A stretch of DNA of 64,000 nt from an uncultured beta proteobacterium (GTDB taxonomy: Bacteria; Pseudomonadota; Gammaproteobacteria; Burkholderiales; Burkholderiaceae_C). How positions within the stretch are numbered: position 1 is the first letter of the stretch; the number at the start of each line of letters is the position of its first letter. Made by a program: the position numbers and the translations under genes. Where the stretch lies: NCBI GenBank assembly GCA_903938815.1, contig CAJAES010000080.1, positions 1 through 64,000 of the forward strand. The letters are read 5' to 3'. The notes below the pieces were generated by a model, which searched no databases, had not been told where the DNA came from, and saw only the letters and a list, made by a program, of their open reading frames with translations. Shown here piece by piece: positions 1-64,000 of this stretch.

Positions 1-2204
1 CCATCGAACACTACGGCTACAGCCGCGAGGAGTTCCTGGAGATGTCGCTCGCGGACATCCGCCCGGCGTCGGAAATGCCTTCGCTGCTCGCCGACATCGC
101 CGACGCGCGTCTGCGTCCGGAACACCAGCCCGTGCGCACCTGGAGGCACCTGACGAAGACCGGGCGCGAGATCCTGGTCGACATCCACGCGCACCAGATC
201 CCCTGGGGCGGGCGGGAGGTCCGGCTCGTGACAGCGGAGGACGTCACCGAACGGCGCGCCGCCGAACACGCGCTGCTGGAGAGCGAACAGCGCTTCCGGC
301 AGATCACCGACTGCATCAGCGAAGTTTTCTGGCTCACCGAAGACCAGCGCCTGCTCTACATCTCGCCCGGCTACGAGACGATCTGGGGCCGCAGCCGCGA
401 GAGCCTGGACCTCGATGCGGACCAGTGGTTCGCGACCATCCACCCCGAGGACCGCGATCGCGTGGCGGCGGCGATGCCGCTGCAGGCCAGCGGCGGATAC
501 GACATCGAGTACCGCATCGTCCGGCCCGACGGCAGCCTGCGCTGGATCGCGGACCGCGCCTTCCCGGTGCCCAGACCACCCGGCGAAGAAGCCGGGCCCC
601 AGCGCATGGCCGGCGTCGCCCGCGACATCACCCAGGAACGCGGCAACCAGGGCAGGCTGCAACTGCTGGAGACGGCGGTCTCCCGCATCAACGACATCGT
701 GCTCATCACCGAAGCCGAGCCGATCGGCGAGCCCGGCCCGCGCATCGTCTTCGTCAACGACGCGTTCGAGCGCCGTACCGGCTACACGCGGGAAGAAGTC
801 ATCGGCAGGACGCCGCGCATCCTGCAGGGCCCGGCCACGCAGCGCAGCGAGCTCGACCGCATCGGGGTCGCGCTGAGGAAATGGCAGCCGGTCCGTGCCG
901 AGCTGATCAACTACACCAAGGCGGGCGTTCCGTTCTGGCTGGAGCTCGAGATCGTGCCCATCGCCAACGGCGAGGGCTGGTTCACCCACTGGGTGGCCAT
1001 CGAACGCGACATCACCGAACGCAAGGAACTGGAGCAGCAGGTGCAGCAGTCCCAGCGGCTGGAAGCACTCGGGCAGCTGACGGGCGGTGTCGCGCATGAC
1101 TTCAACAACCTGCTCACGGTGATGCTGGGCAACGCCGAACTGCTGGCCGAGCAGTTGCCGGCCGGCAGCCTGCACCAGCGGCTGGCGCAGATGATCGGCG
1201 GCGCCGCGCAACGCGGGGCCGACCTCACGCAGCGCCTGCTGGCCTTTGCGCGTCGGCAGGCCCTGGAGCCGCGCGCCGTCGACCTGGAACGCCTGCTGGA
1301 CGGCATGGACGGCCTGTTGCGGCGAACGCTGGGCGAGCAGATCGAGATTCGGCGGTCGAGCGGCGATTCGCTGTGGCCGACGCTCGTGGACCCCACCCAG
1401 CTCGAGAACGCGCTGCTGAACCTGGCCATCAACGCACGCGACGCCATGCCGCGCGGCGGCCAGCTCAGCATCGAGGCCATGAACGCCCGGCTGGACACCG
1501 CCTACACGGCCCCGCACGAAGGCCTGGAGCCTGGCGACTACGTGATGCTGGCGGTGTCCGACACCGGCAGCGGCATCCCGCCGGAACTGGTGCAGCGCGT
1601 CTTCGAGCCGTTCTTCACCACCAAGGAGCGGGGCAAGGGCACCGGCCTCGGCTTGGCCATGGTGTATGGCTTCGTGAAGCAGTCCCGAGGCCACGTGGCG
1701 CTGTATTCCGAACCGGGCCAGGGCACTACGGTGCGCATCTACCTGCCGCGCCACCACACCGGCGTGCCCGCCGCGCCCGAGCCCGAGGAAACCGAGGTGC
1801 CGTCAGGCCAGGGGCAGCTCGTGCTGCTGGTCGAGGACGACAACCCGGTGCGCGAGTTCGCGCGCGGCCAGCTGGAAGCCCTGCGCTACGGCGTGCTCGA
1901 GGCGACGAACGGCCCCGAGGCGCTGGCGCTGCTGCGCGAGCGCCCCGACATCGAACTGCTGTTCACGGACGTGGTGATGCCAGGCGGCATGAGCGGCGTT
2001 GAACTCGCCGAGGCCGCACTCGCGCTGCGCCCGGGCCTGCCGGTGCTCTACACCTCGGGCTACACCGAAACCGCACTGATCCACAATGGGCGCCTGGACC
2101 CGCATGTGCTGCTGCTGGGCAAGCCCTACCGACGCGCCGAGCTGGCGCACAAGCTCCGGGAAGCCCTGAGCCACAACTCAAACCGCAAGGCGGTACAAGG
2201 ATGA
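1..2204 (+). CDS. PAS-domain hybrid histidine kinase with receiver domain (5' partial)
   Basis: The frame is open from base 3, so the gene begins upstream; 733 residues are visible and the ATG at 42 is internal. In order: the end of one PAS fold (first ~75 residues), a second PAS from about residue 97, a third from about 220, a HisKA dimerisation domain with the phospho-acceptor in VAHDFNNLL (His365), an HATPase_c domain with the N box NLAINARDAM and the G boxes DTGSGIP and GKGTGLGLAM, and a C-terminal receiver whose phospho-acceptor lies in FTDVVMPGG (Asp656). This is a cytoplasmic-type sensor kinase with an attached receiver; no membrane segment is visible in the part present. Its stop overlaps the start of the receiver-EAL gene (ATGA), so the two are co-translated and probably form one signalling unit controlling c-di-GMP. 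The signal sensed is unknown. Confidence 0.93.
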   Translation, partial: IEHYGYSREEFLEMSLADIRPASEMPSLLADIADARLRPEHQPVRTWRHLTKTGREILVDIHAHQIPWGGREVRLVTAEDVTERRAAEHALLESEQRFRQITDCISEVFWLTEDQRLLYISPGYETIWGRSRESLDLDADQWFATIHPEDRDRVAAAMPLQASGGYDIEYRIVRPDGSLRWIADRAFPVPRPPGEEAGPQRMAGVARDITQERGNQGRLQLLETAVSRINDIVLITEAEPIGEPGPRIVFVNDAFERRTGYTREEVIGRTPRILQGPATQRSELDRIGVALRKWQPVRAELINYTKAGVPFWLELEIVPIANGEGWFTHWVAIERDITERKELEQQVQQSQRLEALGQLTGGVAHDFNNLLTVMLGNAELLAEQLPAGSLHQRLAQMIGGAAQRGADLTQRLLAFARRQALEPRAVDLERLLDGMDGLLRRTLGEQIEIRRSSGDSLWPTLVDPTQLENALLNLAINARDAMPRGGQLSIEAMNARLDTAYTAPHEGLEPGDYVMLAVSDTGSGIPPELVQRVFEPFFTTKERGKGTGLGLAMVYGFVKQSRGHVALYSEPGQGTTVRIYLPRHHTGVPAAPEPEETEVPSGQGQLVLLVEDDNPVREFARGQLEALRYGVLEATNGPEALALLRERPDIELLFTDVVMPGGMSGVELAEAALALRPGLPVLYTSGYTETALIHNGRLDPHVLLLGKPYRRAELAHKLREALSHNSNRKAVQG

Positions 2205-3400
2205 GCATGGAAGCTTGCCGCTTGCTGATCCTCGACGACGACGAGACGATCGGCATGACGATCGAGGCGATCGCGATCTCCGCCGGCGCCGTCGCGCGGC
2301 TGACGTCCGAGCCGGACGAATTCTTCGGCGCTGTGGCCGACTGGCAGCCCACGCACATCTGCACCGACCTCAACATGCCCGGCATGGACGGCCTGGCCGT
2401 CCTGACCGAGCTCGCGCGGCGCGACTGCAAGGCGCAGGTCATCATCAGCAGCGGTGTCGGCATGCGGGTGCTGGACGCGGCCGCCCGCAAGGGTGCCGAG
2501 CAGGGCCTGAGCATGTGCGGCGTGCTGGCCAAACCCTTCATGCCCGACGCCCTGCGCCAGCTGCTGCAGCGCCAGGCGCCGGTGCTTCGGCGGCCCATGC
2601 CGAGGCCCGACCCTGCCTACCTGCCAGACAGGGCGGCGCTGGCCATGGCGCTGGATCAACGCGAGCTGTTCGTCCTGTTTCAGCCGAAGGTGCATTGCGC
2701 CAGCGGCCACCTTGCGGGGCTCGAGGCGCTGGTGCGCTGGCAGCACCCCGTGCATGGCCTGATCGCCCCCGACCGGTTCATCGAGCTGGCGGAGGTCACG
2801 TGCCTCATCGACGAGCTCACGCTGCAGGTGCTCGACCAGTCCCTGGCCTGGTTCGTGCCGTGGCGGGAGACCAGCCGCGACCGGCAGACCGTGACGCTGT
2901 CGATCAACCTCTCGGCCCGGAGCTTCGGCAACCCGACGCTGGTGTCGCAGCTGCACGCCCGCTGCCAGGCCGCCGGCATGCCGCCGGACCGCCTGATCTT
3001 CGAGCTGACCGAAACCGCGGCCATGGACGACCCGGTGCTGGCGCTGGAGTTGCTGACGCGGCTGCGCATGCAGGGCTTCCAGCTCGCGATCGACGACTTC
3101 GGCACCGGCTACTCCTCGATGGTTCAGCTGGTGCGCCAGCCCTTCTCGGAAGTGAAGGTCGACCTGACCTTCGTGAAGACGGCCGCGACTTCGGAGGAAT
3201 CACGCATCGTGATCCGCACCATCGTGGGCCTCGGGCACAGCCTGGGCATGCGCGTCACGGCCGAGGGCGTGGAAGACAGCATCGCGCTGGCCTACCTGCG
3301 CGATATCGGCTGCGACGAAGCCCAGGGCTACCTGATCGGCAAGCCCATGGCGCCGGCCGCCCTGGACACCTGGCTGGCCGCGTACAAGCCGGCGGGCTGA
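2201..3400 (+). CDS. Response regulator with EAL cyclic-di-GMP phosphodiesterase domain
   Basis: A 399-residue two-domain protein. Residues ~8-120 are a receiver: acidic pocket at Asp12/Asp13, phospho-acceptor Asp56 in CTDLNMPG, and the KPF lysine. Residues ~145-395 are an EAL domain. The residues needed for c-di-GMP hydrolysis all appear present: Glu175 of EALVRW, Asn236 of INLS, Glu268 of FELTE, the Asp298-Asp299 pair in DDFGTGYSS (the loop that couples dimerisation to catalysis), Lys319, Glu355 and Gln375. It is therefore likely an active phosphodiesterase hydrolysing c-di-GMP to pGpG, switched by phosphorylation. The start overlaps the kinase stop by 4 bases, which makes that kinase the obvious partner. 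A GC-rich hairpin follows the stop. Confidence 0.93.
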   Translation: MSMEACRLLILDDDETIGMTIEAIAISAGAVARLTSEPDEFFGAVADWQPTHICTDLNMPGMDGLAVLTELARRDCKAQVIISSGVGMRVLDAAARKGAEQGLSMCGVLAKPFMPDALRQLLQRQAPVLRRPMPRPDPAYLPDRAALAMALDQRELFVLFQPKVHCASGHLAGLEALVRWQHPVHGLIAPDRFIELAEVTCLIDELTLQVLDQSLAWFVPWRETSRDRQTVTLSINLSARSFGNPTLVSQLHARCQAAGMPPDRLIFELTETAAMDDPVLALELLTRLRMQGFQLAIDDFGTGYSSMVQLVRQPFSEVKVDLTFVKTAATSEESRIVIRTIVGLGHSLGMRVTAEGVEDSIALAYLRDIGCDEAQGYLIGKPMAPAALDTWLAAYKPAG

Positions 3401-3406
3401 GCCGAC

Positions 3407-3429
3407 CCCGGTTCGGCCCGAGGACCGGG
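3407..3429 (+). terminator. Hairpin between convergent genes, possible bidirectional terminator
   Basis: CCCGGT and ACCGGG pair around an inner TCGG/CCGA, giving a GC-rich hairpin just after the EAL gene stop and before the convergent isomerase stop. No clean T tract follows, so intrinsic termination is uncertain. Confidence 0.35.
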
Positions 3430-3476
3430 CTCGCTACCTTCCCTCGCCACCGGCCAGGCAGTGCCCTGCCAGGGCC

Positions 3477-4085
3477 CTACCACCCCCCGACCACCAGCCA
3501 GTCGTCGATCAGCTCGAAGCTGTCGACCCCGAAGAACGGCTCGCCGTCCACGATGACGAAGGGCGAGCCGAAGACGCCCTGCGCCACGGCGGCGTCCACC
3601 TCGGCGCGCAGCAGCAGTGCAGCCTCGGGGTCGGACAGCGCGTGCTCGACGGCATCCGGCGGCACGCCGGCAGCCAGTGCCACGGCGCGCAGTTCAGCGG
3701 TGTCGTCCATCGCGCGGCCCTCCACCCAGTGGGCGTGCAGCGCCGCCTGCGCGAACGCCTTCGCGTGCGCCGGCGTGTGCGCACGCAGCCAGGCGAAGCA
3801 TCGCCCGGCCGGCAGCGGGTTCATCGGTGCGGCGTTCGGGTCGCGGCCCAGCGTGATCTCGTGACGGCGCAGGTAGCGCGCGATCTGGCGCGCCGCATAG
3901 GGGCCCTTCAGCGGCGTCTGCGGTATGGCCTTCAGGCCCATGACCTTCAGCACCGTCACGCCCACCAGCAGCGGGTGCCATTCGGCGGTGCGCCCGTGGC
4001 GCGCGGCAAGAGCGTCGATGCGCAAGCTGGCGAAGTAGCCGAAGGGCGAGATGAAGTCGAACCAGAACTGCAGCGGCGGCTTCAT
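3477..4085 (-). CDS. 2-hydroxychromene-2-carboxylate isomerase family protein (DsbA/GST-kappa fold)
   Basis: A 202-residue protein of the thioredoxin-fold family that includes NahD (HCCA isomerase) and kappa-class GSTs. The N-terminal FWFDFISPFGYFAS carries the serine (about Ser13) that activates glutathione in NahD-type enzymes in place of a CxxC pair. The C-terminal GVFGSPFVIVDGEPFFGVD is the cis-proline loop plus final strand characteristic of the family. NahD itself isomerises a ring-cleavage product in naphthalene degradation, but the family is wide and no naphthalene dioxygenase is present, so the substrate is open. The gene overlaps the acyl-CoA synthetase by 4 bases and is the last gene of a minus-strand operon. 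Confidence 0.85.
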   Translation of the reverse strand: MKPPLQFWFDFISPFGYFASLRIDALAARHGRTAEWHPLLVGVTVLKVMGLKAIPQTPLKGPYAARQIARYLRRHEITLGRDPNAAPMNPLPAGRCFAWLRAHTPAHAKAFAQAALHAHWVEGRAMDDTAELRAVALAAGVPPDAVEHALSDPEAALLLRAEVDAAVAQGVFGSPFVIVDGEPFFGVDSFELIDDWLVVGGW

Positions 4086-5869
4086 GTCGCGCGCCCCTCG
4101 ATCTCGTGTGCGATGGCGAAGCCGGCCATCAGCCGGCGCAGCGGCTCGGCCAGATCAGCCGCAGATTCACCCGGCAGCGGCACGAAGCGCAGCACGAGCC
4201 GGCCGCCACGGTCCTCGCCTTCGGCGCGCACGCGGCCCGCCAGCCCCGCGGCGGGCAGGCGTTCGGCGACCACGCGCTGCATGGCCTGCAGCCGCAGAGC
4301 GGGCTTGTAGACCTTGCCGATGGCCGTGAGCGGCAGCGCAGGCAGCACGGTGATGCGGCGAGGGCACGCGGCGCGCTCGGGCAGGTGCGGCGCCACGAAG
4401 GCGAGCAGCTCGTCGGCGTCCAGCACCGCGCCGGGCTGCGCCACCACGTAGGCCACCGGCAGTTCGCCCGCGTACTCGTCGGGCTCGCCCACGGCGGCGG
4501 CCATCTGCACGCCGGGGTGCTGCAGCAGCGCCTCCTCGATCACGCCGGGGTCGATGTTGTGCGCGCCGCGGATGATCACGTCCTTGGCGCGGCCAGTGAC
4601 GAAGACCCGGCCTGCGGCGTCGACGTGCCCGATGTCGCCCGTGACCAGCCAGCCGTCCTCGAAGGTGCCGGGGTTGCGAGCCGGGTCGGTGTAGCCGGGC
4701 CCGACGTTCGGGCCACGCAGGCGCAGCACACCGCTCTCGCCGGCCGCGCAGGCCCGGCCTGCCGCATCGACGGCCAGGACCTCGGTGCCGTCCAGCGGCA
4801 CCCCGCAGGAGCCGGGCGTGCGCGGCTCGCCCGCCGACTCGATGCTGATGACGCCCGCGCACTCCGTCATGCCGAGGATGTTGCGCACCGGGATGCCGGT
4901 CTCGGCTTCGAAGCGCGCCGCCAGCTCGGCGGGCAGCGGCGAGCCGCCCGTGAGCAGCAGGCGCACCGAGGCGCCGTCGTCGGCCTCGCGCGGCGCGGCC
5001 AGCAGCGCCGACATCACCGTGGGCACGGTGGCCAGCAGGCTGACGCGCCGTTCGCGCACGATGGCCCAGACGCGCTTCGAAAAAGCCGGGTCGCGCCAGC
5101 CCAGCGGCGGCGGCAGCACGATCTCGGCACCCGCCAGCAGAAGCGCGAGGCCGTAGACGAAGGCGCCCGCCACGTGGAAGAGCGGGAAGCCGTTGAGGAT
5201 GACGTCCTGCTCCGTCGCGGCATAGCGTTGTGCCGCGCCGCGGGCTGCGTGCAGCTGGTTGCCGTGCGTGTGCTGCGCCAGCTTGGGCAGGCCGGTGGTG
5301 CCGCCGGTGTGGAAGAGCGCGGCGATGCGGTCGCCGCCGGGCGGCGGCGTGAAGGCCAGCGTGGCGTCGTCCTGGCCGGCGCACGCGGCGTCGAAATCGA
5401 GTGCGCCTTCCCGGGCAGCGCCAGCATCGGTTGAATCGCGCACGGTCAGCACCGTGCGCACGCCGGGGCAGGCCGCGCGCAGGCGCAGCACGCGCTGGCC
5501 GATGTCGCCGGCCGGGTGCCCGGGCGCCAGCGTGACCACCAGGTTGGCGCCCGTGGCGTTCAGCAGCGCGGCCAGGTGGGCGTCGTCCAGGGCGTGGTTG
5601 ATCGGGCAGGCGATGCCCGCCGTCTCGGCGCCCCAGAGCGCGAACCAGGCCTGCGGCACGGGCGGCAGCAGCAGGGCCACGCGCGGCTCGGCGTCACCGG
5701 CCAGGGTGCGGAAGAGGTTGGCCGCGCGGCGCACCTCGGCGCCGAACCCGGCGTGTGTCCAGCTTCTGGGCGCGGGGTCGTCGGCGCTGGCGAGCGCGGT
5801 CAGTGCGGGCCGCTCGCCGTGGCGCGCCGCCACGTCGGCCAGGGCATCGTGGATCTGCAGGATCGTCAT
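4082..5869 (-). CDS. AMP-forming acyl-CoA synthetase
   Basis: A 595-residue member of the ANL adenylating family, predicted to activate a carboxylate as acyl-AMP and then acyl-CoA. Visible motifs: the P-loop-like ATP motif HTGGTTGLPKLAQHTHG (residues ~190-205), the A5 motif LGMTECAGV, the A8 hinge GDIGHVDAAGRVFVTGRAKD, and the C-terminal catalytic lysine in LTAIGKVYKP. After that lysine there are about 75 residues, a longer tail than in most family members. The substrate cannot be read; the context (sugar-acid dehydratases and an HCCA isomerase-like protein) does not settle between an aromatic and an aliphatic acid. The enolase-type dehydratase gene lies 30 bases upstream in the same operon. 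Confidence 0.88.
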   Translation of the reverse strand: MTILQIHDALADVAARHGERPALTALASADDPAPRSWTHAGFGAEVRRAANLFRTLAGDAEPRVALLLPPVPQAWFALWGAETAGIACPINHALDDAHLAALLNATGANLVVTLAPGHPAGDIGQRVLRLRAACPGVRTVLTVRDSTDAGAAREGALDFDAACAGQDDATLAFTPPPGGDRIAALFHTGGTTGLPKLAQHTHGNQLHAARGAAQRYAATEQDVILNGFPLFHVAGAFVYGLALLLAGAEIVLPPPLGWRDPAFSKRVWAIVRERRVSLLATVPTVMSALLAAPREADDGASVRLLLTGGSPLPAELAARFEAETGIPVRNILGMTECAGVISIESAGEPRTPGSCGVPLDGTEVLAVDAAGRACAAGESGVLRLRGPNVGPGYTDPARNPGTFEDGWLVTGDIGHVDAAGRVFVTGRAKDVIIRGAHNIDPGVIEEALLQHPGVQMAAAVGEPDEYAGELPVAYVVAQPGAVLDADELLAFVAPHLPERAACPRRITVLPALPLTAIGKVYKPALRLQAMQRVVAERLPAAGLAGRVRAEGEDRGGRLVLRFVPLPGESAADLAEPLRRLMAGFAIAHEIEGRAT

Positions 5870-5899
5870 GCGCCCGATCTTGCCTCAACCGATCTTGCC

Positions 5900-7069
5900 T
5901 CAGGGCCGCCGGCCGAACTCCGATCGCTCCGTCGTCCAGCGCCGCGCCTGCTCGCTGAGGCTGAAGCCGAGCCCGGGCCGGTCGGGCACCCACATGCGGC
6001 CGTCGCGGATCTCGAGCCGCTCGTTGAACATCGGCTCCAGCCACTCGAAGTGCTCCACCCAGGGCTCGTGCGGGTAGGCCGCGCTCAGGTGAAGGTGGAT
6101 CTCCATCGCGAAGTGCGGCGCCATGCGGATGCGCGCCTGGTCGGCCAGCGCCATGATCTTCAGCATGGGCGTGATGCCGCCCACGCGCGGTGCGTCGGGC
6201 TGGATGAAGTCGACGCTGCGGTTGCGGATCAGCTCCCAGTGCTCGGCCACGCTGGTGAGCATCTCGCCGGTGGCGATGGGTGTGTCCAGCATCGCGGCCA
6301 GCGCGGCGTGCCCCTCGGCGTCGTAGGCGTCCAGCGGCTCCTCGATCCACGTCAGGTTCAGCGGCTCCACGGCGCGGCCGAATCGCTGCGCGGTGACGCG
6401 GTCCCACTGCTGGTTGGCGTCGATCATCAGCGCCACACGGTCGTCGAGCAGCCTGTGCACAGCCTCCACGCGCTGCAGGTCGATCATCGGGTCGGGCTGG
6501 CCCACCTTGATCTTGATGCCGCCGATGCCGCGCTCGAGCGACTTCTCGACGTTCTCCAGCACCTCGGCGGTGGGCGTGGACAGGTAGCCGCCCGAGGTGT
6601 TGTAGACCTGCACGCTGTCGCGGTGCGCGCCCAGCAGCTTGGCCAGCGGCAGGCGGGCGCGCCGGGCCTTCAGATCCCAGAGCGCGATGTCGAAGGCGGC
6701 GATGGCCTGCGTGGCCAGGCCGCTGCGGCCCACGCTGGCGCCGGCCCAGCAGAGCTTGTCCCACAGCCGCGCGATGTCGTTGGGGTCCTCGCCGAGCAGC
6801 GCGGGCGCGATCTCCTTCGCGTGCGCATACTGCCCCGGCCCGCCGGCGCGCTTGCTGTAGCTGAAGCCCACGCCCTCGTGCCCGTCCTTCGTGCGGATCT
6901 CCGCGAACAGGAACGCGATCTCGGTCAGCGGCTTCTGCCGGCCGGTGAGCACCTTGGCATCGCTGATGGGCGAAGCCAGCGGCAGGAAGGACAGCGACAG
7001 CCCGATCCACTCGATGCGGTCGGTCGTGGCCAGGCCGGCGGCCAGGGGGTTGGCGCGGATCATCGTCAC
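5900..7069 (-). CDS. Mandelate racemase/muconate lactonising enolase, L-talarate/galactarate dehydratase type
   Basis: A 389-residue enolase-superfamily enzyme. The N-terminal capping domain is followed by a beta/alpha barrel with all expected residues: the KIK motif (Lys186, Lys188), metal ligands Asp217, Glu243 and Glu269, and the Asp292/His319 dyad. From memory, these sit at a constant offset of nine residues from those of the characterised talarate/galactarate dehydratase (Lys195, Lys197, Asp226, Glu252, Glu278, His328), and AMEIH after the histidine also fits. The expected reaction is dehydration of a C6 diacid sugar such as L-talarate or galactarate to a 2-keto-3-deoxy acid; substrate identity is inference. 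It overlaps the upstream Bug gene by 4 bases (ATGA), so uptake and dehydration are translationally coupled. Confidence 0.87.
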   Translation of the reverse strand: MTMIRANPLAAGLATTDRIEWIGLSLSFLPLASPISDAKVLTGRQKPLTEIAFLFAEIRTKDGHEGVGFSYSKRAGGPGQYAHAKEIAPALLGEDPNDIARLWDKLCWAGASVGRSGLATQAIAAFDIALWDLKARRARLPLAKLLGAHRDSVQVYNTSGGYLSTPTAEVLENVEKSLERGIGGIKIKVGQPDPMIDLQRVEAVHRLLDDRVALMIDANQQWDRVTAQRFGRAVEPLNLTWIEEPLDAYDAEGHAALAAMLDTPIATGEMLTSVAEHWELIRNRSVDFIQPDAPRVGGITPMLKIMALADQARIRMAPHFAMEIHLHLSAAYPHEPWVEHFEWLEPMFNERLEIRDGRMWVPDRPGLGFSLSEQARRWTTERSEFGRRP

Positions 7070-8058
7070 TCGGCTTTGATGTTGGCGGTCTTGATGACGC
7101 GGGTCCAGAGGTCGATCTCGCTCTTCACGAAGGCCGTGTACGGCGTCGAGCCCTGCTCCGGAATCACGAAGCCCACCGACTCCATGCGCTGCTTGATCTC
7201 GGGCGAGGTCATGATCTTGCGCATCGCGGCTTCCAGCTTGTCGACGACAGGCTTGGGCGTGCCCTTGATGGCTGACAGGCCCGACCAGCTCAACGCCTCG
7301 TAGCCCTTGACGCCGGTCTCGGCGATGGTGGGCGTGTCGGGGTACAGCGGGTTGCGCTGCAGGCTGGTGACCGCCAGCGCGCGCAGCTTGCCGGCCTTGA
7401 TGTGGGGCAGCGCGACGTCCTGGTTGATGAACATCATCGGGATCTGCCCGCCCAGCAGGTCCTGCATCATCGGGCCGCCGCCGCGGTACGGGATGCCGAC
7501 GATGAACAGCGGCTGACCCTTCTCGCCACCCACCTGCTTGAGGAGTTCCATCGCCATGTGGCCCGACGCCGCGTGCGTGTAGCCGTAGTTCATCTTGCCG
7601 GGGTTCTTGCGGATGTAGGCCACCAGTTCCTGGAAGGTCTTGAACGGCTGGTCCGGGTGCACCACCAGCACGTTCGGGCCCGAGTGCACCTGGCTGATGT
7701 GGATGAAATCCCGCATGGAGTCGTAGCCCAGCTTGGGGTCGAGCCCGTGCGCGACGGCGCTCTGGCCCACACCCGTCTGGATCAGCGTGTAGCCGTCCGG
7801 CGCAGCCTGCGTGGCGCGCAGCGTGCCGATGGTGCCGCCGGCGCCGCCCACGTTGTCGATGATGAACTGCTGGCCGAGCTCCTTCGTGAGCGCCTGGGCC
7901 ACCATGCGGGCCATCACGTCGCTCGTGCCGCCGGCCGGGAACGGGCTGATGATGCGCACGGGCTTGCTGGGCCAGGCGTCCTGCGCCTGGGCGGCGAAGG
8001 GCAATGCGGCCGCGGCGGCAGCGATGGCCGTGGCGGCGAGAAGGTGTCGACGGTTCAT
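7066..8058 (-). CDS. Bug/TctC-type periplasmic solute-binding protein
   Basis: 330 residues. An N-terminal signal peptide (MNRRHLLAATA, then an Ala-rich core ending AAQAQ) is followed by the mature start WPSKPVRIISPFPAGGTSD, the ligand-contacting loop typical of tripartite tricarboxylate transporter receptors. FIIDNVGGAGGTIG and the later IPYRGGGPMMQDLLGGQIPMMF are further family signatures. The protein should bind a small carboxylate in the periplasm; the membrane subunits (TctA/TctB) are not encoded in the window, which is usual for orphan Bug genes of Burkholderiales. Next to two sugar-acid dehydratase-type genes, an aldarate or related acid is a reasonable guess. Confidence 0.93.
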   Translation of the reverse strand: MNRRHLLAATAIAAAAAALPFAAQAQDAWPSKPVRIISPFPAGGTSDVMARMVAQALTKELGQQFIIDNVGGAGGTIGTLRATQAAPDGYTLIQTGVGQSAVAHGLDPKLGYDSMRDFIHISQVHSGPNVLVVHPDQPFKTFQELVAYIRKNPGKMNYGYTHAASGHMAMELLKQVGGEKGQPLFIVGIPYRGGGPMMQDLLGGQIPMMFINQDVALPHIKAGKLRALAVTSLQRNPLYPDTPTIAETGVKGYEALSWSGLSAIKGTPKPVVDKLEAAMRKIMTSPEIKQRMESVGFVIPEQGSTPYTAFVKSEIDLWTRVIKTANIKAE

Positions 8059-8107
8059 GGGGTGTCTCCGGTGTCGTTGTGGTGAGAGGCAGGGAAATGG
8101 ACGCGGT

Positions 8108-9181
8108 TCAGCGGATCCGCGCCGCGTGCAGCAGGCCGCGCGTGTAGCCGAGCGCGAAGGACATGAAGCGCTCCCGGCCTTCGTCGAGTTCGGAAACGGG
8201 CACGTGGTCGGGGCACAGCGGGCCGTCGTAGCCGCCGCGCTGGTAGGCCAGCAGCGCCTGGAACATGTCGACGTCGCCCTCGTCCGGGAACACTTCCTCG
8301 AAGTCGAGCCAGCCGCCGCGGATGTTGCGGAAATGGACCATGAAGATGCGACCGGTGGACGCGAACTCCTCGATCACCGGAATCATCGCCTTGCCCGGCT
8401 CGCGGAACATCTCGGCCACGGTGCCCTGGCAGAAGTTCAGGCCGTGGCGCGGGCTGGAGCTGAGAGCCAGGAAGCGGCGCATGCCGTCGGCCGAGCCCAT
8501 GACGTGCTCGATGCCGTCCAGGCCGCCCGGCGGGTACGAGGGGTCGTGCGGGTGGCAGGCGAGGCGCACGCCGGCGGCGTCGGCCGCGGGTACCAGGCCG
8601 TCGACCAGGAACTCGATGGCGTCCCAGCCCGCCTGCTCCGACACCGCCGGCACCTCGCGCGCCAGGCGCTGGCCGCAGAGCAGCGCGGAACGGGCGCCGC
8701 CCGAGTCCTGGTTCGTCGGGTAGCCGACGCCCCAGTAGGAGTGCTTCGCGTTGGCATCGGGCGAGTGGTCCGACAGGCGGAAGCCTGAATTGCGGCAGCC
8801 GCCGCGCCCGGGCCGCAGGCCGGTGCGCGTGATGCCCACCATCTGGACGTTGTACTTCAGGCACGTGATGCCGGCGTCGGCCGCGACGGCGATGTTGCGT
8901 GCCAGGATCTCGCGGCTCTTGCGCGCGCCGTCCAGGTCGGTCAGCGAATCGAGGAGGATGGAGCCGACGTCGAGCGCGAACACGTCGAGCGAGAGGTCGA
9001 AGCCCTCGACCCAGCGCCGGTAGTCACGCAACGTGGTCGCGTTCCAGGGCGATATGCCGCCGCCGGCCGAAGAAATACCCTCCGTGCCGCGGTTGTCCAG
9101 CACCACGTGGCGCACGCCGAGCTGGGCCGACAGGCGCAGCCGGCTTTCGCTGGGGTTCAGGAGCTGTTCGCTGATGTGCAT
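8108..9181 (-). CDS. Mannonate dehydratase (UxuA)-like TIM-barrel protein
   Basis: I start at the ATG at 9181 (MHISEQLLNP), giving 357 residues; the frame stays open further upstream but that part has no family resemblance. The core shows UxuA-family motifs: LKYNVQMVGITRTG, the metal/substrate segment CHPHDPS, HGLNFCQGT, MVHFRNIRGG, and PDEGDVDMFQALLAYQ with the ending CPDHVP. UxuA dehydrates D-mannonate to 2-keto-3-deoxygluconate with Mn2+/Fe2+; this protein is a sequence-divergent relative, so the exact sugar acid is uncertain. It sits 49 bases upstream of the Bug gene, the first gene of the run 9181-3477, which also carries the talarate-type dehydratase. Confidence 0.8.
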   Translation of the reverse strand: MHISEQLLNPSESRLRLSAQLGVRHVVLDNRGTEGISSAGGGISPWNATTLRDYRRWVEGFDLSLDVFALDVGSILLDSLTDLDGARKSREILARNIAVAADAGITCLKYNVQMVGITRTGLRPGRGGCRNSGFRLSDHSPDANAKHSYWGVGYPTNQDSGGARSALLCGQRLAREVPAVSEQAGWDAIEFLVDGLVPAADAAGVRLACHPHDPSYPPGGLDGIEHVMGSADGMRRFLALSSSPRHGLNFCQGTVAEMFREPGKAMIPVIEEFASTGRIFMVHFRNIRGGWLDFEEVFPDEGDVDMFQALLAYQRGGYDGPLCPDHVPVSELDEGRERFMSFALGYTRGLLHAARIR

Positions 9182-9266
9182 GCGGCAACGCGGAGAGTGC
9201 GTGGCGCATGGTCGGCGGGATGCCGTGGGGGTGCAATCAGGGAAGGGCCGGGGTTGGCGGGGGGGA

Positions 9267-9281
9267 TCCCACCATCTGGGA
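9267..9281. promoter_or_regulatory. Small inverted repeat upstream of the dehydratase operon
   Basis: TCCCA-N5-TGGGA is a perfect 5-base dyad in the 145-base gap between the DUF1116 gene and the UxuA-like gene. It could be an operator for the downstream operon, but a dyad this short in GC-rich DNA can arise by chance. Confidence 0.2.
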
Positions 9282-9326
9282 CGGGCGGGTGCAGCCTGAT
9301 CGCGCGAAAGCCACCGAAGGGGCGGT

Positions 9327-10553
9327 TCAGTCCGGTACCCGCAAGGCGTCCTCGAACAGCGAGACAGGGGGCCGGTAGACCCCGCGTCCGAGCATGCCGC
9401 CGACACCATCGTCGGCCAGCATCGCCAGCACCACCAGCGGGGCCTGCCGGGTGGCCGCCACGCGGGCTGCGTCCAGGCCCACCGGCCAGCCCCCGGCCAG
9501 GCCGGGGTGCGGCACCACCAGGAGCGACTGCGCCTGCCGCTCGATGCCCTCGGGAAGATAGGGCCTGAACACCGACAGCGGCTCGGGCGCGTGCTGCAGG
9601 CGCTGCCCGCCCAGCCCCAGCAGGTCGATGACGGCGCTGTCGCCGATGGCACCTGCCACGGCAGCCCCGGCGGGCTTGCCCGGCAGCCGCGGCCCGTCCA
9701 GGCCCGCTGCGTCGCAGATGATCCAGCGCGCAGGCCGGCCGGCCAGGGCAATGGCAAAGGCCTCGCCGTTGCCGCCCGCACGCGTGACCAGGCTGGGCAG
9801 ACCCGCGCCTTCGGCCGCGCGCAGCATCAGCGCGCAGGCGGCCATCCACAGCGTCAGGAAAAACAGCGGGTTCGCCGCGATGCCGTCGAGTTCGGGAGTC
9901 GCCTCGGAAGATGCCGAGCGCAGCAACTGCACCAGGGCCTCGTTGGCGGCGGTCGTGCGGCTGTGCAGGTCGTCGCCTGCTGCCAGGCCCGCCGACATCA
10001 GCGGCAGCAGTTCGACCGCGCCGAGACTCTCCAGCCGTGCCTGCAGGAACGGCACCAGCACTTCGTCACGGTGACTCAGCCTCGACAGCAAGCCTGCATC
10101 CCGCGCGCCCATGCGGGTGTCGGGCCCGCCGACCGTGGCCAAAGGGGCGTACAGGCTGTGGGCGCTGAAAGTGCCCTCTGCGGCATTGCGCACGACCAGC
10201 AGCGGTGTGGCCGGCGACACCACCGCGGCCAGCGGCGTCACGCAGAAGCGGTCCTGCGCTGGCGACAGCTGCAGCGCACCGTCGTGAACCAGCCGTTCCG
10301 CTTCGGCTTCGCTGCCAGCCCAGCCCTCGTGCAGGCAGGTCATCACGATCGACGACATCAGCACCGGCGGGGGCCGCCGGGCGTCGCGAAAGGGCGGGCC
10401 GGCGTGCAGCAGTTCATGGCGCCTCAGCCCCAGCGCCTGCGCCGCGGGCGAGACAGCGGCCCATTGCGGCCGCGCTGCGATCAGCGGCGCCAGCAGGCCG
10501 GGCCCCGATGCATCCCCGGGCATGGAAAGGCAGCGGGCGGCATCGGAGGTCAT
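9327..10553 (-). CDS. DUF1116 family protein (YlbE/AllG-like)
   Basis: 408 residues from the ATG at 10553, which overlaps the amidohydrolase stop (ATGA). I recognise the DUF1116 pattern of E. coli YlbE: LLHAGPPFRD near residue 40, VMTCLHEGWA, TPLLVVRNAAEGTFSAHSLY, a run ending GDDLHSRTTAANEAL, FFLTLWMAACALM, GNGEAFAIALAG, and the C-terminal GVYRPPVSLFEDAL. YlbE was recently assigned (from memory) as AllG, one subunit of oxamate carbamoyltransferase in allantoin breakdown, acting with FdrA/AllF and YlbF/AllH. Neither partner, nor a carbamate kinase, is seen here. The gene is coupled to an amidohydrolase, so its job may concern a carbamoyl or amide compound. Function in this setting is unknown. 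Confidence 0.83.
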   Translation of the reverse strand: MTSDAARCLSMPGDASGPGLLAPLIAARPQWAAVSPAAQALGLRRHELLHAGPPFRDARRPPPVLMSSIVMTCLHEGWAGSEAEAERLVHDGALQLSPAQDRFCVTPLAAVVSPATPLLVVRNAAEGTFSAHSLYAPLATVGGPDTRMGARDAGLLSRLSHRDEVLVPFLQARLESLGAVELLPLMSAGLAAGDDLHSRTTAANEALVQLLRSASSEATPELDGIAANPLFFLTLWMAACALMLRAAEGAGLPSLVTRAGGNGEAFAIALAGRPARWIICDAAGLDGPRLPGKPAGAAVAGAIGDSAVIDLLGLGGQRLQHAPEPLSVFRPYLPEGIERQAQSLLVVPHPGLAGGWPVGLDAARVAATRQAPLVVLAMLADDGVGGMLGRGVYRPPVSLFEDALRVPD

Positions 10554-11815
10554 GCGGCCTGCACCACCGGCAGGATCGAGGCGTCGGCCTCGAAGCGGAT
10601 ACCGTCGCGCAGGCAGAAGGCCGGGCGCAGCAGGCGCTCCCCGACCAGCTGCGTGCCCTCGTTGTCGCGCAGCGCCCAGCGGCCTCGCTCGTCGTGCAGC
10701 ACCGAGACATCGGCAGGGTTGCCCACGGCCAGCGTGCCCAGGTCGCGCGGCAGGCCGAACACGTCGACCACGTTGCAGGTGACCATTCGGACCACGTAGT
10801 CCAGAGGCAGGCCCAGCGCCAGCATCGCCGTCATCGCCGACACGAGCGAGAAGCGCTGCTTGCCGAAGAACATGTGCTCGGCGTCGGAGTGGGCGTCCGG
10901 CGTGCCTGCAGGCGCCGGCACGGCCGTGTTGTAGCCGTGCATGTCGGCGCCCAGCGTATGCGGCAGGATGCCGGCATCGAGCGCGATGCGGGCCATCCTG
11001 TAGCTGAAGTGCGAGCCGTGGCCGACGTCGACCTTGAGCCCGCGCGCCAGGGCTTCCCGCACGATGCCGTGCACGTGCCCCTGGCGATCGACGAAACCGC
11101 CCGGGTGGCGCGTGAAGGGGTGCGCGAGGATGTCGCCCGCCTTCAGCAACGGCACCACGTCGGCCAGGATGGTGTCGGCATCGACGCCATTGGTGCCTTC
11201 CGCGGGCAGGGGCCACAGCTGGCCGAAGTGAATGTACAGCGGCAGCTTCGCGGTGGCCGCGATCTCGGCCGACTGGCGCATGACCTCGACGCCCCAGCGC
11301 GCGAAGCCGCCGAGTTCGGCGTGCGCCTTGAAGCCCTTGACGATGTCCGGGTTGGCGAGCGCGCTCTTCACGGTGGCGTCCACGTCCACGCAGTCGGGCT
11401 TGTAGAGCGCCGGGTAGTAGTGCCCTTCCATGCCGCCCACCAGGTAGGCCGACAGGTACGCGAACACACGCGACTTCTTGCTGTCGACCACGTACTCCCG
11501 GAACGCGGGCAGGGTCATGCAGGACGGGCCGCCCTGGTCGATCAGCGTCGTGACGCCGGAGTGAACGCCGCACAGGTCGGCCTCGAGGCCGAAGCGGCCG
11601 GTGACGTGCTGGAACACGTGCGCGTGCGTGTCGATCATGCCGGGGATGACGAGCTGCCCGCGCACGTCGATGCGCTGCGTGGCCGGCAGCGGCGTTCCGG
11701 CGGGCGCCACCGCAGCGATGCGGCCCGCGCGGATGGCGACGTCGAAGAGGCCGTCGCGGCCCTGCGCCGGGTCGACGAGGTGGCCGCCGGCAAGAACGAG
11801 GTCGAAGTTTTCCAA
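10550..11815 (-). CDS. Amidohydrolase/deacetylase family metallohydrolase (dihydroorotase-like)
   Basis: 421 residues, amidohydrolase superfamily. The first metal pair is in PGMIDTHAHVFQH (His64, His66). GFKAHAELGG carries the lysine that would be carbamylated. LYIHFGQLW, ILAHPFTRHPGG and the Asp of DVGHGSHFSY supply the remaining ligands. The N-terminal beta-sandwich (LVLAGGHLVDPAQG) and its C-terminal return (LAVGNPADVSVLH) are complete. The family hydrolyses C-N bonds of cyclic amides or N-acyl amino acids; substrate unknown. It is the first gene of a two-gene unit with the DUF1116 gene (4-base overlap), so the two products probably act on the same compound. Confidence 0.87.
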   Translation of the reverse strand: MENFDLVLAGGHLVDPAQGRDGLFDVAIRAGRIAAVAPAGTPLPATQRIDVRGQLVIPGMIDTHAHVFQHVTGRFGLEADLCGVHSGVTTLIDQGGPSCMTLPAFREYVVDSKKSRVFAYLSAYLVGGMEGHYYPALYKPDCVDVDATVKSALANPDIVKGFKAHAELGGFARWGVEVMRQSAEIAATAKLPLYIHFGQLWPLPAEGTNGVDADTILADVVPLLKAGDILAHPFTRHPGGFVDRQGHVHGIVREALARGLKVDVGHGSHFSYRMARIALDAGILPHTLGADMHGYNTAVPAPAGTPDAHSDAEHMFFGKQRFSLVSAMTAMLALGLPLDYVVRMVTCNVVDVFGLPRDLGTLAVGNPADVSVLHDERGRWALRDNEGTQLVGERLLRPAFCLRDGIRFEADASILPVVQAA

Positions 11816-12137
11816 GGGGTGCTCCAGCGCGTTGTCTTCATCACCGGGAGCGGCCCCCGTGCACCACGGTGATGCCTCGTTGCAGGGCAGCCGTCAGTCT
11901 GGCGAGCCTGCCGGTGAAATCCTGCACTCCGGTTGGGATGCGGATCGAATCAGAGAGCCATTCGCAGAGCAGACTGCAAGGCCCGTACCAGCCCGGCCAC
12001 GACCTGCCCTTCGCGAACGGCCGGTTCCGGGCAGTCCACCGAGCAGGGCCGACCGCCCGCCGTTGGTGGCGTCCTTGCGCGCTGCCCATGGGTTCGCTGA
12101 ATTGACTGTTAACCGGTCAACAGGTAATCTCTCCACG
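11816..12137. other. Intergenic region upstream of amidohydrolase and higBA
   Basis: About 320 bases between divergent genes. No convincing gene is seen: open frames here lack recognisable motifs and a credible ribosome-binding site. The last 40 bases hold the higBA promoter. A short minus-strand stretch reading GVQDFTGRLARLTAALQ resembles protein sequence but is too short to identify; it may be a remnant. Confidence 0.5.
12102..12130 (+). promoter_or_regulatory. higBA promoter with operator in the spacer
   Basis: A -35-like TTGACT (12102-12107) and a -10-like TAATCT (12125-12130) are separated by exactly 17 bases. The spacer contains GTTAACCGGTCAAC (12108-12121), an inverted repeat with one mismatched pair, well placed for autorepression by the HigA antitoxin. 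The expected transcription start is at about 12137, on or one base before the toxin ATG at 12138, so the toxin may be read from a leaderless mRNA. Confidence 0.6.
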
Positions 12138-12407
12138 ATGTCGATCCAGTCGTTCGCCTGCCCCGATACAGAGAGCCTGTTCACCACTGGCAAGTGTCGC
12201 CGGTTCGTCAACATCAAGAGCGTGGCTGAGCGCAAATTGGCCCAGCTCGACGCAGCGCCTTCAGTGAGTTTCATGAAGGCCCCGCCAGGGAACGACCTCA
12301 AGGAATACGACGGTGCCTGGCATGTGCGAATCAACGACCAGTGGCGACTAACCTTCAAGTGGGGTGAGAGCGGCCCCTATGACGTGCTCATCGAAGACCC
12401 ACACTGA
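12138..12407 (+). CDS. higB: HigB-type toxin (RelE superfamily mRNA interferase)
   Basis: 89 residues from the ATG at 12138. It matches the HigB family: FACPDTESLFTTGKCRRF near the N-terminus, AERKLAQLDAA, LKEYDGAWHVRINDQW, and the C-terminal WRLTFKWGESGPYDVLIED with the basic and aromatic residues used in ribosome-dependent mRNA cleavage. The stop precedes the antitoxin start by 47 bases. Toxin-first order is typical of higBA. No Shine-Dalgarno is seen upstream of the ATG, and the promoter sits so close that the message may be leaderless, which would keep toxin translation low. Confidence 0.92.
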   Translation: MSIQSFACPDTESLFTTGKCRRFVNIKSVAERKLAQLDAAPSVSFMKAPPGNDLKEYDGAWHVRINDQWRLTFKWGESGPYDVLIEDPH

Positions 12408-12454
12408 CCCAGGCCCGACTGTCATTGAAATCCTGAACAGCAATGGAGTGCATC

Positions 12455-12760
12455 ATGTTCAAGAACGGTATGCGTCCTGTCCACCCAGGTGAAATCTTGC
12501 TGGAGGACTACATCAAGCCCATGGGCGTCAGCGTACGCGCCGTGGCCATGGCCCTGCATGTGCCTTACTCGCGCCTCAGCGAGATCACCAAGGGCGAGCG
12601 CGGCGTGTCGGCTGATACGGCCCTGCGCCTGGAGCGCTACTTCGGCAGCGAGGCCAGGGGCTGGTTGAACCTTCAGGCAGCCTACGAGTTGCGGGTGGCC
12701 GAGATCGAGAACGGCAAAGCCATCGCCAAAGAGATCCAGCCGTTTTCGCTGGCTGCCTGA
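12455..12760 (+). CDS. higA: HigA antitoxin (XRE-family addiction module regulator)
   Basis: 101 residues if started at the ATG at 12455 (MFKNGMRPVHPGEIL), the usual HigA N-terminus; GGAG at 12445-12448 is correctly spaced for it. An ATG at 12443 would add four residues but has no ribosome-binding site. Residues ~25-70 form an XRE helix-turn-helix (VRAVAMALHVPYSRLSEITK, then GVSADTALRLERYFG). It neutralises HigB and, with it, should repress the promoter at 12102-12130. Together they are probably a stabilisation or stress module. Confidence 0.92.
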   Translation: MFKNGMRPVHPGEILLEDYIKPMGVSVRAVAMALHVPYSRLSEITKGERGVSADTALRLERYFGSEARGWLNLQAAYELRVAEIENGKAIAKEIQPFSLAA

Positions 12761-12794
12761 GCCACGCCAGCCAGTTCACATCGAGCGCCTGCGG

Positions 12795-12962
12795 CCGGCC
12801 AGCGCCGTAGGCGCCCATGTCAGCTGGAAAGCTGTGCATCACCATTACGCCTGTCGGGTCCCCGATGGGCCTCAGCTGCCGGTGGAAGACGGTCTCGTAC
12901 AAGCTTGTGGCGCGGGACAAATCGTCCGCGTAAAGGTCAAACCAGCCAAGAGCATGGGTGTT
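12795..12962 (-). pseudogene. Remnant of a glyoxalase/VOC-family gene
   Basis: The minus strand reads HALGWFDLYADDLSRATSLY, then ETVFHRQLRPIGDPTGVMVM and HSFPADMGAYGAG, unmistakably the N-terminal half of a VOC/PhnB-like protein. Downstream of about 12795 the resemblance stops and the frame runs into unrelated sequence overlapping higA. There is no start codon in the proper place; the reading frame is instead continuous with the AraC remnant upstream. I take it as a truncated fossil. Confidence 0.7.
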
Positions 12963-13019
12963 TTGCACCGCATGCGCCTGAATGACACGGGAGCTGCGAG
13001 ACCTGTCATCAACCTGGTC

Positions 13020-13190
13020 GCCGTCTTGTGGAAATCGGACACCGAAGGCCATGCGGTACTGGCCCGGCGTGTAACCGATCGCCTGTCGGAAAGCGTGAGT
13101 GAAGTGCGGCTGGTCGGCGTAGCGCTTTCAACGCGGTTGGACGTCGCACAGGGTCTTGTCCCGGATCTCCAACCCTCCGGGCATCTGATG
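13020..13190 (-). pseudogene. Remnant of an AraC-family regulator (C-terminal helix-turn-helix)
   Basis: In one minus-strand frame the sequence gives LEIRDKTLCDV, an in-frame TGA at 13128-13130, then KRYADQPHFTHAFRQAIGYT and PGQYRMAFGVRFPQDG. That is the second HTH motif of an AraC protein (normally ...DVA..GYADQPHFTRAFR...), broken by a stop and by substitutions around it. It runs in frame into the VOC remnant, so the ancestral AraC-VOC gene pair has been eroded between higBA and the NTF2-like gene. Confidence 0.68.
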
Positions 13191-13314
13191 GAAAGCCCAG
13201 TAGAAACAACTGGCGCCCGCCGTTCGAGGAACCGTGGCATCGGTCGCAGTCAACCCGGTGCGCTGCGGAGCACATGACAAGATCGGCCCTGTGGTTCCCG
13301 CAACCAGGATCAGC

Positions 13315-13683
13315 ATGGATGAAGCGTTCTTCCGCGCACTCGAGCTAGAGCGCACCCGGGCCCTGGTTGCGCGCGACATGGCCACCATCGAACGCCTGCA
13401 CGCGCCGGACTACCAGCTCGTCACGCCGGGCGGCAGCGCCCTCACCCGCGAGCTTTACCTGTCGGCGCTGGCCGACAAGCCCTTCTACGCCGCGTGGCAG
13501 TGCGGCCCGATGCAGGTGCGCGTGTCACCCGCGATGGCCTTGGTCAGGTACGAGGCGCGGCTGAGCTTTCCTTCAGGGTCGGTCATCGACTGCTGGCACA
13601 CCGATTCGTACGAATGGCGCGGCAAAGCGTGGCAGGCCGTGTGGTCACAGGCGACTCAATGCCCGGAACCGGCTGGGGACTGA
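13315..13683 (+). CDS. Small NTF2-like (DUF4440/SnoaL-type) protein
   Basis: 122 residues from the ATG at 13315, preceded by AGGA at 13306-13309; the frame opens at 13234 but the earlier part lacks family features. The pattern ALELERTRALVARDMATIER, then LHAPDYQLVTPGG and a C-terminal WRGKAWQAVWSQAT is that of NTF2-like cone-shaped barrels annotated DUF4440, which include steroid isomerase relatives and many proteins of unknown role. It stands alone between remnants and the convergent flotillin gene. No function is proposed. Confidence 0.75.
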   Translation: MDEAFFRALELERTRALVARDMATIERLHAPDYQLVTPGGSALTRELYLSALADKPFYAAWQCGPMQVRVSPAMALVRYEARLSFPSGSVIDCWHTDSYEWRGKAWQAVWSQATQCPEPAGD

Positions 13684-13746
13684 GCGCGCGGCGGGTCGCA
13701 CGCGTGATGCGGATGCCCGACACTGGCCGGCCAGCAGCCCCGCCCC

Positions 13747-15408
13747 TCAGCCCTTACCACCGTCCAGCGGCCGCGTCACGCCCGCCAGGCCGCTGTCCAG
13801 GCTCATGCCGAGGTCTTCGCCCAGCTTCTTCAGGGCCGGCATCTGTACGGCCATGGACATGATGGAGTCCAGCGCCTGGTTCACCGGCGCCCGACCGGCG
13901 CCCTCGCCTGCCGCGCTTCCAACGCCAGTCCCCCCGGCGCCGCCCAGGCCGCCCACGTGGTGGATGCGGATGGAGTCGATCTTCTCGGCCGGCTTCACCA
14001 TCTCGGCCACCACGCGCGGCAGGGCTTCCACCTTGGCGAGCTCGATGCGCATGGCCACGGTGCGCTCGTCGAGCGCGTTGTCGGCCTCGGCCATGGCGCG
14101 GCGGCCGTCGGCCTGCGCCATGAGTTCGTTGCGCGTGGCGGCGGTGCGCAGCGCGCTGGTCTCGGCGTCGGTCTGCGCGGCCTTCAGGCGGGCGCTGGCG
14201 CGGTCGGTGGCGGTGGCGGCCTCGGTCTGCGCGGCCATGCGCGCGCGCGTGCCGGCGATCTCGGACTCCTGCTGCGCGGCCAGCAGCGCGATGGTCTTGC
14301 GGCGCTCGGCCTCGGCCACCTGCTTGGCAGTGGGCACGGCCTCGGCAGCGCGCACGGCTTCGGCGCGCGCCGTGTCGGCCAGCGCGCGGGCCTGGCTCTC
14401 GGCGCGGCTCTGCTCGGCAATGGCGATGTGGCGCTGCTGCTCGGCCAGGGCCACGTCGCGCTCGCGTGCGATCTGCGCCTCGGCCAGGGCCTTCTGCTGC
14501 GCGATCTCGGCTTCGCGGATGCTGCGCTCGCGGTCGATGTCGGCGGCGCGGATGCGCTGCTCCATGTCGATGCGGGCGCGGGTGGAGGCCAGTTCGCTGT
14601 CGGCCTTGCGCTGCACCACCTCGGCCATCTGCGCGGCCTTCAGCGTCTCGATCTGCTGCACCTGCGAGATCTGCGCGGTCTGCTCTTCCAGGTCGATCTG
14701 CAGCTTCAGCCGCGTGGCCTGCATGGCGGCACGGCGCACCGAGACCTCGGCGTCGGCGTCGATCTCGGCGCGCTCCTTCTTGCTCTTGGCGATGACTTCC
14801 GCCAGCTTGCGCATGCCGACCGCGTTGAACGCGTTGTTCTCGTCCAGCGCCTTGAAGGGCGTCTGGTCCAGCGCGGTCAGCGACACGGTGTCGAGTTCCA
14901 GGCCGTTGCGGGCGAGCGACTCCACCAGGCTCTCGCGCACCTCGCCCACGAAGCGGCCGCGGTTCTCGTGCAGCTCGTCCATCGTGAAGCGCGCGGCCAC
15001 GGCGCGCAGCGCGTCCACCAGCTTGCCCTCGATGAGTTCGCGCAGCTTGGCGGCGTCGAAGGTGCGGTTGCCCAGGGTCTGCGCGGCGCGCGCGATGCCT
15101 TCCTCGGTGGCGATGACGCAGACGTAGAACTCGGCCCCCACGTCCACGCGCAGGCGGTCCTTGGTGATCAGCGCGGCCTCGCCGCGGCGGCCCACTTCGA
15201 GCCGAAGGCTCTGCATGTTCACGCGCGAGATCTGGTGGAAGTACGGCACGGCGATCACACCGCCGTCCATCACCACGCGGCGGCCGCCCACGCCGGTCTT
15301 CACCAGGCTGGTCTCGCGCGTGCCGCGGACATAGAAACGCGCCAGCACGGCGATGATGGCGACAAGGACGACGAGGCCCAGGAGGGTCCAGAGAATGGCG
15401 CTGCTCAT
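13747..15408 (-). CDS. Flotillin-like SPFH-domain membrane protein
   Basis: 553 residues. One N-terminal membrane segment (about 5-27, ILWTLLGLVVLVAIIAVLA) is followed by an SPFH/band-7 domain to about residue 210 (VVMDGGVIAVPYFHQISRVN marks its start) and a long Ala/Glu/Arg-rich coiled coil (about 230-460, many RAEAVRAAEAV-like heptads) typical of flotillins, with a Gly-rich linker near the C-terminus. Bacterial flotillins scaffold membrane microdomains. It is not obviously tied to the catabolic genes, although it is only 13 bases from the SDR gene upstream and could be co-transcribed with it. Confidence 0.9.
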   Translation of the reverse strand: MSSAILWTLLGLVVLVAIIAVLARFYVRGTRETSLVKTGVGGRRVVMDGGVIAVPYFHQISRVNMQSLRLEVGRRGEAALITKDRLRVDVGAEFYVCVIATEEGIARAAQTLGNRTFDAAKLRELIEGKLVDALRAVAARFTMDELHENRGRFVGEVRESLVESLARNGLELDTVSLTALDQTPFKALDENNAFNAVGMRKLAEVIAKSKKERAEIDADAEVSVRRAAMQATRLKLQIDLEEQTAQISQVQQIETLKAAQMAEVVQRKADSELASTRARIDMEQRIRAADIDRERSIREAEIAQQKALAEAQIARERDVALAEQQRHIAIAEQSRAESQARALADTARAEAVRAAEAVPTAKQVAEAERRKTIALLAAQQESEIAGTRARMAAQTEAATATDRASARLKAAQTDAETSALRTAATRNELMAQADGRRAMAEADNALDERTVAMRIELAKVEALPRVVAEMVKPAEKIDSIRIHHVGGLGGAGGTGVGSAAGEGAGRAPVNQALDSIMSMAVQMPALKKLGEDLGMSLDSGLAGVTRPLDGGKG

Positions 15409-15421
15409 GACTTGTTCTCGA

Positions 15422-16216
15422 TCACAGTCCGTGGATGTTGCACAGCAGGTGCGACGACATGCCGCCGTCCACCGGTAGGTTGGCGCCGCGGATCCAGCCG
15501 CTCAGGTCGCTCAGCAGGAAGGCCACCACGGGCGCGATGTCGGCGGGCGTGCCCGGGCGGTCCATCACGCGCATGTCTTCCTCGGCGCGCGCGCCCAGGG
15601 TCTTCACGAAGTCACCCAGGATGGGCGTGTCCACCGGGCCGGGGCTGACCGCATTCATGCGGATGCCGCGCGCGCGCCAGGTCCAGCGGTTCTGCAGCGT
15701 CCAGGCCACCAGGGCCTCCTTGCTGAAGAAGTAGCTGCGCCCGCCGGCATCGCCCGCGTCGTGCGTTCGCACGAACTCGGCAGCGTCGTCGAAATCCAGG
15801 TCCTCGCACTCGTGGATGGAGCTGATGTGGTTGGGCCAGTCGAAGCCCGCCAGCGAGGCCAGGTTGACGATGGAGGCACCATCGGCCAGCTTCGGGATCA
15901 TGCCGAGCGTGAAGACTTTCAAGCCCAGCAGGTTGACCTTGAGCACCAGTTCCGCCGGCGCGGTGGGCGGCAGGCCGGCCACGTTGGCGATGCCGTGGAT
16001 GCCGTGCGGCAGCGCCTGCACCAGCTGCCGGATCATGTGCGGGTCGGAGAGGTCGACCTTGTAGAGCTCGTCCACGTGCTGGTGCGTGACCGTGCGGTCC
16101 ACGCCCAGCACGGTCGCACCCCAGGCCTTGCACAGGCGCGCGGTCTCCAGGCCGATGCCGGAGGCACAGCCTGTGACGACCACGGTCTTGCCATCGAGTA
16201 GTTTCTTGGCGCTCAT
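15422..16216 (-). CDS. Coniferyl-alcohol-dehydrogenase-like short-chain dehydrogenase
   Basis: 264 residues from the ATG at 16216 (MSAKKLLDGKTVVVTG). The cofactor motif is TGCASGIG, the NAG-equivalent is NVAGLPPT, and the catalytic pair is the Tyr and Lys of GRSYFFSKEALVAW. The insert before it (HISSIHECEDLDFDDAAEF) and GLPPT are features I associate with CalA-type coniferyl alcohol dehydrogenases of Pseudomonas and Burkholderiales, which oxidise coniferyl alcohol to coniferyl aldehyde. The aldehyde dehydrogenase gene 5 bases upstream would take the product further. Substrate assignment is by family and neighbourhood only. Confidence 0.8.
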   Translation of the reverse strand: MSAKKLLDGKTVVVTGCASGIGLETARLCKAWGATVLGVDRTVTHQHVDELYKVDLSDPHMIRQLVQALPHGIHGIANVAGLPPTAPAELVLKVNLLGLKVFTLGMIPKLADGASIVNLASLAGFDWPNHISSIHECEDLDFDDAAEFVRTHDAGDAGGRSYFFSKEALVAWTLQNRWTWRARGIRMNAVSPGPVDTPILGDFVKTLGARAEEDMRVMDRPGTPADIAPVVAFLLSDLSGWIRGANLPVDGGMSSHLLCNIHGL

Positions 16217-16221
16217 GGTGC

Positions 16222-17682
16222 TCAGAACATCGGGGGGTAAGGGCGATGGCCGCGGTCCAGCGTGATCCAGCGGGTCTCGGTGAAGGTCTCGTGCGACCAG
16301 CGCCCGCCGTGGCGGCCCAGGCCCGAGGCCTTGGCGCCGCCGAAGGGCACGTGCGGCTCGTCGTTCACGCTGCTGCAGTTGATGTGGCACATGCCGGTGT
16401 CCAGCATCTGGGCGATGCGCAGGCCGCGCGCCTCGTCGCGCGTCATGACGCCGCTGGACAGGCCGTACTCGGTGTCGTTGGCGATGGCCACCGCCTCGGC
16501 GTCGGTGCGGAAGGGAATCACCGGCACCACGGGGCCGAAGGTCTCCTCCTGGTAGACCTTCATGTCGGGCGTCACGCCCAGCAGGATGGTCGGCTCAACA
16601 TAGCGGCCGCGCACGCCGCCGCCGAGCAGCACCTTCGCGCCCTTGGCCACGGCGTCCTCGATCTGCTCCTTCACCTTGGCGGCCTGCTTGTCGTTGATGA
16701 GCGGGCCGATGATGTTGCCGTTGTCCTTCGTGGGGTCACCCACCTTGAGCTTCGCGGCGCGCTCGACGAAGCGCTTCACGAAGGGCTCGAAGATGGTGTC
16801 CTGCACCAGCACCTTCTCCACCGACATGCAGATCTGGCCCTGGTGCATGAAGCTGCCGAAGTTGGCCGCCTGCGTGGCGCGCTCCATGTCGGCGTCGTCG
16901 CAGACGATCAGCGCGTCCTTGCCGCCGAGTTCCACGCAGGCCTTCTTCAGGTGGGCGCCGGCGCGCGCGGCGATCATGCGGCCCACGGGCGTGCTGCCGG
17001 TGAAGGTGATGCCCTTGATGCGCGGGTTGTCAATGAGCTCGTCGCCGACGGCGGCCACGTTGTCGCGCGAGCAGGTGACGACGTTGAGCACGCCCGGCGG
17101 CACGCCGGCTTCCTCGAAGACCTCGGCGAAGAACAGGCCGCCGGTGTAGGGCGACTCCTCGGACGGCTTGAGCACCAGCGTGTTGCCGGCGGCGATGGCG
17201 AACGCGATGCCGCGCCCGGTCAAAAGCGACGGGAAGTTCCAGGGGCTGATGCAGGTGATCACGCCCATGGGCCGGCGCATGGCCATCGAGAGCTTGCCGT
17301 TCTCGGACGGCATCACCTCGCCGATGGCGGCGTAGTTGCTGGCCGCGGCGGCGTAGAAGATGTCGGGCACGTAACCGGCCTCGAACATGCCCTTGCCGAA
17401 CCAGCCGCCGCCCTCGTACTTCAGGGCCTCGACCAGATCCATCTTGCGGCGCTCGATGATCTCGGCGATCTTGATCATGTAGTGCGAGCGCTGCTGGAAC
17501 ATCAGCCCCGCCCAGGCCGGGAAGGCGGCCTGCGCGGCGTCGATCGCGGCGCGCGCCTCGCTGAGGCCGGCGTCGGGCACGCGTGCCCAGACCGAGCCGT
17601 CCGAGGGGTTCATGTCGTCGAAGGATCGGCCGGGGTGCACCCAGCGCCCGCCGATGTACAGGCCGTCGAAATTGCGTGCCAT
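16222..17682 (-). CDS. Aldehyde dehydrogenase, aromatic-aldehyde type
   Basis: 486-residue NAD(P)-dependent ALDH. Visible: the NAD motif ISPWNFPSLLTGRGIAFAIA with KPSEESP, the Rossmann GSTPVGRMIA, the general base in ELGGKDAL, the catalytic cysteine in HQGQICMSVEKVL, and EETFGPVVPVIPF. The HQGQICMS context and length resemble vanillin/benzaldehyde/coniferyl aldehyde dehydrogenases. Lying just upstream of the coniferyl-alcohol-dehydrogenase-like gene, it likely oxidises a phenylpropanoid or benzaldehyde-type aldehyde to the acid. It is the first gene of the small operon 17682-13747. Confidence 0.88.
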   Translation of the reverse strand: MARNFDGLYIGGRWVHPGRSFDDMNPSDGSVWARVPDAGLSEARAAIDAAQAAFPAWAGLMFQQRSHYMIKIAEIIERRKMDLVEALKYEGGGWFGKGMFEAGYVPDIFYAAAASNYAAIGEVMPSENGKLSMAMRRPMGVITCISPWNFPSLLTGRGIAFAIAAGNTLVLKPSEESPYTGGLFFAEVFEEAGVPPGVLNVVTCSRDNVAAVGDELIDNPRIKGITFTGSTPVGRMIAARAGAHLKKACVELGGKDALIVCDDADMERATQAANFGSFMHQGQICMSVEKVLVQDTIFEPFVKRFVERAAKLKVGDPTKDNGNIIGPLINDKQAAKVKEQIEDAVAKGAKVLLGGGVRGRYVEPTILLGVTPDMKVYQEETFGPVVPVIPFRTDAEAVAIANDTEYGLSSGVMTRDEARGLRIAQMLDTGMCHINCSSVNDEPHVPFGGAKASGLGRHGGRWSHETFTETRWITLDRGHRPYPPMF

Positions 17683-17717
17683 GTCAGTTCCGCCCGGCCG
17701 TTCCGAAGGGACTGAGA

Positions 17718-17731
17718 GCCCCCTGGGGGGG
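17718..17731. repeat. REP-like GC hairpin between operons
   Basis: GCCCCCTGGGGGGGC followed by AGCGAATGAAGTGAGCGTG is a small palindromic element of a type I recall from intergenic DNA of Comamonadaceae. It lies between the aldehyde dehydrogenase start and the livF stop and may act as a transcription boundary or REP-like element. Confidence 0.5.
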
Positions 17732-17762
17732 CAGCGAATGAAGTGAGCGTGAGGCTGTCATT

Positions 17763-18959
17763 TCAGTCCTTGTGCAGTTGCCCGTCGTCGCGACGGCGGT
17801 AGATCTCGAGGCCGGGGCGGCGCCAGACTTCCAGGCCCGGCGCCACCACGGGCGCCGGCGCCACGCGGGCTGCGGCGGCCTCGATGCGGGCCAGGGCCTC
17901 GTCCAGCGTGCCCGAGGCTTTCAGTTCGGCCATCGCGCGTTCGGCCATGGCGCGGTCCGGCGCTGGATGACCGGCGTTCGCCGAGGCGCCTGCCGCGCCG
18001 CGCTGCGCCTCCACGTCCTGCGCCTGGCGCTGCGTGGCCACGCGCACCAGTTCGGAGATCCGCGTGGGCACCAGTGCGTCGGCCGAGGTGGTGCGGGTGG
18101 GCGTGCCGTAGCCGCCGATGCGGGCGCCGGTGACGGCGGCAAGCGCCTGCGCGGCGATGGCGGCGGGCGTCATGTCGGCGGCACCGGGTGCCCTGGCAGC
18201 GGCACCACCTGCCGTGACGGCGCCCGCCAGCGGCGTGACCTTCTTCGCCGCCGCCCCGCCCAGGTACGCCGCCTGCACTGCCGGGTCATTGGCCAGCTGC
18301 GCGGCGGGGCCCTGGCCGGTGATCTGGCCGTTCTCCAGCAGGTAGGCGCGGTCGGCGATGGCCAGGCTCTGGCGCGCGTTCTGCTCCACCAGCAGGATCC
18401 CGACGCCGGTGGCGCGCACGGCCCGCAGCGCCTTGAAGAGTTCGGTGCACAACAGCGGCGACAGGCCCAGCGAGGGCTCGTCGAGCATCAGGATGGTGGG
18501 TGCGGACATCAGCGCGCGGCCGATGGCCACCATCTGCTGCTCGCCGCCGCTCATCGTGCGCGCCAGCTGCGCGCTGCGTTCGGCCAGCTTCGGAAACAAG
18601 CCGAGCACGCGGTCCAGGTTGGCCTGCTGGTCGGCCCGCGCACGCTGCGCGAAGGCCCCGAGCAGCAGGTTCTCGCGCACCGACAGGTCGCCGAAGATGC
18701 CGCGCCCCTCGGGCACCAGCGCCAGGCCCGCCTCGACGATGCGGTGCGGCGGCTGGCCCGACAGTCCGTGCCCGTCCAGCCGCACCTGCGAGCCGGCCTC
18801 GGACGGGATCATGCCGGCCACGGCCTTGAGCAGCGAGGTCTTGCCCGCGCCGTTGGCCCCGAGGATGACGACGATCTCACCGGGCTTCACGCCCAGCGCC
18901 ACGCCCTTGAGCGCGCGGTGCTGCCCGTAGGTGACGGCGAGCTGGCTGACCTCAAGCAT
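17763..18959 (-). CDS. livF: Branched-chain-type ABC transporter ATPase (LivF-like) with long C-terminal extension
   Basis: 398 residues against about 235 for normal LivF. Residues 1-235 are a standard ATPase: Walker A GANGAGKTS, Q-loop region ending PEGRGIFG, signature LARTMSGGEQQMVAIGRALM, Walker B ILMLDEPSLGL, and the switch His region VEQNARQSL. From about 236 an Ala/Pro-rich tail of some 160 residues follows, including a predicted helix (DEALARIEAAAARV) and a near-repeat GLEVWRRP-GLEIYRRRD close to the C-terminus. I do not recognise this tail. It energises the importer formed with LivG, LivH, LivM and the binding protein; the ligand is probably an aromatic acid given the neighbours. Confidence 0.9.
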   Translation of the reverse strand: MLEVSQLAVTYGQHRALKGVALGVKPGEIVVILGANGAGKTSLLKAVAGMIPSEAGSQVRLDGHGLSGQPPHRIVEAGLALVPEGRGIFGDLSVRENLLLGAFAQRARADQQANLDRVLGLFPKLAERSAQLARTMSGGEQQMVAIGRALMSAPTILMLDEPSLGLSPLLCTELFKALRAVRATGVGILLVEQNARQSLAIADRAYLLENGQITGQGPAAQLANDPAVQAAYLGGAAAKKVTPLAGAVTAGGAAARAPGAADMTPAAIAAQALAAVTGARIGGYGTPTRTTSADALVPTRISELVRVATQRQAQDVEAQRGAAGASANAGHPAPDRAMAERAMAELKASGTLDEALARIEAAAARVAPAPVVAPGLEVWRRPGLEIYRRRDDGQLHKD

Positions 18960-19728
18960 GGTCGCCTCCCCGCGCGGCGTGCGCGCCCTCGTCCAGGCCC
19001 TCGGGCTCGCCCAGGTAAGCGCGGATCACCTCGGGCTCGGACAGCGCCTGCTCCGGCGTGCCCTCGGCAATCTTGACGCCGCTGCTCATGACCACACAGC
19101 GGTCGCACAGGCTGCGGATGGCGTCCATCACGTGCTCGACCAGGATGACCGTGCGGCCGTCGTCGCGCAGGCTCTTGATGAGCGTGATGCCGGTCTGCAG
19201 CTCGGTCGGGTTCAGGCCCGCCAGCCACTCGTCGAGCAGCAGCACGCGCGGGTCGCCGGCCAGGGCGCGGGCGAGTTCCACGCGCTTCTCGTCGATGTAG
19301 GTCAGCGCCGAGACCGGCAGGTTCACGGCGTGCGCCAGGCCCACGCGCTCCAGCTGCCGTTCGGCGTGCTTGCGGGCCTCGCGGCCCCACAGCCGCTTGT
19401 GGCCGAAGACGGCGCCGGCCATCACGTTCTCCACCACGCTCAGCGAGGGCAGCACGCGCACCAGCTGGAAGGTGCGCGCCACGCCGGCGCGGGAGATGTC
19501 ACGCGCCGGGCGGCCCGAGATCAGCCGCTCGTCCAGGAAGATGTCGCCCGAGGTCGGCGCCAGCGCGCCGGAGATCAGGTTCATCATCGTCGTCTTGCCC
19601 GAGCCGTTGGGGCCGATGATCCCCATCACCTCGTGCTCGCGCACGCTGAAGCTGACCTCGTTGACCGCATTCAGGCCACCGAAGTGCTTCGACACGGCCT
19701 GCACGTCCAGCACGATGCGCTCACGCAT
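18952..19728 (-). CDS. livG: Branched-chain-type ABC transporter ATPase (LivG-like)
   Basis: 258 residues from the ATG at 19728 (MRERIVLDVQAVSKHFGG), which overlaps the end of livM by 8 bases. Walker A is GPNGSGKTTMMNL; the segment after it (ISGALAPTSGDIFLDERLI) and RAGVARTFQLVRVLPSLSV are typical LivG features; Walker B is VLLLDEWLAGL, where Trp-Leu replaces the usual Pro-Ser/Pro-Met after DE. The stop overlaps the livF start by 8 bases. It should form a heterodimer with LivF on the cytoplasmic face. Confidence 0.92.
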   Translation of the reverse strand: MRERIVLDVQAVSKHFGGLNAVNEVSFSVREHEVMGIIGPNGSGKTTMMNLISGALAPTSGDIFLDERLISGRPARDISRAGVARTFQLVRVLPSLSVVENVMAGAVFGHKRLWGREARKHAERQLERVGLAHAVNLPVSALTYIDEKRVELARALAGDPRVLLLDEWLAGLNPTELQTGITLIKSLRDDGRTVILVEHVMDAIRSLCDRCVVMSSGVKIAEGTPEQALSEPEVIRAYLGEPEGLDEGAHAARGGDHA

Positions 19729-20647
19729 GGTCGTGCCCCTTTCGCTTGAGCTTTTCCAGCAGACCCACCACACCGTTCGGGATGAAGTACACGATCATCA
19801 GGAACGCCAGGCCGAGCAGCAGCACGGTCTGCGTGGGGAAGCTCGCCGAGATGGCCTCCCACAGGAAGGTGAACGGGATCACGCCGACCAGCGGGCCCCA
19901 CAGGCGGTGCACGCCGCCCAGCAGCGCCATGATCACGACCTGGAACGACAGCTCCGACGAGAACGCCATCGAGGGCTCGATGTAGGTGAAGCGAGGCGCC
20001 ATCACCGCACCAGTCACCGCCGCGATGACCCCGGAAATGACGAACAGCGCCACCTTGGCACGCGCGGAGTTGATGCCCACGTGCGCGGCCACCAGTTCGT
20101 CGTTGCCGATGATGCGCAGCGCGAAACCGAGGCGCGAGCGGTTCACCGCCCAGCCGATGAGCGCCGTGACGGCGCCCAGCGCCAGCAGCTGCCAGTAGAT
20201 GTGGTGGTCCTTCAGCTCGGTCAGCACGTACAGGCCGCGGCTGCCGCTGAAGTTGTTCTGCACCCAGGTCACCACCTGCCGGATGAACTCCGCCAGGCCC
20301 AGCGTGAAGATCACGAAGTACACGCCCGACAGCCGCAGCGTGGCCACACCCACCGCCAGGGCCAGCACCGCACCCGCCGCAGCCGCGATCAGCACCAGCA
20401 CCGGGTAGGGCACGGTCTCGATGCCCGAGGCCACGATGTAGGCGCCCAGCCCGTAGAAGGCCGCGGTGGCCAGCGAGATGTAGTGCGTGGGCCCGGAGAA
20501 CAGCGCCCACGACGTGGCCAGCACGCCGTACATGGCCACCGAGATGCCCAGCGTGAGCCAGTAGCTGTCGCCCGCCAGGGGCAGGAAGGCCAGCAGCACG
20601 AAGGCCGCGGCCACGCCGACGAGCCAGGCGGTTTCCTTGCGCGTCAT
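19721..20647 (-). CDS. livM: Branched-chain-type ABC transporter permease (LivM-like)
   Basis: 308-residue integral membrane protein with about nine hydrophobic segments. The family signature GLYVLTELKDHHIYWQLLAL, the cytoplasmic coupling stretch RIIGNDELVAAHVGINSARA and GGVHRLWGPLVGVIPFTF are visible. It overlaps livH by 4 bases and livG by 8. It forms the translocation path with LivH. Confidence 0.92.
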   Translation of the reverse strand: MTRKETAWLVGVAAAFVLLAFLPLAGDSYWLTLGISVAMYGVLATSWALFSGPTHYISLATAAFYGLGAYIVASGIETVPYPVLVLIAAAAGAVLALAVGVATLRLSGVYFVIFTLGLAEFIRQVVTWVQNNFSGSRGLYVLTELKDHHIYWQLLALGAVTALIGWAVNRSRLGFALRIIGNDELVAAHVGINSARAKVALFVISGVIAAVTGAVMAPRFTYIEPSMAFSSELSFQVVIMALLGGVHRLWGPLVGVIPFTFLWEAISASFPTQTVLLLGLAFLMIVYFIPNGVVGLLEKLKRKGHDHA

Positions 20648-21510
20648 GCCGCACGCCTCCCGAACAGGCCCTGCGGGCGGAACAGCAGCACCAGCACGAA
20701 CAGCAGGTAGGCCGCAGCCAGCGTCAGGCCGGGGTCGACGAGGCTGGCCACCAGGGTCTCGGCCAGGCCGAGGATGAGCGCCGCGATGACGGCGCCGCGC
20801 ACATCGCCCACGCCGCCCATGATGACGATGATCAGCGCCTTCATCGTGAACAGCACGCCGATGGACGCGTCCAGCGTCAGGAAGGTCGAGAGGATGGTGC
20901 CGCCCGCGGCCATGACCGCGCCACCCAGCGCGAAGGCCAGCGCGTTCATCTTCGGCACGTCGATGGCCACCAGCCCCGCGCTGCGCGGGTCCACGGCCAC
21001 GGCGCGCAGCGCCATGCCGGTGCGGGTGGCGTTCAGGCCCAGGTAGACCAGCCCGCAGATCAGCGCCGCCGCCAGCGCCGCGACGATGCGGTTCAGGCCG
21101 AAGGGGCTGCCGAAGATCTCGAACGGGACGGCCAGGAAAGAGTAGTTGAAGAACTCGCCGCCGAAGGCCATGCGCATGATGCCGACCATCGCGAAGCTCA
21201 TGCCGAAGGTGGCCAGGATGCTGTCCACCTCGAGCTGCCCGCGGTTCTTCGCGCGGCGCACCAGCGGCGTCAGCAGCCAGCGGTAGATGAGCCAGTTCAG
21301 CACGAAGGCCGCCGGCACGACGAACAGCAGCGCCAGCATCGGGTTGACCTGCTGCGCGGTGAAGAGCCAGAACGCGCCGAAGGCGCCGGCCACCAGCATC
21401 TCGCCGTTGGCGAGGTTCATGATGCGGGCCACGCCGTACTGCAGCGTGAGCCCCATCGCCAGCAGCGAGTAGGTGGCCCCCAGCAGGATGCCGGTGATCA
21501 GGATGTCCAT
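20644..21510 (-). CDS. livH: Branched-chain-type ABC transporter permease (LivH-like)
   Basis: 288 residues from the ATG at 21510 (MDILITGILLGATYSLLAMG); the frame is open upstream but only this start gives the standard LivH N-terminus, GLTLQYGVARIMNLANGEML. The coupling motif is TGMALRAVAVDPRSAGLVAI and the C-terminal half has GGVGDVRGAVIAALILG. About eight transmembrane segments. It is followed without gap by livM. Confidence 0.92.
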   Translation of the reverse strand: MDILITGILLGATYSLLAMGLTLQYGVARIMNLANGEMLVAGAFGAFWLFTAQQVNPMLALLFVVPAAFVLNWLIYRWLLTPLVRRAKNRGQLEVDSILATFGMSFAMVGIMRMAFGGEFFNYSFLAVPFEIFGSPFGLNRIVAALAAALICGLVYLGLNATRTGMALRAVAVDPRSAGLVAIDVPKMNALAFALGGAVMAAGGTILSTFLTLDASIGVLFTMKALIIVIMGGVGDVRGAVIAALILGLAETLVASLVDPGLTLAAAYLLFVLVLLFRPQGLFGRRAA

Positions 21511-21567
21511 GGAATCTCGGTGGGCGCGGGCCCCGTCGCCGGGAGCCCGCGCCAAGCTACGCAGTGC

Positions 21568-22773
21568 TTACCAGCCGGTCTTGATGTTGACGGGCTTCTC
21601 GCCCGGCTTGCCGGTGGAGGCCACGCCGACGAACTTGCCGTTCTGCCACTGGCCCACGGTCCAGAAGTTCTTGATCTCCTGGTCCTTGAAGGCCCAGTCG
21701 CCGAGCACGGTCTTGAAGCTGTTCTTCTTGATGTACTCGGTGACGGCCGCGCGGTCCACGCCGCCCGTGCCCTCGATGGCCTGCTCCAGCACCTGCAGGC
21801 TGGCGTAGGTGACGGGGCCGGCCCAGTAGTCGGCGTCCACGCCGGTGATCTTCTTGTGGTCCTCGAAGTAGCCCTTCATCTCGGGCGAATCGGGGTTGAT
21901 GCCGCCGGCGCCCAGGATGCCCTCGGCCGACTTGCCGTACTTGGCGCCGAAGGCCGGGAAGCAGGTGGCGACCGCCGAGTAGTAGGCCTTGACGTTCAGG
22001 CCCTCGATCTTGGCCAGTTCGGCCAGCGCGAAGGTGTCGGGCGGGTAGCTCCAGGCCACGAAGGCGTCGGGGTTGGCTGCCTTGGCGCCCTTGACCACCG
22101 GGGCCAGGTCCTGCGTGCCCAGCGGGTACGACTTGTCGTACACGATCTCCAGGCCGTGCTTCTTGAAGATCGGGCGCGCGGCCTCGGCCAGCTCGATGCC
22201 GAACGCGTCGGCCACGTTGACCATCGCGATGCGCTTGCCGATCTTGCCTTCGTCGACCATCTTCTTCAGCACGTCGGCCACCGAGTTGGCGAACGCCGTG
22301 GTGGTGCCCAGCGTGAAGAAGATCGTCGGGTAGCGCTTGGCCAGCTCGTCGGTCTTGTCGGTGATGGCGCTCACCGCGATCTGCGGGTAGCCGTACTTCG
22401 CGAACACCGGCGCGGCAGCCAGGTTCAGGCCCGTGCCGTAGGGCGCGAGGATGAAGTCGGCCTTGTCCTGCGTGGCCAGGCGCTCGACGGCCTTGATGGT
22501 CTCGCCCGGGTTGGTGCGGTCGTCGTACTCGATCAGCTCGATCTTGCGGCGGCTGCCGTCCTTCATCTTCAGGCCGCCGCGCTCGTTGACCTTGGTGACC
22601 CACATCTTGTAGCTGGGCCACTGCGTGACGGCAGCGCCACCGGCCAGCGGCCCGGTCTTCGGGGCCACGGCGCCGATCTTGATCGTCGGCTGCTGCGCGG
22701 CGGCGGGCATCGAGCCGGCCATCGCCGACAGGGCGGCCATCGCGGCCAGGCTGAGGGTGGTTCTGCGCTTCAT
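21568..22773 (-). CDS. Periplasmic ABC-type amino-acid/aromatic-acid binding protein (LivK-like)
   Basis: 401 residues with a signal peptide (MKRRTTLSLAAMAALSAMAG, cleavage near AAAQQ) and a type-I periplasmic-binding fold: IKIGAVAPKTGPLAGGAAV at the start of the mature protein, IELIEYDDRTNPGETIKAVE, and YGTGLNLAAAPVFAKY. It is first in the transporter operon, 57 bases before livH, so it is made in excess as usual. Proteins of this class near aromatic aldehyde dehydrogenases often bind hydroxycinnamates or benzoates, but ligand identity cannot be read here. Confidence 0.92.
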   Translation of the reverse strand: MKRRTTLSLAAMAALSAMAGSMPAAAQQPTIKIGAVAPKTGPLAGGAAVTQWPSYKMWVTKVNERGGLKMKDGSRRKIELIEYDDRTNPGETIKAVERLATQDKADFILAPYGTGLNLAAAPVFAKYGYPQIAVSAITDKTDELAKRYPTIFFTLGTTTAFANSVADVLKKMVDEGKIGKRIAMVNVADAFGIELAEAARPIFKKHGLEIVYDKSYPLGTQDLAPVVKGAKAANPDAFVAWSYPPDTFALAELAKIEGLNVKAYYSAVATCFPAFGAKYGKSAEGILGAGGINPDSPEMKGYFEDHKKITGVDADYWAGPVTYASLQVLEQAIEGTGGVDRAAVTEYIKKNSFKTVLGDWAFKDQEIKNFWTVGQWQNGKFVGVASTGKPGEKPVNIKTGW

Positions 22774-22823
22774 CGTGTTGTCTCCTGTGGGGTCGGGTGA
22801 AAAACTCGGGGGTCGGATGGAAA

Positions 22824-24275
22824 TCAGATGGGGTAGTGCACGGCGCCGGTCTGCAGGGTGATCCAGCGCAGCTCGGTGAATTCGTCGATGGCGGCCTTGC
22901 CGCCGAAGCGGCCGTAGCCGCTGCCCTTGACGCCGCCGAAGGGCATCTGGGCCTCGTCCTGCACGGTGGCCGAGTTCACGTGGCAGATGCCGGAATCGAT
23001 CTGCCGCGCCACCGCGAGCGCGCGGTTCAGGTCGCGGCCGAAGACCGAGGCCGCGAGGCCGTATTCGTTGTCGTTGGCCACCGTCACGGCCTCTTCCACC
23101 GATTGCACGCGCACCACGCCCAGCACCGGGCCGAAGGATTCGTCGCGGTAGATCTGCATCGCAGGCGTGACATGGTCCAGCAGGGCGGGCTGCATGATGG
23201 TGCCCGCCACCTCGCCGCCCACCACCAGGGTGGCGCCCTTGCCGAGCGCGTCCTCGATCATCGCGCGCACGCGCTGCGCCGCGCCCAGGCTGATCATCGA
23301 GCCGAGCACGCAGCCTTCGGTGCCGGGCACGCCGGCACGCAGCGTGGCGGTCTTGGCGGCCAGCTTCGCGACGAAGGCGTCGGCCACGGTCTCATCCACC
23401 ACGATGCGCTCCGTGCTCATGCAGATCTGGCCCTGGTTGACGTAGGCGCCGAAGGCGGCGGCGCGCACGGCCTCGTCCAGGTCAGCGTCGTCCAGCACGA
23501 TCAGCGGCGCCTTGCCGCCAAGCTCGAGCAGCACGCGCTTGAGGTGCAGCGCGCAAGTCTGCGCCACCATGCGGCCCACGCGCGTGGAGCCCGTGAAGTT
23601 CACGCGGCGCACGGCCGGGTGCTCGATGAGCGCGTCCACCACCGCCTTGGCATCGGCCGGAGCGTTGCTGATGACGTTGATGGCGCCGGCGGGCACCCCG
23701 GCGTCGCGCAACACGCTGCCGATGAGCCAGTGCGTGCGCGGGCAGAGCTCGGACGACTTCAGCACCACGGTGTTCCCGCAGGCCAGCGGCATGGCCACGG
23801 CGCGCACGCCCAGGATGACCGGGGCGTTCCAGGGCGCGATGCCCAGGCACACGCCGGCAGGCTGGCGCAACGCCATCGACATCAGGCCGGGCTTGTCGGA
23901 CGGGATCACCTCGCCGCTGATCTGCGTCGTCATGGCGGCGGCCTCGCGCAGCATCCCGGCGGCCAGCCTGCAGTTGAAGCTGCCCCACATCGGCGAGGCG
24001 CCGGTCTCGGCCATCATGGCCTTGACGAAGTCGGGCGTACGCTCGAGCAGCAGGTCGGCCGCCTTGTCCAGCACCGCGCGGCGCTGCGTCGGCGGCAAGG
24101 CCGACCACGCCGGGAAGGCCGCCGCGGCCGCATTGGCCGCAGCCTGCGCGTCGGCCACCGAGGCGGCGGCGGCGCGCGTGGCGACCTCGCCGCGCACCGG
24201 GTCCAGTCGCTCGAACGTGGCCGCGCCCGACGCATTGGCGTCGCGGTCTCCGATCATCAGGCGAACGTCGAACAT
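22824..24275 (-). CDS. Aldehyde dehydrogenase, salicylaldehyde/vanillin dehydrogenase type
   Basis: 483 residues from the ATG at 24275 (MFDVRLMIGDRDANASG), divergent from the AraC gene. Motifs: LGIAPWNAPVILGVRAVAMP, VLKSSELCP, GSTRVGRMVAQTC, the base in ELGGKAPLIVLDDA, the catalytic Cys in NQGQICMSTERIVV, and ESFGPVLGVVRV. Length and these contexts match NahF/Vdh-like enzymes that oxidise hydroxybenzaldehydes to hydroxybenzoates with NAD. It is the promoter-proximal gene of the minus-strand run into the Liv transporter (50-base gap), suggesting uptake and oxidation of one aromatic aldehyde or its precursor under the AraC regulator. Confidence 0.88.
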   Translation of the reverse strand: MFDVRLMIGDRDANASGAATFERLDPVRGEVATRAAAASVADAQAAANAAAAAFPAWSALPPTQRRAVLDKAADLLLERTPDFVKAMMAETGASPMWGSFNCRLAAGMLREAAAMTTQISGEVIPSDKPGLMSMALRQPAGVCLGIAPWNAPVILGVRAVAMPLACGNTVVLKSSELCPRTHWLIGSVLRDAGVPAGAINVISNAPADAKAVVDALIEHPAVRRVNFTGSTRVGRMVAQTCALHLKRVLLELGGKAPLIVLDDADLDEAVRAAAFGAYVNQGQICMSTERIVVDETVADAFVAKLAAKTATLRAGVPGTEGCVLGSMISLGAAQRVRAMIEDALGKGATLVVGGEVAGTIMQPALLDHVTPAMQIYRDESFGPVLGVVRVQSVEEAVTVANDNEYGLAASVFGRDLNRALAVARQIDSGICHVNSATVQDEAQMPFGGVKGSGYGRFGGKAAIDEFTELRWITLQTGAVHYPI

Positions 24276-24379
24276 CGGTGGCTGGAGGCGGCTCGGGGTC
24301 GGGTCAGGGCCGCCGCACCGGAGGGGTGCGGCTTGGGGCATCGAACTGTCAGGCCTGCCGGCCCCGGCGACTAGTCCAT

Positions 24380-24408
24380 TTTCTGGCGCAGACTTGCCTG
24401 TTTCTGGC
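24380..24408. promoter_or_regulatory. Direct-repeat operator, probable AraC-family binding site
   Basis: TTTCTGGC occurs at 24380-24387 and again at 24401-24408, 21 bases (two helical turns) apart, in the 177-base gap between the divergent aldehyde dehydrogenase and araC-like genes. Two direct half-sites on one helix face is the classic arrangement for an AraC-family dimer. On the minus strand the sites read GCCAGAAA and lie about 105-135 bases upstream of the aldehyde dehydrogenase ATG. Confidence 0.6.
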
Positions 24409-24452
24409 ATGCTCACCCCGGACTTTCCTGCATCCCGGCCCCTGGACACGCC

Positions 24453-25342
24453 ATGCACCGCATTCCCCGCAGTTTTGCCCCCGGCGCCCGGGACGTTCAG
24501 GCCCAGCGCATCGCGCCCACGCTGCACGCCCAGCGCTGGTCGATGGACGCCGCGCCTTCGGCCGCCATGTCGCGGGTGATCCAGCTCTTCTCGGGGCGCG
24601 GCGAGCTCAGCCTGCGCGAAGGCAGCCTGATGCTGCGCGCACCCGACGTGGTGTGGCTGCCGGCAGGGCAGGCGCGCTCGCTGCGGCTGGACCCGGGCAG
24701 CGAGGGACTGGTGGTGGGCGTGTCCGATGCCCTGCTGGCGGCCGCCATCGGCGAACACGCCGACACCGGCGGCCTGCTGTCGTTGAGCCGACGGCTGTCG
24801 CGCTTCGTGCCGACCGAGCCCGCCCGACAGGACGAACTCCGGCGCTCGCTGGCCGCCATCGAAGCCGAGGCGCGCGAATCGGCGATGCCGTCATGGCAGT
24901 ACGTCAGCGCGCACCTGACCATCGTGCTCGTGACGCTGTCGCGCCTGGCGGGCCACGATGCCGCCCGCGTGCCCGAGGCCGGCACCGGGGCTCGCAGACT
25001 GCAGCAGTTCAGGCAGCTCGTGGAGGCCCACTTCCGAGAGCACTGGACCGTGGCACGCTATGCGGCCGAGCTCAACATGTCCCCCGACCGCCTGCACGAC
25101 CTGTGCGTGCGAACGCTGGAGCGCCCGCCGCTGGCACTGGTGCACCAGCGGCTGGTGCGCGAGGCCTGCCTGCTGCTGACGGGCACCGACCAGTCGGTCG
25201 AGCGGCTGGCCGCCGACCTGGGTTTCAGCAGCGCCAGCCATTTCAGCCGGCTGTTCAAGCGCTGGATGGCCGTGGGGCCCCGCAGCCACCGGCTGCAATC
25301 GCGCGCGGCGGTCGCGCAGGGCCGGCCGGCGCTGCCGACGAG

Positions 25343-25361
<19 letters not shown>
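24453..25361 (+). CDS. AraC-family transcriptional regulator
   Basis: 302 residues. An N-terminal cupin-like sensing half (FSGRGELSLREGSLMLRAPD, VVWLPAGQARSLRLDPGS) is followed by a C-terminal double helix-turn-helix from about residue 185: HWTVARYAAELNMSPDRLHD and the second HTH SVERLAADLGFSSASHFSRL with FKRWMAVGPRSHR. It is divergent from the aromatic aldehyde dehydrogenase and the Liv operon and is probably their activator, responding to an aromatic effector. Its 3' end overlaps the convergent 3-hydroxyacyl-CoA dehydrogenase gene by 19 bases. Confidence 0.9.
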
Positions 25362-26719
<1,358 letters not shown>

Positions 26720-26721
26720 GT

Positions 26722-27513
26722 TCAGGACTCCTTCGGCGCCTGCAGCGGCGGGGCCTTGCCTTCGACGAACTCGCGCAGGCGCTGCTCCACCTCCGGCGGG
26801 CGCGCCATGGCGGAATTGAGCTGCTCCATGAAGAGCCCGTCGTCGTGCGACAGGTCCATCACGCGGGGCAGCACGTTGACGATCTTCCAGTTGGTCTCGA
26901 TGGTGTTCTGCGCGATGCGCGCCGCCAGTTCCCGCGCCTTGGCCAGCGCGCCGCCCACGGGCGTGACATAGCGCACCAGGTGCTCGGTCATGGCCTCGGC
27001 GGGGTTGAGCAGGCGGCCGGTGAGCATCATGTCGGTCATGACGGTGGTGCCCACCACGCGCTGGATGCGCACGGTGCCGCCGCCGCCCACGAAGATGCCG
27101 CGCTGGCCTTCGGGCAGGCCGAAGAAGGCGCTCTCGTCGCACACGCGGATGTGCGTGGCCATGGCCAGTTCCAGGCCGCCGCCCACCACGGCGCCGTGCA
27201 GCGCGCCGACGAACGGGATCGGGCCGCGCTCGATCTCGTCGAAGGCCACGTGCCAGTTGTGCCGCTTGCGCTTGCGCGCGACCGCGATCTTGCCGGTGGC
27301 CCGGCCCAGCGCCTCGGCCAGGTCGAGCCCGGCGCAGAAGTTGGGCCCATGGCCGTACAGGACGGCCACGTTGGCTTCCTCCTGCGCCCGCGCGACGGCG
27401 ACGCGCAGCGCGTCGATCATCGCGTCGTGCACGGCATTGCGCTTGTCGGGCCGGTTCAGGCCGATGACGGCCACGGGGCCGTCAAGTTCGTAGGTGACGA
27501 GGTCGGTGGTCAT
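26722..27513 (-). CDS. Enoyl-CoA hydratase/isomerase (crotonase) family protein
   Basis: 263 residues. The crotonase fold shows VAVIGLNRPDKRNAVHDAMI, the oxyanion hole region NFCAGLDLAEAL, and GAVVGGGLELAMATHIRVCD, with acidic residues around FFGLPEGQRGIFVGGGG in place of the second catalytic Glu region. The insert GKIAVARKRKRHNWHVAFDE is unusually basic. With the 3-hydroxyacyl-CoA dehydrogenase downstream it forms a hydration/oxidation pair that could shorten a hydroxycinnamoyl-CoA side chain by a beta-oxidative route. A hydratase/lyase role (feruloyl-CoA type) is the alternative. Confidence 0.88.
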   Translation of the reverse strand: MTTDLVTYELDGPVAVIGLNRPDKRNAVHDAMIDALRVAVARAQEEANVAVLYGHGPNFCAGLDLAEALGRATGKIAVARKRKRHNWHVAFDEIERGPIPFVGALHGAVVGGGLELAMATHIRVCDESAFFGLPEGQRGIFVGGGGTVRIQRVVGTTVMTDMMLTGRLLNPAEAMTEHLVRYVTPVGGALAKARELAARIAQNTIETNWKIVNVLPRVMDLSHDDGLFMEQLNSAMARPPEVEQRLREFVEGKAPPLQAPKES

Positions 27514-27526
27514 GTCAGGGGGTCCG

Positions 27527-28498
27527 TCAGAGGTCCAGCTCGAGTGAAGGCGTCTTCGCGCCGGAACAGCAGATCATCATCCGGTCGCCCGCGGCCTTCT
27601 CGGCTTCGCTGAGCACCAGGTCGCGGTGATCGGGGGTGCCGCGCAGCACGCGGGTCTCGCAGGTGCCGCACACGCCCTCGCGGCAGGAGTTGGGCGGCTC
27701 GACGCCGATGGCGATGAGCGCGTCGAGGATGCTCTGGCCCGCAGCCACCGACACGGTGCGCCCGTCGCGGGCCAGCTTCACCTCGAAGCCGCCGCCCGTG
27801 GCCGGCGCATCCTTGGCCGCAAAGTACTCGACGTGCACGCGTTCGCGCGGCAGCGCCGCCGTCGCGGCCTCGAACGCGGCCAGCATGCCGAGCGGGCCGC
27901 AGCAGTACACATGGGCATCCCCGGGCAGCGCGGCCACGATGGCGCCCAGGTCCAGCGGGCGGGCGCCGGGCTCGCGGTCGTAGCGGATGTCGAGCGCCCC
28001 ACCAGCGTCCTCGGCTTCCCCTGCCAGCGCGGTCAGCACGGGCACGAAGGCCGCCGTCTCGCGGGTGCGCGCCGCATAGTGCAAGCTCCAAGGCCGACCG
28101 AGCGCGGTGAGGCGCCGGATCATGCCCAGGATGGGCGTGATGCCGATGCCGCCGGCGATGAACACCGAGCGCGCAGCATCCTCGGCCAGCGGAAAGTTGT
28201 TGCGCGGCAGGCCCACCGTGACGATCTGGCCCGGCCGCATCGACTCATGCAGGAAGCGGGAGCCTCCACGGCTGGCCGCATCGCGGTTGACGGCAATGCA
28301 CCAGCGCTGGCGTTCGCCGGGGGCGTTGAGCAGCGAATAGCTGCGGATCAGGCCGTTGCCCAGGTGAAGGTCGACGTGCGCACCGGCATCGAACGCCGGC
28401 AGCAGCGTGTTCGGCGTCGTCGGCACGAGCTCGAAACCCAGGATGCCGTCGGCCTCCCAGGTGATGGCGCGGACGCGCAGGTTGAGGGTCTGGGTCAT
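27527..28498 (-). CDS. PDR/VanB-family oxidoreductase (FMN/NAD/2Fe-2S)
   Basis: 323 residues from the ATG at 28498 (MTQTLNLRVRAITWEADGIL). Flavin-binding RSYSLLN, the NADH-binding GGIGITPILGMIRRL and YCCGPLGML, and a C-terminal plant-type ferredoxin domain with CREGVCGTCETRVL and a distant CCS cysteine give the phthalate dioxygenase reductase/VanB order (FMN, NAD, ferredoxin). It is a soluble electron-transfer partner for a Rieske oxygenase. The only candidates in the window are the two oxygenases at 29021-30301 and 31290-32528, upstream in the same orientation beyond the repeat-filled gap. Confidence 0.92.
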   Translation of the reverse strand: MTQTLNLRVRAITWEADGILGFELVPTTPNTLLPAFDAGAHVDLHLGNGLIRSYSLLNAPGERQRWCIAVNRDAASRGGSRFLHESMRPGQIVTVGLPRNNFPLAEDAARSVFIAGGIGITPILGMIRRLTALGRPWSLHYAARTRETAAFVPVLTALAGEAEDAGGALDIRYDREPGARPLDLGAIVAALPGDAHVYCCGPLGMLAAFEAATAALPRERVHVEYFAAKDAPATGGGFEVKLARDGRTVSVAAGQSILDALIAIGVEPPNSCREGVCGTCETRVLRGTPDHRDLVLSEAEKAAGDRMMICCSGAKTPSLELDL

Positions 28499-28635
28499 GT
28501 CAGGGGTTCCATCGCGTTGCACGCGGCGTGCGGTTCGGCGCCTGAACGGCCTGGGTGTCGAAGCGCGGTACGGTACGGACTCTCTCGACTGTGTTCGGTA
28601 GGCAGAGATCCGCGTCCAGCGTTCGGAGGTTGCGC

Positions 28636-28739
28636 GGTCCAAGGCCGGCGGGCCCCCTCCCACTCCATGTCCTCCGTGACGGTCTGCGACCGTCCCTCCC
28701 CCTTGACTTCCGTGGGAGGGGACCCACCGCCCTTGGCCT
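28636..28739 (+). repeat. Palindromic repeat element, copy A
   Basis: Arms 28636-28663 and 28712-28739 pair almost completely around a 48-base core. The core contains its own hairpin, GACGGT-CTGCG-ACCGTC (28678-28694). It is homologous to copy B read on the other strand: about 37 of 48 core bases are identical by my count, both start TCCATGTCC, and both have CTGCG as loop. Confidence 0.8.
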
Positions 28740-28842
28740 GCCGTCGTGGTGGTTTGCGCTGCAGGAAGACCGACACGGCGGCCGGAGCGCGCCATGGGGC
28801 GAGCGCAGCGGGGTTCGACGTTCGAGCACCGGGGTGTCGGCA

Positions 28843-28944
28843 GGCCGAGGGTGGTGGGTGCCCTTCCCCGTAAGTAAAGGAGGAGGATCGGGCGCAGCCC
28901 GGTCCGGGGGACATGGAGGGGAAGGGCACCCGCCGCCCTCGGCC
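28843..28944 (-). repeat. Palindromic repeat element, copy B (inverted relative to copy A)
   Basis: Arms of 27 bases (28843-28869, 28918-28944) are complementary except at two positions, both of which would be G-U pairs in RNA. The core is again exactly 48 bases. Read on the minus strand it starts TCCATGTCC and has the inner hairpin with loop CTGCG. Two inner base pairs differ from copy A by compensating changes (G-C to A-T, T-A to G-C), so the fold seems to be maintained. Confidence 0.8.
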
Positions 28945-28956
28945 CGCGCGATCTAC

Positions 28957-28990
28957 GCGGGCATTTGCCGGCATGAAGCCCAATGCCCGC
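28957..28990 (-). terminator. Hairpin after the Rieske oxygenase gene
   Basis: GCGGGCATT (28957-28965) and AATGCCCGC (28982-28990) form a perfect 9-base stem with a 16-base loop, 31 bases beyond the stop of the minus-strand Rieske gene. There is no T tract after it on the minus strand, so it may act as an mRNA 3' end stabiliser or a weak terminator. Confidence 0.4.
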
Positions 28991-29020
28991 AAAGAACCGA
29001 GTTCCGGAAAAAACGTCATC

Positions 29021-30301
29021 TCAAAGATCCACCACAGCCGGATCCAGCTGCGGCACGCCAAGCGCCGCCTCGCAGGCGCGCTTGACGTGATCAGGCTGGC
29101 CCGCATGAAACACGAACTGCTGCAGCAGCAGCTGCCATTTCGGATGTCTCAGATACTGCTCGCGCGGCAGACCGTCGCGGAAGAAGTCGCGGTGGTCGCT
29201 GGGCAGCGGCACCGCATGGTTGGCGGCAGGCTCGCGCATCACGCCCTTGGGGTCGCGGCCGGCAGCCACGGCTTCGATGTCGTTGGCGTACTGGCGGCGG
29301 ATCATCGCGATGCCGCGGTCGCTGGCGCCCAGCGTCTCGCGCGTGCGGTCGGCAATGGCGCCCTGCCCTACCCAGGCCACGATGTCCTGGTTGATCACGT
29401 GGCTCGTGATCCAGCGGCCGTCAGGGCGGCGGGTCGGCGCCGTCCACGAAGGAATCTCCGTCTGCACGAAGGGCTCGGATTCGTTCGGCACCCGGATGTA
29501 GGACCACAGCACCGACAGCGTGGTGGTGTCGTCCACCGGCACGCGCCACTCGAAATGGTCGCCCAGGAAGAAACCGTGCGGCCACAGGCAGACGCGGCCG
29601 ACAGTCCACAGCGGGTTGTTCGCGTCGGTGTCCTCGCTGATGCGCTTGTAGATGAAGCCGTGCTCGAACTCCTCGAACGCCAGCTGCAGGTGCTTCGGCG
29701 CGGGCGGGCCGTCGCGGCCCGCGAGGCGGCGGCCCCAGTTGGCGTGCATCCATTCGAAATGCACCGGGTCGATGGAGTTTTCCTGCGCCTGCAGCCAGTT
29801 GCAGGGTACCTCGGCGAACACGATCTGCACGAAGCCGTTCGGCCAGTGGAAAGGCTCCCAATCCGGCAGTTCCGGGGCCGGCAGCGGGCCCACGTAGGCC
29901 CAGAGCACCCCGGCCAGTGCGCGCACCCGGCCGGCCTTCAGGCTGGCCTTGGCGCGCAGCCGGCGGGCCGGGTCCACCGTGTCTTCATAGGGCTGCGCGA
30001 TGCACCGGCCATCGGGCGCGAACTGCCAGCCGTGGTAGTGGCAGCGGATGCCCTGATCTTCGACATAACCGTGGGCCAGGTCGGCCCGGCGATGCGCGCA
30101 CTGGCGCTCCACCAGGCCGTAGGCGCCAGACCTGTCGCGAAACAGGACCCAGTCCTCGCCCAGCAGGCGCACGGGCTGGATGGGCTCACGCGCCAGCGCA
30201 TCGACGGCCGCCACCGGGTGCCAGTGACGCCGCATCACCTCGCCCATCGGCGTGCCCGGGCCGACCTCGGTCAGCTGGCGGTTCTTGTCGGCGCTCAGCA
30301 T
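29021..30301 (-). CDS. Rieske non-haem iron oxygenase, alpha subunit (phthalate-dioxygenase/vanillate-demethylase type)
   Basis: 426 residues. The Rieske [2Fe-2S] ligands are in CAHRRADLAHG (Cys68, His70) and CHYHGW (Cys87, His90). The catalytic domain has the mononuclear iron site in QENSIDPVHFEWMH. The N-terminus (VGPGTPMGEVMRRHWHPVA) is typical of the OphA2-like class, single-component oxygenases that hydroxylate or O-demethylate substituted benzoates. Electrons would come from the PDR reductase at 27527-28498. It is the last gene of the run starting at gntR and follows the Bug gene by 14 bases. Demethylation versus ring dihydroxylation cannot be decided from sequence. Confidence 0.9.
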   Translation of the reverse strand: MLSADKNRQLTEVGPGTPMGEVMRRHWHPVAAVDALAREPIQPVRLLGEDWVLFRDRSGAYGLVERQCAHRRADLAHGYVEDQGIRCHYHGWQFAPDGRCIAQPYEDTVDPARRLRAKASLKAGRVRALAGVLWAYVGPLPAPELPDWEPFHWPNGFVQIVFAEVPCNWLQAQENSIDPVHFEWMHANWGRRLAGRDGPPAPKHLQLAFEEFEHGFIYKRISEDTDANNPLWTVGRVCLWPHGFFLGDHFEWRVPVDDTTTLSVLWSYIRVPNESEPFVQTEIPSWTAPTRRPDGRWITSHVINQDIVAWVGQGAIADRTRETLGASDRGIAMIRRQYANDIEAVAAGRDPKGVMREPAANHAVPLPSDHRDFFRDGLPREQYLRHPKWQLLLQQFVFHAGQPDHVKRACEAALGVPQLDPAVVDL

Positions 30302-30315
30302 CGGGCCCCCGCGGT

Positions 30316-31293
30316 TCAGTCGGGCTTGAAGCCGGAGGCCTTGATGATGGGCTCCCAGTGGGCCAGTTCATCGCGCTGCAGCGCAGCCATCGCGCGGCCG
30401 TCGCGGAAGTGCGGGTGAACCTGCAGCTTCTGGCTCAGCGTCTGCTGCACGTCGGGCATGGCCAGGATCTTCTGCACCGCGCGCTGGATGCGCTCCAGCT
30501 CCGCTGCCGGCGTGCCGGCGCGCGCCCACATGCCGGTCCAGCCGTCGCCGCCGGTGACGTTCACGCCCTGTTCCGCGAAGGTAGGGATGTCCGGCATCAG
30601 CGGCGAGCGCTCCTTCGTGAACACGCCGATGACGCGGATCTTGCCGGCCTTGTGGTGCGCCATCATGCCGTCCATCAGGCTGATGGCCGCGGGCACGTGG
30701 CCGCCCAGCAGGTCGGTCACCATCGGGGGCGAGCCCTTGTACGGTGTCACGGGCAGGTCGATGCCGGCGGCCTTGCCGAAGGCCACGCCCAGGAAGTGGT
30801 TCTGCCCGCCCAGTCCCGGCGTGCCGAAGCTGGCCTTGCCGGGGTTGGCCTTCACCCAGGCCACGAATTCGCGCACGTTGGTGGCACCTGTATTCAACGC
30901 CACGCCCATGCCCAGCGGGTAGGACGCCAGCGTGGCGACGGGTGCGAAGTCCCGCTCGATGTTCCACTTCACCTGATGCCCGAAGACCAGCATCTGGAAG
31001 GTGGGCGTCGCGTTGGGCGCCACCATCAGCGTCAGACCATCGGCCGGAGCCTGCAGCACGGTGTCCGCGGCAATGCGACCGCCGGCGCCAGGCTTGTTCT
31101 CGACGATCACCGGCTGGCCCAGCTCCGCCGGCAGGCGGTCGACCACGGTGCGGGCGATGGCATCCGTGGCGCCGCCCGGCGGGAAGCCGATCAGCACGCG
31201 GATGGGCGGCTTGTCGCCCTGCGCACGCAGCGCGGCGGGCAAGGCCAGCGCAGCGCCGGCCAGCATCAGGGAACGGCGTGTCGTGTTCATCAT
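30316..31293 (-). CDS. Bug/TctC-type periplasmic solute-binding protein
   Basis: 325 residues with a Tat/Sec-like signal (TTRRSLMLAGAALALPAALR, ending RAQG) and the family start PIRVLIGFPPGGATDAIART. It closely resembles the Bug protein at 39477-40457: both have the unusual APNAT segment, LASYP/LNSYP-MxM, and a C-terminal LAHWEPIIKASGFKP or its near twin. They are probably paralogues serving one catabolic system. The ATG at 31293 overlaps the stop of the upstream Rieske gene; a second ATG follows directly. It likely captures the aromatic or chain-bearing acid consumed here. Confidence 0.92.
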   Translation of the reverse strand: MMNTTRRSLMLAGAALALPAALRAQGDKPPIRVLIGFPPGGATDAIARTVVDRLPAELGQPVIVENKPGAGGRIAADTVLQAPADGLTLMVAPNATPTFQMLVFGHQVKWNIERDFAPVATLASYPLGMGVALNTGATNVREFVAWVKANPGKASFGTPGLGGQNHFLGVAFGKAAGIDLPVTPYKGSPPMVTDLLGGHVPAAISLMDGMMAHHKAGKIRVIGVFTKERSPLMPDIPTFAEQGVNVTGGDGWTGMWARAGTPAAELERIQRAVQKILAMPDVQQTLSQKLQVHPHFRDGRAMAALQRDELAHWEPIIKASGFKPD

Positions 31294-32528
31294 GCAGTCT
31301 CCGTGAGCACGCGCCAGTCGGTGCCGGCGGGCAGCACGCCCCCGATCGACTGGATGCGGCGGTAATCGAGGTCCGGGTGGGCGGCCATCGTCGGCGTCTG
31401 GCCGGCCATGAATTCACGCACCGACTTCAGCAGCGCCTGGCGTACGCGCAGCACGGCGCCGTCGGCAGAGCACAGCTGCTCGGTGGTGCGGTCGGCGATG
31501 GGCCCCTGGCTGAGGAACATCGCGAAGTCCTCGGTGCCCAGGTGCTGCGGGAAGCCCGTGGCGTGGCCGCGCTTCATCAGGTCGCGGTTCTGGCCCCAGT
31601 TGTCGTCCGGCCCGCCGGGCGGCAGCGGCGGGAAGTTCCACACGTCGGGCGAGGCCGACATGATGGTCATGCCCAGCGGCGCCGTGGCGTTGAAGTGCAC
31701 GAACCACGCGCGGTGCGTCACGTCGTCGACCGGCGTGCTGAAGAACACGGTGCTCGGGCCGCCCGGGTGCGGCGCGCAGATGATGCCGAACCAGGGCATG
31801 ACGAAGTTGTTCACGCGGGCGTAGAACCTGTCGTCGGGCAGCGGGCGCAGCGCGGCGTAGCGATAGCCGTAGGGGCGGTCCTCGAACTCGAGCTTGGGGG
31901 CCAGCGCCTTGGTCATGATCAGCCGCTCGTTGCCGCCGCCGGCCGTCATCTGCGTCGTGGACTCGTGCAGCACGCCCACGTGCGAGGAATCCATCGACGC
32001 CTCGACGCCCTGCACCCAGTTCGTGGGCACCTGCGTGCTGGTGACGGAGCGGTGGGTGGGCGGCAGGTCCACGAACGGCAGGTCGGGGAACTTCGGCGCG
32101 GTCTCGCCCTGGCCCAGCCAGGCCCAGACGATGCCGCCGCGGTCCGCCGCCTGGTAGCGGTTGACCTTCACGTGCCGGCAGAACTGCGCCTGGTCGCCCG
32201 TGTGGTTGGGCGCCTCGATCACCTCGCCCGCAGGGTTGAACTTCCAGCCGTGATAGATGCAGCGCAGGCCGCCTTCCTCGTTGCGCGCCAGGGCCAGCGA
32301 TGCCTTGCGGTGCGCGCAGCGCTCGTCGACGATGCCCACGCTGCCGTCCGGCGAGCGGAAGGCCACGAGGTCGAGGCCCAGCAGGCGCACGCGGAACGGC
32401 CGCCCCCCGGCCTCGAGCTTGCTGGACGGGATGGCGGGCAGCCAGTAGTGCTGCCGGATCATCTCGCCCATCGGCGCGCCGTTCTCGACGCGGGTCAGCA
32501 GGTCGTTGTCTTCGCGTGATAAGGGCAT
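31290..32528 (-). CDS. Rieske non-haem iron oxygenase, alpha subunit (second copy)
   Basis: 412 residues. Rieske ligands are in ERCAHRKASLAL (Cys71, His73) and CIYHGW (Cys90, His93); the mononuclear iron site is in EASMDSSHVGVLHES. It belongs to the same OphA2-like class as the gene at 29021 but the two are diverged throughout, so they are not a recent duplication and should act on different intermediates. One base separates it from the LigJ-like gene upstream, and it overlaps the Bug gene downstream. No reductase lies adjacent; the PDR protein at 27527-28498 is the only candidate in the window. Confidence 0.9.
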   Translation of the reverse strand: MPLSREDNDLLTRVENGAPMGEMIRQHYWLPAIPSSKLEAGGRPFRVRLLGLDLVAFRSPDGSVGIVDERCAHRKASLALARNEEGGLRCIYHGWKFNPAGEVIEAPNHTGDQAQFCRHVKVNRYQAADRGGIVWAWLGQGETAPKFPDLPFVDLPPTHRSVTSTQVPTNWVQGVEASMDSSHVGVLHESTTQMTAGGGNERLIMTKALAPKLEFEDRPYGYRYAALRPLPDDRFYARVNNFVMPWFGIICAPHPGGPSTVFFSTPVDDVTHRAWFVHFNATAPLGMTIMSASPDVWNFPPLPPGGPDDNWGQNRDLMKRGHATGFPQHLGTEDFAMFLSQGPIADRTTEQLCSADGAVLRVRQALLKSVREFMAGQTPTMAAHPDLDYRRIQSIGGVLPAGTDWRVLTETA

Positions 32529-32529
32529 G

Positions 32530-33525
32530 TCAGTCTTTCCGGAAGGCTCGGGTGTAGAGGCGCCGGCAGTTGCACTCGAAGATGTCGGTGCGGTCCTGCG
32601 CCGTCAGCCAGGAGATGTTCTCGATCACGGGCTTCATGTCGTCGTAGTCGCGCCCGCTGATGGGGTCGCGCGCGCTGCCGGTGCCGGGCTTCTCGGTGCC
32701 GAACAGCACGTTGGGCACGCCGGCCACCTTCAGCAGCAGCTCGATCGAATCCTGGCTGTAGTTGCAGGTGTCGAAGTACAGCTTCTTCAGCTGCTCGTCG
32801 AAAGTCACCTTGTCGCCGCGGCGCACGCTCCAGCTGCGGAAGCGGCCCATCTGGTAGGGGATCGCGCCGCCGCCGTGCGCCACCACGATCTTCAGGTCCG
32901 GGAACTTCTCGAAGGCATCCGAGCCCAGCAGCGAGACGACGGCGATGCTTTCCTCGTTGATGAACTTCAGCGTGTAGCTCTCGCGCGCGCTGCAACTGCC
33001 GGCGGAGTGGATGAGCGCCGGCACGTCCAGGCGGGTCATGGCCTCGTAGAGCGGGTGCCAGAACGGGTCGCCCAGGCCCGGGGGCGGGAGGTCCGAGCCC
33101 TCGGTGGGGTCCGGGTTGATCAGGCAGCCGACGAAGCCGAGCTGGTTCACGCAGCGCTCGAGTTCGGCCACGCAGCGTTCGGCGGGCGACTCGTGCATGA
33201 ACTGTGGGAGGCCGGCCACGCCACGGAAGCGGTCGGGGAACATCGCCACCACGCGGGCGATGATGTCGTTGCAGTGGCGCGTCCACAGCTCGGTCACGCG
33301 CACGGGCTTGACCGAGTGCATCTGCAGGTAGGGCCGCGGCGAGATGAACTGCAGGTCGGTGCCGACGCTGTCCATGATGCCGACGATCTCTTCCGCCACC
33401 TTGCGGACCGCCTCGTCCGCGATCTTGGGCGGCACGGCGGGGTTGCCCCGGCCGCCGATCAGTTCCGCCATGAACCGGAAGCTCTGCGGCGGCATGACGA
33501 CGTGGGCGTGGGAATCGATGATCAA
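32530..33525 (-). CDS. ACMSD-type amidohydrolase, 4-oxalomesaconate hydratase (LigJ)-like
   Basis: 331 residues of the ACMSD/LigJ amidohydrolase group. Metal and active-site segments: MIIDSHAHVV (His6, His8), ALIHSAGSCSAR, VAHGGGAIPYQMGRFR, the Asp of FDTCNYSQDSIEL, and LFGTEKPGTG. FPDRFRGVAGLPQ and GCLINPDPTEG, then GDPFWHPLYEAM, match LigJ closely. LigJ hydrates 4-oxalomesaconate to 4-carboxy-4-hydroxy-2-oxoadipate (CHA) in protocatechuate 4,5-cleavage. That product is the substrate of RraA-fold CHA aldolases, three of which are encoded at 44317-46320. A decarboxylase role (OMPDC/LigW-like) is the alternative within this superfamily. Confidence 0.82.
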   Translation of the reverse strand: MIIDSHAHVVMPPQSFRFMAELIGGRGNPAVPPKIADEAVRKVAEEIVGIMDSVGTDLQFISPRPYLQMHSVKPVRVTELWTRHCNDIIARVVAMFPDRFRGVAGLPQFMHESPAERCVAELERCVNQLGFVGCLINPDPTEGSDLPPPGLGDPFWHPLYEAMTRLDVPALIHSAGSCSARESYTLKFINEESIAVVSLLGSDAFEKFPDLKIVVAHGGGAIPYQMGRFRSWSVRRGDKVTFDEQLKKLYFDTCNYSQDSIELLLKVAGVPNVLFGTEKPGTGSARDPISGRDYDDMKPVIENISWLTAQDRTDIFECNCRRLYTRAFRKD

Positions 33526-33586
33526 GGGAAACCTTTCAGGAGAGTCGGGTGCGGCGATTGCGGCGATTGATGCGGATCCGGAGGGT

Positions 33587-34000
33587 TCAGCGCTCGGCCA
33601 CCACGGCCATCAGCTCGAGCTGAAGCGCCATGCCATGGGCGAGCGGGTGCACGCTGATGTGGCGCGCGGGGCGGTCGGCGGGGTCCGGAAAGCACGCGAG
33701 CCAGTGGGTGTTGATGACGTCGCGCAGGCTGTCGTCGGCCAGCGTGATGCCGACGCGCACCACGTCCTGCAGGCTGGCGCCGCCTGCGGCCAGCAGCGCG
33801 CGCATGTGCGTGAAGACATGCGCCACCTGCGTGGCGCCGTCGGCGGGCAGGGAGCCGTCCGCCGGGTCCTTGCCGATGAGGCTGGAGGTGCACAGGATGT
33901 TGCCCACGCGCGAGCCCAGCGGAATCGGCGCCTTGTGGCCGACCTTGGGCAGGTCGATGGAGCGCGGGCGGCGCGGCGCGGGTCCCGGTGCCTGGCTCAT
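33587..34000 (-). CDS. RidA/YjgF-family protein
   Basis: 137 residues of the Rid fold: the YjgF-like GSRVGNILCTSSLIGKDPAD, VFTHMRALLAAGGASLQDVV, then RVGITLADDS and a C-terminal strand ALQLELMAVV. The usual substrate arginine may be the one in PARHISVHPL. Rid proteins hydrolyse reactive enamines or, in catabolic clusters, act on other imine/ketone intermediates. The gene overlaps gntR by 4 bases. No nitrogen-containing step is evident in this pathway, so its role here is unclear. Confidence 0.85.
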   Translation of the reverse strand: MSQAPGPAPRRPRSIDLPKVGHKAPIPLGSRVGNILCTSSLIGKDPADGSLPADGATQVAHVFTHMRALLAAGGASLQDVVRVGITLADDSLRDVINTHWLACFPDPADRPARHISVHPLAHGMALQLELMAVVAER

Positions 34001-34731
34001 GCCGAATCTCCGTTGTCGGCTTCGAAGAAGCTCATCGGCACCTTGGCCAGGAACTCCGAGAAGCCGGTGGTGCCGGCCGGCACGTGCTGCAGCATGGCCA
34101 GCGCGGCCTGCGTCTCGTCGCCCGACTGGATGGCACGCGCCACCTTCAGGTGTTCCTGCAGCGACTGGTTGATCAGCGTCTTGTTCTGGAAGTCCTTCAG
34201 GCGGTAGCGCTGGATCATCCGGCGCGCCTGGCGGATCTGCTCGGCGATGTAGGGGTTGCGGCTGCCCGCGTAGATGGCCTCGTGGAACAGCGAGTTGGCC
34301 AGCGTGTACTCGGCCACGCCGCCGTTGACGGCCGCCTCCTGGCAGCGCGCCAGAGTCTCGTCGAGCCGGCGGGCCAGATCGTCGTCCACGCGGCGGGCGG
34401 CCAGCTTGGCGGCCAGCGATTCGAGCTCGGCGATGAACTCCAGCATCGCGCGCACCTTGCCTATGGACAGCCGCGCGACCGTCACGCCCTGGCGCGGCGC
34501 CACACGCACCAGGTCACGGGCGGCGAGCTGCTGAAGCGCCTCGCGCACCGGCGTGCGGCTGACCTCGAAGCGGGCCGCCAGGGCCCGCTCGTCCAGCGTC
34601 GCGCCGGGCGGCAGCTTGCCGGATTCGATCTCGTCCTGCAGCGCGTTGCGGATGTCGGCCGCCCGGCCGCCCCGCGGACGGATCTCGTCGGCGCTCAGTT
34701 CGTCGTCGGGGTTCAGGGAGTCGGTGGACAT
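33997..34731 (-). CDS. GntR-family regulator, FCD (FadR-type) subfamily
   Basis: 244 residues from the ATG at 34731 (MSTDSLNPDDELSADEI). The winged helix-turn-helix spans about 23-90: IRNALQDEIESGKLPPGATL, then LAARFEVSRTPVREALQQLA. The all-helical FCD effector domain follows, with likely metal/ligand residues at EAIYAGSRNPY and QEHLKVARAI. It is divergent from the 15-gene plus-strand operon and is the first gene of the minus-strand Rieske/LigJ operon, so it is the natural repressor of both. The candidate operator is at 34968-34981. Confidence 0.9.
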   Translation of the reverse strand: MSTDSLNPDDELSADEIRPRGGRAADIRNALQDEIESGKLPPGATLDERALAARFEVSRTPVREALQQLAARDLVRVAPRQGVTVARLSIGKVRAMLEFIAELESLAAKLAARRVDDDLARRLDETLARCQEAAVNGGVAEYTLANSLFHEAIYAGSRNPYIAEQIRQARRMIQRYRLKDFQNKTLINQSLQEHLKVARAIQSGDETQAALAMLQHVPAGTTGFSEFLAKVPMSFFEADNGDSA

Positions 34732-34967
34732 GGGGTGGGTCCGGCTGGAAACGTGCCGAAAGGATGCCACGATCGCTCTGTGGCATACATAAGGGTAAAT
34801 CGGGAGTACCAGATAAACGGCAGCTGACGTACCCGTCGAGAAACGCACAAGTGCTTGATTTCAATAGACTTGGCTTCGACCCTTGGCCGTTCGTAAAGAT
34901 CGGATTCCTGGTAGAAACCCGCATTCCGGTATCCGCCCGCCACATCTTGGCATATTGAAAGCGATGT

Positions 34968-34981
34968 TCTGGTATGCCAGA
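34968..34981. promoter_or_regulatory. Probable GntR (FCD) operator overlapping the catabolic promoter
   Basis: TCTGGTATGCCAGA is a perfect TCTGG-N4-CCAGA dyad, the shape expected for a FadR-type dimer. A -35-like TTGGCA at 34947-34952 is 17 bases before TGGTAT at 34970-34975, so the operator would cover the -10. Related half-sites TGGCATACAT (34781-34790) and TTGGCATATT lie elsewhere in the 258-base divergent gap, on the gntR side and in the middle. Confidence 0.55.
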
Positions 34982-34989
34982 CTGAAGGC

Positions 34990-37128
34990 ATGTCCATGGT
35001 CACCGCTTTCCCCCCCGAGGCCCGCCCGCTCCGCGCCCTGCTGCAGCCTCGCTCCGTCGCCCTGGTGGGCGCTTCGGCCGATGCGCGCTCCTTCGGCGGC
35101 TTCGTGCTCGGCAACCTGCTGCGATTCGGCTACGGCGGCTCGCTGCATCTCGTCAGCCGCAGCAGCGCCGAGATCCAGGGCCAGCCCTGCGTCAAGACCG
35201 TCGAGGAATTGCCCGAGGGCCTGGACCTCGCCGTGCTGGCCATTCCCGAAGCCGGCGTAGCCGATGCGCTGAAGACGCTCGCCGCACGCGGCTGCCGCAG
35301 CGCGGTGCTGTTCGCCTCCGGCTACGCCGAGGCCGGCGAGGACGGCCGCGTCAAGCAGGAGGCCCTGGCAGCGCTGGCACGCGACACCGGCATGCTGCTG
35401 CTGGGCCCGAACTGCATGGGTTTCACGAACTACGCAGGTGCGGTGCCGCTCACCTTCGAGCCGCTGCAGCGCATCGCCACCGACGGCCAGCCCGGCATCG
35501 GCGTGCTGGCCCAGAGCGGCGCGATGGCTGCCAACCTGCGTGACGCCTTCCTGGGCCGCGGCCTGGTGGTGCCCTGCGTGTGCTCCACCGGCAACGAAGC
35601 CTCGGTGACGGTGGAAGACGTGCTGGCCCACTACATCGCCGACCCGCAGATCAGCGTGATCGCGCTGTACGCGGAGCAGATCCGCCGCCCCGCGCTCTTC
35701 CTGCGGCTAGCCGCGCAGGCGCGCGTGGCCGCCAAGCCCGTGGTGCTGCTGATGCCCGGCCGCAGCGCACGCGCCCGGGAGGCAGCGGCGTCGCACACCG
35801 GCGCGCTGGCAGGCGACCACGCCACGGCGTCCGCGCTGCTGCGGCGCGAGGCCGTGGTGGTGGTCGACACCATCGACGAGCTCTACGACACCGCCGCCGT
35901 GCTGCTGCGCCACCCCGCGCCCCCGGCCGGCGGCACCGCGTTCGTCACCGGCTCGGGTGCGATGAAGAACCTGGCGCTGGACTTCGCCGACGACATCGGC
36001 CTGCCGCTGCCCGCACTGGCCGACGCCACGGTTCAGGCGCTGCGGGCGATGCTGCCCGACTACGCCGTCGCCGAGAACCCGCTGGACTACACCACCATCG
36101 GCGTGCGCCAGCCCGGCCTGATCGGCGAGCTGATCCACACCCTGCTGGCCGACCCCGCCATCGGCAGTGGCGTGCTCGCCATTCCCGTCGGCCCGGAAGT
36201 GGCCCAGCGCGACAAGGCCGAGCACATCGTGCCCGCGCTGGCACGCGCGGCCAAGCCTGCGGTGCTTGTCCTGACCGGCGACACCGGCGCCATCGAACCC
36301 TTCTTCGTCGAAGCCATCCGCGCCAGCGGCGTGCCGTTCTTCCGCTCCGCCGACCGCGCGCTGCGAGCGCTGCGGCGTGTTGCGCAATACGGAGAATCGC
36401 TGCAGCGCGCCGCACGCGCCGACGCTACCCGCACACCCGCGCTGCCGCTGCCCGGCGACGTGCCCAGCAACGGCCTGTACGCCGAGTACCAGGGCAAGGC
36501 CTGGCTGCAGGCGGCGGGCATCGCGGTACCAAGGGGCGCGCTGGCACGCCATCTGGCCGATGCCGAACGCATCGCTGCCGAGATCGGCTACCCGGTCGTC
36601 ATCAAGGCGCAGGCCAGCGCGCTGCCACACAAGAGCGATGTCGGCGGCGTGGTCGTGGGCCTGGCCGATGCCGCCGCGCTGCGCGCCGGCTGGGAGCGCC
36701 TGCAGGCCAGCGTACGCACCCATCGGCCCGACCTGGTGCTGGACGGCGTGCTGGTGGAGGGCATGGGCCCGCGCGGCGTGGAACTGGTGGTCGGCGCACG
36801 CCGCGACGCCGACTGGGGCCCGGTGGTGCTGGTGGGCCTGGGCGGCATCTGGATCGAGGCGCTGAAGGACGTGCGCCTGCTGCCCGCCGACCTGGCCGAA
36901 GCCGACATCGTGCAGGAACTCGAGCGCCTGAAGGCCGCCCCGGTGCTGCACGGCCTGCGCGGCCAACCCGGCGTGGACCTGGCGGCCGTGGCCCGCGTGG
37001 TGGCGGCCATCGGCGCGCAGATGCGCGCCAACCCGGACATCGCCGAGATCGACATCAACCCGCTGGTGGCCTACCCCGACCGCGTGCTCGCGCTCGACGC
37101 GCTGCTGTGCATGAAGGTGGCGTCATGA
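34990..37128 (+). CDS. ADP-forming acyl-CoA ligase (acetate-CoA ligase family, single chain)
   Basis: 712 residues with the fused order of NDP-forming acyl-CoA synthetases: a CoA-binding domain (VALVGASADARSFGGFVLGN at about 18), succinyl-CoA-synthetase-like domains with VLAQSGAMAANLRDAF, the phospho-histidine loop AASHTGALAGDHATAS (His269), and a C-terminal ATP-grasp domain (GIAVPRGALA, GYPVVIKAQASALPHKSD, AEIDINPLVAY). It would make the CoA thioester of the incoming acid while forming ADP. First gene of the operon; a second ATG six bases in is possible. Its last bases overlap the first acyl-CoA dehydrogenase (ATGA). Confidence 0.9.
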   Translation: MSMVTAFPPEARPLRALLQPRSVALVGASADARSFGGFVLGNLLRFGYGGSLHLVSRSSAEIQGQPCVKTVEELPEGLDLAVLAIPEAGVADALKTLAARGCRSAVLFASGYAEAGEDGRVKQEALAALARDTGMLLLGPNCMGFTNYAGAVPLTFEPLQRIATDGQPGIGVLAQSGAMAANLRDAFLGRGLVVPCVCSTGNEASVTVEDVLAHYIADPQISVIALYAEQIRRPALFLRLAAQARVAAKPVVLLMPGRSARAREAAASHTGALAGDHATASALLRREAVVVVDTIDELYDTAAVLLRHPAPPAGGTAFVTGSGAMKNLALDFADDIGLPLPALADATVQALRAMLPDYAVAENPLDYTTIGVRQPGLIGELIHTLLADPAIGSGVLAIPVGPEVAQRDKAEHIVPALARAAKPAVLVLTGDTGAIEPFFVEAIRASGVPFFRSADRALRALRRVAQYGESLQRAARADATRTPALPLPGDVPSNGLYAEYQGKAWLQAAGIAVPRGALARHLADAERIAAEIGYPVVIKAQASALPHKSDVGGVVVGLADAAALRAGWERLQASVRTHRPDLVLDGVLVEGMGPRGVELVVGARRDADWGPVVLVGLGGIWIEALKDVRLLPADLAEADIVQELERLKAAPVLHGLRGQPGVDLAAVARVVAAIGAQMRANPDIAEIDINPLVAYPDRVLALDALLCMKVAS

Positions 37129-38315
37129 GACTTGACTTCACACCCGAGGACGAGGCCTTCCGCCAGGAGGTGCGCGAGTTCGTGCGTACCCAGCTCCCGG
37201 CCGACATCCGCAAGAAGGTCGAGCTCGGCCTGCGCCTGGAGCACGCCGACTACGTGGCCTGGTTCAACCGGCTCGAGGCGCGCGGCTGGCTCACGCCCGG
37301 CTGGCCGGTGGAGCACGGCGGCCCGGGCTGGACACCGCTGCAGCGCTACCTCTTCGACGAGGAAACACTGCTCGGCGGCGCGCCGCGCATCATCGCCAGC
37401 GGCATCCAGATGCTGGGCCCGGTGCTGATCGCGTTCGGCACGCCCGAGCAGAAGGCGCGCTACCTGCCTGACATCCGCGCCAGCCGCACCTGGTGGGCGC
37501 AGGGTTTCAGCGAGCCCGGCGCGGGTTCGGACCTGGCATCGCTGCGCACGAGCGCGGTGCTCGAGCCCGACGGCCGGCACTTCGTCGTCACGGGCCACAA
37601 GATCTGGACGTCCTACGCCACCTGGTGCTCGATGATGTTCGCGCTGGTGCGCACCGACCCCGATGCCGCCAAACCGCAGGAGGGCATCAGCTTCCTGCTC
37701 ATCGACATGGCCTCGCCGGGCGTGACGGTGCGGCCCATCCGCATGCTCGAAGGCGGCACCGACCTGAACGAAGTCTTCCTGGACCAGGTTCGCGTGCCGC
37801 GCGAGAACCTGGTGGGCGAACTGCACAAGGGCTGGGGCCACGGCAAGTTCCTGCTCGGCCACGAGCGCACCGGCATCGCGGGCATCGGCTCGTGCAAGCA
37901 GCAGCTGGCGCGCGCACGGCAGCTGGCCGCTGGGCAGGGCCTGTCGGACGACGCCGTCCTGCAGGCGCGGCTGGCGCAGTTCGAGGTGGAGCTGATGGCA
38001 CTCGAAGTGACGGCGCTGCGCCTGCTGGGCGCCGGCCAGCGCAGCCGGGTGCCGCAGGTCGAGGCCTCGATGCTCAAGGTGCGCGGCACCGAGCTGCGGC
38101 AGGCCATCTTCGAGACCCTGCTCGACATCGCCGGGCCCCACGCGCTGCCCTTCAGCGCCGAAGCGCAATTCCTCGAATCGCTGGGCGACATGCCCGCACC
38201 CCCCGAACTCGGCACGCTGGCGGCCAACGCGCTGGATTCCCGCAAGCTGTCGCTCTACGGCGGCAGCAACGAGGTGCAACGCAACCTGATCGCGCAAGCG
38301 GTCATGGCTGCCTGA
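37125..38315 (+). CDS. Acyl-CoA dehydrogenase, first of an adjacent pair
   Basis: 396 residues, started at the ATG overlapping the ligase stop. N-terminal helical domain (LDFTPEDEAFRQEVREFVRT), FAD/substrate segment WWAQGFSEPGAGSDLASLRT, GHKIWTSYATWCSMMFALVR, and the C-terminal RKLSLYGGSNEVQRNLIAQ. At the position where straight-chain enzymes have YEG with the catalytic Glu, this one has YGG, as in the steroid and aromatic side-chain group. Together with the neighbouring, more divergent partner it probably forms a heteromer that desaturates a branched or aryl-substituted acyl-CoA. Confidence 0.9.
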   Translation: MRLDFTPEDEAFRQEVREFVRTQLPADIRKKVELGLRLEHADYVAWFNRLEARGWLTPGWPVEHGGPGWTPLQRYLFDEETLLGGAPRIIASGIQMLGPVLIAFGTPEQKARYLPDIRASRTWWAQGFSEPGAGSDLASLRTSAVLEPDGRHFVVTGHKIWTSYATWCSMMFALVRTDPDAAKPQEGISFLLIDMASPGVTVRPIRMLEGGTDLNEVFLDQVRVPRENLVGELHKGWGHGKFLLGHERTGIAGIGSCKQQLARARQLAAGQGLSDDAVLQARLAQFEVELMALEVTALRLLGAGQRSRVPQVEASMLKVRGTELRQAIFETLLDIAGPHALPFSAEAQFLESLGDMPAPPELGTLAANALDSRKLSLYGGSNEVQRNLIAQAVMAA

Positions 38316-38325
38316 GGCCGCACGC

Positions 38326-39480
38326 ATGGACTTCTCTCTCACGGACGACCAACTGGCCCTGCGCGACGCCGTGCAGCGCTTCTGCGACGGCGAGTACCCG
38401 GCCCCCGAACGCGGCAACGCCGAGACACCCGCGCGCGCCGCGCAGCGCCATGCCGGCATGGCCGAGCTCGGCCTGCTGGGCCTGCCCTTCGCCGCCGAGC
38501 ACGGCGGCAGCGAGCAGGGCGCGGTTGAAAGCATGCTCGTGGCCCAGGAGCTGGGCCGCGCGCTGGCCGGCAACAGCTGGCTTCCGAGCGTGGCGCTGGC
38601 CGGGCAGTTGCTGGCCGAGGCCGGCAGTGCCGCGCAGCGCGCGCGCTGGTTGCCGGCCCTGGCGGAAGGACGGCTGCGCATGGCGCTGGCGGTGGAGGAA
38701 CCCGAAGCGCGCTACGACGCCGCCGACGTGCAGACGAGCGCCCGTCCCCAGGCCGACGGCTGGGTGCTGGACGGCCGCAAGAGCGGCGTGCTCGGCGGCG
38801 ACACCGCCGGGCTGCTGCTGGTGCTGGCCCGCACCGGCGGCGCGCGGCGCGACCGCGACGGCCTCACGCTCTTCGCGCTGGACGCCGACGCGCCCGGGCT
38901 GCAGCGCCAACCCTATGCCACGCTGGATGCTCGCGGCGCGGCCCACCTCACGCTGCAAGGCGTGGCCTGCGGCGCGGCGGAAGTGATCGGCCCCGTGGGC
39001 GGCGCGCTGCCCCACGTCGAACGCGCGCTCGACCGCGCCAACGCCGCCCTCTGCGCGGAGGCTGCCGGCGCGCTCGAGGCCCTGCTGGCGCTGACCACCG
39101 AACACCTGCGCACGCGCCGGCAGTTCGGCTCGCCCCTGTCGAAGTTCCAGGCACTGCAGCATCAGGTGGCCGACTTCGCCATCGCGCTGGAGCAGGTCAA
39201 GTCGATGGCCTGCGTGGCGGCGCTCTCGCTGGACGACGCCGACCCCGACGGCCGCGCGCACGGTGTCTCTGCCGCCAAGGCATTGACGGCCCAGCTGGGG
39301 CGCCGGTCCGCCCTAGCCGCGATCCAGCTGCATGGCGCGATGGGCATGACCGAAGAGTGCCGCGCCAGCCACTACGCCAAGCGCCTCATCGCCATCGGAC
39401 AGATGTTCGGTGACGCCGGATTCCACCTGCGGCGCGTTGCGTCGCGCCATTCCCAGAAGACCCACGGAGACAACGCATGA
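38326..39480 (+). CDS. Acyl-CoA dehydrogenase, second of an adjacent pair
   Basis: 384 residues, 10 bases after its partner. The fold is recognisable (DFSLTDDQLALRDAVQRFCD, RRQFGSPLSKFQALQHQVAD, AIQLHGAMGMTEECRASHYA), but the FAD loop is degenerate (LAVEEPEARYDAADVQTSAR instead of the FTEPxAGSD type), which suggests it relies on the first subunit for a complete site. This one-good/one-degenerate arrangement is known from heterotetrameric acyl-CoA dehydrogenases of steroid side-chain degradation (ChsE-type). The stop overlaps the Bug gene start by 4 bases. Confidence 0.88.
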   Translation: MDFSLTDDQLALRDAVQRFCDGEYPAPERGNAETPARAAQRHAGMAELGLLGLPFAAEHGGSEQGAVESMLVAQELGRALAGNSWLPSVALAGQLLAEAGSAAQRARWLPALAEGRLRMALAVEEPEARYDAADVQTSARPQADGWVLDGRKSGVLGGDTAGLLLVLARTGGARRDRDGLTLFALDADAPGLQRQPYATLDARGAAHLTLQGVACGAAEVIGPVGGALPHVERALDRANAALCAEAAGALEALLALTTEHLRTRRQFGSPLSKFQALQHQVADFAIALEQVKSMACVAALSLDDADPDGRAHGVSAAKALTAQLGRRSALAAIQLHGAMGMTEECRASHYAKRLIAIGQMFGDAGFHLRRVASRHSQKTHGDNA

Positions 39481-40457
39481 AGACCCTCAAGCTCGCACGC
39501 CGCAGCCTGCTCGCACTCGGCCTGGCCGCCGCCTTCGGCGCGCACGCCCAGAGCGACAAGCCCATCCGCATCCTGGTCGGCTTCCCGCCGGGCGGTGGTT
39601 CGGACAGCCTGGCCCGCGTCGTCGCGGAGAAGCTCACCACGGTGCTCAAGCAGACCGTGATCGTCGAGAACCGCCCCGGCGTCGGCGGCCGGCTGGCCGC
39701 ACAGGCCGTCAAGGCCGCCGCGCCCGACGGCCTGACCTACATGCTGGCGCCCAACGCCACCTTCGTCTTCCAGCACCTGACCTACCCGGTGGAGGTTCTG
39801 GGCTACGACATGACGAAGGACTTCACCTCGGTCGCTCGCCTGAACTCCTACCCGATGGCCATGGTGGTGACCGCCGCCAGCGGCGTGAAGACCGCCAAGG
39901 ACTTCGTGGCCTGGCGCAAGACACCCGCCGGCCAGCCCACCTTCGGCACCGCCGGCATGGGCGGCGACACGCACTTCAACGGCCTGCAGTTCGGCAAGAT
40001 CGCGGGCGTCGAGATGACCGTGGTGCCGTACCGCGGCAACGGCCCGCTGGTCAACGACATGCTCGGCGGACAGCTGCAGACCGGCAACATGGTGGCCGGC
40101 GATGCGATCCAGCACGTGAAGGCCGGCAAGCTCACCTATGTGGGCGTGTTCAGCCGCAAGCGCTCGGCGCTGATCCCCGACGTGCCGACGATGGCGGAAC
40201 AAGGCTTCGACACCGGAGGCGACGACGGCTGGATGGGCATCTGGGGCCCGGCGAAGCTGGCCCCGGCCGAACTGGACCGCATGCAGAACGCGCTGAAGAT
40301 GGTGCTGGGCCTGCCCGAGGTGAAGGACCTGATGATGAACCGCCTGCTGCAGGTGGCCGACTACCAGCCGGGCGCCGAGGTGGACAAGACGCTGCAGGCC
40401 GAACTGGCCCATTGGGGCCCGATCATCAAGGCTTCCGGCTTCAAGCCGCAGCAGTGA
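39477..40457 (+). CDS. Bug/TctC-type periplasmic solute-binding protein
   Basis: 326 residues with signal peptide (LKLARRSLLALGLAAAFGA, ending AHAQ) and RILVGFPPGGGSDSLARVV. It is a close relative of the Bug protein on the other side of gntR (30316-31293). Being buried in the middle of a catabolic operon with 4-base and 1-base overlaps, it very likely binds the substrate of this pathway. No TctAB partner is present in the window. Confidence 0.92.
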   Translation: MKTLKLARRSLLALGLAAAFGAHAQSDKPIRILVGFPPGGGSDSLARVVAEKLTTVLKQTVIVENRPGVGGRLAAQAVKAAAPDGLTYMLAPNATFVFQHLTYPVEVLGYDMTKDFTSVARLNSYPMAMVVTAASGVKTAKDFVAWRKTPAGQPTFGTAGMGGDTHFNGLQFGKIAGVEMTVVPYRGNGPLVNDMLGGQLQTGNMVAGDAIQHVKAGKLTYVGVFSRKRSALIPDVPTMAEQGFDTGGDDGWMGIWGPAKLAPAELDRMQNALKMVLGLPEVKDLMMNRLLQVADYQPGAEVDKTLQAELAHWGPIIKASGFKPQQ

Positions 40458-41677
40458 TGTCCCTGAACGGAACTGCCGCGATCGTCGGCGCCTACGAGCA
40501 CCCCACGCGGCTGGCCGAGGGCCTGTCGGTGCTGCGCCTGCACGCCGACGTGGCGCGCGGGGCGCTGGCCGACGCCGGGCTGGACAAGTCCGACGTCGAC
40601 GCCTACTTCTGCGCCGGCGACGCGCCGGGCCTGGGCACGGCCACCGTGGCGGAGTACCTGGGCCTGCGGCTGCGCCACCTCGACAGCACCGAGTGCGGCG
40701 GCTCCGCGCCCATCCTGCACGTGGCGCACGCGGCGGCCGCCATCGCGGCCGGCCGCTGCAAGGTGGCGCTGATCACGCTCGCGGGCCGGCCCCGCGCGGC
40801 GATGGCCGAGGCGCAGGCCCGGGCCGCCGCCACGACGGGCAAGGATGGCAAGCCGGGCAAGCCCGCACTCGCGCTGCGCCCGCCGGACCCGGACTGCCCC
40901 GAACTGGCCTTCGAGATGCCCTACGGCCCCGCCACGCAGAACCTGTACGCAATGGTGGCGCGGCGCCACATGCACGAGTTCGGCACCACCAGCGAACAGC
41001 TCGCTTGGATCAAGGTGGCCGCCTCGCACCACGCGCAGCACAACCCGCACGCCATGCTGCGCAAGCTCGTCACGGTGGAGGACGTCGTCAACTCGCCGAT
41101 GGTCAGCGACCCTCTGCACCGGCTGGACTGCTGCGTCATGAGCGACGGCGGCGGCGCGATCATCGTCGCGCACCCGGACATCGCCCGCTCTCTGAAGCGG
41201 CCCATGGTGATGGTGCGCGGCACCGGCGAGGCGCAGAAGCACGCCATGGGCGGCAAGATCGACCTCACGTACTCCGCAGCCGCATGGTCGGGCCCGCGCG
41301 CATTCGCCGAAGCGGGCATCACGCCGGCAGACATCCAGTACGCGTCGCTGTACGACAGCTTCACGATCACGGTGCTGATGCAGCTGGAAGACCTGGGCTT
41401 TTGCGCCAAGGGCCAGGGCGGGCGCTTCGTGATGGACGGCAACCTCATCTCCGGCACCGGCCGCCTGCCCTTCAACACCGACGGCGGCGGGCTGTGCAGC
41501 AACCACCCGGCCAACCGCGGCGGCATGACGAAGATCCTGGAAGCCGTGCGCCAGTTGCGCGGCGAGGCCCACCCCGCCGTGCAGGTGCCCGGCTGCACCT
41601 GGGCGCTGGCCAACGGCATCGGCGGCGCGCTGGCTTCGCGCCACACCGCCGGCACGCTGATCATGGAAAGGCTGTGA
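40457..41677 (+). CDS. Thiolase-like protein (SCP2/Ltp2-type), probable CoA aldolase
   Basis: 406 residues from the ATG overlapping the Bug stop (TGATG). Thiolase fold with a Cys in DSTECGGSAPILHVAHAAAA at the usual nucleophile region, MSDGGGAIIVAHPDIAR, SLYDSFTITVLMQLEDLGFC, and the His loop GGGLCSNHPANRGGM. The last loop, where biosynthetic and degradative thiolases carry their second cysteine, reads ALANGIGGALASRHTAGTL with none. Proteins of this type paired with a DUF35 partner act as retro-aldolases in steroid side-chain degradation (Ltp2-ChsH2) rather than as thiolases. The DUF35 gene follows directly (1-base overlap), which supports that reading. Confidence 0.85.
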   Translation: MSLNGTAAIVGAYEHPTRLAEGLSVLRLHADVARGALADAGLDKSDVDAYFCAGDAPGLGTATVAEYLGLRLRHLDSTECGGSAPILHVAHAAAAIAAGRCKVALITLAGRPRAAMAEAQARAAATTGKDGKPGKPALALRPPDPDCPELAFEMPYGPATQNLYAMVARRHMHEFGTTSEQLAWIKVAASHHAQHNPHAMLRKLVTVEDVVNSPMVSDPLHRLDCCVMSDGGGAIIVAHPDIARSLKRPMVMVRGTGEAQKHAMGGKIDLTYSAAAWSGPRAFAEAGITPADIQYASLYDSFTITVLMQLEDLGFCAKGQGGRFVMDGNLISGTGRLPFNTDGGGLCSNHPANRGGMTKILEAVRQLRGEAHPAVQVPGCTWALANGIGGALASRHTAGTLIMERL

Positions 41678-42054
41678 TGCGCAAGATCCCGAAACCGATG
41701 GTGCAGCCCGACACGCTGGCCTACTGGCAGGCCGCCGACGAAGGCCGGCTGCTGGTGAAGCGCTGCACCGCCTGCGGCGAGTTCCACCACTACCCGCGCG
41801 ACATCTGCCCCCACTGCCTGAGCGACGCCACCGAGTGGGTGCAGGCTGCAGGCACCGGCACCGTCTATTCCTTCAGCACCATGGGCAGCGAGGAACGCGC
41901 CTACACGCTGGCCTACGTGACGCTGGACGAAGGACCGACGATGCTCAGCAACCTGGTCGGCGAGGGCTTCGCCATCGACCAGCGCGTGCGCGTGGTCTTC
42001 GAGCCCAGCGAGGGCGGCCATGCCGTCCCGATGTTCACACCCGACCGAGGATGA
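41677..42054 (+). CDS. DUF35 OB-fold/zinc-ribbon protein, partner of the thiolase-like protein
   Basis: 125 residues. A rubredoxin-like zinc ribbon with CTACGEFHHYPRDICPHC is followed by an OB fold (GTGTVYSFSTM, AYVTLDEGPTMLSNL, RVRVVFEPSEGG). DUF35 proteins form complexes with thiolase-like enzymes and help bind the CoA substrate. The start overlaps the thiolase-like gene and the end overlaps the CoA-transferase gene by 4 bases, so all three are coupled. Confidence 0.9.
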   Translation: MRKIPKPMVQPDTLAYWQAADEGRLLVKRCTACGEFHHYPRDICPHCLSDATEWVQAAGTGTVYSFSTMGSEERAYTLAYVTLDEGPTMLSNLVGEGFAIDQRVRVVFEPSEGGHAVPMFTPDRG

Positions 42055-43250
42055 CCCCCATGCGACCCGGTGCCCTGAGCCGCTACACCATCCTCGACGC
42101 CACGCGCGTGCGCGCCGGCCCCACCGCCGTGCGCACCTTCGCCGACCAGGGCGCGCGCGTCATCAAGCTCGAGATCCCGCCCGGCGCACCCGGCGGCGAC
42201 GACATGATCGGCGGCCGCGAGCACAACCGGGCCGACTACGAGAACCTGCACCGCAACAAGGAAAGCCTGACGCTCAACATGAAGGCGCCCGAAGGCCGCG
42301 CCATCCTGGAGCAGCTGGTGCGCACGGCTGACGTCTTCATCGAGAACTACCGGCCCGACGTCAAGCACCGCCTGGGCATCGGCCCGGACCAGCTGCGCGC
42401 GATCAACCCGCGCCTCGTCTACGCCAGCATCTCCGGCTTCGGCCAGGACGGCCCCGCCGCCGGCTGGCCGGGCTTCGACAGCATCGCGCAAGGCATGGGC
42501 GGGCTCATGAGCGTGACCGGCCGCGCCGGCGACGGCCCGATGCGCGTGGGCATCCCGATCGCCGACCTGTGCGCCGGCCACTTCTGCGCGCTGGGCATCA
42601 TGTCCGCGCTGCTGGAACGCGAGGCCACGGGCGAAGGCCAGTGGGTTCAGACCTCGCTGCTGGAGAGCCAGATCGCGATGCTCGACTTCCAGGCCGCGCA
42701 GTGGCTGATCGACCGCAAGGTGCCCACGCAGTCGGGCAACGAGCACCCGTTGACCGTGCCCACCGGCGTCTTCGCGACACAGGACGGCCACCTGAACATC
42801 GCGGCCATCGGCCAGAACATGTGGACCCGCCTGTGCGAGGCCATGGGCCTGCAGCACCTGGTGACGGAACCGGGCCTCGGCTCGGACCCGGAACGCGTGC
42901 AGAACCGCGAGCGCGTGAACGCCGCCGTGGGCGAGGTCTTCGCCACCCGCACCACCGCCGAGTGGACCGAGCTGCTCATCCGGGCGGGCGTGCCCTGCGG
43001 CCCCATCCACAGCATCGACCAGGTCTTCGCCGACCCGCAGGTGCAGCAGCTGGGCATGGCCTGGCCGATGCCGCACCCGGAGCTGGGCGACATCTCCCTG
43101 GTGCGCACGCCCTTCCGCCTGTCGGGCCACACCGAGACCACCCCGCCGCGCGCGGCGCCGCACCAGGGCGACCAGACCGACAGCATCCTGCGCGAACTCG
43201 GCTACAGCGAGGCCCGCATCGCCGAGCTGCGCGCCGCCTTCGTCGTCTGA
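42051..43250 (+). CDS. Class III CoA-transferase (CaiB/BaiF family)
   Basis: 399 residues from the ATG overlapping the DUF35 stop; an ATG at 42060 (MRPGALSRY) has a better-spaced GAGG and may be the real start (396 residues). The family segments are LDATRVRAGPTAVRTFADQG, KLEIPPGAPGGDDM, NLHRNKESLTLNMKAPEGRA, and the catalytic Asp in GIPIADLCAGHFCALGIMSA. It would move CoA between acids, perhaps activating the substrate at the expense of a product acyl-CoA, in parallel with the ligase. Confidence 0.9.
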   Translation: MTPMRPGALSRYTILDATRVRAGPTAVRTFADQGARVIKLEIPPGAPGGDDMIGGREHNRADYENLHRNKESLTLNMKAPEGRAILEQLVRTADVFIENYRPDVKHRLGIGPDQLRAINPRLVYASISGFGQDGPAAGWPGFDSIAQGMGGLMSVTGRAGDGPMRVGIPIADLCAGHFCALGIMSALLEREATGEGQWVQTSLLESQIAMLDFQAAQWLIDRKVPTQSGNEHPLTVPTGVFATQDGHLNIAAIGQNMWTRLCEAMGLQHLVTEPGLGSDPERVQNRERVNAAVGEVFATRTTAEWTELLIRAGVPCGPIHSIDQVFADPQVQQLGMAWPMPHPELGDISLVRTPFRLSGHTETTPPRAAPHQGDQTDSILRELGYSEARIAELRAAFVV

Positions 43251-43268
43251 CCGCAAGGACACCCCCCC

Positions 43269-44270
43269 ATGGCCCGCTTGATCGCCGCCTTCGGCTCGTC
43301 GCACAGCATCATGCTGGTGGCGCAGCGCGAGGACTGGATGCACGGCTTCCGTGTCATCGACCAGAAGAACGCGCACTACTTCGATGCCGCCGGCAACCCG
43401 ACCGATTACGCCAAGCTGCTGGCCGCCGCCCCGCCCGGCGCAGCCGACCTGGCATCGCCCGAACGCCTGAGCGAACGCTACGACGCCGCGCAGACCGCGA
43501 TGGACCGCATCCGCGACGCCATCGCGGCCGCCCGCCTGGATGTGCTGCTGATCGTCGGCGACGACCAGACCGAACTCTTCCGCACCAGCAACAACCCGGC
43601 CGTGGCTCTGTTCTACGGCCCGAGCATCCGCAACACTGCGCGCGAGCCGGCCGCCGCGAACGACAACTGGGTGAAATCCGCCCGCATGTGGCGCCACGAA
43701 CCCGAGACCGACCACGAGTACCCGGTCAAGAGCGACCTCGCCGAGTACCTGATCAGGGGCCTGTGCGACCGCGACTTCGACATCGCCGCGATGGACGGCC
43801 TGGAAGACGGACAGTCCGAGGGGCACGCCTTCCAGTTCGTACACCGCCGCCTGCTGCACGACCGCGCGCTGCCCGTGATCCCGGTGATCCTGAACACCTT
43901 CGACCCGCCCAACCAGCCCACCCCGCGCCGCTGCGTGGCGCTCGGCGAGGCGCTGCGCGAACTGGTCGCCGCCTGGCCGCAGGACCTGCGCGTGGGCGTC
44001 ATCGCCTCCGGCGGCCTGTCGCACTTCGTGGTGGACGAACAACTCGACCAGCACGTCATCGACGCCATCCGCCGCAAGGACCTGCCCGCCCTGGCCGCGC
44101 TGGACCCGAAGCAGCTGCAGGCCGGCAGCTCCGAGATCCGCAACTGGATCGTGGTCGGCGCCATGGCCCGCGACCTGGATCTCGACCAGGTGGACTACGT
44201 GCCCGGCTACCGCAGCCCCGCCCTCACCGGCACGGGGCTGGCCTTCGCGACATGGAAACCACTCCCGTGA
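43269..44270 (+). CDS. LigB-type class III extradiol ring-cleavage dioxygenase
   Basis: 333 residues related to protocatechuate 4,5-dioxygenase beta and 3-O-methylgallate dioxygenase. The N-terminal FGSSHSIML supplies a His at position 12, as in LigB. Later elements are LIVGDDQTELFRTSNNPAVA, GHAFQFVHRRLL (candidate catalytic His) and ASGGLSHFVVDEQLD (candidate metal Glu). At the place of the second LigB metal His (His61 by memory) the sequence has GDDQTE with no His, a feature I associate with the methylgallate-type branch. The protein should open the ring of a catechol- or gallate-like intermediate, feeding the LigJ and RraA-type steps. Confidence 0.82.
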   Translation: MARLIAAFGSSHSIMLVAQREDWMHGFRVIDQKNAHYFDAAGNPTDYAKLLAAAPPGAADLASPERLSERYDAAQTAMDRIRDAIAAARLDVLLIVGDDQTELFRTSNNPAVALFYGPSIRNTAREPAAANDNWVKSARMWRHEPETDHEYPVKSDLAEYLIRGLCDRDFDIAAMDGLEDGQSEGHAFQFVHRRLLHDRALPVIPVILNTFDPPNQPTPRRCVALGEALRELVAAWPQDLRVGVIASGGLSHFVVDEQLDQHVIDAIRRKDLPALAALDPKQLQAGSSEIRNWIVVGAMARDLDLDQVDYVPGYRSPALTGTGLAFATWKPLP

Positions 44271-44316
44271 CGCGCCGACAGCCCACCGCCACACCCTGAT
44301 CGAAGGAACAACGAAC

Positions 44317-44973
44317 ATGACCGACCCGAACGTCCAACGCCTCAAGCGCCTGGATGCCTGCGCCGTCTCCGACGCCCTCGACAAGCTGGGCCTGAAGGGC
44401 GCCGTCACCGGACTGCCGCAGCGCAGCGGCGAAGGCCGCATCGCCGGCATCGCGGTGACGATGAAGGTCGGCCCCGGCCAGCCGCCCGCCGGCCCGCCCA
44501 AGCACCTCGGCTGCACCGCGATCGAGCATGCCGGCCCCGACCACGTCATCGTCGTGGAACAGCGCAGCGGCGTCGAAGCCGGGTGCTGGGGCGGCCTGCT
44601 GACGCTGGGCGCGCAGGTCAAGGGCGTGGCGGGCGTGGTGGCCGACGGGCCCCTGCGCGACGTGGACGAAGCCATCGCCTACGGCTTCCCTGTCTTCTCG
44701 CGCAGCCTCACCTCCTTCACCGCACGCGGCCGCGTGGTGGAACTCGGCACGCAGGTCCCGGTGAGCATCGGCGACGTGACGGTGAACCCCGGCGACTACG
44801 TGCTGGCCGACCGCAGCGCCGTCATCCTGATCGCCGCCGCCGATATCGAACGCGTGCTCGACGCTGCCGAAGCCATCGTCGCCCGCGAGGCCGCCATGGC
44901 CAAGGCCATCCTGGCCGGCACCCCCATCGGGCAGGTGATGGGCGGCGCCTACGAACACATGCTGGAGAACTGA
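44317..44973 (+). CDS. RraA/HMG-CHA aldolase family protein, copy 1 (acidic active-site residue replaced)
   Basis: 218 residues of the fold shared by RraA and class II pyruvate aldolases (LigK/GalC type). The metal/pyruvate motif VADGPLRD is present (Arg114, Asp115). Twenty-one residues before the Arg, where active aldolases have Asp or Glu (after Trp-Gly), it has Gly93 (CWGGLLTL). That may abolish pyruvate aldolase activity or mark a different reaction. GGRP-like loops near VTMKVGPGQPPAGPP are also unusual. AAGGAA upstream serves as ribosome-binding site; 4 bases separate it from copy 2. Confidence 0.85.
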   Translation: MTDPNVQRLKRLDACAVSDALDKLGLKGAVTGLPQRSGEGRIAGIAVTMKVGPGQPPAGPPKHLGCTAIEHAGPDHVIVVEQRSGVEAGCWGGLLTLGAQVKGVAGVVADGPLRDVDEAIAYGFPVFSRSLTSFTARGRVVELGTQVPVSIGDVTVNPGDYVLADRSAVILIAAADIERVLDAAEAIVAREAAMAKAILAGTPIGQVMGGAYEHMLEN

Positions 44974-44977
44974 GCCC

Positions 44978-45661
44978 ATGGCCCCGAACCCTCAAGAAGA
45001 CAACCACGACGACGCCAACGTCGCCCGCGCCGCGAAGCTCGACACCGCCACGCTCAGCGACGCGCTCGACAAGCTCGGCATCGCCGGGCAATGCCACCTC
45101 ATCCAGCCCCGCTCGGGCGGATTCCGCATGGCAGGCCGCGCCTGGACGCTGCTCTACGGCCCCGCAGGCAAGCCTGCCGGCACCGTGGGCGACTACATCG
45201 ATGACGTGCCGCCCGGCAGCGTCATCGTGCTGGACAACGGCGGGCGCGAGAACTGCACCGTCTGGGGCGACATCCTGACCGAGATCGCGCACCGGCGCGG
45301 CATCGCCGGCACCGTCATCGACGGCATCTGCCGCGATGTGGCGCTGTGCCTGCAGCTCGGCTACCCCGTCTTCAGCAAGGCCCACTGGATGCGCACCGGC
45401 AAGGACCGCGTGCAGGTCGAGGCCACCGGCATCCCCGTGAACATCGGCGATGCGCGCGTGGCGCCGGGTGACATCGTGCGCGGCGACGCCGACGGCGTGA
45501 TCGTGATCCCGAAGGAACACGAGGCCGCCGTGCTCGACGCCGCCGAGGCGATCGAAGCCGCCGAGGACCGCATCCGCCAGGCCGTGCGCGGCGGCATGCG
45601 TCTCGACGATGCCCGCCGGCAGTTCAAGTACCACCAGCTGCAGACCCGGGAGCAGGCATGA
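44978..45661 (+). CDS. RraA/HMG-CHA aldolase family protein, copy 2
   Basis: 227 residues. It keeps the complete signature: Trp-Gly-Asp (Asp98 in TVWGDILTEI), then VIDGICRD (Arg119, Asp120) at the same 21-residue spacing. With a divalent metal it could cleave 4-carboxy-4-hydroxy-2-oxoadipate to pyruvate and oxaloacetate, the step after a LigJ-type hydratase. The stop overlaps copy 3 by 4 bases. Confidence 0.87.
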   Translation: MAPNPQEDNHDDANVARAAKLDTATLSDALDKLGIAGQCHLIQPRSGGFRMAGRAWTLLYGPAGKPAGTVGDYIDDVPPGSVIVLDNGGRENCTVWGDILTEIAHRRGIAGTVIDGICRDVALCLQLGYPVFSKAHWMRTGKDRVQVEATGIPVNIGDARVAPGDIVRGDADGVIVIPKEHEAAVLDAAEAIEAAEDRIRQAVRGGMRLDDARRQFKYHQLQTREQA

Positions 45662-46320
45662 AACGATTCGACTGGGAGGCCACCACGCGCCGCAACCCCG
45701 AACGCGTGGCCGACACCCTGGCCCAGGCCGCGCGCGCGCTGCCCACCGCCACGCTGCACGAGGCCGGCGGCAAGATCGGCGCGCTGCCTTCAGCCATCAA
45801 GCCCGTGGCGGCCGGCATGGCCTTCGCAGGCAGCGCACTGACGGTGCACTCGCCCCCGGGGGACAACCTCTGGCTGCACCGCGCGCTCGACATCTCGCGC
45901 CCCGGCGACGTGCTGGTGGTCCACGTGAACGGCGCCTACGAACACGGCTACTGGGGCGAGATCATGGCCACGATGGCCATCGCCCGCGACCTCGCGGGGC
46001 TGGTGATCGACGGCTGCGTGCGCGACGGCGCGCTGCTGGCCGAGTTCGGCTTCCCGGTGTTCGCCCGAGGCCTGTGCATCCGGGGCACCGGCAAGGACTT
46101 CGGCGCCACCGGCTGGATCAACCATCCGGTGCGCATCGGCGATGTCACCGTGAACGCGGGCGACCTGGTGGTGGGCGACGGCGACGGCGTGGTCGTGGTG
46201 CCGCGCGAGCGCGCAACGGACGTGGTGGCGCGGTCGGTGAAGCGCGAGGCCGACGAAGCCGCCATCCTGCAGCAACTCAAGGACGGGGCCTCGACCCTGG
46301 ATGTCTATGGCTGGCGCTGA
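45658..46320 (+). CDS. RraA/HMG-CHA aldolase family protein, copy 3
   Basis: 220 residues. Signature Trp-Gly-Glu (Glu101 in YWGEIMATMA), then VIDGCVRD (Arg122, Asp123). The rest is as close to general RraA-fold proteins as to copy 2, so the three are old paralogues rather than fresh duplicates. The last 20 bases overlap the crotonase gene. Confidence 0.87.
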   Translation: MKRFDWEATTRRNPERVADTLAQAARALPTATLHEAGGKIGALPSAIKPVAAGMAFAGSALTVHSPPGDNLWLHRALDISRPGDVLVVHVNGAYEHGYWGEIMATMAIARDLAGLVIDGCVRDGALLAEFGFPVFARGLCIRGTGKDFGATGWINHPVRIGDVTVNAGDLVVGDGDGVVVVPRERATDVVARSVKREADEAAILQQLKDGASTLDVYGWR

Positions 46321-47092
46321 AGCCCGGAACGAGGGCCTCGCGCCCGATCTGGTGATCGATGGGGCCGTGGCCACCATCACGCTGCGGCGCCCCGCCGTGG
46401 CCAACCGGCTGGAACTGAGCGATCTCGAAGTCCTGCATGGTTTCCTCGCCGACGTGAACGCGCGGCCCGAGGTCCTGCTGCTGCGCCTGCAGGGCGAAGG
46501 CCGGCACTTCTGCAGCGGGTTCAACATCGGGCAGGTGGGCACCGCCGGCGCCGACGCCGGCCGCAGATTCGAGGGCATCACCGACGCCGTCGAGCAGGCG
46601 CGGCCCATCACCGTGGCGGTGCTGCAGGGCGGCGCCTTCGGCGGCGCGGGCGACCTCGCGGTGGCCTGCGATTTCCGCATCGGCGGGCCCGACAGCGAAC
46701 TGATGGTGCCGGCCGCCCGGCTGGGCCTGCACTTCTATCGCGGCGGGCTGGAACGCTTCGTCGCGGCCGTGGGCCTGCCAGCAGCGCGGCGCATCATGCT
46801 TGCGGCGGAGCGGCTGGATGCGACCGAGATGCGCCGCCTCGGCCTGCTCGACCGCGTGGCCGACAGCACCGCCGGCGTGCCGGCCCTGGTGGACGCCTTC
46901 TGCGCGGAGATCGCGGGCCTGGCCCCGCTGGCGATCCTGGGCATGAAGCAGCACCTGAACCGCATCGCGCGGGGCACGCTGGACGCCGCCGCGCTGGCGC
47001 GCGACATCGCTGCCGCCGACGCCTCTGCCGACCTCAAGGAAGGCGCCGCCGCCTGGCAGCAGCGCCGGCCGCCGCAATTCCAGGGGCGTTGA
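46301..47092 (+). CDS. Enoyl-CoA hydratase/isomerase (crotonase) family protein, atypical active site
   Basis: 263 residues, starting inside the RraA copy 3 gene. The fold is clear (VATITLRRPAVANRLELSDL, RHFCSGFNIGQVG, LQGGAFGGAGDLAVACDFRI), but neither of the two Glu residues of true hydratases is at the usual place: the oxyanion helix has GGAGDLA and the second site reads PAARLGLHFYRGGLERF. So it is more likely a crotonase lyase, hydrolase or isomerase than a standard hydratase. It overlaps the GMC oxidoreductase start by 1 base. Confidence 0.85.
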   Translation: MSMAGAEARNEGLAPDLVIDGAVATITLRRPAVANRLELSDLEVLHGFLADVNARPEVLLLRLQGEGRHFCSGFNIGQVGTAGADAGRRFEGITDAVEQARPITVAVLQGGAFGGAGDLAVACDFRIGGPDSELMVPAARLGLHFYRGGLERFVAAVGLPAARRIMLAAERLDATEMRRLGLLDRVADSTAGVPALVDAFCAEIAGLAPLAILGMKQHLNRIARGTLDAAALARDIAAADASADLKEGAAAWQQRRPPQFQGR

Positions 47093-48708
47093 TGGCCCAC
47101 TGGGACCAGGAAGTCGACTTCATCGTCGTCGGCGCCGGCACGGCCGGCTGCGTGCTGGCCAACCGCCTGAGCGCCGACCCCGGCTGCCAGGTGATGCTGC
47201 TCGAAGCCGGCGGTGGCGACAGCCACCCGGCCGTGCGCATGCCCGTGGGCTTCATGCGCGCGCTGCAGCGGCCCGACCTCACCTGGGGCTTGCAGACCGA
47301 GCCGGAGCCGCACCTGCAAGGCCGTGTGCTGCCCGTGCCGCGCGGGCGCCTGCTGGGCGGCTCGTCGTCGATCAACGGCATGTTCCACATCCGGGGCGAC
47401 CGGCGCGATTTCGACGACTGGGCGGCAGCCGGCTGCACCGGATGGTCCTACGACGACGTGCTCCCGTACTTCGTGAAGAGCGAATCGAACTGGCGCGGCG
47501 CCGGCCCGTTCCACGGCGGCGCCGGGCCGCTGCAGGTGAACCCCATCGACACGCGCCACCTGCTGGCCGAGCCGCTGCGCGAGGCCGCGCGCGAGGCAGG
47601 CCACCGGCTCAACGACGACTACGACGGCGAGCACCACGACGGCATCGCGCGCGGCGACGTCGCCATCGACCGCAACGGGCGGCGCCACAGCAGTTCGCGC
47701 GCCTACCTGCACCCGGTGCTGTCGCGGCCCAACCTGCAGCTGTGGACGCGTGCGCTGAGTGAGCGCGTGCTGATCGAGGACGGCCGCGCCGTGGGCGTGC
47801 AGTTGCGCCGCGGCGGCCGGGTGCTGCGCGTGCGCGCGCGGCGTGAGGTGCTGCTGAGCGGGGGCGCCTACGGCAGCCCGCAACTGCTGATGCTGTCGGG
47901 CGTGGGCCCGGCAGACGAGCTGCAGCGCCTGGGCATCCCTGTGCAGCGCGCACTCGCGGGCGTGGGCGGCAACCTGATCGAGCACCCGCGCATGCCGCTG
48001 CAGTTCCGCGCGCTGCAGCCGCTGACCTTCCTGCGCCAGCTGCGATTCGACCGGGCCGTGCTCTCGGTGCTGCGCTGGGCCTTCACCGGCGGCGGCCCCT
48101 TCGCCACGCAGATCTGCAACGGCACGTTGCTGCTCAAGAGCGACCCCGCGCTCGACCGGCCCGACATCCAGCTGCTGTGCAACCCGGTGCGCCTGGACGC
48201 GCGGCTGTGGTTCCCGGTGCTGCGGCCAGCGCAGGAGCACAGCTTCTACATCACGGTGTGCCAGCTCTATGCGAAGAGCCGTGGCCGCGTGACGCTGCGC
48301 TCGGCCGACCCCGCGGACAAGCCCCGCATCGCGATGAACCTGTTCTCGCACGAGGACGACTTCCGCAGCATGCGCGAGGGCCTGCGCGCCGCGCGGCGGC
48401 TGTACGCGCAGCCGGCGCTGGCTTCGCTGGTGGGCGCCGAGACCCTGCCCGGCGCCGCGCTGCAAAGCGACGCCGAGCTGGACGAGGCGATCCGCGCGCT
48501 CGGCGGCATCACGCACCACCCGGTGGGCACCTGCGCGATGGGCGTGGGCGCCGACGCCGTGGTGGACCCGCGCCTGCGCGTGCACGGCGTGCCCGGCCTG
48601 CGCGTGGTGGACGCCTCTGTGATGCCCGGGATCGTCGGCGGCAACACCAACGCGGCCACGCTGATGATTGCCGAGAAGGCCGCGGACATGATCCTCGCCG
48701 ATGCCTGA
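47092..48708 (+). CDS. GMC-family FAD-dependent oxidoreductase (choline/alcohol-dehydrogenase-like)
   Basis: 538 residues from the ATG at 47092, overlapping the crotonase stop. FAD-binding motif FIVVGAGTAGCVLANRLSAD; GMC signature 1 region PRGRLLGGSSSINGMFHIRG; signature 2 region GAYGSPQLLMLSGVGP; catalytic His segment near GGITHHPVGTCAMG, and the C-terminal MPGIVGGNTNAATLMIAEKA. It oxidises a primary alcohol to an aldehyde with electrons to the membrane or oxygen. Followed by an aldehyde dehydrogenase, it forms an alcohol-to-acid pair within the operon. Confidence 0.92.
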   Translation: MAHWDQEVDFIVVGAGTAGCVLANRLSADPGCQVMLLEAGGGDSHPAVRMPVGFMRALQRPDLTWGLQTEPEPHLQGRVLPVPRGRLLGGSSSINGMFHIRGDRRDFDDWAAAGCTGWSYDDVLPYFVKSESNWRGAGPFHGGAGPLQVNPIDTRHLLAEPLREAAREAGHRLNDDYDGEHHDGIARGDVAIDRNGRRHSSSRAYLHPVLSRPNLQLWTRALSERVLIEDGRAVGVQLRRGGRVLRVRARREVLLSGGAYGSPQLLMLSGVGPADELQRLGIPVQRALAGVGGNLIEHPRMPLQFRALQPLTFLRQLRFDRAVLSVLRWAFTGGGPFATQICNGTLLLKSDPALDRPDIQLLCNPVRLDARLWFPVLRPAQEHSFYITVCQLYAKSRGRVTLRSADPADKPRIAMNLFSHEDDFRSMREGLRAARRLYAQPALASLVGAETLPGAALQSDAELDEAIRALGGITHHPVGTCAMGVGADAVVDPRLRVHGVPGLRVVDASVMPGIVGGNTNAATLMIAEKAADMILADA

Positions 48709-48744
48709 CCCGCGCCGGATGAACGCACTGAACCGGAGACCCCG

Positions 48745-50238
48745 ATGACCCGCCCCGCCCTGCCTGGACAGCCCGGCCAGCCCGGCCAGCCCCTGAGGCT
48801 GCTGATCGACGGCGCATGGCAGGCCGCCGCCAGCGGCGCGCTGCTGGACGTGACCGACCCCTGCACCGGCGACGTCATCGCGCAGGCGGCCGCCGGCGAT
48901 GCGGCCGACATCGATGCCGCGGTCGACGCCGCGCGCCGCGCCTTCGAGCGCGGCCCCTGGCCCGCGATGAAACCGGCGCAGCGCGCGCGGCTGCTGTGGC
49001 GCCTGGCCGAACTGATCGACCAGCACGCCGACGAGCTGGCCGCGCTGGAAACGCTGAACACCGGCAAGCCGCTGAAGATGGCGCGCATGTTCGACGTGGC
49101 GCTGTCCGCCGAGTGCCTGCGCTACCACGCAGGCTGGTGCACCAAGCTCAGCGGCGAGACGCGCGCCACCTCGCTGCCGGGGGAATGGCACACCTACACA
49201 CTGCGCGAGCCGCTGGGCGTGGCCGGGCTCATCGTGCCCTGGAACGTACCGCTGCCGATGGCGGTGGGCAAGATCGCGCCCGCGCTGGCCGCCGGCTGCA
49301 CGGCCGTGCTCAAGCCCGCCGAGCTGACGCCGCTGACGGCCGTGCGGCTGGGCGAGCTCATCGTCGAGGCCGGCTTCCCGCCGGGCGTCGTGAACATCGT
49401 CACCGGACTCGGCACCACCGCAGGCCAGGCGCTGGTGGACCACCCCGGCGTCGACAAGCTGTCCTTCACCGGCAGCACCGCGGTGGGCCAGCGCATCCTG
49501 GCTTCGGCGGCGGGCAACCTGAAACGCCTGTCGCTGGAGCTCGGCGGCAAGAGCCCGGTCTTCATCTTCCCCGATGCCGACCTCGAGCGCGCCACCGACG
49601 CCGCTGCGCGCGGCATCTTCGCCAACGCCGGGCAGGTGTGTGCGGCGGGCTCGCGCCTGTTCGTGCACGAATCCGTCTTCGAGCGCGTGGTGCAGGGTGT
49701 GGCGGACCGCGCCCGCCGGCTGCGCGTGGCGCCGGGGCATCTGCCGGAATCGGAGATGGGCCCGCTGATCAGCCAGCGCCAGCGCGAGCGCGTGCTCGCC
49801 TACGTGGCCGGCGGCATCGCCGAGGGTGCCGATGTGCTGACCGGCGGTGCCGCACTGCCCGGCGCCGGCTACTTCATGCAGCCCACCGTGATGGCGCGCA
49901 CACGCGCGGACATGGCCCTGGTGCGCGAGGAGATCTTCGGCCCGGTGCTGTCCACCTTCGCCTTCGGCGACGAGGAGGAACTCGACACGCTCGCCGCACG
50001 CGGCAACGACACCGCCTACGGCCTGTCGGCCAGCGTCTGGACGCGCGACCTCTCGCGCGCGCACCGCATGGCGCGCAGGCTGAAAGCGGGCAACATCCGC
50101 GTGAACGCAGCCGTGGCGCCGGATTTCGCGATGCCCTTCGGCGGCATGAAGCTCTCGGGCTGGGGCCGCGAGAACGGCCGCGAGGGCGTGGAAAGCTTCA
50201 CCGAGCTGAAGTCGGTGGCCATCGATCTGAACCCCTGA
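48745..50238 (+). CDS. Aldehyde dehydrogenase
   Basis: 497 residues. An odd N-terminal Gly-Gln-Pro repeat (PGQPGQPGQP, residues 6-15) precedes a normal ALDH: GLIVPWNVPLPMAVGKIAPA, KPAELTPLTAVRLGEL, GSTAVGQRILASAAG, the base in LELGGKSPVF, the nucleophile in NAGQVCAAGSRLFVHE, and EEIFGPVLSTFAF. It resembles betaine/phenylacetaldehyde-type enzymes. It may oxidise the aldehyde made by the GMC enzyme or the aldehyde released by retro-aldol cleavage. Confidence 0.9.
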   Translation: MTRPALPGQPGQPGQPLRLLIDGAWQAAASGALLDVTDPCTGDVIAQAAAGDAADIDAAVDAARRAFERGPWPAMKPAQRARLLWRLAELIDQHADELAALETLNTGKPLKMARMFDVALSAECLRYHAGWCTKLSGETRATSLPGEWHTYTLREPLGVAGLIVPWNVPLPMAVGKIAPALAAGCTAVLKPAELTPLTAVRLGELIVEAGFPPGVVNIVTGLGTTAGQALVDHPGVDKLSFTGSTAVGQRILASAAGNLKRLSLELGGKSPVFIFPDADLERATDAAARGIFANAGQVCAAGSRLFVHESVFERVVQGVADRARRLRVAPGHLPESEMGPLISQRQRERVLAYVAGGIAEGADVLTGGAALPGAGYFMQPTVMARTRADMALVREEIFGPVLSTFAFGDEEELDTLAARGNDTAYGLSASVWTRDLSRAHRMARRLKAGNIRVNAAVAPDFAMPFGGMKLSGWGRENGREGVESFTELKSVAIDLNP

Positions 50239-50248
50239 AGGAGTCCCC

Positions 50249-51028
50249 ATGGACCTGGGCATCCGCGGCCGAAAGGCCCTTGTCTGCGCGTCGTCGCAGG
50301 GGCTGGGCCTGGCCTGCGCGCAGGCGCTGGCGGCCGAAGGCTGCGAGGTCTGGCTCAACGGCCGGGACCGCACGAAGCTGGAGGCCGCTGCCGCTGCATT
50401 GCGCGCCGCCAGCGGCGCGACCGTTCACACGGTCGCCGCCGACCTCGACACCGAAGCCGGCCGCGCAGCGCTGGTGGCTGCCTGCCCCGAACCGGACATC
50501 CTGGTGAACAACAACGCCGGCCCGCCGCCGGGCCAGCTGGCCGACTGGGACCACGCCGCGTGGATGCGCGCGCTGGAGAGCAACCTCATCGCCGGCGTGA
50601 TGCTGATCCGCGCGGTGCTGCCGGGCATGCGCGAGCGCGGTTTCGGGCGCATCGTCAACATCACCTCGGCGATGGTGAAGACGCCGCACGCGGCCATGGG
50701 CCTTTCCACCGCAGCGCGCGCCGGGCTCACGGCCGTGAGCAAGGCGCTCGCACGCGAGGCGGTGGTGGACAACGTCACCATCAACCAGCTGCTGCCCGAG
50801 CGCTTCGACACCCCGCGCCAGGAGTTCATGGCGCGCCGCCTGATGGCCGAGCACGGCATCACGCACGAAGCGGCCCGCCAGCGCATCGCCGACACCCTGC
50901 CGGCGCGGCGCTTCGGCCGGCCGGAGGAATTCGGCGCCGCCTGCGCCTTCCTGTGCGCCGCGAACTCCGGCTTCATGACCGGGCAGAACCTGCAGCTCGA
51001 CGGCGGGGCCTACGCCGGGCTGGTGTGA
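50249..51028 (+). CDS. SDR-family protein with altered catalytic Tyr/Lys
   Basis: 259 residues, last gene of the long operon. The Rossmann N-terminus is KALVCASSQGLGLACAQALA (TG replaced by CA in the Gly motif), with NNAGPPPGQ. Where SDRs have YxxxK, the sequence reads MGLSTAARAGLTAVSKA, so the catalytic Tyr is Ser and the Lys is Arg by my alignment. A branch of SDRs with LSxxARxGL is common in proteobacteria and is usually annotated 3-oxoacyl-ACP reductase-like without proof. Its reaction is unknown. Confidence 0.85.
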   Translation: MDLGIRGRKALVCASSQGLGLACAQALAAEGCEVWLNGRDRTKLEAAAAALRAASGATVHTVAADLDTEAGRAALVAACPEPDILVNNNAGPPPGQLADWDHAAWMRALESNLIAGVMLIRAVLPGMRERGFGRIVNITSAMVKTPHAAMGLSTAARAGLTAVSKALAREAVVDNVTINQLLPERFDTPRQEFMARRLMAEHGITHEAARQRIADTLPARRFGRPEEFGAACAFLCAANSGFMTGQNLQLDGGAYAGLV

Positions 51029-51065
51029 GCCCGCACCGGACGCGGCCGCCGCGCCAGGGTCAACA

Positions 51066-52988
51066 TCAACCACGCAGGTGCTTGTAGACGGTGGTGCGCG
51101 AGATGGACAGGTTGCGCGATGTCTGGCTGACCGAGCGCCCGGTGCGCTCGTACTCGGCCCGCACCAGTTCAGCGGCGCTGCGCTGCAGCATCGACCCGGA
51201 AGCCGCGGCCGGGTGCGCAGCGGCCGCGGCCGGAAGCACCCGCGCCACGTCGTCTTCACGCAGGGGCTGGTCACGGTCGGCGGTGCGGCGCGCGAGCAGC
51301 GCGCGTGTCAGCACCGAACGCAACTCGCGGAAGTTGCCCGGCCAGGGATGCTGCATGAGCCGCGCCGTGGCGTCGTCGGTGATGGTCGCAGCCGAGTCGA
51401 CATCGCGCAGCACCCAGTGCACCGCCCGGGCCAGGTCACGCCTGCTGCGCAGCGGCGGCAGGCTCACGCGCACGGTGTTCAGCCGGTACATGAGGTCTTC
51501 GCGGAACGTGCGAGCGCGCACTTCGGCGTCCAGGTCGGCATGCGTGGCCGCCAGCAGCTGCACGTCGACCTGCCGGGTGGCATGGCCACCCACCGGCCGC
51601 ACCTGCTGGTCGTCCAGGAAGCGTAGCAGCGCCGCCTGCAGGTGCAGGGGCAGTTCGCGCACTTCGTCCAGCAGCAGCGTGCCACCGTCGGCGGCCACGA
51701 TGAGACCGGCGTTGCCATCCCTGCGCGAACCGGTGAATGCGCCGCTGACGTAGCCGAACAGCTCGGCCTCGAACAGCTCGGCCGGCAGGGCCGCGCAGTT
51801 GACGGCCACGAAATCGCCGCGCCGCCCGCTGACGCGGTGGGCATGGCGGGCGAGCAGTTCCTTGCCGGTGCCGGTTTCGCCGTGCAGCAGGATGGGCGCG
51901 CGCAGGCGCACGGCGGCTTCCACCAGCCGGCAGGCTTCCGCCACGGCGGGGTCGTCGTCGAGGAAGGCCGAGGCATTCGCAGCGGGCCGGGCTTCGGCAC
52001 GCGGCGGGCTGCGCCCGATGAGCGGCAAGGCCGCGGGCTCGGGGGGCCGGGTCAGGGCGGCGGACGTCGACGCCGGGCCGGGCCGGGCCACCATGCGCGC
52101 CACCAGCGCGCTGCCCAGGGCGTCCCGCAGGCGCACCTCGCCACCCAGGTGCAGGCGAGCCAGCACGGAGTCCAGCGATTCGAGGAACAGCTCCTCGAAG
52201 CGCCGGCCACGGCTGGCATCCAGACCGCTGAACAGGCTTCGGCCCGGCCCGTTGATGGCGACCAGGCAGCCTTCGCCGTCGAACGCCAGCAGGGCGGCGC
52301 TCAGCGTGCCCAGGTACTCGGCACGCGGGTGCATCGCCAGCACCAGCTGGCCGCGCATCTGGTGGGCAAGCAAGCCGTTCTCGATGTGCGTGGCGGCCAT
52401 CTGCACCAGGGCCTGCGTGTGGCGCTGGCGGGATTCGTAGAACGAGGACGCGTCCAGCACGCCCACCACCTGGCCTTGCGCGTCCCGCACCGGCGCCGCC
52501 GTGCAGGAGATGTCGCCGAGCTTCAGGAAATAGTGTTCCAGGCCCGTCACGGCCACGGCGGCGCCCGTGGCGAGCGCCGTGCCGAGCCCGTTGGTGCCCG
52601 CGATGCCTTCGCGCCAGCAGCTGCCGGCCAGGATGGCGGCATCCGTGTTGCTCATGCTGAAGCGGTTGTCGGCATACAGGTCCAGGATCACGCCCTCGCG
52701 GTCGGCGAAGGCGAGCAGGAAGTTCGAGCCGGCGATCTGGCGCGACAGTGTCTCGAGTTCGGCCTGGGCCAGGCGGCGCACCAGCGCCGAACTTTCGCGT
52801 CGGCGCGCCAGGTCCGCCGCCTCGACCACCGGCACCGTGACCGGGGCGCCCGGCTGCAGGCCGGCATCGGTGCAGCGCACCCAGCTGTCCAGGATCACGC
52901 CTGAAGGCAGGCCTTCGGGCGGCATGGCCAGGCCGCGGGCCTTCATGGCACGGGCATGGGCCAGCGTGCGTTCGTCGCGACCTGTCAT
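51066..52988 (-). CDS. Sigma-54-dependent activator, AcoR-like (GAF, AAA+, Fis HTH)
   Basis: 640 residues from the ATG at 52988 (MTGRDERTLAHARAMKARGL). The N-terminal GAF-type sensor region (about 70-310) contains NRFSMSNTDAAILAGSCWRE and GTNGLGTALATGAAV, the AcoR pattern. The AAA+ domain has Walker A HGETGTGKELLA, the sigma-54 loop GAFTGS with Ser421 in place of the last Ala of GAFTGA, Walker B GGTLLLDEVRELP and the R-finger region FREDLMYRLN. A C-terminal Fis-type HTH (ISRTTVYKHL) ends it. It is divergent from the PQQ dehydrogenase operon and is the likely activator of its -24/-12 promoter; it could also act on the operon ending 37 bases away. Confidence 0.92.
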   Translation of the reverse strand: MTGRDERTLAHARAMKARGLAMPPEGLPSGVILDSWVRCTDAGLQPGAPVTVPVVEAADLARRRESSALVRRLAQAELETLSRQIAGSNFLLAFADREGVILDLYADNRFSMSNTDAAILAGSCWREGIAGTNGLGTALATGAAVAVTGLEHYFLKLGDISCTAAPVRDAQGQVVGVLDASSFYESRQRHTQALVQMAATHIENGLLAHQMRGQLVLAMHPRAEYLGTLSAALLAFDGEGCLVAINGPGRSLFSGLDASRGRRFEELFLESLDSVLARLHLGGEVRLRDALGSALVARMVARPGPASTSAALTRPPEPAALPLIGRSPPRAEARPAANASAFLDDDPAVAEACRLVEAAVRLRAPILLHGETGTGKELLARHAHRVSGRRGDFVAVNCAALPAELFEAELFGYVSGAFTGSRRDGNAGLIVAADGGTLLLDEVRELPLHLQAALLRFLDDQQVRPVGGHATRQVDVQLLAATHADLDAEVRARTFREDLMYRLNTVRVSLPPLRSRRDLARAVHWVLRDVDSAATITDDATARLMQHPWPGNFRELRSVLTRALLARRTADRDQPLREDDVARVLPAAAAAHPAAASGSMLQRSAAELVRAEYERTGRSVSQTSRNLSISRTTVYKHLRG

Positions 52989-53085
52989 CACAAGCTGTCT
53001 CCTCGGGCCGATCGTTGCCGGCTGTTGCATGGGCTGCCTGGATGCCCACGTCGTTGATCGGACGCTAGCAGGGGCGGCTGCCCCC

Positions 53086-53115
53086 CGCAACTGACCAGTT
53101 TCTGGACGGTTTGCG
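53086..53115. promoter_or_regulatory. Nested dyad, candidate upstream activator site
   Basis: GACCAG-TTT-CTGGAC (53093-53107, one mismatched pair) is enclosed by CGCAA (53086-53090) and TTGCG (53111-53115). Its centre is about 108 bases upstream of the -24 element, a normal distance for the binding site of a sigma-54 activator. Confidence 0.5.
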
Positions 53116-53206
53116 TGACCCCTGTGGAAAGAATGGACGCCGCGAGCGCCAAGGCAAGGCCGTGCCAGCAGGCAGGTGGGCACGAGGCATCCGGGTCTTC
53201 CCGGGA

Positions 53207-53222
53207 TGGAACACCGCTTGCA
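53207..53222 (+). promoter_or_regulatory. Sigma-54 (-24/-12) promoter
   Basis: TGGAAC-ACCGC-TTGCA differs from the consensus TGGCAC-N5-TTGCA at one base. The invariant GG (53208-53209) and GC (53220-53221) are 12 bases apart. A start near 53233 would leave a 60-base leader before the ATG at 53294. Confidence 0.75.
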
Positions 53223-53293
53223 ATCCGCACGCCGGTCCCGCCCGTGAGGTGCGGGGCAGAAGCCACCACAAATTCCATACAGGAGACCCACCC

Positions 53294-54580
53294 ATGAAAT
53301 GCTTGTTCCGACCCACGGCCCTGGCTGCCGCCGCGCTGGCCTGCGCCTTCAGCCTGCCCGCTGCAGCCCAGCAGAACATCGAGAAGCTCAAGCAGATGAA
53401 GGTCGCCACCGCGGACCTGAACATCCCTGTGGTGCCGCAGACCGGCCGCAATGCCGATGCCATCCGCGCCAACCTCAAGCGCATCAAGATGCCGCCGGGC
53501 TTCGCCATCGACCTGTTCGCCATCGTGCCCGATGCGCGCCACATGGCCGTGGCGCCCAGCACCAACATGCTGTTCGTCGGCACGCGCAAGACCACCGTCT
53601 GGGCCGTGACCGACCGCAACAGCGACGGTGTCGCCGACGAGGTCAAGAGCTTCGCGCCGAGCCTGAAGTTCACCAACCCCAACGGCGTGTGCTGGACAAA
53701 GGACGGCTTCCTCGTCGTGGCGGAGCACAACCGCGTGCTGAACTTCCCGGCGGCCGAGTTCTTCTACGAGGGCCCGGACGTCGCGGTGATCGAGGTCGTG
53801 CCGCAGGGCAAGCTGATCCCGCCCGAGGAGGAGAGCTACAACCACGGCGCGCGCACCTGCCGCGTCAGCGACGACGGCATGCTGCACGTCACGCTCGGCC
53901 AGCCCTACAACGTTCAGCCGAAGGAAAAGGTCGCGTTGTACGAGCAGCTCGGCATCGGCGGGATGATCAAGCTCAACGCCTTCGACGGCTCGAAGCGCGA
54001 AGTGCTGGCGCGCGGCGTGCGCAACTCGGTGGGCATGGACATCAACCCCAAGGACAAGACCGTCTGGTTCACCGACAACCAGACCGACGGCATGGGTGAC
54101 GACATTCCCCCGGGCGAGCTCAACCGCATCACCAAGGCGGGCGGGGAGCACTTCGGCTACCCCTTCATCCACGGCAACAACACGCAGATCGCCGGCACCG
54201 CCGCCGCACCGGACCTGAAGGGCATGGCGCCCCCGGCGAACTGGACCAAGCCGCAGGTCGAGTTCCCGGCGCACCAGGCACAGCTGGGCATGAGCTTCTA
54301 CTCGGGCAAGATGTTCCCGGCCCAGTACCAGGGCGGCATCTTCGTGGCTGCGCACGGATCCTGGAACCGCACCAAGGCGAGCGGCGGCCTGGTGAACTTC
54401 GTGACCATGAAGGCCGACGGCACGGCTGACAAGAGCACCGTCTTCGCCGAGGGCTGGCTCGACGAGAACGGCATCTACCGTGGCCGCCCGGTCGACGTGG
54501 CGATGATGAAGGACGGCTCGCTGCTGATCAGCGACGACTTCGCGGGCGCCATCTACCGCGTGACCTACAGCGCGCCCTGA
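53294..54580 (+). CDS. PQQ-dependent sugar (sorbosone/aldose) dehydrogenase-like periplasmic protein
   Basis: 428 residues from the ATG at 53294, with AGGAGA at 53281-53286. Signal peptide MKCLFRPTALAAAALACAFS ending PAAAQ. The mature part is a six-bladed beta-propeller: MPPGFAIDLFAIVPDARHMA, FVGTRKTTVWAVTD, FTNPNGVCWTKDGFLVVAEH, RGVRNSVGMDINPKDKTVWF, TDNQTDGMGDDIPPGELNRI, and the signature FVAAHGSWNRTKASG. The family oxidises aldoses or sorbosone with PQQ and passes electrons to a cytochrome. The neighbours supply a cytochrome c and a PQQ importer. Confidence 0.87.
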   Translation: MKCLFRPTALAAAALACAFSLPAAAQQNIEKLKQMKVATADLNIPVVPQTGRNADAIRANLKRIKMPPGFAIDLFAIVPDARHMAVAPSTNMLFVGTRKTTVWAVTDRNSDGVADEVKSFAPSLKFTNPNGVCWTKDGFLVVAEHNRVLNFPAAEFFYEGPDVAVIEVVPQGKLIPPEEESYNHGARTCRVSDDGMLHVTLGQPYNVQPKEKVALYEQLGIGGMIKLNAFDGSKREVLARGVRNSVGMDINPKDKTVWFTDNQTDGMGDDIPPGELNRITKAGGEHFGYPFIHGNNTQIAGTAAAPDLKGMAPPANWTKPQVEFPAHQAQLGMSFYSGKMFPAQYQGGIFVAAHGSWNRTKASGGLVNFVTMKADGTADKSTVFAEGWLDENGIYRGRPVDVAMMKDGSLLISDDFAGAIYRVTYSAP

Positions 54581-54717
54581 GCCGCGCGGCGCTTTCCGAG
54601 CGCCGTCCCGAGCGCCTTCCCCGGGGATGGCCCCTGGCCTCCCCGGTCCTTTCCTTCTGCCGCAGACTCGGGGCCATACGCCCCGGGCCTGCCGGCCCGA
54701 ACCCATTCCATGCCAGC

Positions 54718-55050
54718 ATGAAACGCTTCCGCCTTGTTCAGTGGGCCCTGGCCCTGGGCGCCGCCATCGGCCTGCCGCCGGCGCACGCCCAGGACGCCCA
54801 GGCCGGACGCCAGAAGGCGCAGGCCTGCGCGGTCTGCCACGGGCCGCTGGGCCTGTCCACCGCACCCGACGCGCCGAGCCTGGCCGCCCAACCCGCCATG
54901 TACCTGGCCGCGCAGTTGCGCGCCTATCGCAGCGGCGCCCGCAAACACGAAGTCATGGCCGTCATGGCCAAGCCGCTGACCGATGAAGACATTGCAAACC
55001 TTGCCGCCTGGTTCGCCAGCATCCGTGTCGAAGCCCAGCCGCCGCAATAG
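54718..55050 (+). CDS. Small periplasmic c-type cytochrome
   Basis: 110 residues: signal peptide (MKRFRLVQWALALGAAIG, cleavage near AHAQ), one haem site CAVCH at about residue 37, distal Met candidates in HEVMAVMAKPL, and the class I C-terminal helix DEDIANLAAWFASI. It is the probable electron acceptor of the PQQ dehydrogenase, 137 bases downstream of it. Its 3' end overlaps the receptor gene. Confidence 0.9.
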   Translation: MKRFRLVQWALALGAAIGLPPAHAQDAQAGRQKAQACAVCHGPLGLSTAPDAPSLAAQPAMYLAAQLRAYRSGARKHEVMAVMAKPLTDEDIANLAAWFASIRVEAQPPQ

Positions 55051-57241
55051 GCCGCCGGGCCGCCTGCTCGGCATCGTCGCCGCGCTGGCCGCGGCCTTCT
55101 CCGCCACTGCCCCGGCAGCCGCGCAGGACGATGTCCAGACCGTCGTCATCACGGCCAGCGGCGCCGAGCGCCGCCTGTTCGACACGCCCTATGCCGTCGG
55201 TGTCCTGACGGCCGAGGACCTGCGCACCGCCGGGCCGCAGGTCAACCTGTCGGAAGCGCTGGCGCGCATTCCCGGCATCGTCGCCAGCAACCGCAACAAC
55301 TACGCCCAGGACCTGCAGATCAATTCCCGCGGCTTCGGCGCGCGCGCCAGCTTCGGCGTGCGCGGCATGCGCCTGTACAGCGACGGCATCCCGGCCAGCG
55401 GCCCCGACGGCCAGGGGCAGGTGTCGCACTTCGACCTCGCCGGCGCGGCGCGGGTGGAGGTGTTGCGCGGGCCATTCACGGCGCTGTACGGCAGCAGCTC
55501 GGGCGGCGTGATTTCCGTCGTCAGCGCCGCGCCCACGGAGCGCACGGTGGCGCTGTCGCTGGACGCCGGCAGCGCCGGGCTGCAGCAGTGGGGTCTGAGC
55601 CTGGACGCGCCGCTGGGCGATGGCCTCAGCCTGCGGGCACGGGTCTCGAAACTGCAGGTGGACGGCTTTCGCCCGCAGAGCAGCGCCGAACGCAGCCTGG
55701 GCAACTTCCGCCTCGGCTGGGACCGGGGCCCCGACCGCGTGGTGCTGGTGCTCAACGCGATCGATCAGCCGGCACTGGACCCGCTGGGCCTGACGCGCGC
55801 GCAGTTCGAGGCCGACCCCGACCAGACCGCCGGCGTGGCCCTGCCGCAGGAGGCGCCGGGCCAGCCCGACCGCTTCAACACGCGCAAGAACACCGCGCAG
55901 GAACAGGCCGGCCTGAGCTGGCGCCACCTTTTCGCCGATGGCGGCGCCCTGGCGCAGAGCCAGGTGTCCGTGTACGCCGGCAAGCGATCCGTCACGCAGT
56001 GGCAATCCATTCCGGTGTCCAGCCAGTTCAACCCCGCCAACCCGGCGCAGACCGAGAAGCAGCCCGGCGGCGTGATCGATTTCGACCGCAGCTACCAGGG
56101 CGTGGACGCGCGACTGCTGTGGCGCTGGTCGCTCGGCAACGAGCGCAGCGTGCAGCTCGTGACGGGCGCTTCCGCCGAGACCTCGCGCGAGGACCGTCGG
56201 GGCTTCGAGAACTTCATCGGCGAGCCGGCGGATCGCGTCCTGGGCGTCACCGGCCGCCTGCGCCGGGACGAGGACAACCGCGTCAGCAGCCGCGACGTCT
56301 ATGCGCAGGTGGAAGCCGAACTCTCCGCGCAGTGGGCGGCCACGCTGGGCCTGCGCAGCGGGCGCGTGTCCTACGAGTCCACGGACCGCTACATCGTGGG
56401 CGGCAATCTCGACGACTCCGGCACGCTCAGCTACAGCTACACCAACCCGGTGGCCGCGCTGCAATGGCGGCCCAACGCGCAGCTCAACGTCTACCTGAGC
56501 GCCGGCCGCGGCTTCGAGACGCCCACGCTGAACGAACTCGCCTACCGCCCGGACGGTGCCGCGGGCTTCAACACCGACCTGAAGGCCCAGACCAGCCGCC
56601 AGGTGGAGCTGGGCGCGAAGTGGCGCCGGGCCGGCTTGTGGCTGGACGCCGCGCTGTTCGAGGCCCGGACGGACGACGAGATCGGGATCGCCACCAACCG
56701 CGGGGGCCGCAGCACCTTCCGCAACGTCGGCCGCACGCAGAGGCGCGGCGCCGAGCTGGCGCTGGCGGTCCCGCTGGGCGCCGAATGGCGCGCCCGGCTC
56801 AGCGCCACCTGGCTGGACGCGACCTACACCGACGGCTTCGCGGTCTGCGCAGCCCTGCCCTGCCTGACGCCCACGCTGCCGGTGCCTGCGGGCAACCGCA
56901 TCGCTGGCACGCTGCAGCGCAGCGGCTACGCCGAACTGGCGTGGACCCCGCTGCCGCGCCTGGAAGTGGCCGCCGAGGTGCGCGGCCAGGGCCGCCTGCC
57001 GGTGAACGACGTGAACAGCGACTTCGCCTCCGGCCACGGCCTGCTGGCGCTGCGCGCACGCTGGCAGGTCCAGTTGCCCGCTCAGGTGCCGGGCCGGCTC
57101 GACCTGCTGGCACGGGTCGAGAACCTGGCCGACCGAAGGGTGGTGGGCAGCGTGATCGTCAACGAGGGCAATGGCCGCTTCTTCGAGCCGGCCCCGGGGC
57201 GCGGCGCGCTGGTGTCGGCGCGGTACATCCTGCCGTTCTGA
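54983..57241 (+). CDS. TonB-dependent receptor of the YncD/PqqU (PQQ uptake) type
   Basis: Up to 752 residues. The ATG at 54983 lies inside the cytochrome gene; a GTG at 55025 would give a more normal signal peptide (SRRNRPPGRLLGIVAALAAA, ending AAAQ). The plug (VNLSEALARIPGIVASNRNN, QINSRGFGARASFGVRGMRL, DGIPASGPDGQGQVSHFDLA, VEVLRGPFTALYGSSSGGV) and barrel (AGRGFETPTLNELAYRPDG, NRGGRSTFRNVGRTQRRGAE, VGSVIVNEGNGRFFEPAPGR) follow E. coli YncD nearly segment by segment. YncD/PqqU imports pyrroloquinoline quinone across the outer membrane. The context with a PQQ enzyme fits exactly; no pqq synthesis gene is in the window. Confidence 0.88.
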   Translation: MKTLQTLPPGSPASVSKPSRRNRPPGRLLGIVAALAAAFSATAPAAAQDDVQTVVITASGAERRLFDTPYAVGVLTAEDLRTAGPQVNLSEALARIPGIVASNRNNYAQDLQINSRGFGARASFGVRGMRLYSDGIPASGPDGQGQVSHFDLAGAARVEVLRGPFTALYGSSSGGVISVVSAAPTERTVALSLDAGSAGLQQWGLSLDAPLGDGLSLRARVSKLQVDGFRPQSSAERSLGNFRLGWDRGPDRVVLVLNAIDQPALDPLGLTRAQFEADPDQTAGVALPQEAPGQPDRFNTRKNTAQEQAGLSWRHLFADGGALAQSQVSVYAGKRSVTQWQSIPVSSQFNPANPAQTEKQPGGVIDFDRSYQGVDARLLWRWSLGNERSVQLVTGASAETSREDRRGFENFIGEPADRVLGVTGRLRRDEDNRVSSRDVYAQVEAELSAQWAATLGLRSGRVSYESTDRYIVGGNLDDSGTLSYSYTNPVAALQWRPNAQLNVYLSAGRGFETPTLNELAYRPDGAAGFNTDLKAQTSRQVELGAKWRRAGLWLDAALFEARTDDEIGIATNRGGRSTFRNVGRTQRRGAELALAVPLGAEWRARLSATWLDATYTDGFAVCAALPCLTPTLPVPAGNRIAGTLQRSGYAELAWTPLPRLEVAAEVRGQGRLPVNDVNSDFASGHGLLALRARWQVQLPAQVPGRLDLLARVENLADRRVVGSVIVNEGNGRFFEPAPGRGALVSARYILPF

Positions 57242-57255
57242 GGCGCCGGCGGGCG

Positions 57256-58176
57256 CTACCCGGGCTGAACCCGGGGTGCCTGCGCACCGGGCGTGAGCTC
57301 GGTGCCCGACAGCCCTTCCACCCAGCGCACCAGCTCGCTGACGCTGGCACCGGCCCCGGCCTCGTGGTCGGCCATGCGCCAGAGCTGCTGACCGAGGCCC
57401 GCCATGGGCATGGGCGTGCCGGTCTGCTGCGCGAGCTGCACCGCGATGCCGATGTCCTTGAGCATCAGCGCGAGCTTGAAGGGGTCGTCGAAGGCGCGGT
57501 TGAAGATGCGCTGGTGGAAGTGCGTCTGCGCCACCCACGAGCCGCCGGTGGACTGGTTGAGAACGTCCACCATCACGGCCGGGTCCAGCCCGTAGCGCTT
57601 GCCCGCCACCAGCCCCTCGGCGGTGGCCAGGAAGGTCATCGAGGTGATGCAGTTGTTGATGCACTTCATCGCATGGCCGCTGCCCAGGCCGCCCAGGTGG
57701 TGCACGCTGCGGCCCATCACGTCCAGCAGCGGGCGCACGCGCGCCACATCGGGCTCGCTGCCGCCCACCATGAAGACGAGTTCGGCGGCCTGCGCGCCCC
57801 AGGCGGCGCCCGAGACCGGCGCGTCCACCATCGTCGCGCCGCAGGCGGCAAGACCGGCGGCCGTCTGCTGCGTCAGCCAGGGCTCGGCGGAAGACGTGTC
57901 CAGCAGCAGCGCGCCCGGCCGCAGGCCCAGCATCAGGCCCTGCTCGCCCAACGCCACCTGCCGCACCACCTCGCCGTCGGGCAGCATCGTGACGACGATC
58001 TCGCTGGCTGCGGCCACCTCGGCCGGCGTGCGCAGCGCCTGGCCGCCCAGCGCGGCCGCGAGCCGGGCCGCGACATCGGCATTCGCGTCCAGCAGGTGCA
58101 GCCGATGCCCGGCCTGGGCCAGGTGCGTGGCCATGGGCGCGCCCATGACGCCCAGGCCGATGAATCCGATGTTCAT
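57256..58176 (-). CDS. 3-hydroxyisobutyrate dehydrogenase-family NAD(P)-dependent oxidoreductase
   Basis: 306 residues of the beta-hydroxyacid dehydrogenase group: NAD motif MNIGFIGLGVMGAPMATHLA, substrate motif DAPVSGAAWGAQAAELVFMV, and the catalytic lysine in GSGHAMKCINNCITSMTFLA. It oxidises a 3-hydroxy acid such as 3-hydroxyisobutyrate, tartronate semialdehyde or a longer homologue; the conserved residues do not decide which. It follows the PLP enzyme by 25 bases and is the last gene of the minus-strand run. Confidence 0.88.
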   Translation of the reverse strand: MNIGFIGLGVMGAPMATHLAQAGHRLHLLDANADVAARLAAALGGQALRTPAEVAAASEIVVTMLPDGEVVRQVALGEQGLMLGLRPGALLLDTSSAEPWLTQQTAAGLAACGATMVDAPVSGAAWGAQAAELVFMVGGSEPDVARVRPLLDVMGRSVHHLGGLGSGHAMKCINNCITSMTFLATAEGLVAGKRYGLDPAVMVDVLNQSTGGSWVAQTHFHQRIFNRAFDDPFKLALMLKDIGIAVQLAQQTGTPMPMAGLGQQLWRMADHEAGAGASVSELVRWVEGLSGTELTPGAQAPRVQPG

Positions 58177-58201
58177 GTCCGAAGCCCTTCAGCAGAACGC
58201 T

Positions 58202-59347
58202 TCACCAGCCGTTCACGCGCGCCCAGCGCGCCGTCACGTCGGTTCCGCCGTCCACCACGTGGTACTCGCCATGCCCCGCTGCCGTGAAGCACGAATGGTT
58301 GGGCAGGATGCGAAGGCGGCGCCCCACCGGGAACTGCGACAGGTCGATCGCCGAGCCCGAGTGGGTCGTGATGAGCGCGATCTCCTGGCTGGCGGACTTC
58401 ACGTACAGGTCGGGGATCAGCGCGCCCTGCTCGTCGCAGACCAGGCCATAGCCGGCATCGAAGCCGGTGCCCTGCGTGGAGCGGTCCTTGGACAGCGCCA
58501 GCCCGCCGGCGTCGATGATGAGCCGGTTCTTCGAGGCCTGGCGGCCCGTGACGGTGGTCAGCACGCTGAGGGCCACGTCGTCGATGGCGCAGGCGCCCAG
58601 GCCGGCCTGGAAGAGATCCTGGAAGGGGTAGACGCCGGCCCGGCTTTCGGTGATGCCCTCCATCGAGCGCGCGAAATAGGTGCCCGGGCTGGAGCCGTAG
58701 CTCACGGTGTCGCAGGGCAGGCCGTGCGAGTGCAGCAGCGCCTGCGCCTGCAGCCCCCCGACGCGGATGCGCTCGGCAAGCGCGCCGATGGCATCGGTAT
58801 CGCGCGCCTCGTAGGAGGCGCCCGCGTAGATCATGATGCCGCGCAGCGCCAGGTGCGGCGATGCGTCGATGGCGCGCGCCATCGCCAGGAAGTCGGGGTC
58901 GCTGGCGGCGACACCCGAGCGGTGCTGGTCGACGTCCACGTCGATGACCAGCGGCAGCACGATGCCCTGCTCGCGCGCCTGGGCCTCGATCAGAGGCAAC
59001 GCTTCCAGATCGTGCGCCACGCAGATGAGTTCCGTGCCCTGGCGCATGAGCGCGGCGATGCGCGGGATCTTGTCGGGCGCCAGCGGCACGGCATAGAACT
59101 GGTCCTGCAGCCCGTGGCCAGCAAAGTACTCGGCCTCGGCCAGCGTGGACACGGTGACGCCGCGCGCCTGGCGCTCGAGCAGCAGCCGCGCCACATCGAT
59201 GCTCTTGGGCGTCTTGAGGTGCGGGCGCAGCATCACGCCCAGCTCGGCGGCGCGGTCGTGCATGCGCGCGATGTTGCGCAGCAGGCGGGGGCGGTCGAGG
59301 ACGAGGCAGGGGGTGGGCAGGTCGTGCAGGGTGTCCATGCGAATCAT
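58202..59347 (-). CDS. D-threonine aldolase/D-serine dehydratase-like PLP enzyme
   Basis: 381 residues from the ATG at 59347 (MIRMDTLHDLPTPCLVLD); an ATG three codons on is also possible. Fold III PLP barrel (alanine racemase type): the PLP lysine is in MLRPHLKTPKSIDVA, phosphate-binding segments in IMIYAGASYEA and TVSYGSSPGT. The C-terminal domain has the metal site LPNHSCFTAAGHGEYHVVDG seen in D-threonine aldolases and D-serine dehydratases. It should act on a D-3-hydroxy amino acid. The next gene encodes a hydroxyacid dehydrogenase that may use a product. Confidence 0.87.
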   Translation of the reverse strand: MIRMDTLHDLPTPCLVLDRPRLLRNIARMHDRAAELGVMLRPHLKTPKSIDVARLLLERQARGVTVSTLAEAEYFAGHGLQDQFYAVPLAPDKIPRIAALMRQGTELICVAHDLEALPLIEAQAREQGIVLPLVIDVDVDQHRSGVAASDPDFLAMARAIDASPHLALRGIMIYAGASYEARDTDAIGALAERIRVGGLQAQALLHSHGLPCDTVSYGSSPGTYFARSMEGITESRAGVYPFQDLFQAGLGACAIDDVALSVLTTVTGRQASKNRLIIDAGGLALSKDRSTQGTGFDAGYGLVCDEQGALIPDLYVKSASQEIALITTHSGSAIDLSQFPVGRRLRILPNHSCFTAAGHGEYHVVDGGTDVTARWARVNGW

Positions 59348-59572
59348 TGGTTCCGGTCGAGGAACCGGATGATGGCAGGACTGTCCCGCGCCGACTACTT
59401 CGCGGCCTTGCCGGGCATGGTGAGCACTCAGCAGGACACCCACTTCCAGTCGATCCTCGGGGCCACCGTGCGCCCGGCGGGACCCTGGTGATGCCATGTC
59501 GCCCGTGCGCGGATTCATGCTGACGCCAGTCAACGCCGACGGGCCTGCGGCCACGCGGGCCGCCGGTCTTGC

Positions 59573-61993
59573 TCAGGCCTCCCAGGCCGTGGCGGCCACG
59601 GCCCGGCCCCACAGGTCGAGCGTGACGGCCGTGCCCGCATGCGCCTGCTGCGCGGCGGCGCCGCGCACATAGCCCAGCGCAACGCAGACGCCGGCCTTCG
59701 GGCTCCATCCGGCCGAACTGAGCTCGCCCACCGGCTGCCCGTCGATGGACACGGCCTCGCCGCCCCAGACGTAGTCGCCCGGGTCTGCCAGCACGAAGCG
59801 CAGCAGCTTCTTGCGCAGCGGCTGACCCTGCGCGGCGAGCAGGGCCTCGCGGCCGATGAAGCCGGGCTTGTCCAGCCTCACGAAGGCGGCCATGCCGGCT
59901 TCGAAGGGGGTTTCGTCGGGCCCGAGCTCGGCGCCCCAGGCGCGGCGGCCGGCTTCGATGCGCAGCGCATCCAGCGCGAAGTAGCCGGCGTTGCACAGGC
60001 CCAGGTCGGCGCCGGCCGCCTGCAGTTCGGCATGCACGTGGCGCGCCATTTCAACCGGCACGTAGAGCTCGTAGCCCGGCCCGCCCACGTAGCTCATGCG
60101 CGCTGCGCGCACGCGCGCCAGGCCGAGATCGATCTCCTTCGTGTGCGCGAAGGGCAGGCCCTGCGGCGAGAGGTCGTCGGGGCTCACACGCGACAGCAGC
60201 TCGCGCGCCCGAGGTCCCATCACCGACAGCACGCAGGTCATCGGGCTGACGTCGGTGAGCACCGCGTGGTCACTGTGGGCGATGTGGCGCTCGATCCAGT
60301 CGAAGTCGCGCACGGCCTGGGCCGAACCCGTGATGACGAGGAAGCGCTCGGCCGCGAGCCTCAGCACGGTGAGATCGCTCTCGAAGCCGCCACGCTCGTT
60401 GAGCATCGCGGTGTAGACCATGCGCCCGGGCGCGACATCGACCTGGTTGGCGCACAGGCGCTGCAGCACGGCCAGCGCGTCGTGCCCCTGCAGCATCAGC
60501 TTGGAAAACGAGGTCTGGTCGTACAGCGCCACGGCGTCACGCGTGGCGCGCTGCTCCTGGATCATCCAGTCGAGCCACCCGGGGCGCCCCAGCGTGTGCG
60601 CCGGGGTGGCCGCACCCGTCGGGCGGAAGTAGTTCGCGCGTTCCCAGCCGTTCTTGCTGCCGAACTCGGCCCCCTGCGCGGCCAGCGTGTCGTACAGCGG
60701 CGAGGTGCGCAGCGGGCGTGCGCTCTGCAGTTCCTGGCGCGGCCAGCGCATGGCGTAGTGCAGGCCCAGCGTTTCGGCGGTGCGCCGGGCCAGCGCGCGT
60801 CGGTTGCCGGTGAAGGCGCCGAAGCGGCGGATGTCCACCTCCCACAGGTCCTGCGGCGCCTCGCCGCCGACCACCCACTGCGCGATCAGGCGCCCTGCGC
60901 CGCCGGAGTTCGCGATGCCCGCCGAGTTGAAGCCCGCGCAGACGAAGTAGCCGCGCAGGCCCGGGGCCTCGCCGAGGATGAAGTTGCCGTCGGGCGTGAA
61001 GCTCTCGGGGCCGTTGAGCAGCATCTTGACGGGCGCCGTCTCCAGGCAGGGCGTGCGGTGGATGGCGTTGCGCATCAGCGGCTCGAACTGGTCCCAGTCC
61101 TCGCCGAGCAGCTGGAACTGGAAGTCCGCCGGGATCGGGTCGACCGACCAGGGCTTGGCCTCCATCTCGAAGCCGCCCATCACCAGGCCGCCCACTTCTT
61201 CCTTGTAGTAGATGAGGCCGTCGGGGTCGCGCATCACGGGCAGCATGGGGTGCACGCCCTCGATGCGGTCGGTGACGATGTAGAAGTGCTCGGCCGAATA
61301 CAGCGGCACGTTCACGCCCGCCAGCGCGCCGAACTGCCGCGCCCACTGACCGGCGCAGTTGACCAGCGTCTCGCAGCGCACCTCGCCGGGCTCGCCGTCC
61401 TGCAACGTGCGCACGCCGGCCACGCGGGGGCCCGACGGGCCGTCCTCGACGATCACGCCCGTGACCTGCACGCCCTCCACCAGGCGTGCGCCGCGGTTGC
61501 GTGCGCCCTTGGCGAGCGACATGGTCAGGTCGGTCGGGTTGGCCTTGCCGTCGCCCGGAATCCACAGCGCGCCCTGCAGGTCGTCGGTGCGCATCAGCGG
61601 GAACTTCTCGCCCGCCTCGCGCGGCGAGATCGTCTGAACCTCGATGCCGAAACCGCGCGCCAGTGCCGCCTGCTTCTGCAGCAGCATCCAGCGCTCGGGC
61701 GTGCGCGCCACGTTCAGGCTGCCGCAGGCCTTCCAGCCGGTGGCCAGGCCCGTTTCGGCCTCGAGCCGGCTGTACAGCTCGATGCCGTAGCGGCTCATGG
61801 CCGTCATGCTGCGGTTGGGCCGCATCTGGCCCACCAGGCCGGCGGCATGCCAGGTGGTGCCGCTGGTCAGCCGGCCCTGCTCGAGCAGCAGCACCCCGGT
61901 CTGGCCGAGCTGCGTGAGGTGATAGGCCGTCGAGCAGCCGGCGATACCGCCGCCGACGATGAGGGTCTGGACATGACTGGGCAAGGCGGGCAT
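59573..61993 (-). CDS. FAD-dependent dimethylglycine/sarcosine dehydrogenase-like protein with GcvT domain
   Basis: 806 residues from the ATG at 61993. Residues ~1-400 are a DAO-type FAD domain (HVQTLIVGGGIAGCSTAYHL); SGTTWHAAGLVGQMRP carries the His that binds FAD covalently in dimethylglycine and sarcosine dehydrogenases. Then an FAO_M-like segment and, from about 430 on, a GcvT/aminomethyltransferase folate domain (YDQTSFSKLMLQGHDALAVL, SYVGGPGYELYVPVEMARHV, C-terminal PVGELSSAGWSPKAGVCVAL). The enzyme demethylates an N-methyl amine and passes the C1 unit to tetrahydrofolate. It follows a PhnZ-like oxygenase and a transporter, which suits glycine-betaine or sarcosine turnover. Confidence 0.9.
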   Translation of the reverse strand: MPALPSHVQTLIVGGGIAGCSTAYHLTQLGQTGVLLLEQGRLTSGTTWHAAGLVGQMRPNRSMTAMSRYGIELYSRLEAETGLATGWKACGSLNVARTPERWMLLQKQAALARGFGIEVQTISPREAGEKFPLMRTDDLQGALWIPGDGKANPTDLTMSLAKGARNRGARLVEGVQVTGVIVEDGPSGPRVAGVRTLQDGEPGEVRCETLVNCAGQWARQFGALAGVNVPLYSAEHFYIVTDRIEGVHPMLPVMRDPDGLIYYKEEVGGLVMGGFEMEAKPWSVDPIPADFQFQLLGEDWDQFEPLMRNAIHRTPCLETAPVKMLLNGPESFTPDGNFILGEAPGLRGYFVCAGFNSAGIANSGGAGRLIAQWVVGGEAPQDLWEVDIRRFGAFTGNRRALARRTAETLGLHYAMRWPRQELQSARPLRTSPLYDTLAAQGAEFGSKNGWERANYFRPTGAATPAHTLGRPGWLDWMIQEQRATRDAVALYDQTSFSKLMLQGHDALAVLQRLCANQVDVAPGRMVYTAMLNERGGFESDLTVLRLAAERFLVITGSAQAVRDFDWIERHIAHSDHAVLTDVSPMTCVLSVMGPRARELLSRVSPDDLSPQGLPFAHTKEIDLGLARVRAARMSYVGGPGYELYVPVEMARHVHAELQAAGADLGLCNAGYFALDALRIEAGRRAWGAELGPDETPFEAGMAAFVRLDKPGFIGREALLAAQGQPLRKKLLRFVLADPGDYVWGGEAVSIDGQPVGELSSAGWSPKAGVCVALGYVRGAAAQQAHAGTAVTLDLWGRAVAATAWEA

Positions 61994-62007
61994 GGGGAAC
62001 TCCGGTT

Positions 62008-62883
62008 TCAACCGAGGCGCAAGGCCATCACCCCGGCGACGATGACGGCCGTGCCGATGGCGCGCTGCAGGCCGAACTTCTCCTTCAGCAGCAGCGTGCC
62101 GAGGATCGCGGCGAACAGCACCGAGGTCTCGCGCAGGGCCGCAACGCTGGCGACGGGCGCGCGCGTCATGGCCCACAGCGCGATGGCGTAGGAACCGATG
62201 GAAGCGCTGCCGCCCAGCGCCGCCAGCGGCCAGCGCTGCCGGGCGTAGGCCAGGATGTGCGCCCTGCCCTGCGGGCCCCGGCGCAGCCACACCAGCAGCG
62301 GGTAGGCGATGCCGTCCAGCACGAAGAGCAGCATCACGTAGCGCAGGGCGCTGCCGCCAGCCGCCACCTCGGCGCGCACGCCGATGCCGTCGACCACGGT
62401 GTACACGGCAATGATGCCGGCGTTGGCGAAGGCGAACATCAGCGCCTTGCGGTGGTGCAGCGCCTGCCCCGGGTGGGCCAGCCCCACCAGGGCCACGCCG
62501 CAGGTGATGCCGATGACGCCCGCCCAGGCCGCGGCGCTCGGCGATTCGCCGATGAAGCTGCCGCTGCCCAGCGCCACCAGCAGCGGCGCGAAGCCGCGCA
62601 TGATGGGGTACGTGAGGCCAAGCTCGCCGTGCTGATAGGCCCCGACCAGCGCGATGTAGTAGCCGATGTGGATGAAGAGCGAGGCCGCGATGAACGGCAG
62701 GCCGGCCGGGCCCGGCAGACCGACGATGGCCAGCAGCGGCAGCGCCACGACGGCGCCGAGCACGTGCACGAGCGCGGTGTCCAGCGCCTTGTCGCCGCTG
62801 CTCTTGACCAGCGCGTTCCAGCCGGCGTGCAGCAGCGCGCCCACCAGCACCGCCGCCACCACGGGCCAGGTGAGTTCTAGCAA
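62008..62883 (-). CDS. DMT/EamA-family membrane transporter
   Basis: 291 residues if the TTG at 62883 (overlapping the HD gene's TAG) is the start, giving LLELTWPVVAAVLVGALLHA; no ATG is available near it, and a GTG lies seven codons on. About ten hydrophobic segments in two EamA halves, with GYYIALVGAYQHGELGLTYP and GSYAIALWAMTRAPVASVAA at equivalent places and LGTLLLKEKFGLQRAIGTAV at the end. It probably exports or imports a small metabolite. Placement between the HD oxygenase and the demethylating flavoenzyme suggests a link with that substrate. Confidence 0.85.
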   Translation of the reverse strand: MLELTWPVVAAVLVGALLHAGWNALVKSSGDKALDTALVHVLGAVVALPLLAIVGLPGPAGLPFIAASLFIHIGYYIALVGAYQHGELGLTYPIMRGFAPLLVALGSGSFIGESPSAAAWAGVIGITCGVALVGLAHPGQALHHRKALMFAFANAGIIAVYTVVDGIGVRAEVAAGGSALRYVMLLFVLDGIAYPLLVWLRRGPQGRAHILAYARQRWPLAALGGSASIGSYAIALWAMTRAPVASVAALRETSVLFAAILGTLLLKEKFGLQRAIGTAVIVAGVMALRLG

Positions 62884-63422
62884 AGCGCGCAGCGCCGCGC
62901 GCGCTCGATGAAGTGCGCCAGCGGCGGGGTGCTCATCGAAGGCGACTTCGCGATGTCGTCCCACACGCGCACGCGCACGGCGTCCGCGGCGCCGGGCTTC
63001 GCGATGAAGGCCTCGGCCTGCGCGGCGTCGAACACACCGCCCTGCAGCGCCAGGCTGCGCACCGAATCGGCCGACAGCGCTTCCAGGTAGCCCGGGCGCG
63101 TGGCGCACAGGTAGCGCTTGGCGTCCACGTGGTTCTGCACCGCACCCAGCACGCGGGCCGGGAACAGCGGCCGCAGGAAGGGCACGGCGATGTACTGGTG
63201 CAGGTCATCCACACCGCGCAGGGTGGGCGTCTCGCCCAGGTCCTGCACCAGGTGGCCGAGGTCGTGCAGCAGCGCGGCGGTGACGAGTTCGTCGTCGGCG
63301 CCCTCGCCTTCGGCCAGCGTCGCGGCCTGCAGCGCGTGCTGAAGCTGCGTCACCGGCTCACCGCTGTATTGCGCCTGGCCCTGGTTCAGGAGGAGGGTTT
63401 CGATGTCGTCGAGGCTGAGCAT
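62877..63422 (-). CDS. HD-domain mixed-valent di-iron oxygenase of the PhnZ/TmpB (phosphonate) type
   Basis: 181 residues. Spacing of residues matches PhnZ from memory: Tyr19 and Glu22 (YSGEPVTQLQHAL; PhnZ Tyr24, Glu27), His29, the HD pair His53-Asp54 in AALLHDLGHL, His75, His98 with Lys102 in NHVDAKRYL, and the final Asp in RVWDDIAK. LALQGGVFDAAQAEAF parallels the PhnZ LEWQGGPM segment. PhnZ cleaves (R)-1-hydroxy-2-aminoethylphosphonate to glycine and phosphate; TmpB does the same with the trimethylated compound, giving glycine betaine. The 2-oxoglutarate-dependent partner (PhnY/TmpA) is not seen and may lie beyond the edge. Confidence 0.85.
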   Translation of the reverse strand: MLSLDDIETLLLNQGQAQYSGEPVTQLQHALQAATLAEGEGADDELVTAALLHDLGHLVQDLGETPTLRGVDDLHQYIAVPFLRPLFPARVLGAVQNHVDAKRYLCATRPGYLEALSADSVRSLALQGGVFDAAQAEAFIAKPGAADAVRVRVWDDIAKSPSMSTPPLAHFIERARRCALC

Positions 63423-63430
63423 GGTGGTTT

Positions 63431-64000
63431 TCAGGGTGCGCGGTCGTCCAGGTCCGCCAGCTGCGACGGGCGCAGACGGGTGGCCGACAGCGCGCCCTTG
63501 CTTTCGAGGATGGGGTAGGCGATGGAACAGATGTGCGAGTTGATCCGTTTGAGCTCGGACAACAGGTCGAGGTGCAGCGAGCTGGTCTCGATGCTCTGCG
63601 CGGTGTTGTCCTGCAGCCGCGCGATGTGGTTGGCCGCGTACTCGTGCTCGAGGTCGCGGAAACGCGCCTTCTCCTCGAGCAGCTTCTGCGCATCGCGCAC
63701 ATGGCCGTCGAGGAAGACGCTCATGCCCAGCCGAAGGTTGGACAGCAGCCGCTCGTGCAGGTGGCAGACCTCGGCCATGCCGGCATCGCTGAAGCTGCGC
63801 GACTTGCGGATCTTCTTGTCCTCGATGTCGAGCAGCACGCGTTCGGTGCAGTCGCCGATCTGCTCCATGTTGATCGTGAAGCTGACGATGTCCGTCCAGC
63901 GCCGCCCCTCGCGCTCGCTGAGCGCCTCGCGCGAGATCTGGGTCAGGTAGAACTTGATCGCGCTGTAGAGGTCGTCGACGGTGTCGTCCATCTGGCGCAG
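63431..64000 (-). CDS. Na/Pi cotransporter family protein, C-terminal PhoU-like domain (partial)
   Basis: The frame stays open through the right edge (it reads Leu-Arg-Gln before the Met at 63991), so the gene starts outside and only about 189 residues are visible. They form a helical PhoU-like domain: DTVDDLYSAIKFYLTQISRE, SFTINMEQIGDCTERVLLDI, VCHLHERLLSNLRLGMSVFL, ETSSLHLDLLSELKRINSHI. This tail is typical of NptA/YjbB-type sodium-phosphate transporters. It ends 8 bases before the PhnZ-like gene, linking phosphate movement with phosphonate cleavage in one operon. Confidence 0.85.
   Translation of the reverse strand: MRQMDDTVDDLYSAIKFYLTQISREALSEREGRRWTDIVSFTINMEQIGDCTERVLLDIEDKKIRKSRSFSDAGMAEVCHLHERLLSNLRLGMSVFLDGHVRDAQKLLEEKARFRDLEHEYAANHIARLQDNTAQSIETSSLHLDLLSELKRINSHICSIAYPILESKGALSATRLRPSQLADLDDRAP

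Follow-up and report, generated by a model that had tools for sequence, protein, structure and literature searches.

Gene content and conservation of the locus

The 64,000-nucleotide stretch of DNA analyzed here (the window) carries about 18 bacterial genes with one repressor, a conserved set around the gene for a LigB-type dioxygenase. Judged by its predicted products, the set looks suited to opening an aromatic ring and oxidizing an attached carbon chain. We scanned 84,980 species-representative genomes for close relatives of the LigB protein and recovered 34 loci, of which 27 were long enough to assess collinearity of the core and seven were too short. Right-arm counts below refer to the 27 loci, and left-arm counts to 14 loci from 13 genomes (L074 and L089 belong to one genome). 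The genes for an acyl-CoA ligase, two acyl-CoA dehydrogenases (ACAD1 and ACAD2), a thiolase-like protein, a DUF35 protein, a CaiB transferase and LigB are collinear in 26 of the 27 testable loci, across several genera; the remaining locus ends at the locus edge, with the ligase and GntR genes next door in its genome. Conservation of this core is beyond chance, and acyl-CoA side-chain genes of the steroid type are joined to aromatic ring-fission genes in one conserved unit. An earlier note on this DNA had proposed this union and had made its reading depend on conservation of the block among relatives; the block is indeed conserved as a unit. We found no description of the gene set in the open-licence literature.

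Pfam and NCBIfam searches bore out the gene identities given in the earlier note: two Rieske oxygenases, an amidohydrolase, RidA, a Bug protein and a GntR/FCD regulator on the left, and on the right the ligase, two ACADs, thiolase-like and DUF35 proteins, CaiB, LigB, three RraA proteins, a crotonase, a GMC oxidoreductase, an aldehyde dehydrogenase (ALDH) and an SDR. The interval it had drawn, 29021 to 51028, encloses a real gene set but has the wrong boundaries, as comparison of the relatives' loci places the conserved unit at about 25343 to 47092. To the left, the operon runs on past 29021 with reductase, crotonase and 3-hydroxyacyl-CoA dehydrogenase genes. To the right, three genes that had been counted as pathway members are accessories: the GMC oxidoreductase (47092..48708, plus strand; PF00732/PF05199), the ALDH (48745..50238, plus strand; PF00171) and the SDR (50249..51028, plus strand; PF13561) occur in only 5, 4 and 5 of the 27 loci, respectively. 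Some of these absences may be cuts, since three loci end about 4 kb after LigB; an SDR match was also found in 6 of the 14 left-arm loci.

The left arm is encoded on the minus strand. The genes for the 3-hydroxyacyl-CoA dehydrogenase (25343..26719; PF02737/PF00725) and a crotonase (echL, 26722..27513; PF00378) are present in all 14 left-arm loci, and that for a ferredoxin/flavin reductase (27527..28498; Fer2 and NAD_binding_1), which probably passes electrons to the Rieske oxygenases, in 13. These are followed by Rieske oxygenase B (29021..30301; 9/14), a Bug/TctC periplasmic solute receptor (30316..31293; PF03401; 10/14) and Rieske oxygenase A (31290..32528). Both oxygenases contain PF00355 and score above the cut-off for PF19301 (LigXa_C), which makes them LigXa-type at the domain level only; the solved chain closest to them is that of a phthalate 4,5-dioxygenase. 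Rieske A has a match in 25 of 25 genomes, with best identities of 74-82%, and adjoins the amidohydrolase gene in 14 of 14 loci. Rieske B is 58% identical to a Rieske protein that adjoins a LigY-like gene in locus L078, and in L075 a 60% relative of Rieske A is accompanied instead by an HpaI-like aldolase and a hydratase of true LigJ type.

Also on the left are genes for a RidA-family protein (33587..34000, minus strand; PF01042), which adjoins gntR in those relatives whose stretch extends that far, and for the GntR/FCD repressor itself (33997..34731, minus strand; PF00392, PF07729; 26/27 right-arm loci), which could instead begin upstream, at a GTG at 34848. Between the arms, the palindrome CTGGTATGCCAG (34969..34980) is found exactly in 12 of 27 intergenic regions, our own locus counted, and with at most two mismatches in 22 of 27 (base shuffles, 0.55 of 27). 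Its core, TGGTATGCCA, occurs once in the 64-kb window against 0.01 expected. We propose this palindrome as a candidate GntR operator.

Ring-fission proteins and their recurrence elsewhere

The LigB-superfamily extradiol dioxygenase (43269..44270, plus strand; PF02900) is present in all 27 loci by selection. Its AlphaFold2 model (pLDDT 87.8) matches DesB, LigB and MhpB, with the top Foldseek ranks giving TM-scores of 0.64-0.65 to DesB and LigB at an rmsd of 6-7 Å. The residues corresponding to LigB His195 and Glu242 are present and lie inside the significant alignment. An SSH motif, part of a GSSHS conserved in the family, aligns at the first metal ligand, His12 of LigB, in stretches that score only -2.5 bits (LigB) and 1.7 bits (DesB). 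At the candidate site of the second metal ligand, His61 of LigB, no His motif is recognizable; the sequence there is GDDQ, which aligns to the PDH of MhpB at only -2.1 bits. GDDQ is found in all 40 aligned rows at 50% identity or above, some of them from one genome, and marks a separate subfamily. The domain scan gave no LigA match at the locus.

The amidohydrolase-superfamily protein (32530..33525, minus strand) is best read from a TTG start at 33525, which restores its HxH metal motif. It had been described as a LigJ-like hydratase and attributed to protocatechuate/gallate cleavage, an assignment that our comparisons do not support. Among PDB chains its best match is LigY (280 bits, 43.5% identity), ahead of LigJ (235 bits, 39.5%). 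In a tree, LigJ, the L075 protein and a second protein from the same genome (at C39) form a clade with 100/100 support from which the locus protein is excluded, so that it does not group with LigJ (4-oxalomesaconate hydratase). The tree, in which 7 of 12 inner branches are open, does not fix its place among the rows outside that clade; one of these rows, L070, came from a faulty extraction and has a very long branch. The C39 gene (61.6% identical to LigJ) lies with an RraA3-like gene (37%) and a LigB-family gene. The dehydrodivanillate (DDVA) pathway uses LigY for its C-C hydrolysis. Relatives in L095 and L078 are 70% and 67% identical to LigY, against 43.5% for the locus protein, which is therefore not a LigY orthologue: by sequence comparison LigY is its nearest solved kin, yet it falls into a separate group, and we call it a LigY-like metal-dependent C-C hydrolase.

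Three RraA-fold proteins, each in 26 of 27 loci, follow LigB on the plus strand: RraA1 (44317..44973; PF03737), RraA2 (44978..45661; PF03737) and RraA3 (45658..46320), an HMG/CHA aldolase by NF006731 (187 bits, cut-off 179). The RraA genes are absent locally in L040 and are missing beside LigB in two of the seven short loci, L011 and L019, the latter also lacking CaiB there. As a pair, RraA1 and RraA2 also occur next to a LigY-like hydrolase in five further settings from Alphaproteobacteria and Rhodococcus (L093-L095, L128 and L129), where RraA2 is 52-67% identical. The LigB-type dioxygenase, the hydrolase and the RraA proteins make up a ring-fission module, which is seen again on plasmids in other bacteria, combined there with different entry enzymes. 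In L095 a 70% LigY relative stands directly with LigB (36% identical to ours; motif GNDQ), RraA1, RraA2 and an HMG aldolase; L129, L094 and L093 again show the module with other entry enzymes, and L128 has the hydrolase, RidA, RraA1 and RraA2, with no LigB within the fetched stretch. Not all of these modules are accompanied by acyl-CoA genes.

Acyl-CoA side-chain proteins

The right arm, on the plus strand, opens with an ADP-forming acyl-CoA ligase (34990..37128; PF13549, PF13607, PF13380; 26/27 loci) that is 48% identical to a ligase adjoining p-hydroxycinnamoyl-CoA hydratase/lyase in L095. ACAD1 (37125..38315) and its probable partner ACAD2 (38326..39480), both assigned by Pfam, are found in all 27 loci. 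Their nearest NCBIfam models, pimC/pimD, score far below cut-off; the nearest PDB chains of ACAD1 are 4x28 and Tcur3483, both of which we take to be members of steroid ACAD heteromers. A second Bug/TctC receptor, overlooked previously, lies between ACAD2 and the thiolase-like gene (39477..40457; PF03401; 15/27).

The thiolase-superfamily protein (40457..41677; PRK08142, 690 bits, cut-off 462) matches the aldolases Sal and Ltp2 with better scores than it does true thiolases, as the proposed steroid connection would have it. All 33 aligned rows carry a YDSF motif with the Tyr base of the YDxF/Y type; an excerpt of PMC12329534 gives the aldolase motifs as YDHF and YDCY. The second catalytic group of Sal (Cys) or Ltp2 (His and a second Tyr) is not matched, the motif residue being Ser in 33 of 33 rows, and at the position of Gln352 in Sal the alignment shows a His (position counted by hand). 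The C-terminal GIGG stretch has no Cys, confirming the previously noted loss of the second Cys. Near the position of the first is Cys80, which two of the 33 rows (L040 and L010) replace by Ser and the relatives L123, L126 and L127 by Leu, Thr or Val. The pair of nucleophilic and second Cys that marks a canonical or SCP-2 thiolase is absent. With its YDSF motif and without the canonical cysteine pair, the protein resembles steroid aldolases and is probably a retro-aldolase. Its family is also widespread without ring genes.

The partner is a DUF35/ChsH2-type zinc-ribbon OB-fold protein (41677..42054; 27/27), whose sequence reads as a C4 zinc ribbon (C-x2-C-x10-C-x2-C) and whose domains, PF12172 and PF01796, were detected in an overlapping ORF (40693-42054). 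A family III CoA-transferase (CaiB; 42060..43250; PF02515) and a crotonase (46307..47092; PF00378; 37-68% identity) are each present in 27 of 27 loci.

Steroid side-chain removal (ACAD heteromers, Sal/Shy, Ltp2/ChsH2) shares with the locus the ACAD pair, the thiolase-like and DUF35 proteins and the position of the catalytic-base Tyr. The locus departs from it in reading YDSF where the aldolases have YDHF or YDCY, in carrying crotonases where that route has a MaoC hydratase, and in its ring genes: among the scanned window genes we recognized none for steroid rings. In the benzoylsuccinyl-CoA thiolase route, the bbs genes encode CaiB, ACAD, crotonase, dehydrogenase and thiolase plus DUF35 proteins, as here; however, BbsB is a lower-scoring match to the thiolase-like protein than Sal and Ltp2 are, and the locus has ring oxygenases. 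A Rhodococcus sp. ZPP plasmid locus (L130) also combines a Rieske protein, CHA aldolase, LigB-like protein, two short ACAD genes and crotonase, but its hydrolase is of the FAH family rather than an amidohydrolase, and identities are only 42% (Rieske) and 31% (LigB). An AMP-binding protein is encoded nearby in L130.

Proposed pathway and alternatives

We tentatively favor, with somewhat less than even confidence, GntR-controlled catabolism, with ring fission first, of a carboxylated aromatic whose carbon side chain adjoins a catechol or guaiacol site. From the gene content we infer the following chemistry. The Bug proteins would help uptake, and Rieske A and B with the reductase would produce a catechol by demethylating or hydroxylating the ring. 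LigB would cleave it beside the substituent, as LigZ does, and hydrolysis of the resulting compound by the LigY-like enzyme would give two pieces, a side-chain acid (R-COOH) and a carboxy-hydroxypentadienoate. RraA1 and RraA2, perhaps with RidA, might convert this dienoate to 4-hydroxy-4-methyl-2-oxoglutarate, which RraA3 would cut into two pyruvates. The ligase or CaiB would form R-CoA, to be oxidized by the ACAD pair, the two crotonases and the 3-hydroxyacyl-CoA dehydrogenase, and the thiolase-like/DUF35 pair would make a retro-aldol cut in the oxidized R-CoA.

This scheme parallels DDVA catabolism in SYK-6, where LigXa, LigZ and LigY act in that order (excerpt of PMC6874591) and where an excerpt of PMC12673573 lists the alkene hydration enzyme as "not identified", with the HMG aldolase next. 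Common to both are a LigXa_C-type Rieske protein, a LigB-superfamily dioxygenase, a LigY-like C-C hydrolase and an RraA-fold aldolase. The locus differs in its more distant hydrolase, in adding acyl-CoA side-chain genes and in showing no LigW-type decarboxylase among the scanned window genes; its GntR and Bug proteins contrast with the MarR-type DdvR, DdvK and TonB-dependent DdvT described for SYK-6 in the excerpted PMC6874591. Several observations count against the scheme: the hydrolase is no LigY orthologue, some ring modules elsewhere come without acyl-CoA genes, the thiolase-like family is common where ring genes are absent, a second LigB metal ligand is not evident, L040, L011 and L019 have local gaps in the gene set, and L075 combines its Rieske A relative with a LigJ-type hydratase. 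A bolder version combines three proposals: that RraA1 and RraA2 supply the hydration or tautomerization step for which the SYK-6 DDVA pathway has no assigned enzyme, that the GDDQ subfamily comprises extradiol dioxygenases whose metal site is altered, and that an aliphatic or arylalkyl acid, set free by LigY-type hydrolysis, enters steroid-type acyl-CoA retro-aldol chemistry, a new ring-first route. That all three hold together we consider unlikely.

Close to the earlier note is the reverse order, in which the chain is first shortened to leave an aromatic acid. The ligase would activate an arylpropanoid or aryl-alkanoate, which the ACADs, crotonase and thiolase-like/DUF35 aldolase would shorten, or a thiolytic step after the 3-hydroxyacyl-CoA dehydrogenase might do so; CaiB may recycle CoA. 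Rieske demethylation and LigB ring opening would follow, with the hydrolase and RraA proteins finishing. The 48% identity of the ligase to one beside a hydroxycinnamate hydratase/lyase fits this order and counts against ring fission first, and the aldolase-like YDSF protein and the ALDH of some loci are in keeping with it. So too, by tblastn, the ring-type loci L075 and L078 show no counterparts of the window's ligase, ACAD, thiolase-like, DUF35 and CaiB genes, as a lower pathway would. However, the hydrolase is LigY-like rather than LigJ-like, and because enzymes of this kind set the ring substituent free as a carboxylic acid, ring fission first is at least as likely. The lack of a conserved ALDH in the unit weakens the proposed departure of the side chain as an aldehyde, and the C39 locus is available to this genome for ordinary aromatic acids. 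We consider the reverse order somewhat less probable than ring fission first.

A gallate-like lower pathway is improbable. Here two Rieske O-demethylases would turn a syringyl-type acid into a trihydroxybenzoate for LigB to open, RidA would tautomerize, the amidohydrolase hydrate and RraA3 cleave CHA. The locus does share the LigB fold and an RraA3 above the CHA aldolase cut-off with protocatechuate 4,5-cleavage and gallate systems (LigAB/DesB, LigJ, LigK); no aldehyde-oxidizing step is conserved, and L075 pairs related Rieske A and LigB proteins with a LigJ-type protein. Against it stand the hydrolase outside the LigJ clade, the separate GDDQ subfamily, five further LigB-family genes in the genome, and a Rieske B that is not universal; the locus also differs from those systems in giving no LigA domain match, in its three RraA proteins and in having the C39 alternative in the same genome. 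That two independent pathways merely share a locus and repressor is very improbable: the ring module stands alone in L093, L128 and L129 and the acyl-CoA module in L123, L124 and L126 (by annotation of the fetched stretches), but the ligase-to-LigB order, RraA1-3 and crotonase are kept across several genera, with one conserved palindrome between the arms.

The locus combines two modules, each known separately, as a single unit with one repressor and a putative operator. RraA1, RraA2 and RidA become concrete candidates for a step in lignin breakdown that has no assigned enzyme. If our reading is right, the few known pathways for substituted lignin-type aromatic acids would gain an undescribed catabolic route.

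The conserved divergent unit

Pfam and NCBIfam scans bore out the gene families named in the earlier note. Its left limit of 29021 has to be moved, as the left operon extends further through three more genes, encoding a ferredoxin reductase (27527-28498), a crotonase (26722-27513) and a 3-hydroxyacyl-CoA dehydrogenase (25343-26719). The right arm includes a second Bug gene (39477-40457). The sequence and a comparison with relatives place the start codon of the left-arm amidohydrolase at a TTG at 33525, so that its HxH metal motif is intact. The stretch to the left of the unit (15422-25361) holds further catabolic genes: those for two aldehyde dehydrogenases (ALDHs) and an SDR, Liv-type ABC transporter genes (the binding protein by Pfam, the remainder read by eye), and an AraC regulator gene that overlaps the end of the one for 3-hydroxyacyl-CoA dehydrogenase. 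The right flank (51066-57241) encodes a sigma-54 activator with a GAF domain, a GSDH-type protein, a cytochrome c and a TonB-dependent receptor.

We searched 84,980 species-representative genomes with the window's LigB, in a scan that picks up close relatives only, and recovered 34 loci labelled Burkholderiales or uncultured betaproteobacteria; Polaromonas sp. C04 and Variovorax sp. YR216 are among the carriers. Right-arm genes were counted in the 27 loci whose sequence extends 10 kb upstream and 4 kb or more downstream, the other seven being too short. The order ligase-ACAD1-ACAD2-thiolase-like-DUF35-CaiB-LigB (ACAD, acyl-CoA dehydrogenase) is kept in 26 of these; the sole exception (L015) ends at the locus edge, and another locus of the same genome (L088) has ligase and GntR side by side. 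ACAD1, ACAD2, the thiolase-like protein, DUF35, CaiB and crotonase are each present in 27/27, and GntR, ligase, RraA1, RraA2 and RraA3 each in 26/27. The right Bug gene occurs in 15, and the GMC oxidoreductase, ALDH and SDR, previously taken as pathway members, are accessories found in five, four and five loci, respectively. On the left arm, counted in 14 loci from 13 genomes, the amidohydrolase, Rieske A, crotonase and 3-hydroxyacyl-CoA dehydrogenase are always present, followed by the reductase (13), Bug (10), RidA (10; the other four stretches end before its gene) and Rieske B (9). Rieske A has a match in all 25 genomes searched.

RraA genes are absent from L011, a locus too short for counting, and locally from L040; a search for RraA2 found a relative on another contig in the genomes of both L040 (56%) and L011 (55%). 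Another locus too short for counting, L019, has neither CaiB nor RraA genes: on this short Limnohabitans MAG contig (1-2292), LigB directly follows DUF35 and no RraA gene follows LigB, which may be a variant or an assembly fault. The unit is rare within its order, with LigB matches at E <= 1e-40 in 6 of 399 genomes: the source genome and G294 (78%), both with neighbour genes, one at 54% and three at 33-39%. Parts of the unit appear to have extra copies in a Comamonadaceae MAG (G401; Rieske A genes on C1 and C14, 78% and 76%) and in G403 (three RraA2 genes on C173, C174 and C91, 75-79%). It is a conserved combination of known enzyme families of which we found no description in the open-licence literature; 'Burkholderia' and 'thiolase' are absent from the accessible part of a lignin-dimer review (PMC12997858).

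Between the arms, nine bases ahead of the ligase start, lies the palindrome CTGGTATGCCAG (34969-34980), which we propose from its sequence as a candidate GntR operator. Of the 27 intergenic regions between GntR and ligase genes, the window's included, 12 have an exact copy; allowing up to two mismatches raises this to 22, versus 0.55 of 27 in base-shuffled regions, and leaves five with no match. TGGTATNCCA is found in 14 of the 27 regions, and the 26 loci together (528,570 bases) contain it 15 times. Within the window the palindrome is specific only as an exact match: TGGTATGCCA occurs once (0.01 expected), and the 12-mer at up to two mismatches gives 9 matches versus 4.05 expected, a number reached by 3 of 100 shuffles.

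The side-chain module and the LigB-type dioxygenase

The nearest solved chains to ACAD1 are 4x28, which we take to be the ChsE4-ChsE5 complex, and Tcur3483. ACAD2 is nearest to ordinary ACADs, with Tcur3481 lower in the list. The thiolase-like protein has 4u4e, labelled just Thiolase, as its top match (275 bits), followed by the steroid aldolases Sal (189) and Ltp2 (168), acetyl-CoA acetyltransferase (141) and BbsB (131). It carries the motif YDSF, in contrast to YDCY in Sal and YDHF in Ltp2, and this motif is invariant in 33/33 rows, as it is in five relatives whose gene contexts differ. In the accessible part of PMC12329534, the catalytic residues are Tyr302 and Cys304 of YDCY for Sal, and the YDHF Tyr with a second Tyr for Ltp2.

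The family is common, with 127 plasmid records at E <= 1e-60, which weakens any special tie to ring fission. Five of these contexts were inspected (L123-L127). In L123, an annotated acetyl-CoA acetyltransferase lies three genes upstream in the same gene run, hinting that the thiolase-like protein catalyses a different reaction. L123, L124 and L126 pair the thiolase-like protein and DUF35 with CoA ligases, crotonases, SDRs or an ACAD pair, and have no annotated ring-fission genes in their stretches.

An AlphaFold2 model of LigB (pLDDT 87.8, pTM 0.91) resembles DesB, LigB and MhpB, with TM-scores of 0.63-0.66 and rmsd of about 6-7 Å. Counterparts of LigB His195 and Glu242 fall inside the significant alignment, and that of His12 is aligned only in a stretch scoring -2.5 bits. 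At the expected position of the second metal His, where the alignment is weak (-2.1 bits), the family has GDDQ (NDQ in distant members, KDQ in L079), possibly an altered metal site. The source genome holds six LigB-family genes (contigs C39, C120, C7, C108, C31 and C80); that on C39 accompanies a LigJ-clade gene and an RraA3-like gene, and C31 carries a paralogue with 38% identity to the window LigB, close to which lie ABC transporter and FAH-like genes (neighbours read by eye).

The LigY-like hydrolase and the order of steps

Sequence identity puts the amidohydrolase closer to LigY (43.5%) than to LigJ (39.5%). In our tree, LigJ, the L075 protein and the source-genome C39 protein form a clade (100/100) that excludes the window protein, whose placement among the LigY-side rows is left without resolution; one row (L070) was wrongly extracted and carries no meaning. 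This clade overturns the hydrolase part of an earlier attribution to protocatechuate/gallate cleavage. L075 itself is a compact relative (5082-13837) with Bug, Rieske A (60%), reductase, LigB, RidA and a LigJ-type hydratase, in which an HpaI-like aldolase (read by eye) replaces the RraA genes and the SDR is 57% identical to that of the window.

Because the hydrolase is of LigY type, we tentatively favour a route that opens the ring first: LigZ-type cleavage would occur next to a ring substituent R, LigY-type hydrolysis would free R-COOH, and R-COOH would then be activated with CoA and broken down. Removing the side chain first, close to what the earlier note proposed, seems to us somewhat less probable. 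The ligase is 48% identical to one adjoining a hydroxycinnamoyl-CoA hydratase/lyase, and ring-type loci without side-chain genes exist, both in keeping with that order. The lack of a conserved ALDH argues against release of an aldehyde, though this would not hold if the product were a ketone. RidA, amidohydrolase and LigB together had prompted an aminophenol/3-hydroxyanthranilate route, which we set aside since the hydrolase scores at most 80 bits against ACMSD structures versus 267 against LigY in the same search. Flavonoid A-ring cleavage (fde/ifc) was rejected because Pfam found in the core neither a glyoxalase-type protein, the nature of ring-cleaving IfcB/FdeC, nor the flavin monooxygenase needed for the first step (accessible part of PMC11069340). 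Our guess at the substrate is carboxylated 5-substituted guaiacyl compounds.

The ring module elsewhere and the RraA proteins

Among 14 plasmid regions inspected, LigB, a LigY-like hydrolase, RraA1 and RraA2 occur together on four annotated plasmids: from Bradyrhizobium (L093), with RidA and P450s and without RraA3; Rhodococcus koreensis (L094), with RidA, RraA3 and a CoA synthetase; Polymorphobacter (L095; hydrolase 70% to LigY) and Aminobacter (L129; 54%), both with RraA3. Plasmid pNL1 of Novosphingobium (L128) has the hydrolase, RidA, RraA1 and RraA2, with no LigB within the stretch, and L096, L131 and L132 lack the module on inspection. A Rhodococcus sp. ZPP plasmid (L130) carries an analogue with a different hydrolase; there, 5055-13466 encodes a Rieske protein, a CHA aldolase, an FAH-family hydrolase, a LigB-like protein and a crotonase, along with a pair of short ACAD genes.

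RraA2 was rejected as a phylum-wide marker of the module: matches in 6 of 398 genomes led to five further places (L110-L114), which were left out of the module count because tblastn found no LigB in the surrounding 20-kb stretches. One of them (L112, 8979-10944) has an RraA1-RraA2-RraA3 trio adjoining an aminotransferase-like ORF (read by eye); this trio may act on related 2-oxo acids.

RraA3 scores over the CHA/HMG aldolase cut-off. All 17 RraA-type rows keep the Arg-Asp pair, which therefore cannot separate RraA1 and RraA2 from the aldolase. In dehydrodivanillate degradation as known from SYK-6, LigXa demethylation precedes LigZ ring opening and LigY hydrolysis (accessible part of PMC6874591); the accessible part of a 2025 paper gives the alkene hydration as not identified and HMG aldolase as the next step (PMC12673573). 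Since RraA1 and RraA2 co-occur with LigB and the LigY-like hydrolase, and this hydration is unassigned in SYK-6, we infer that they are candidates for that step.
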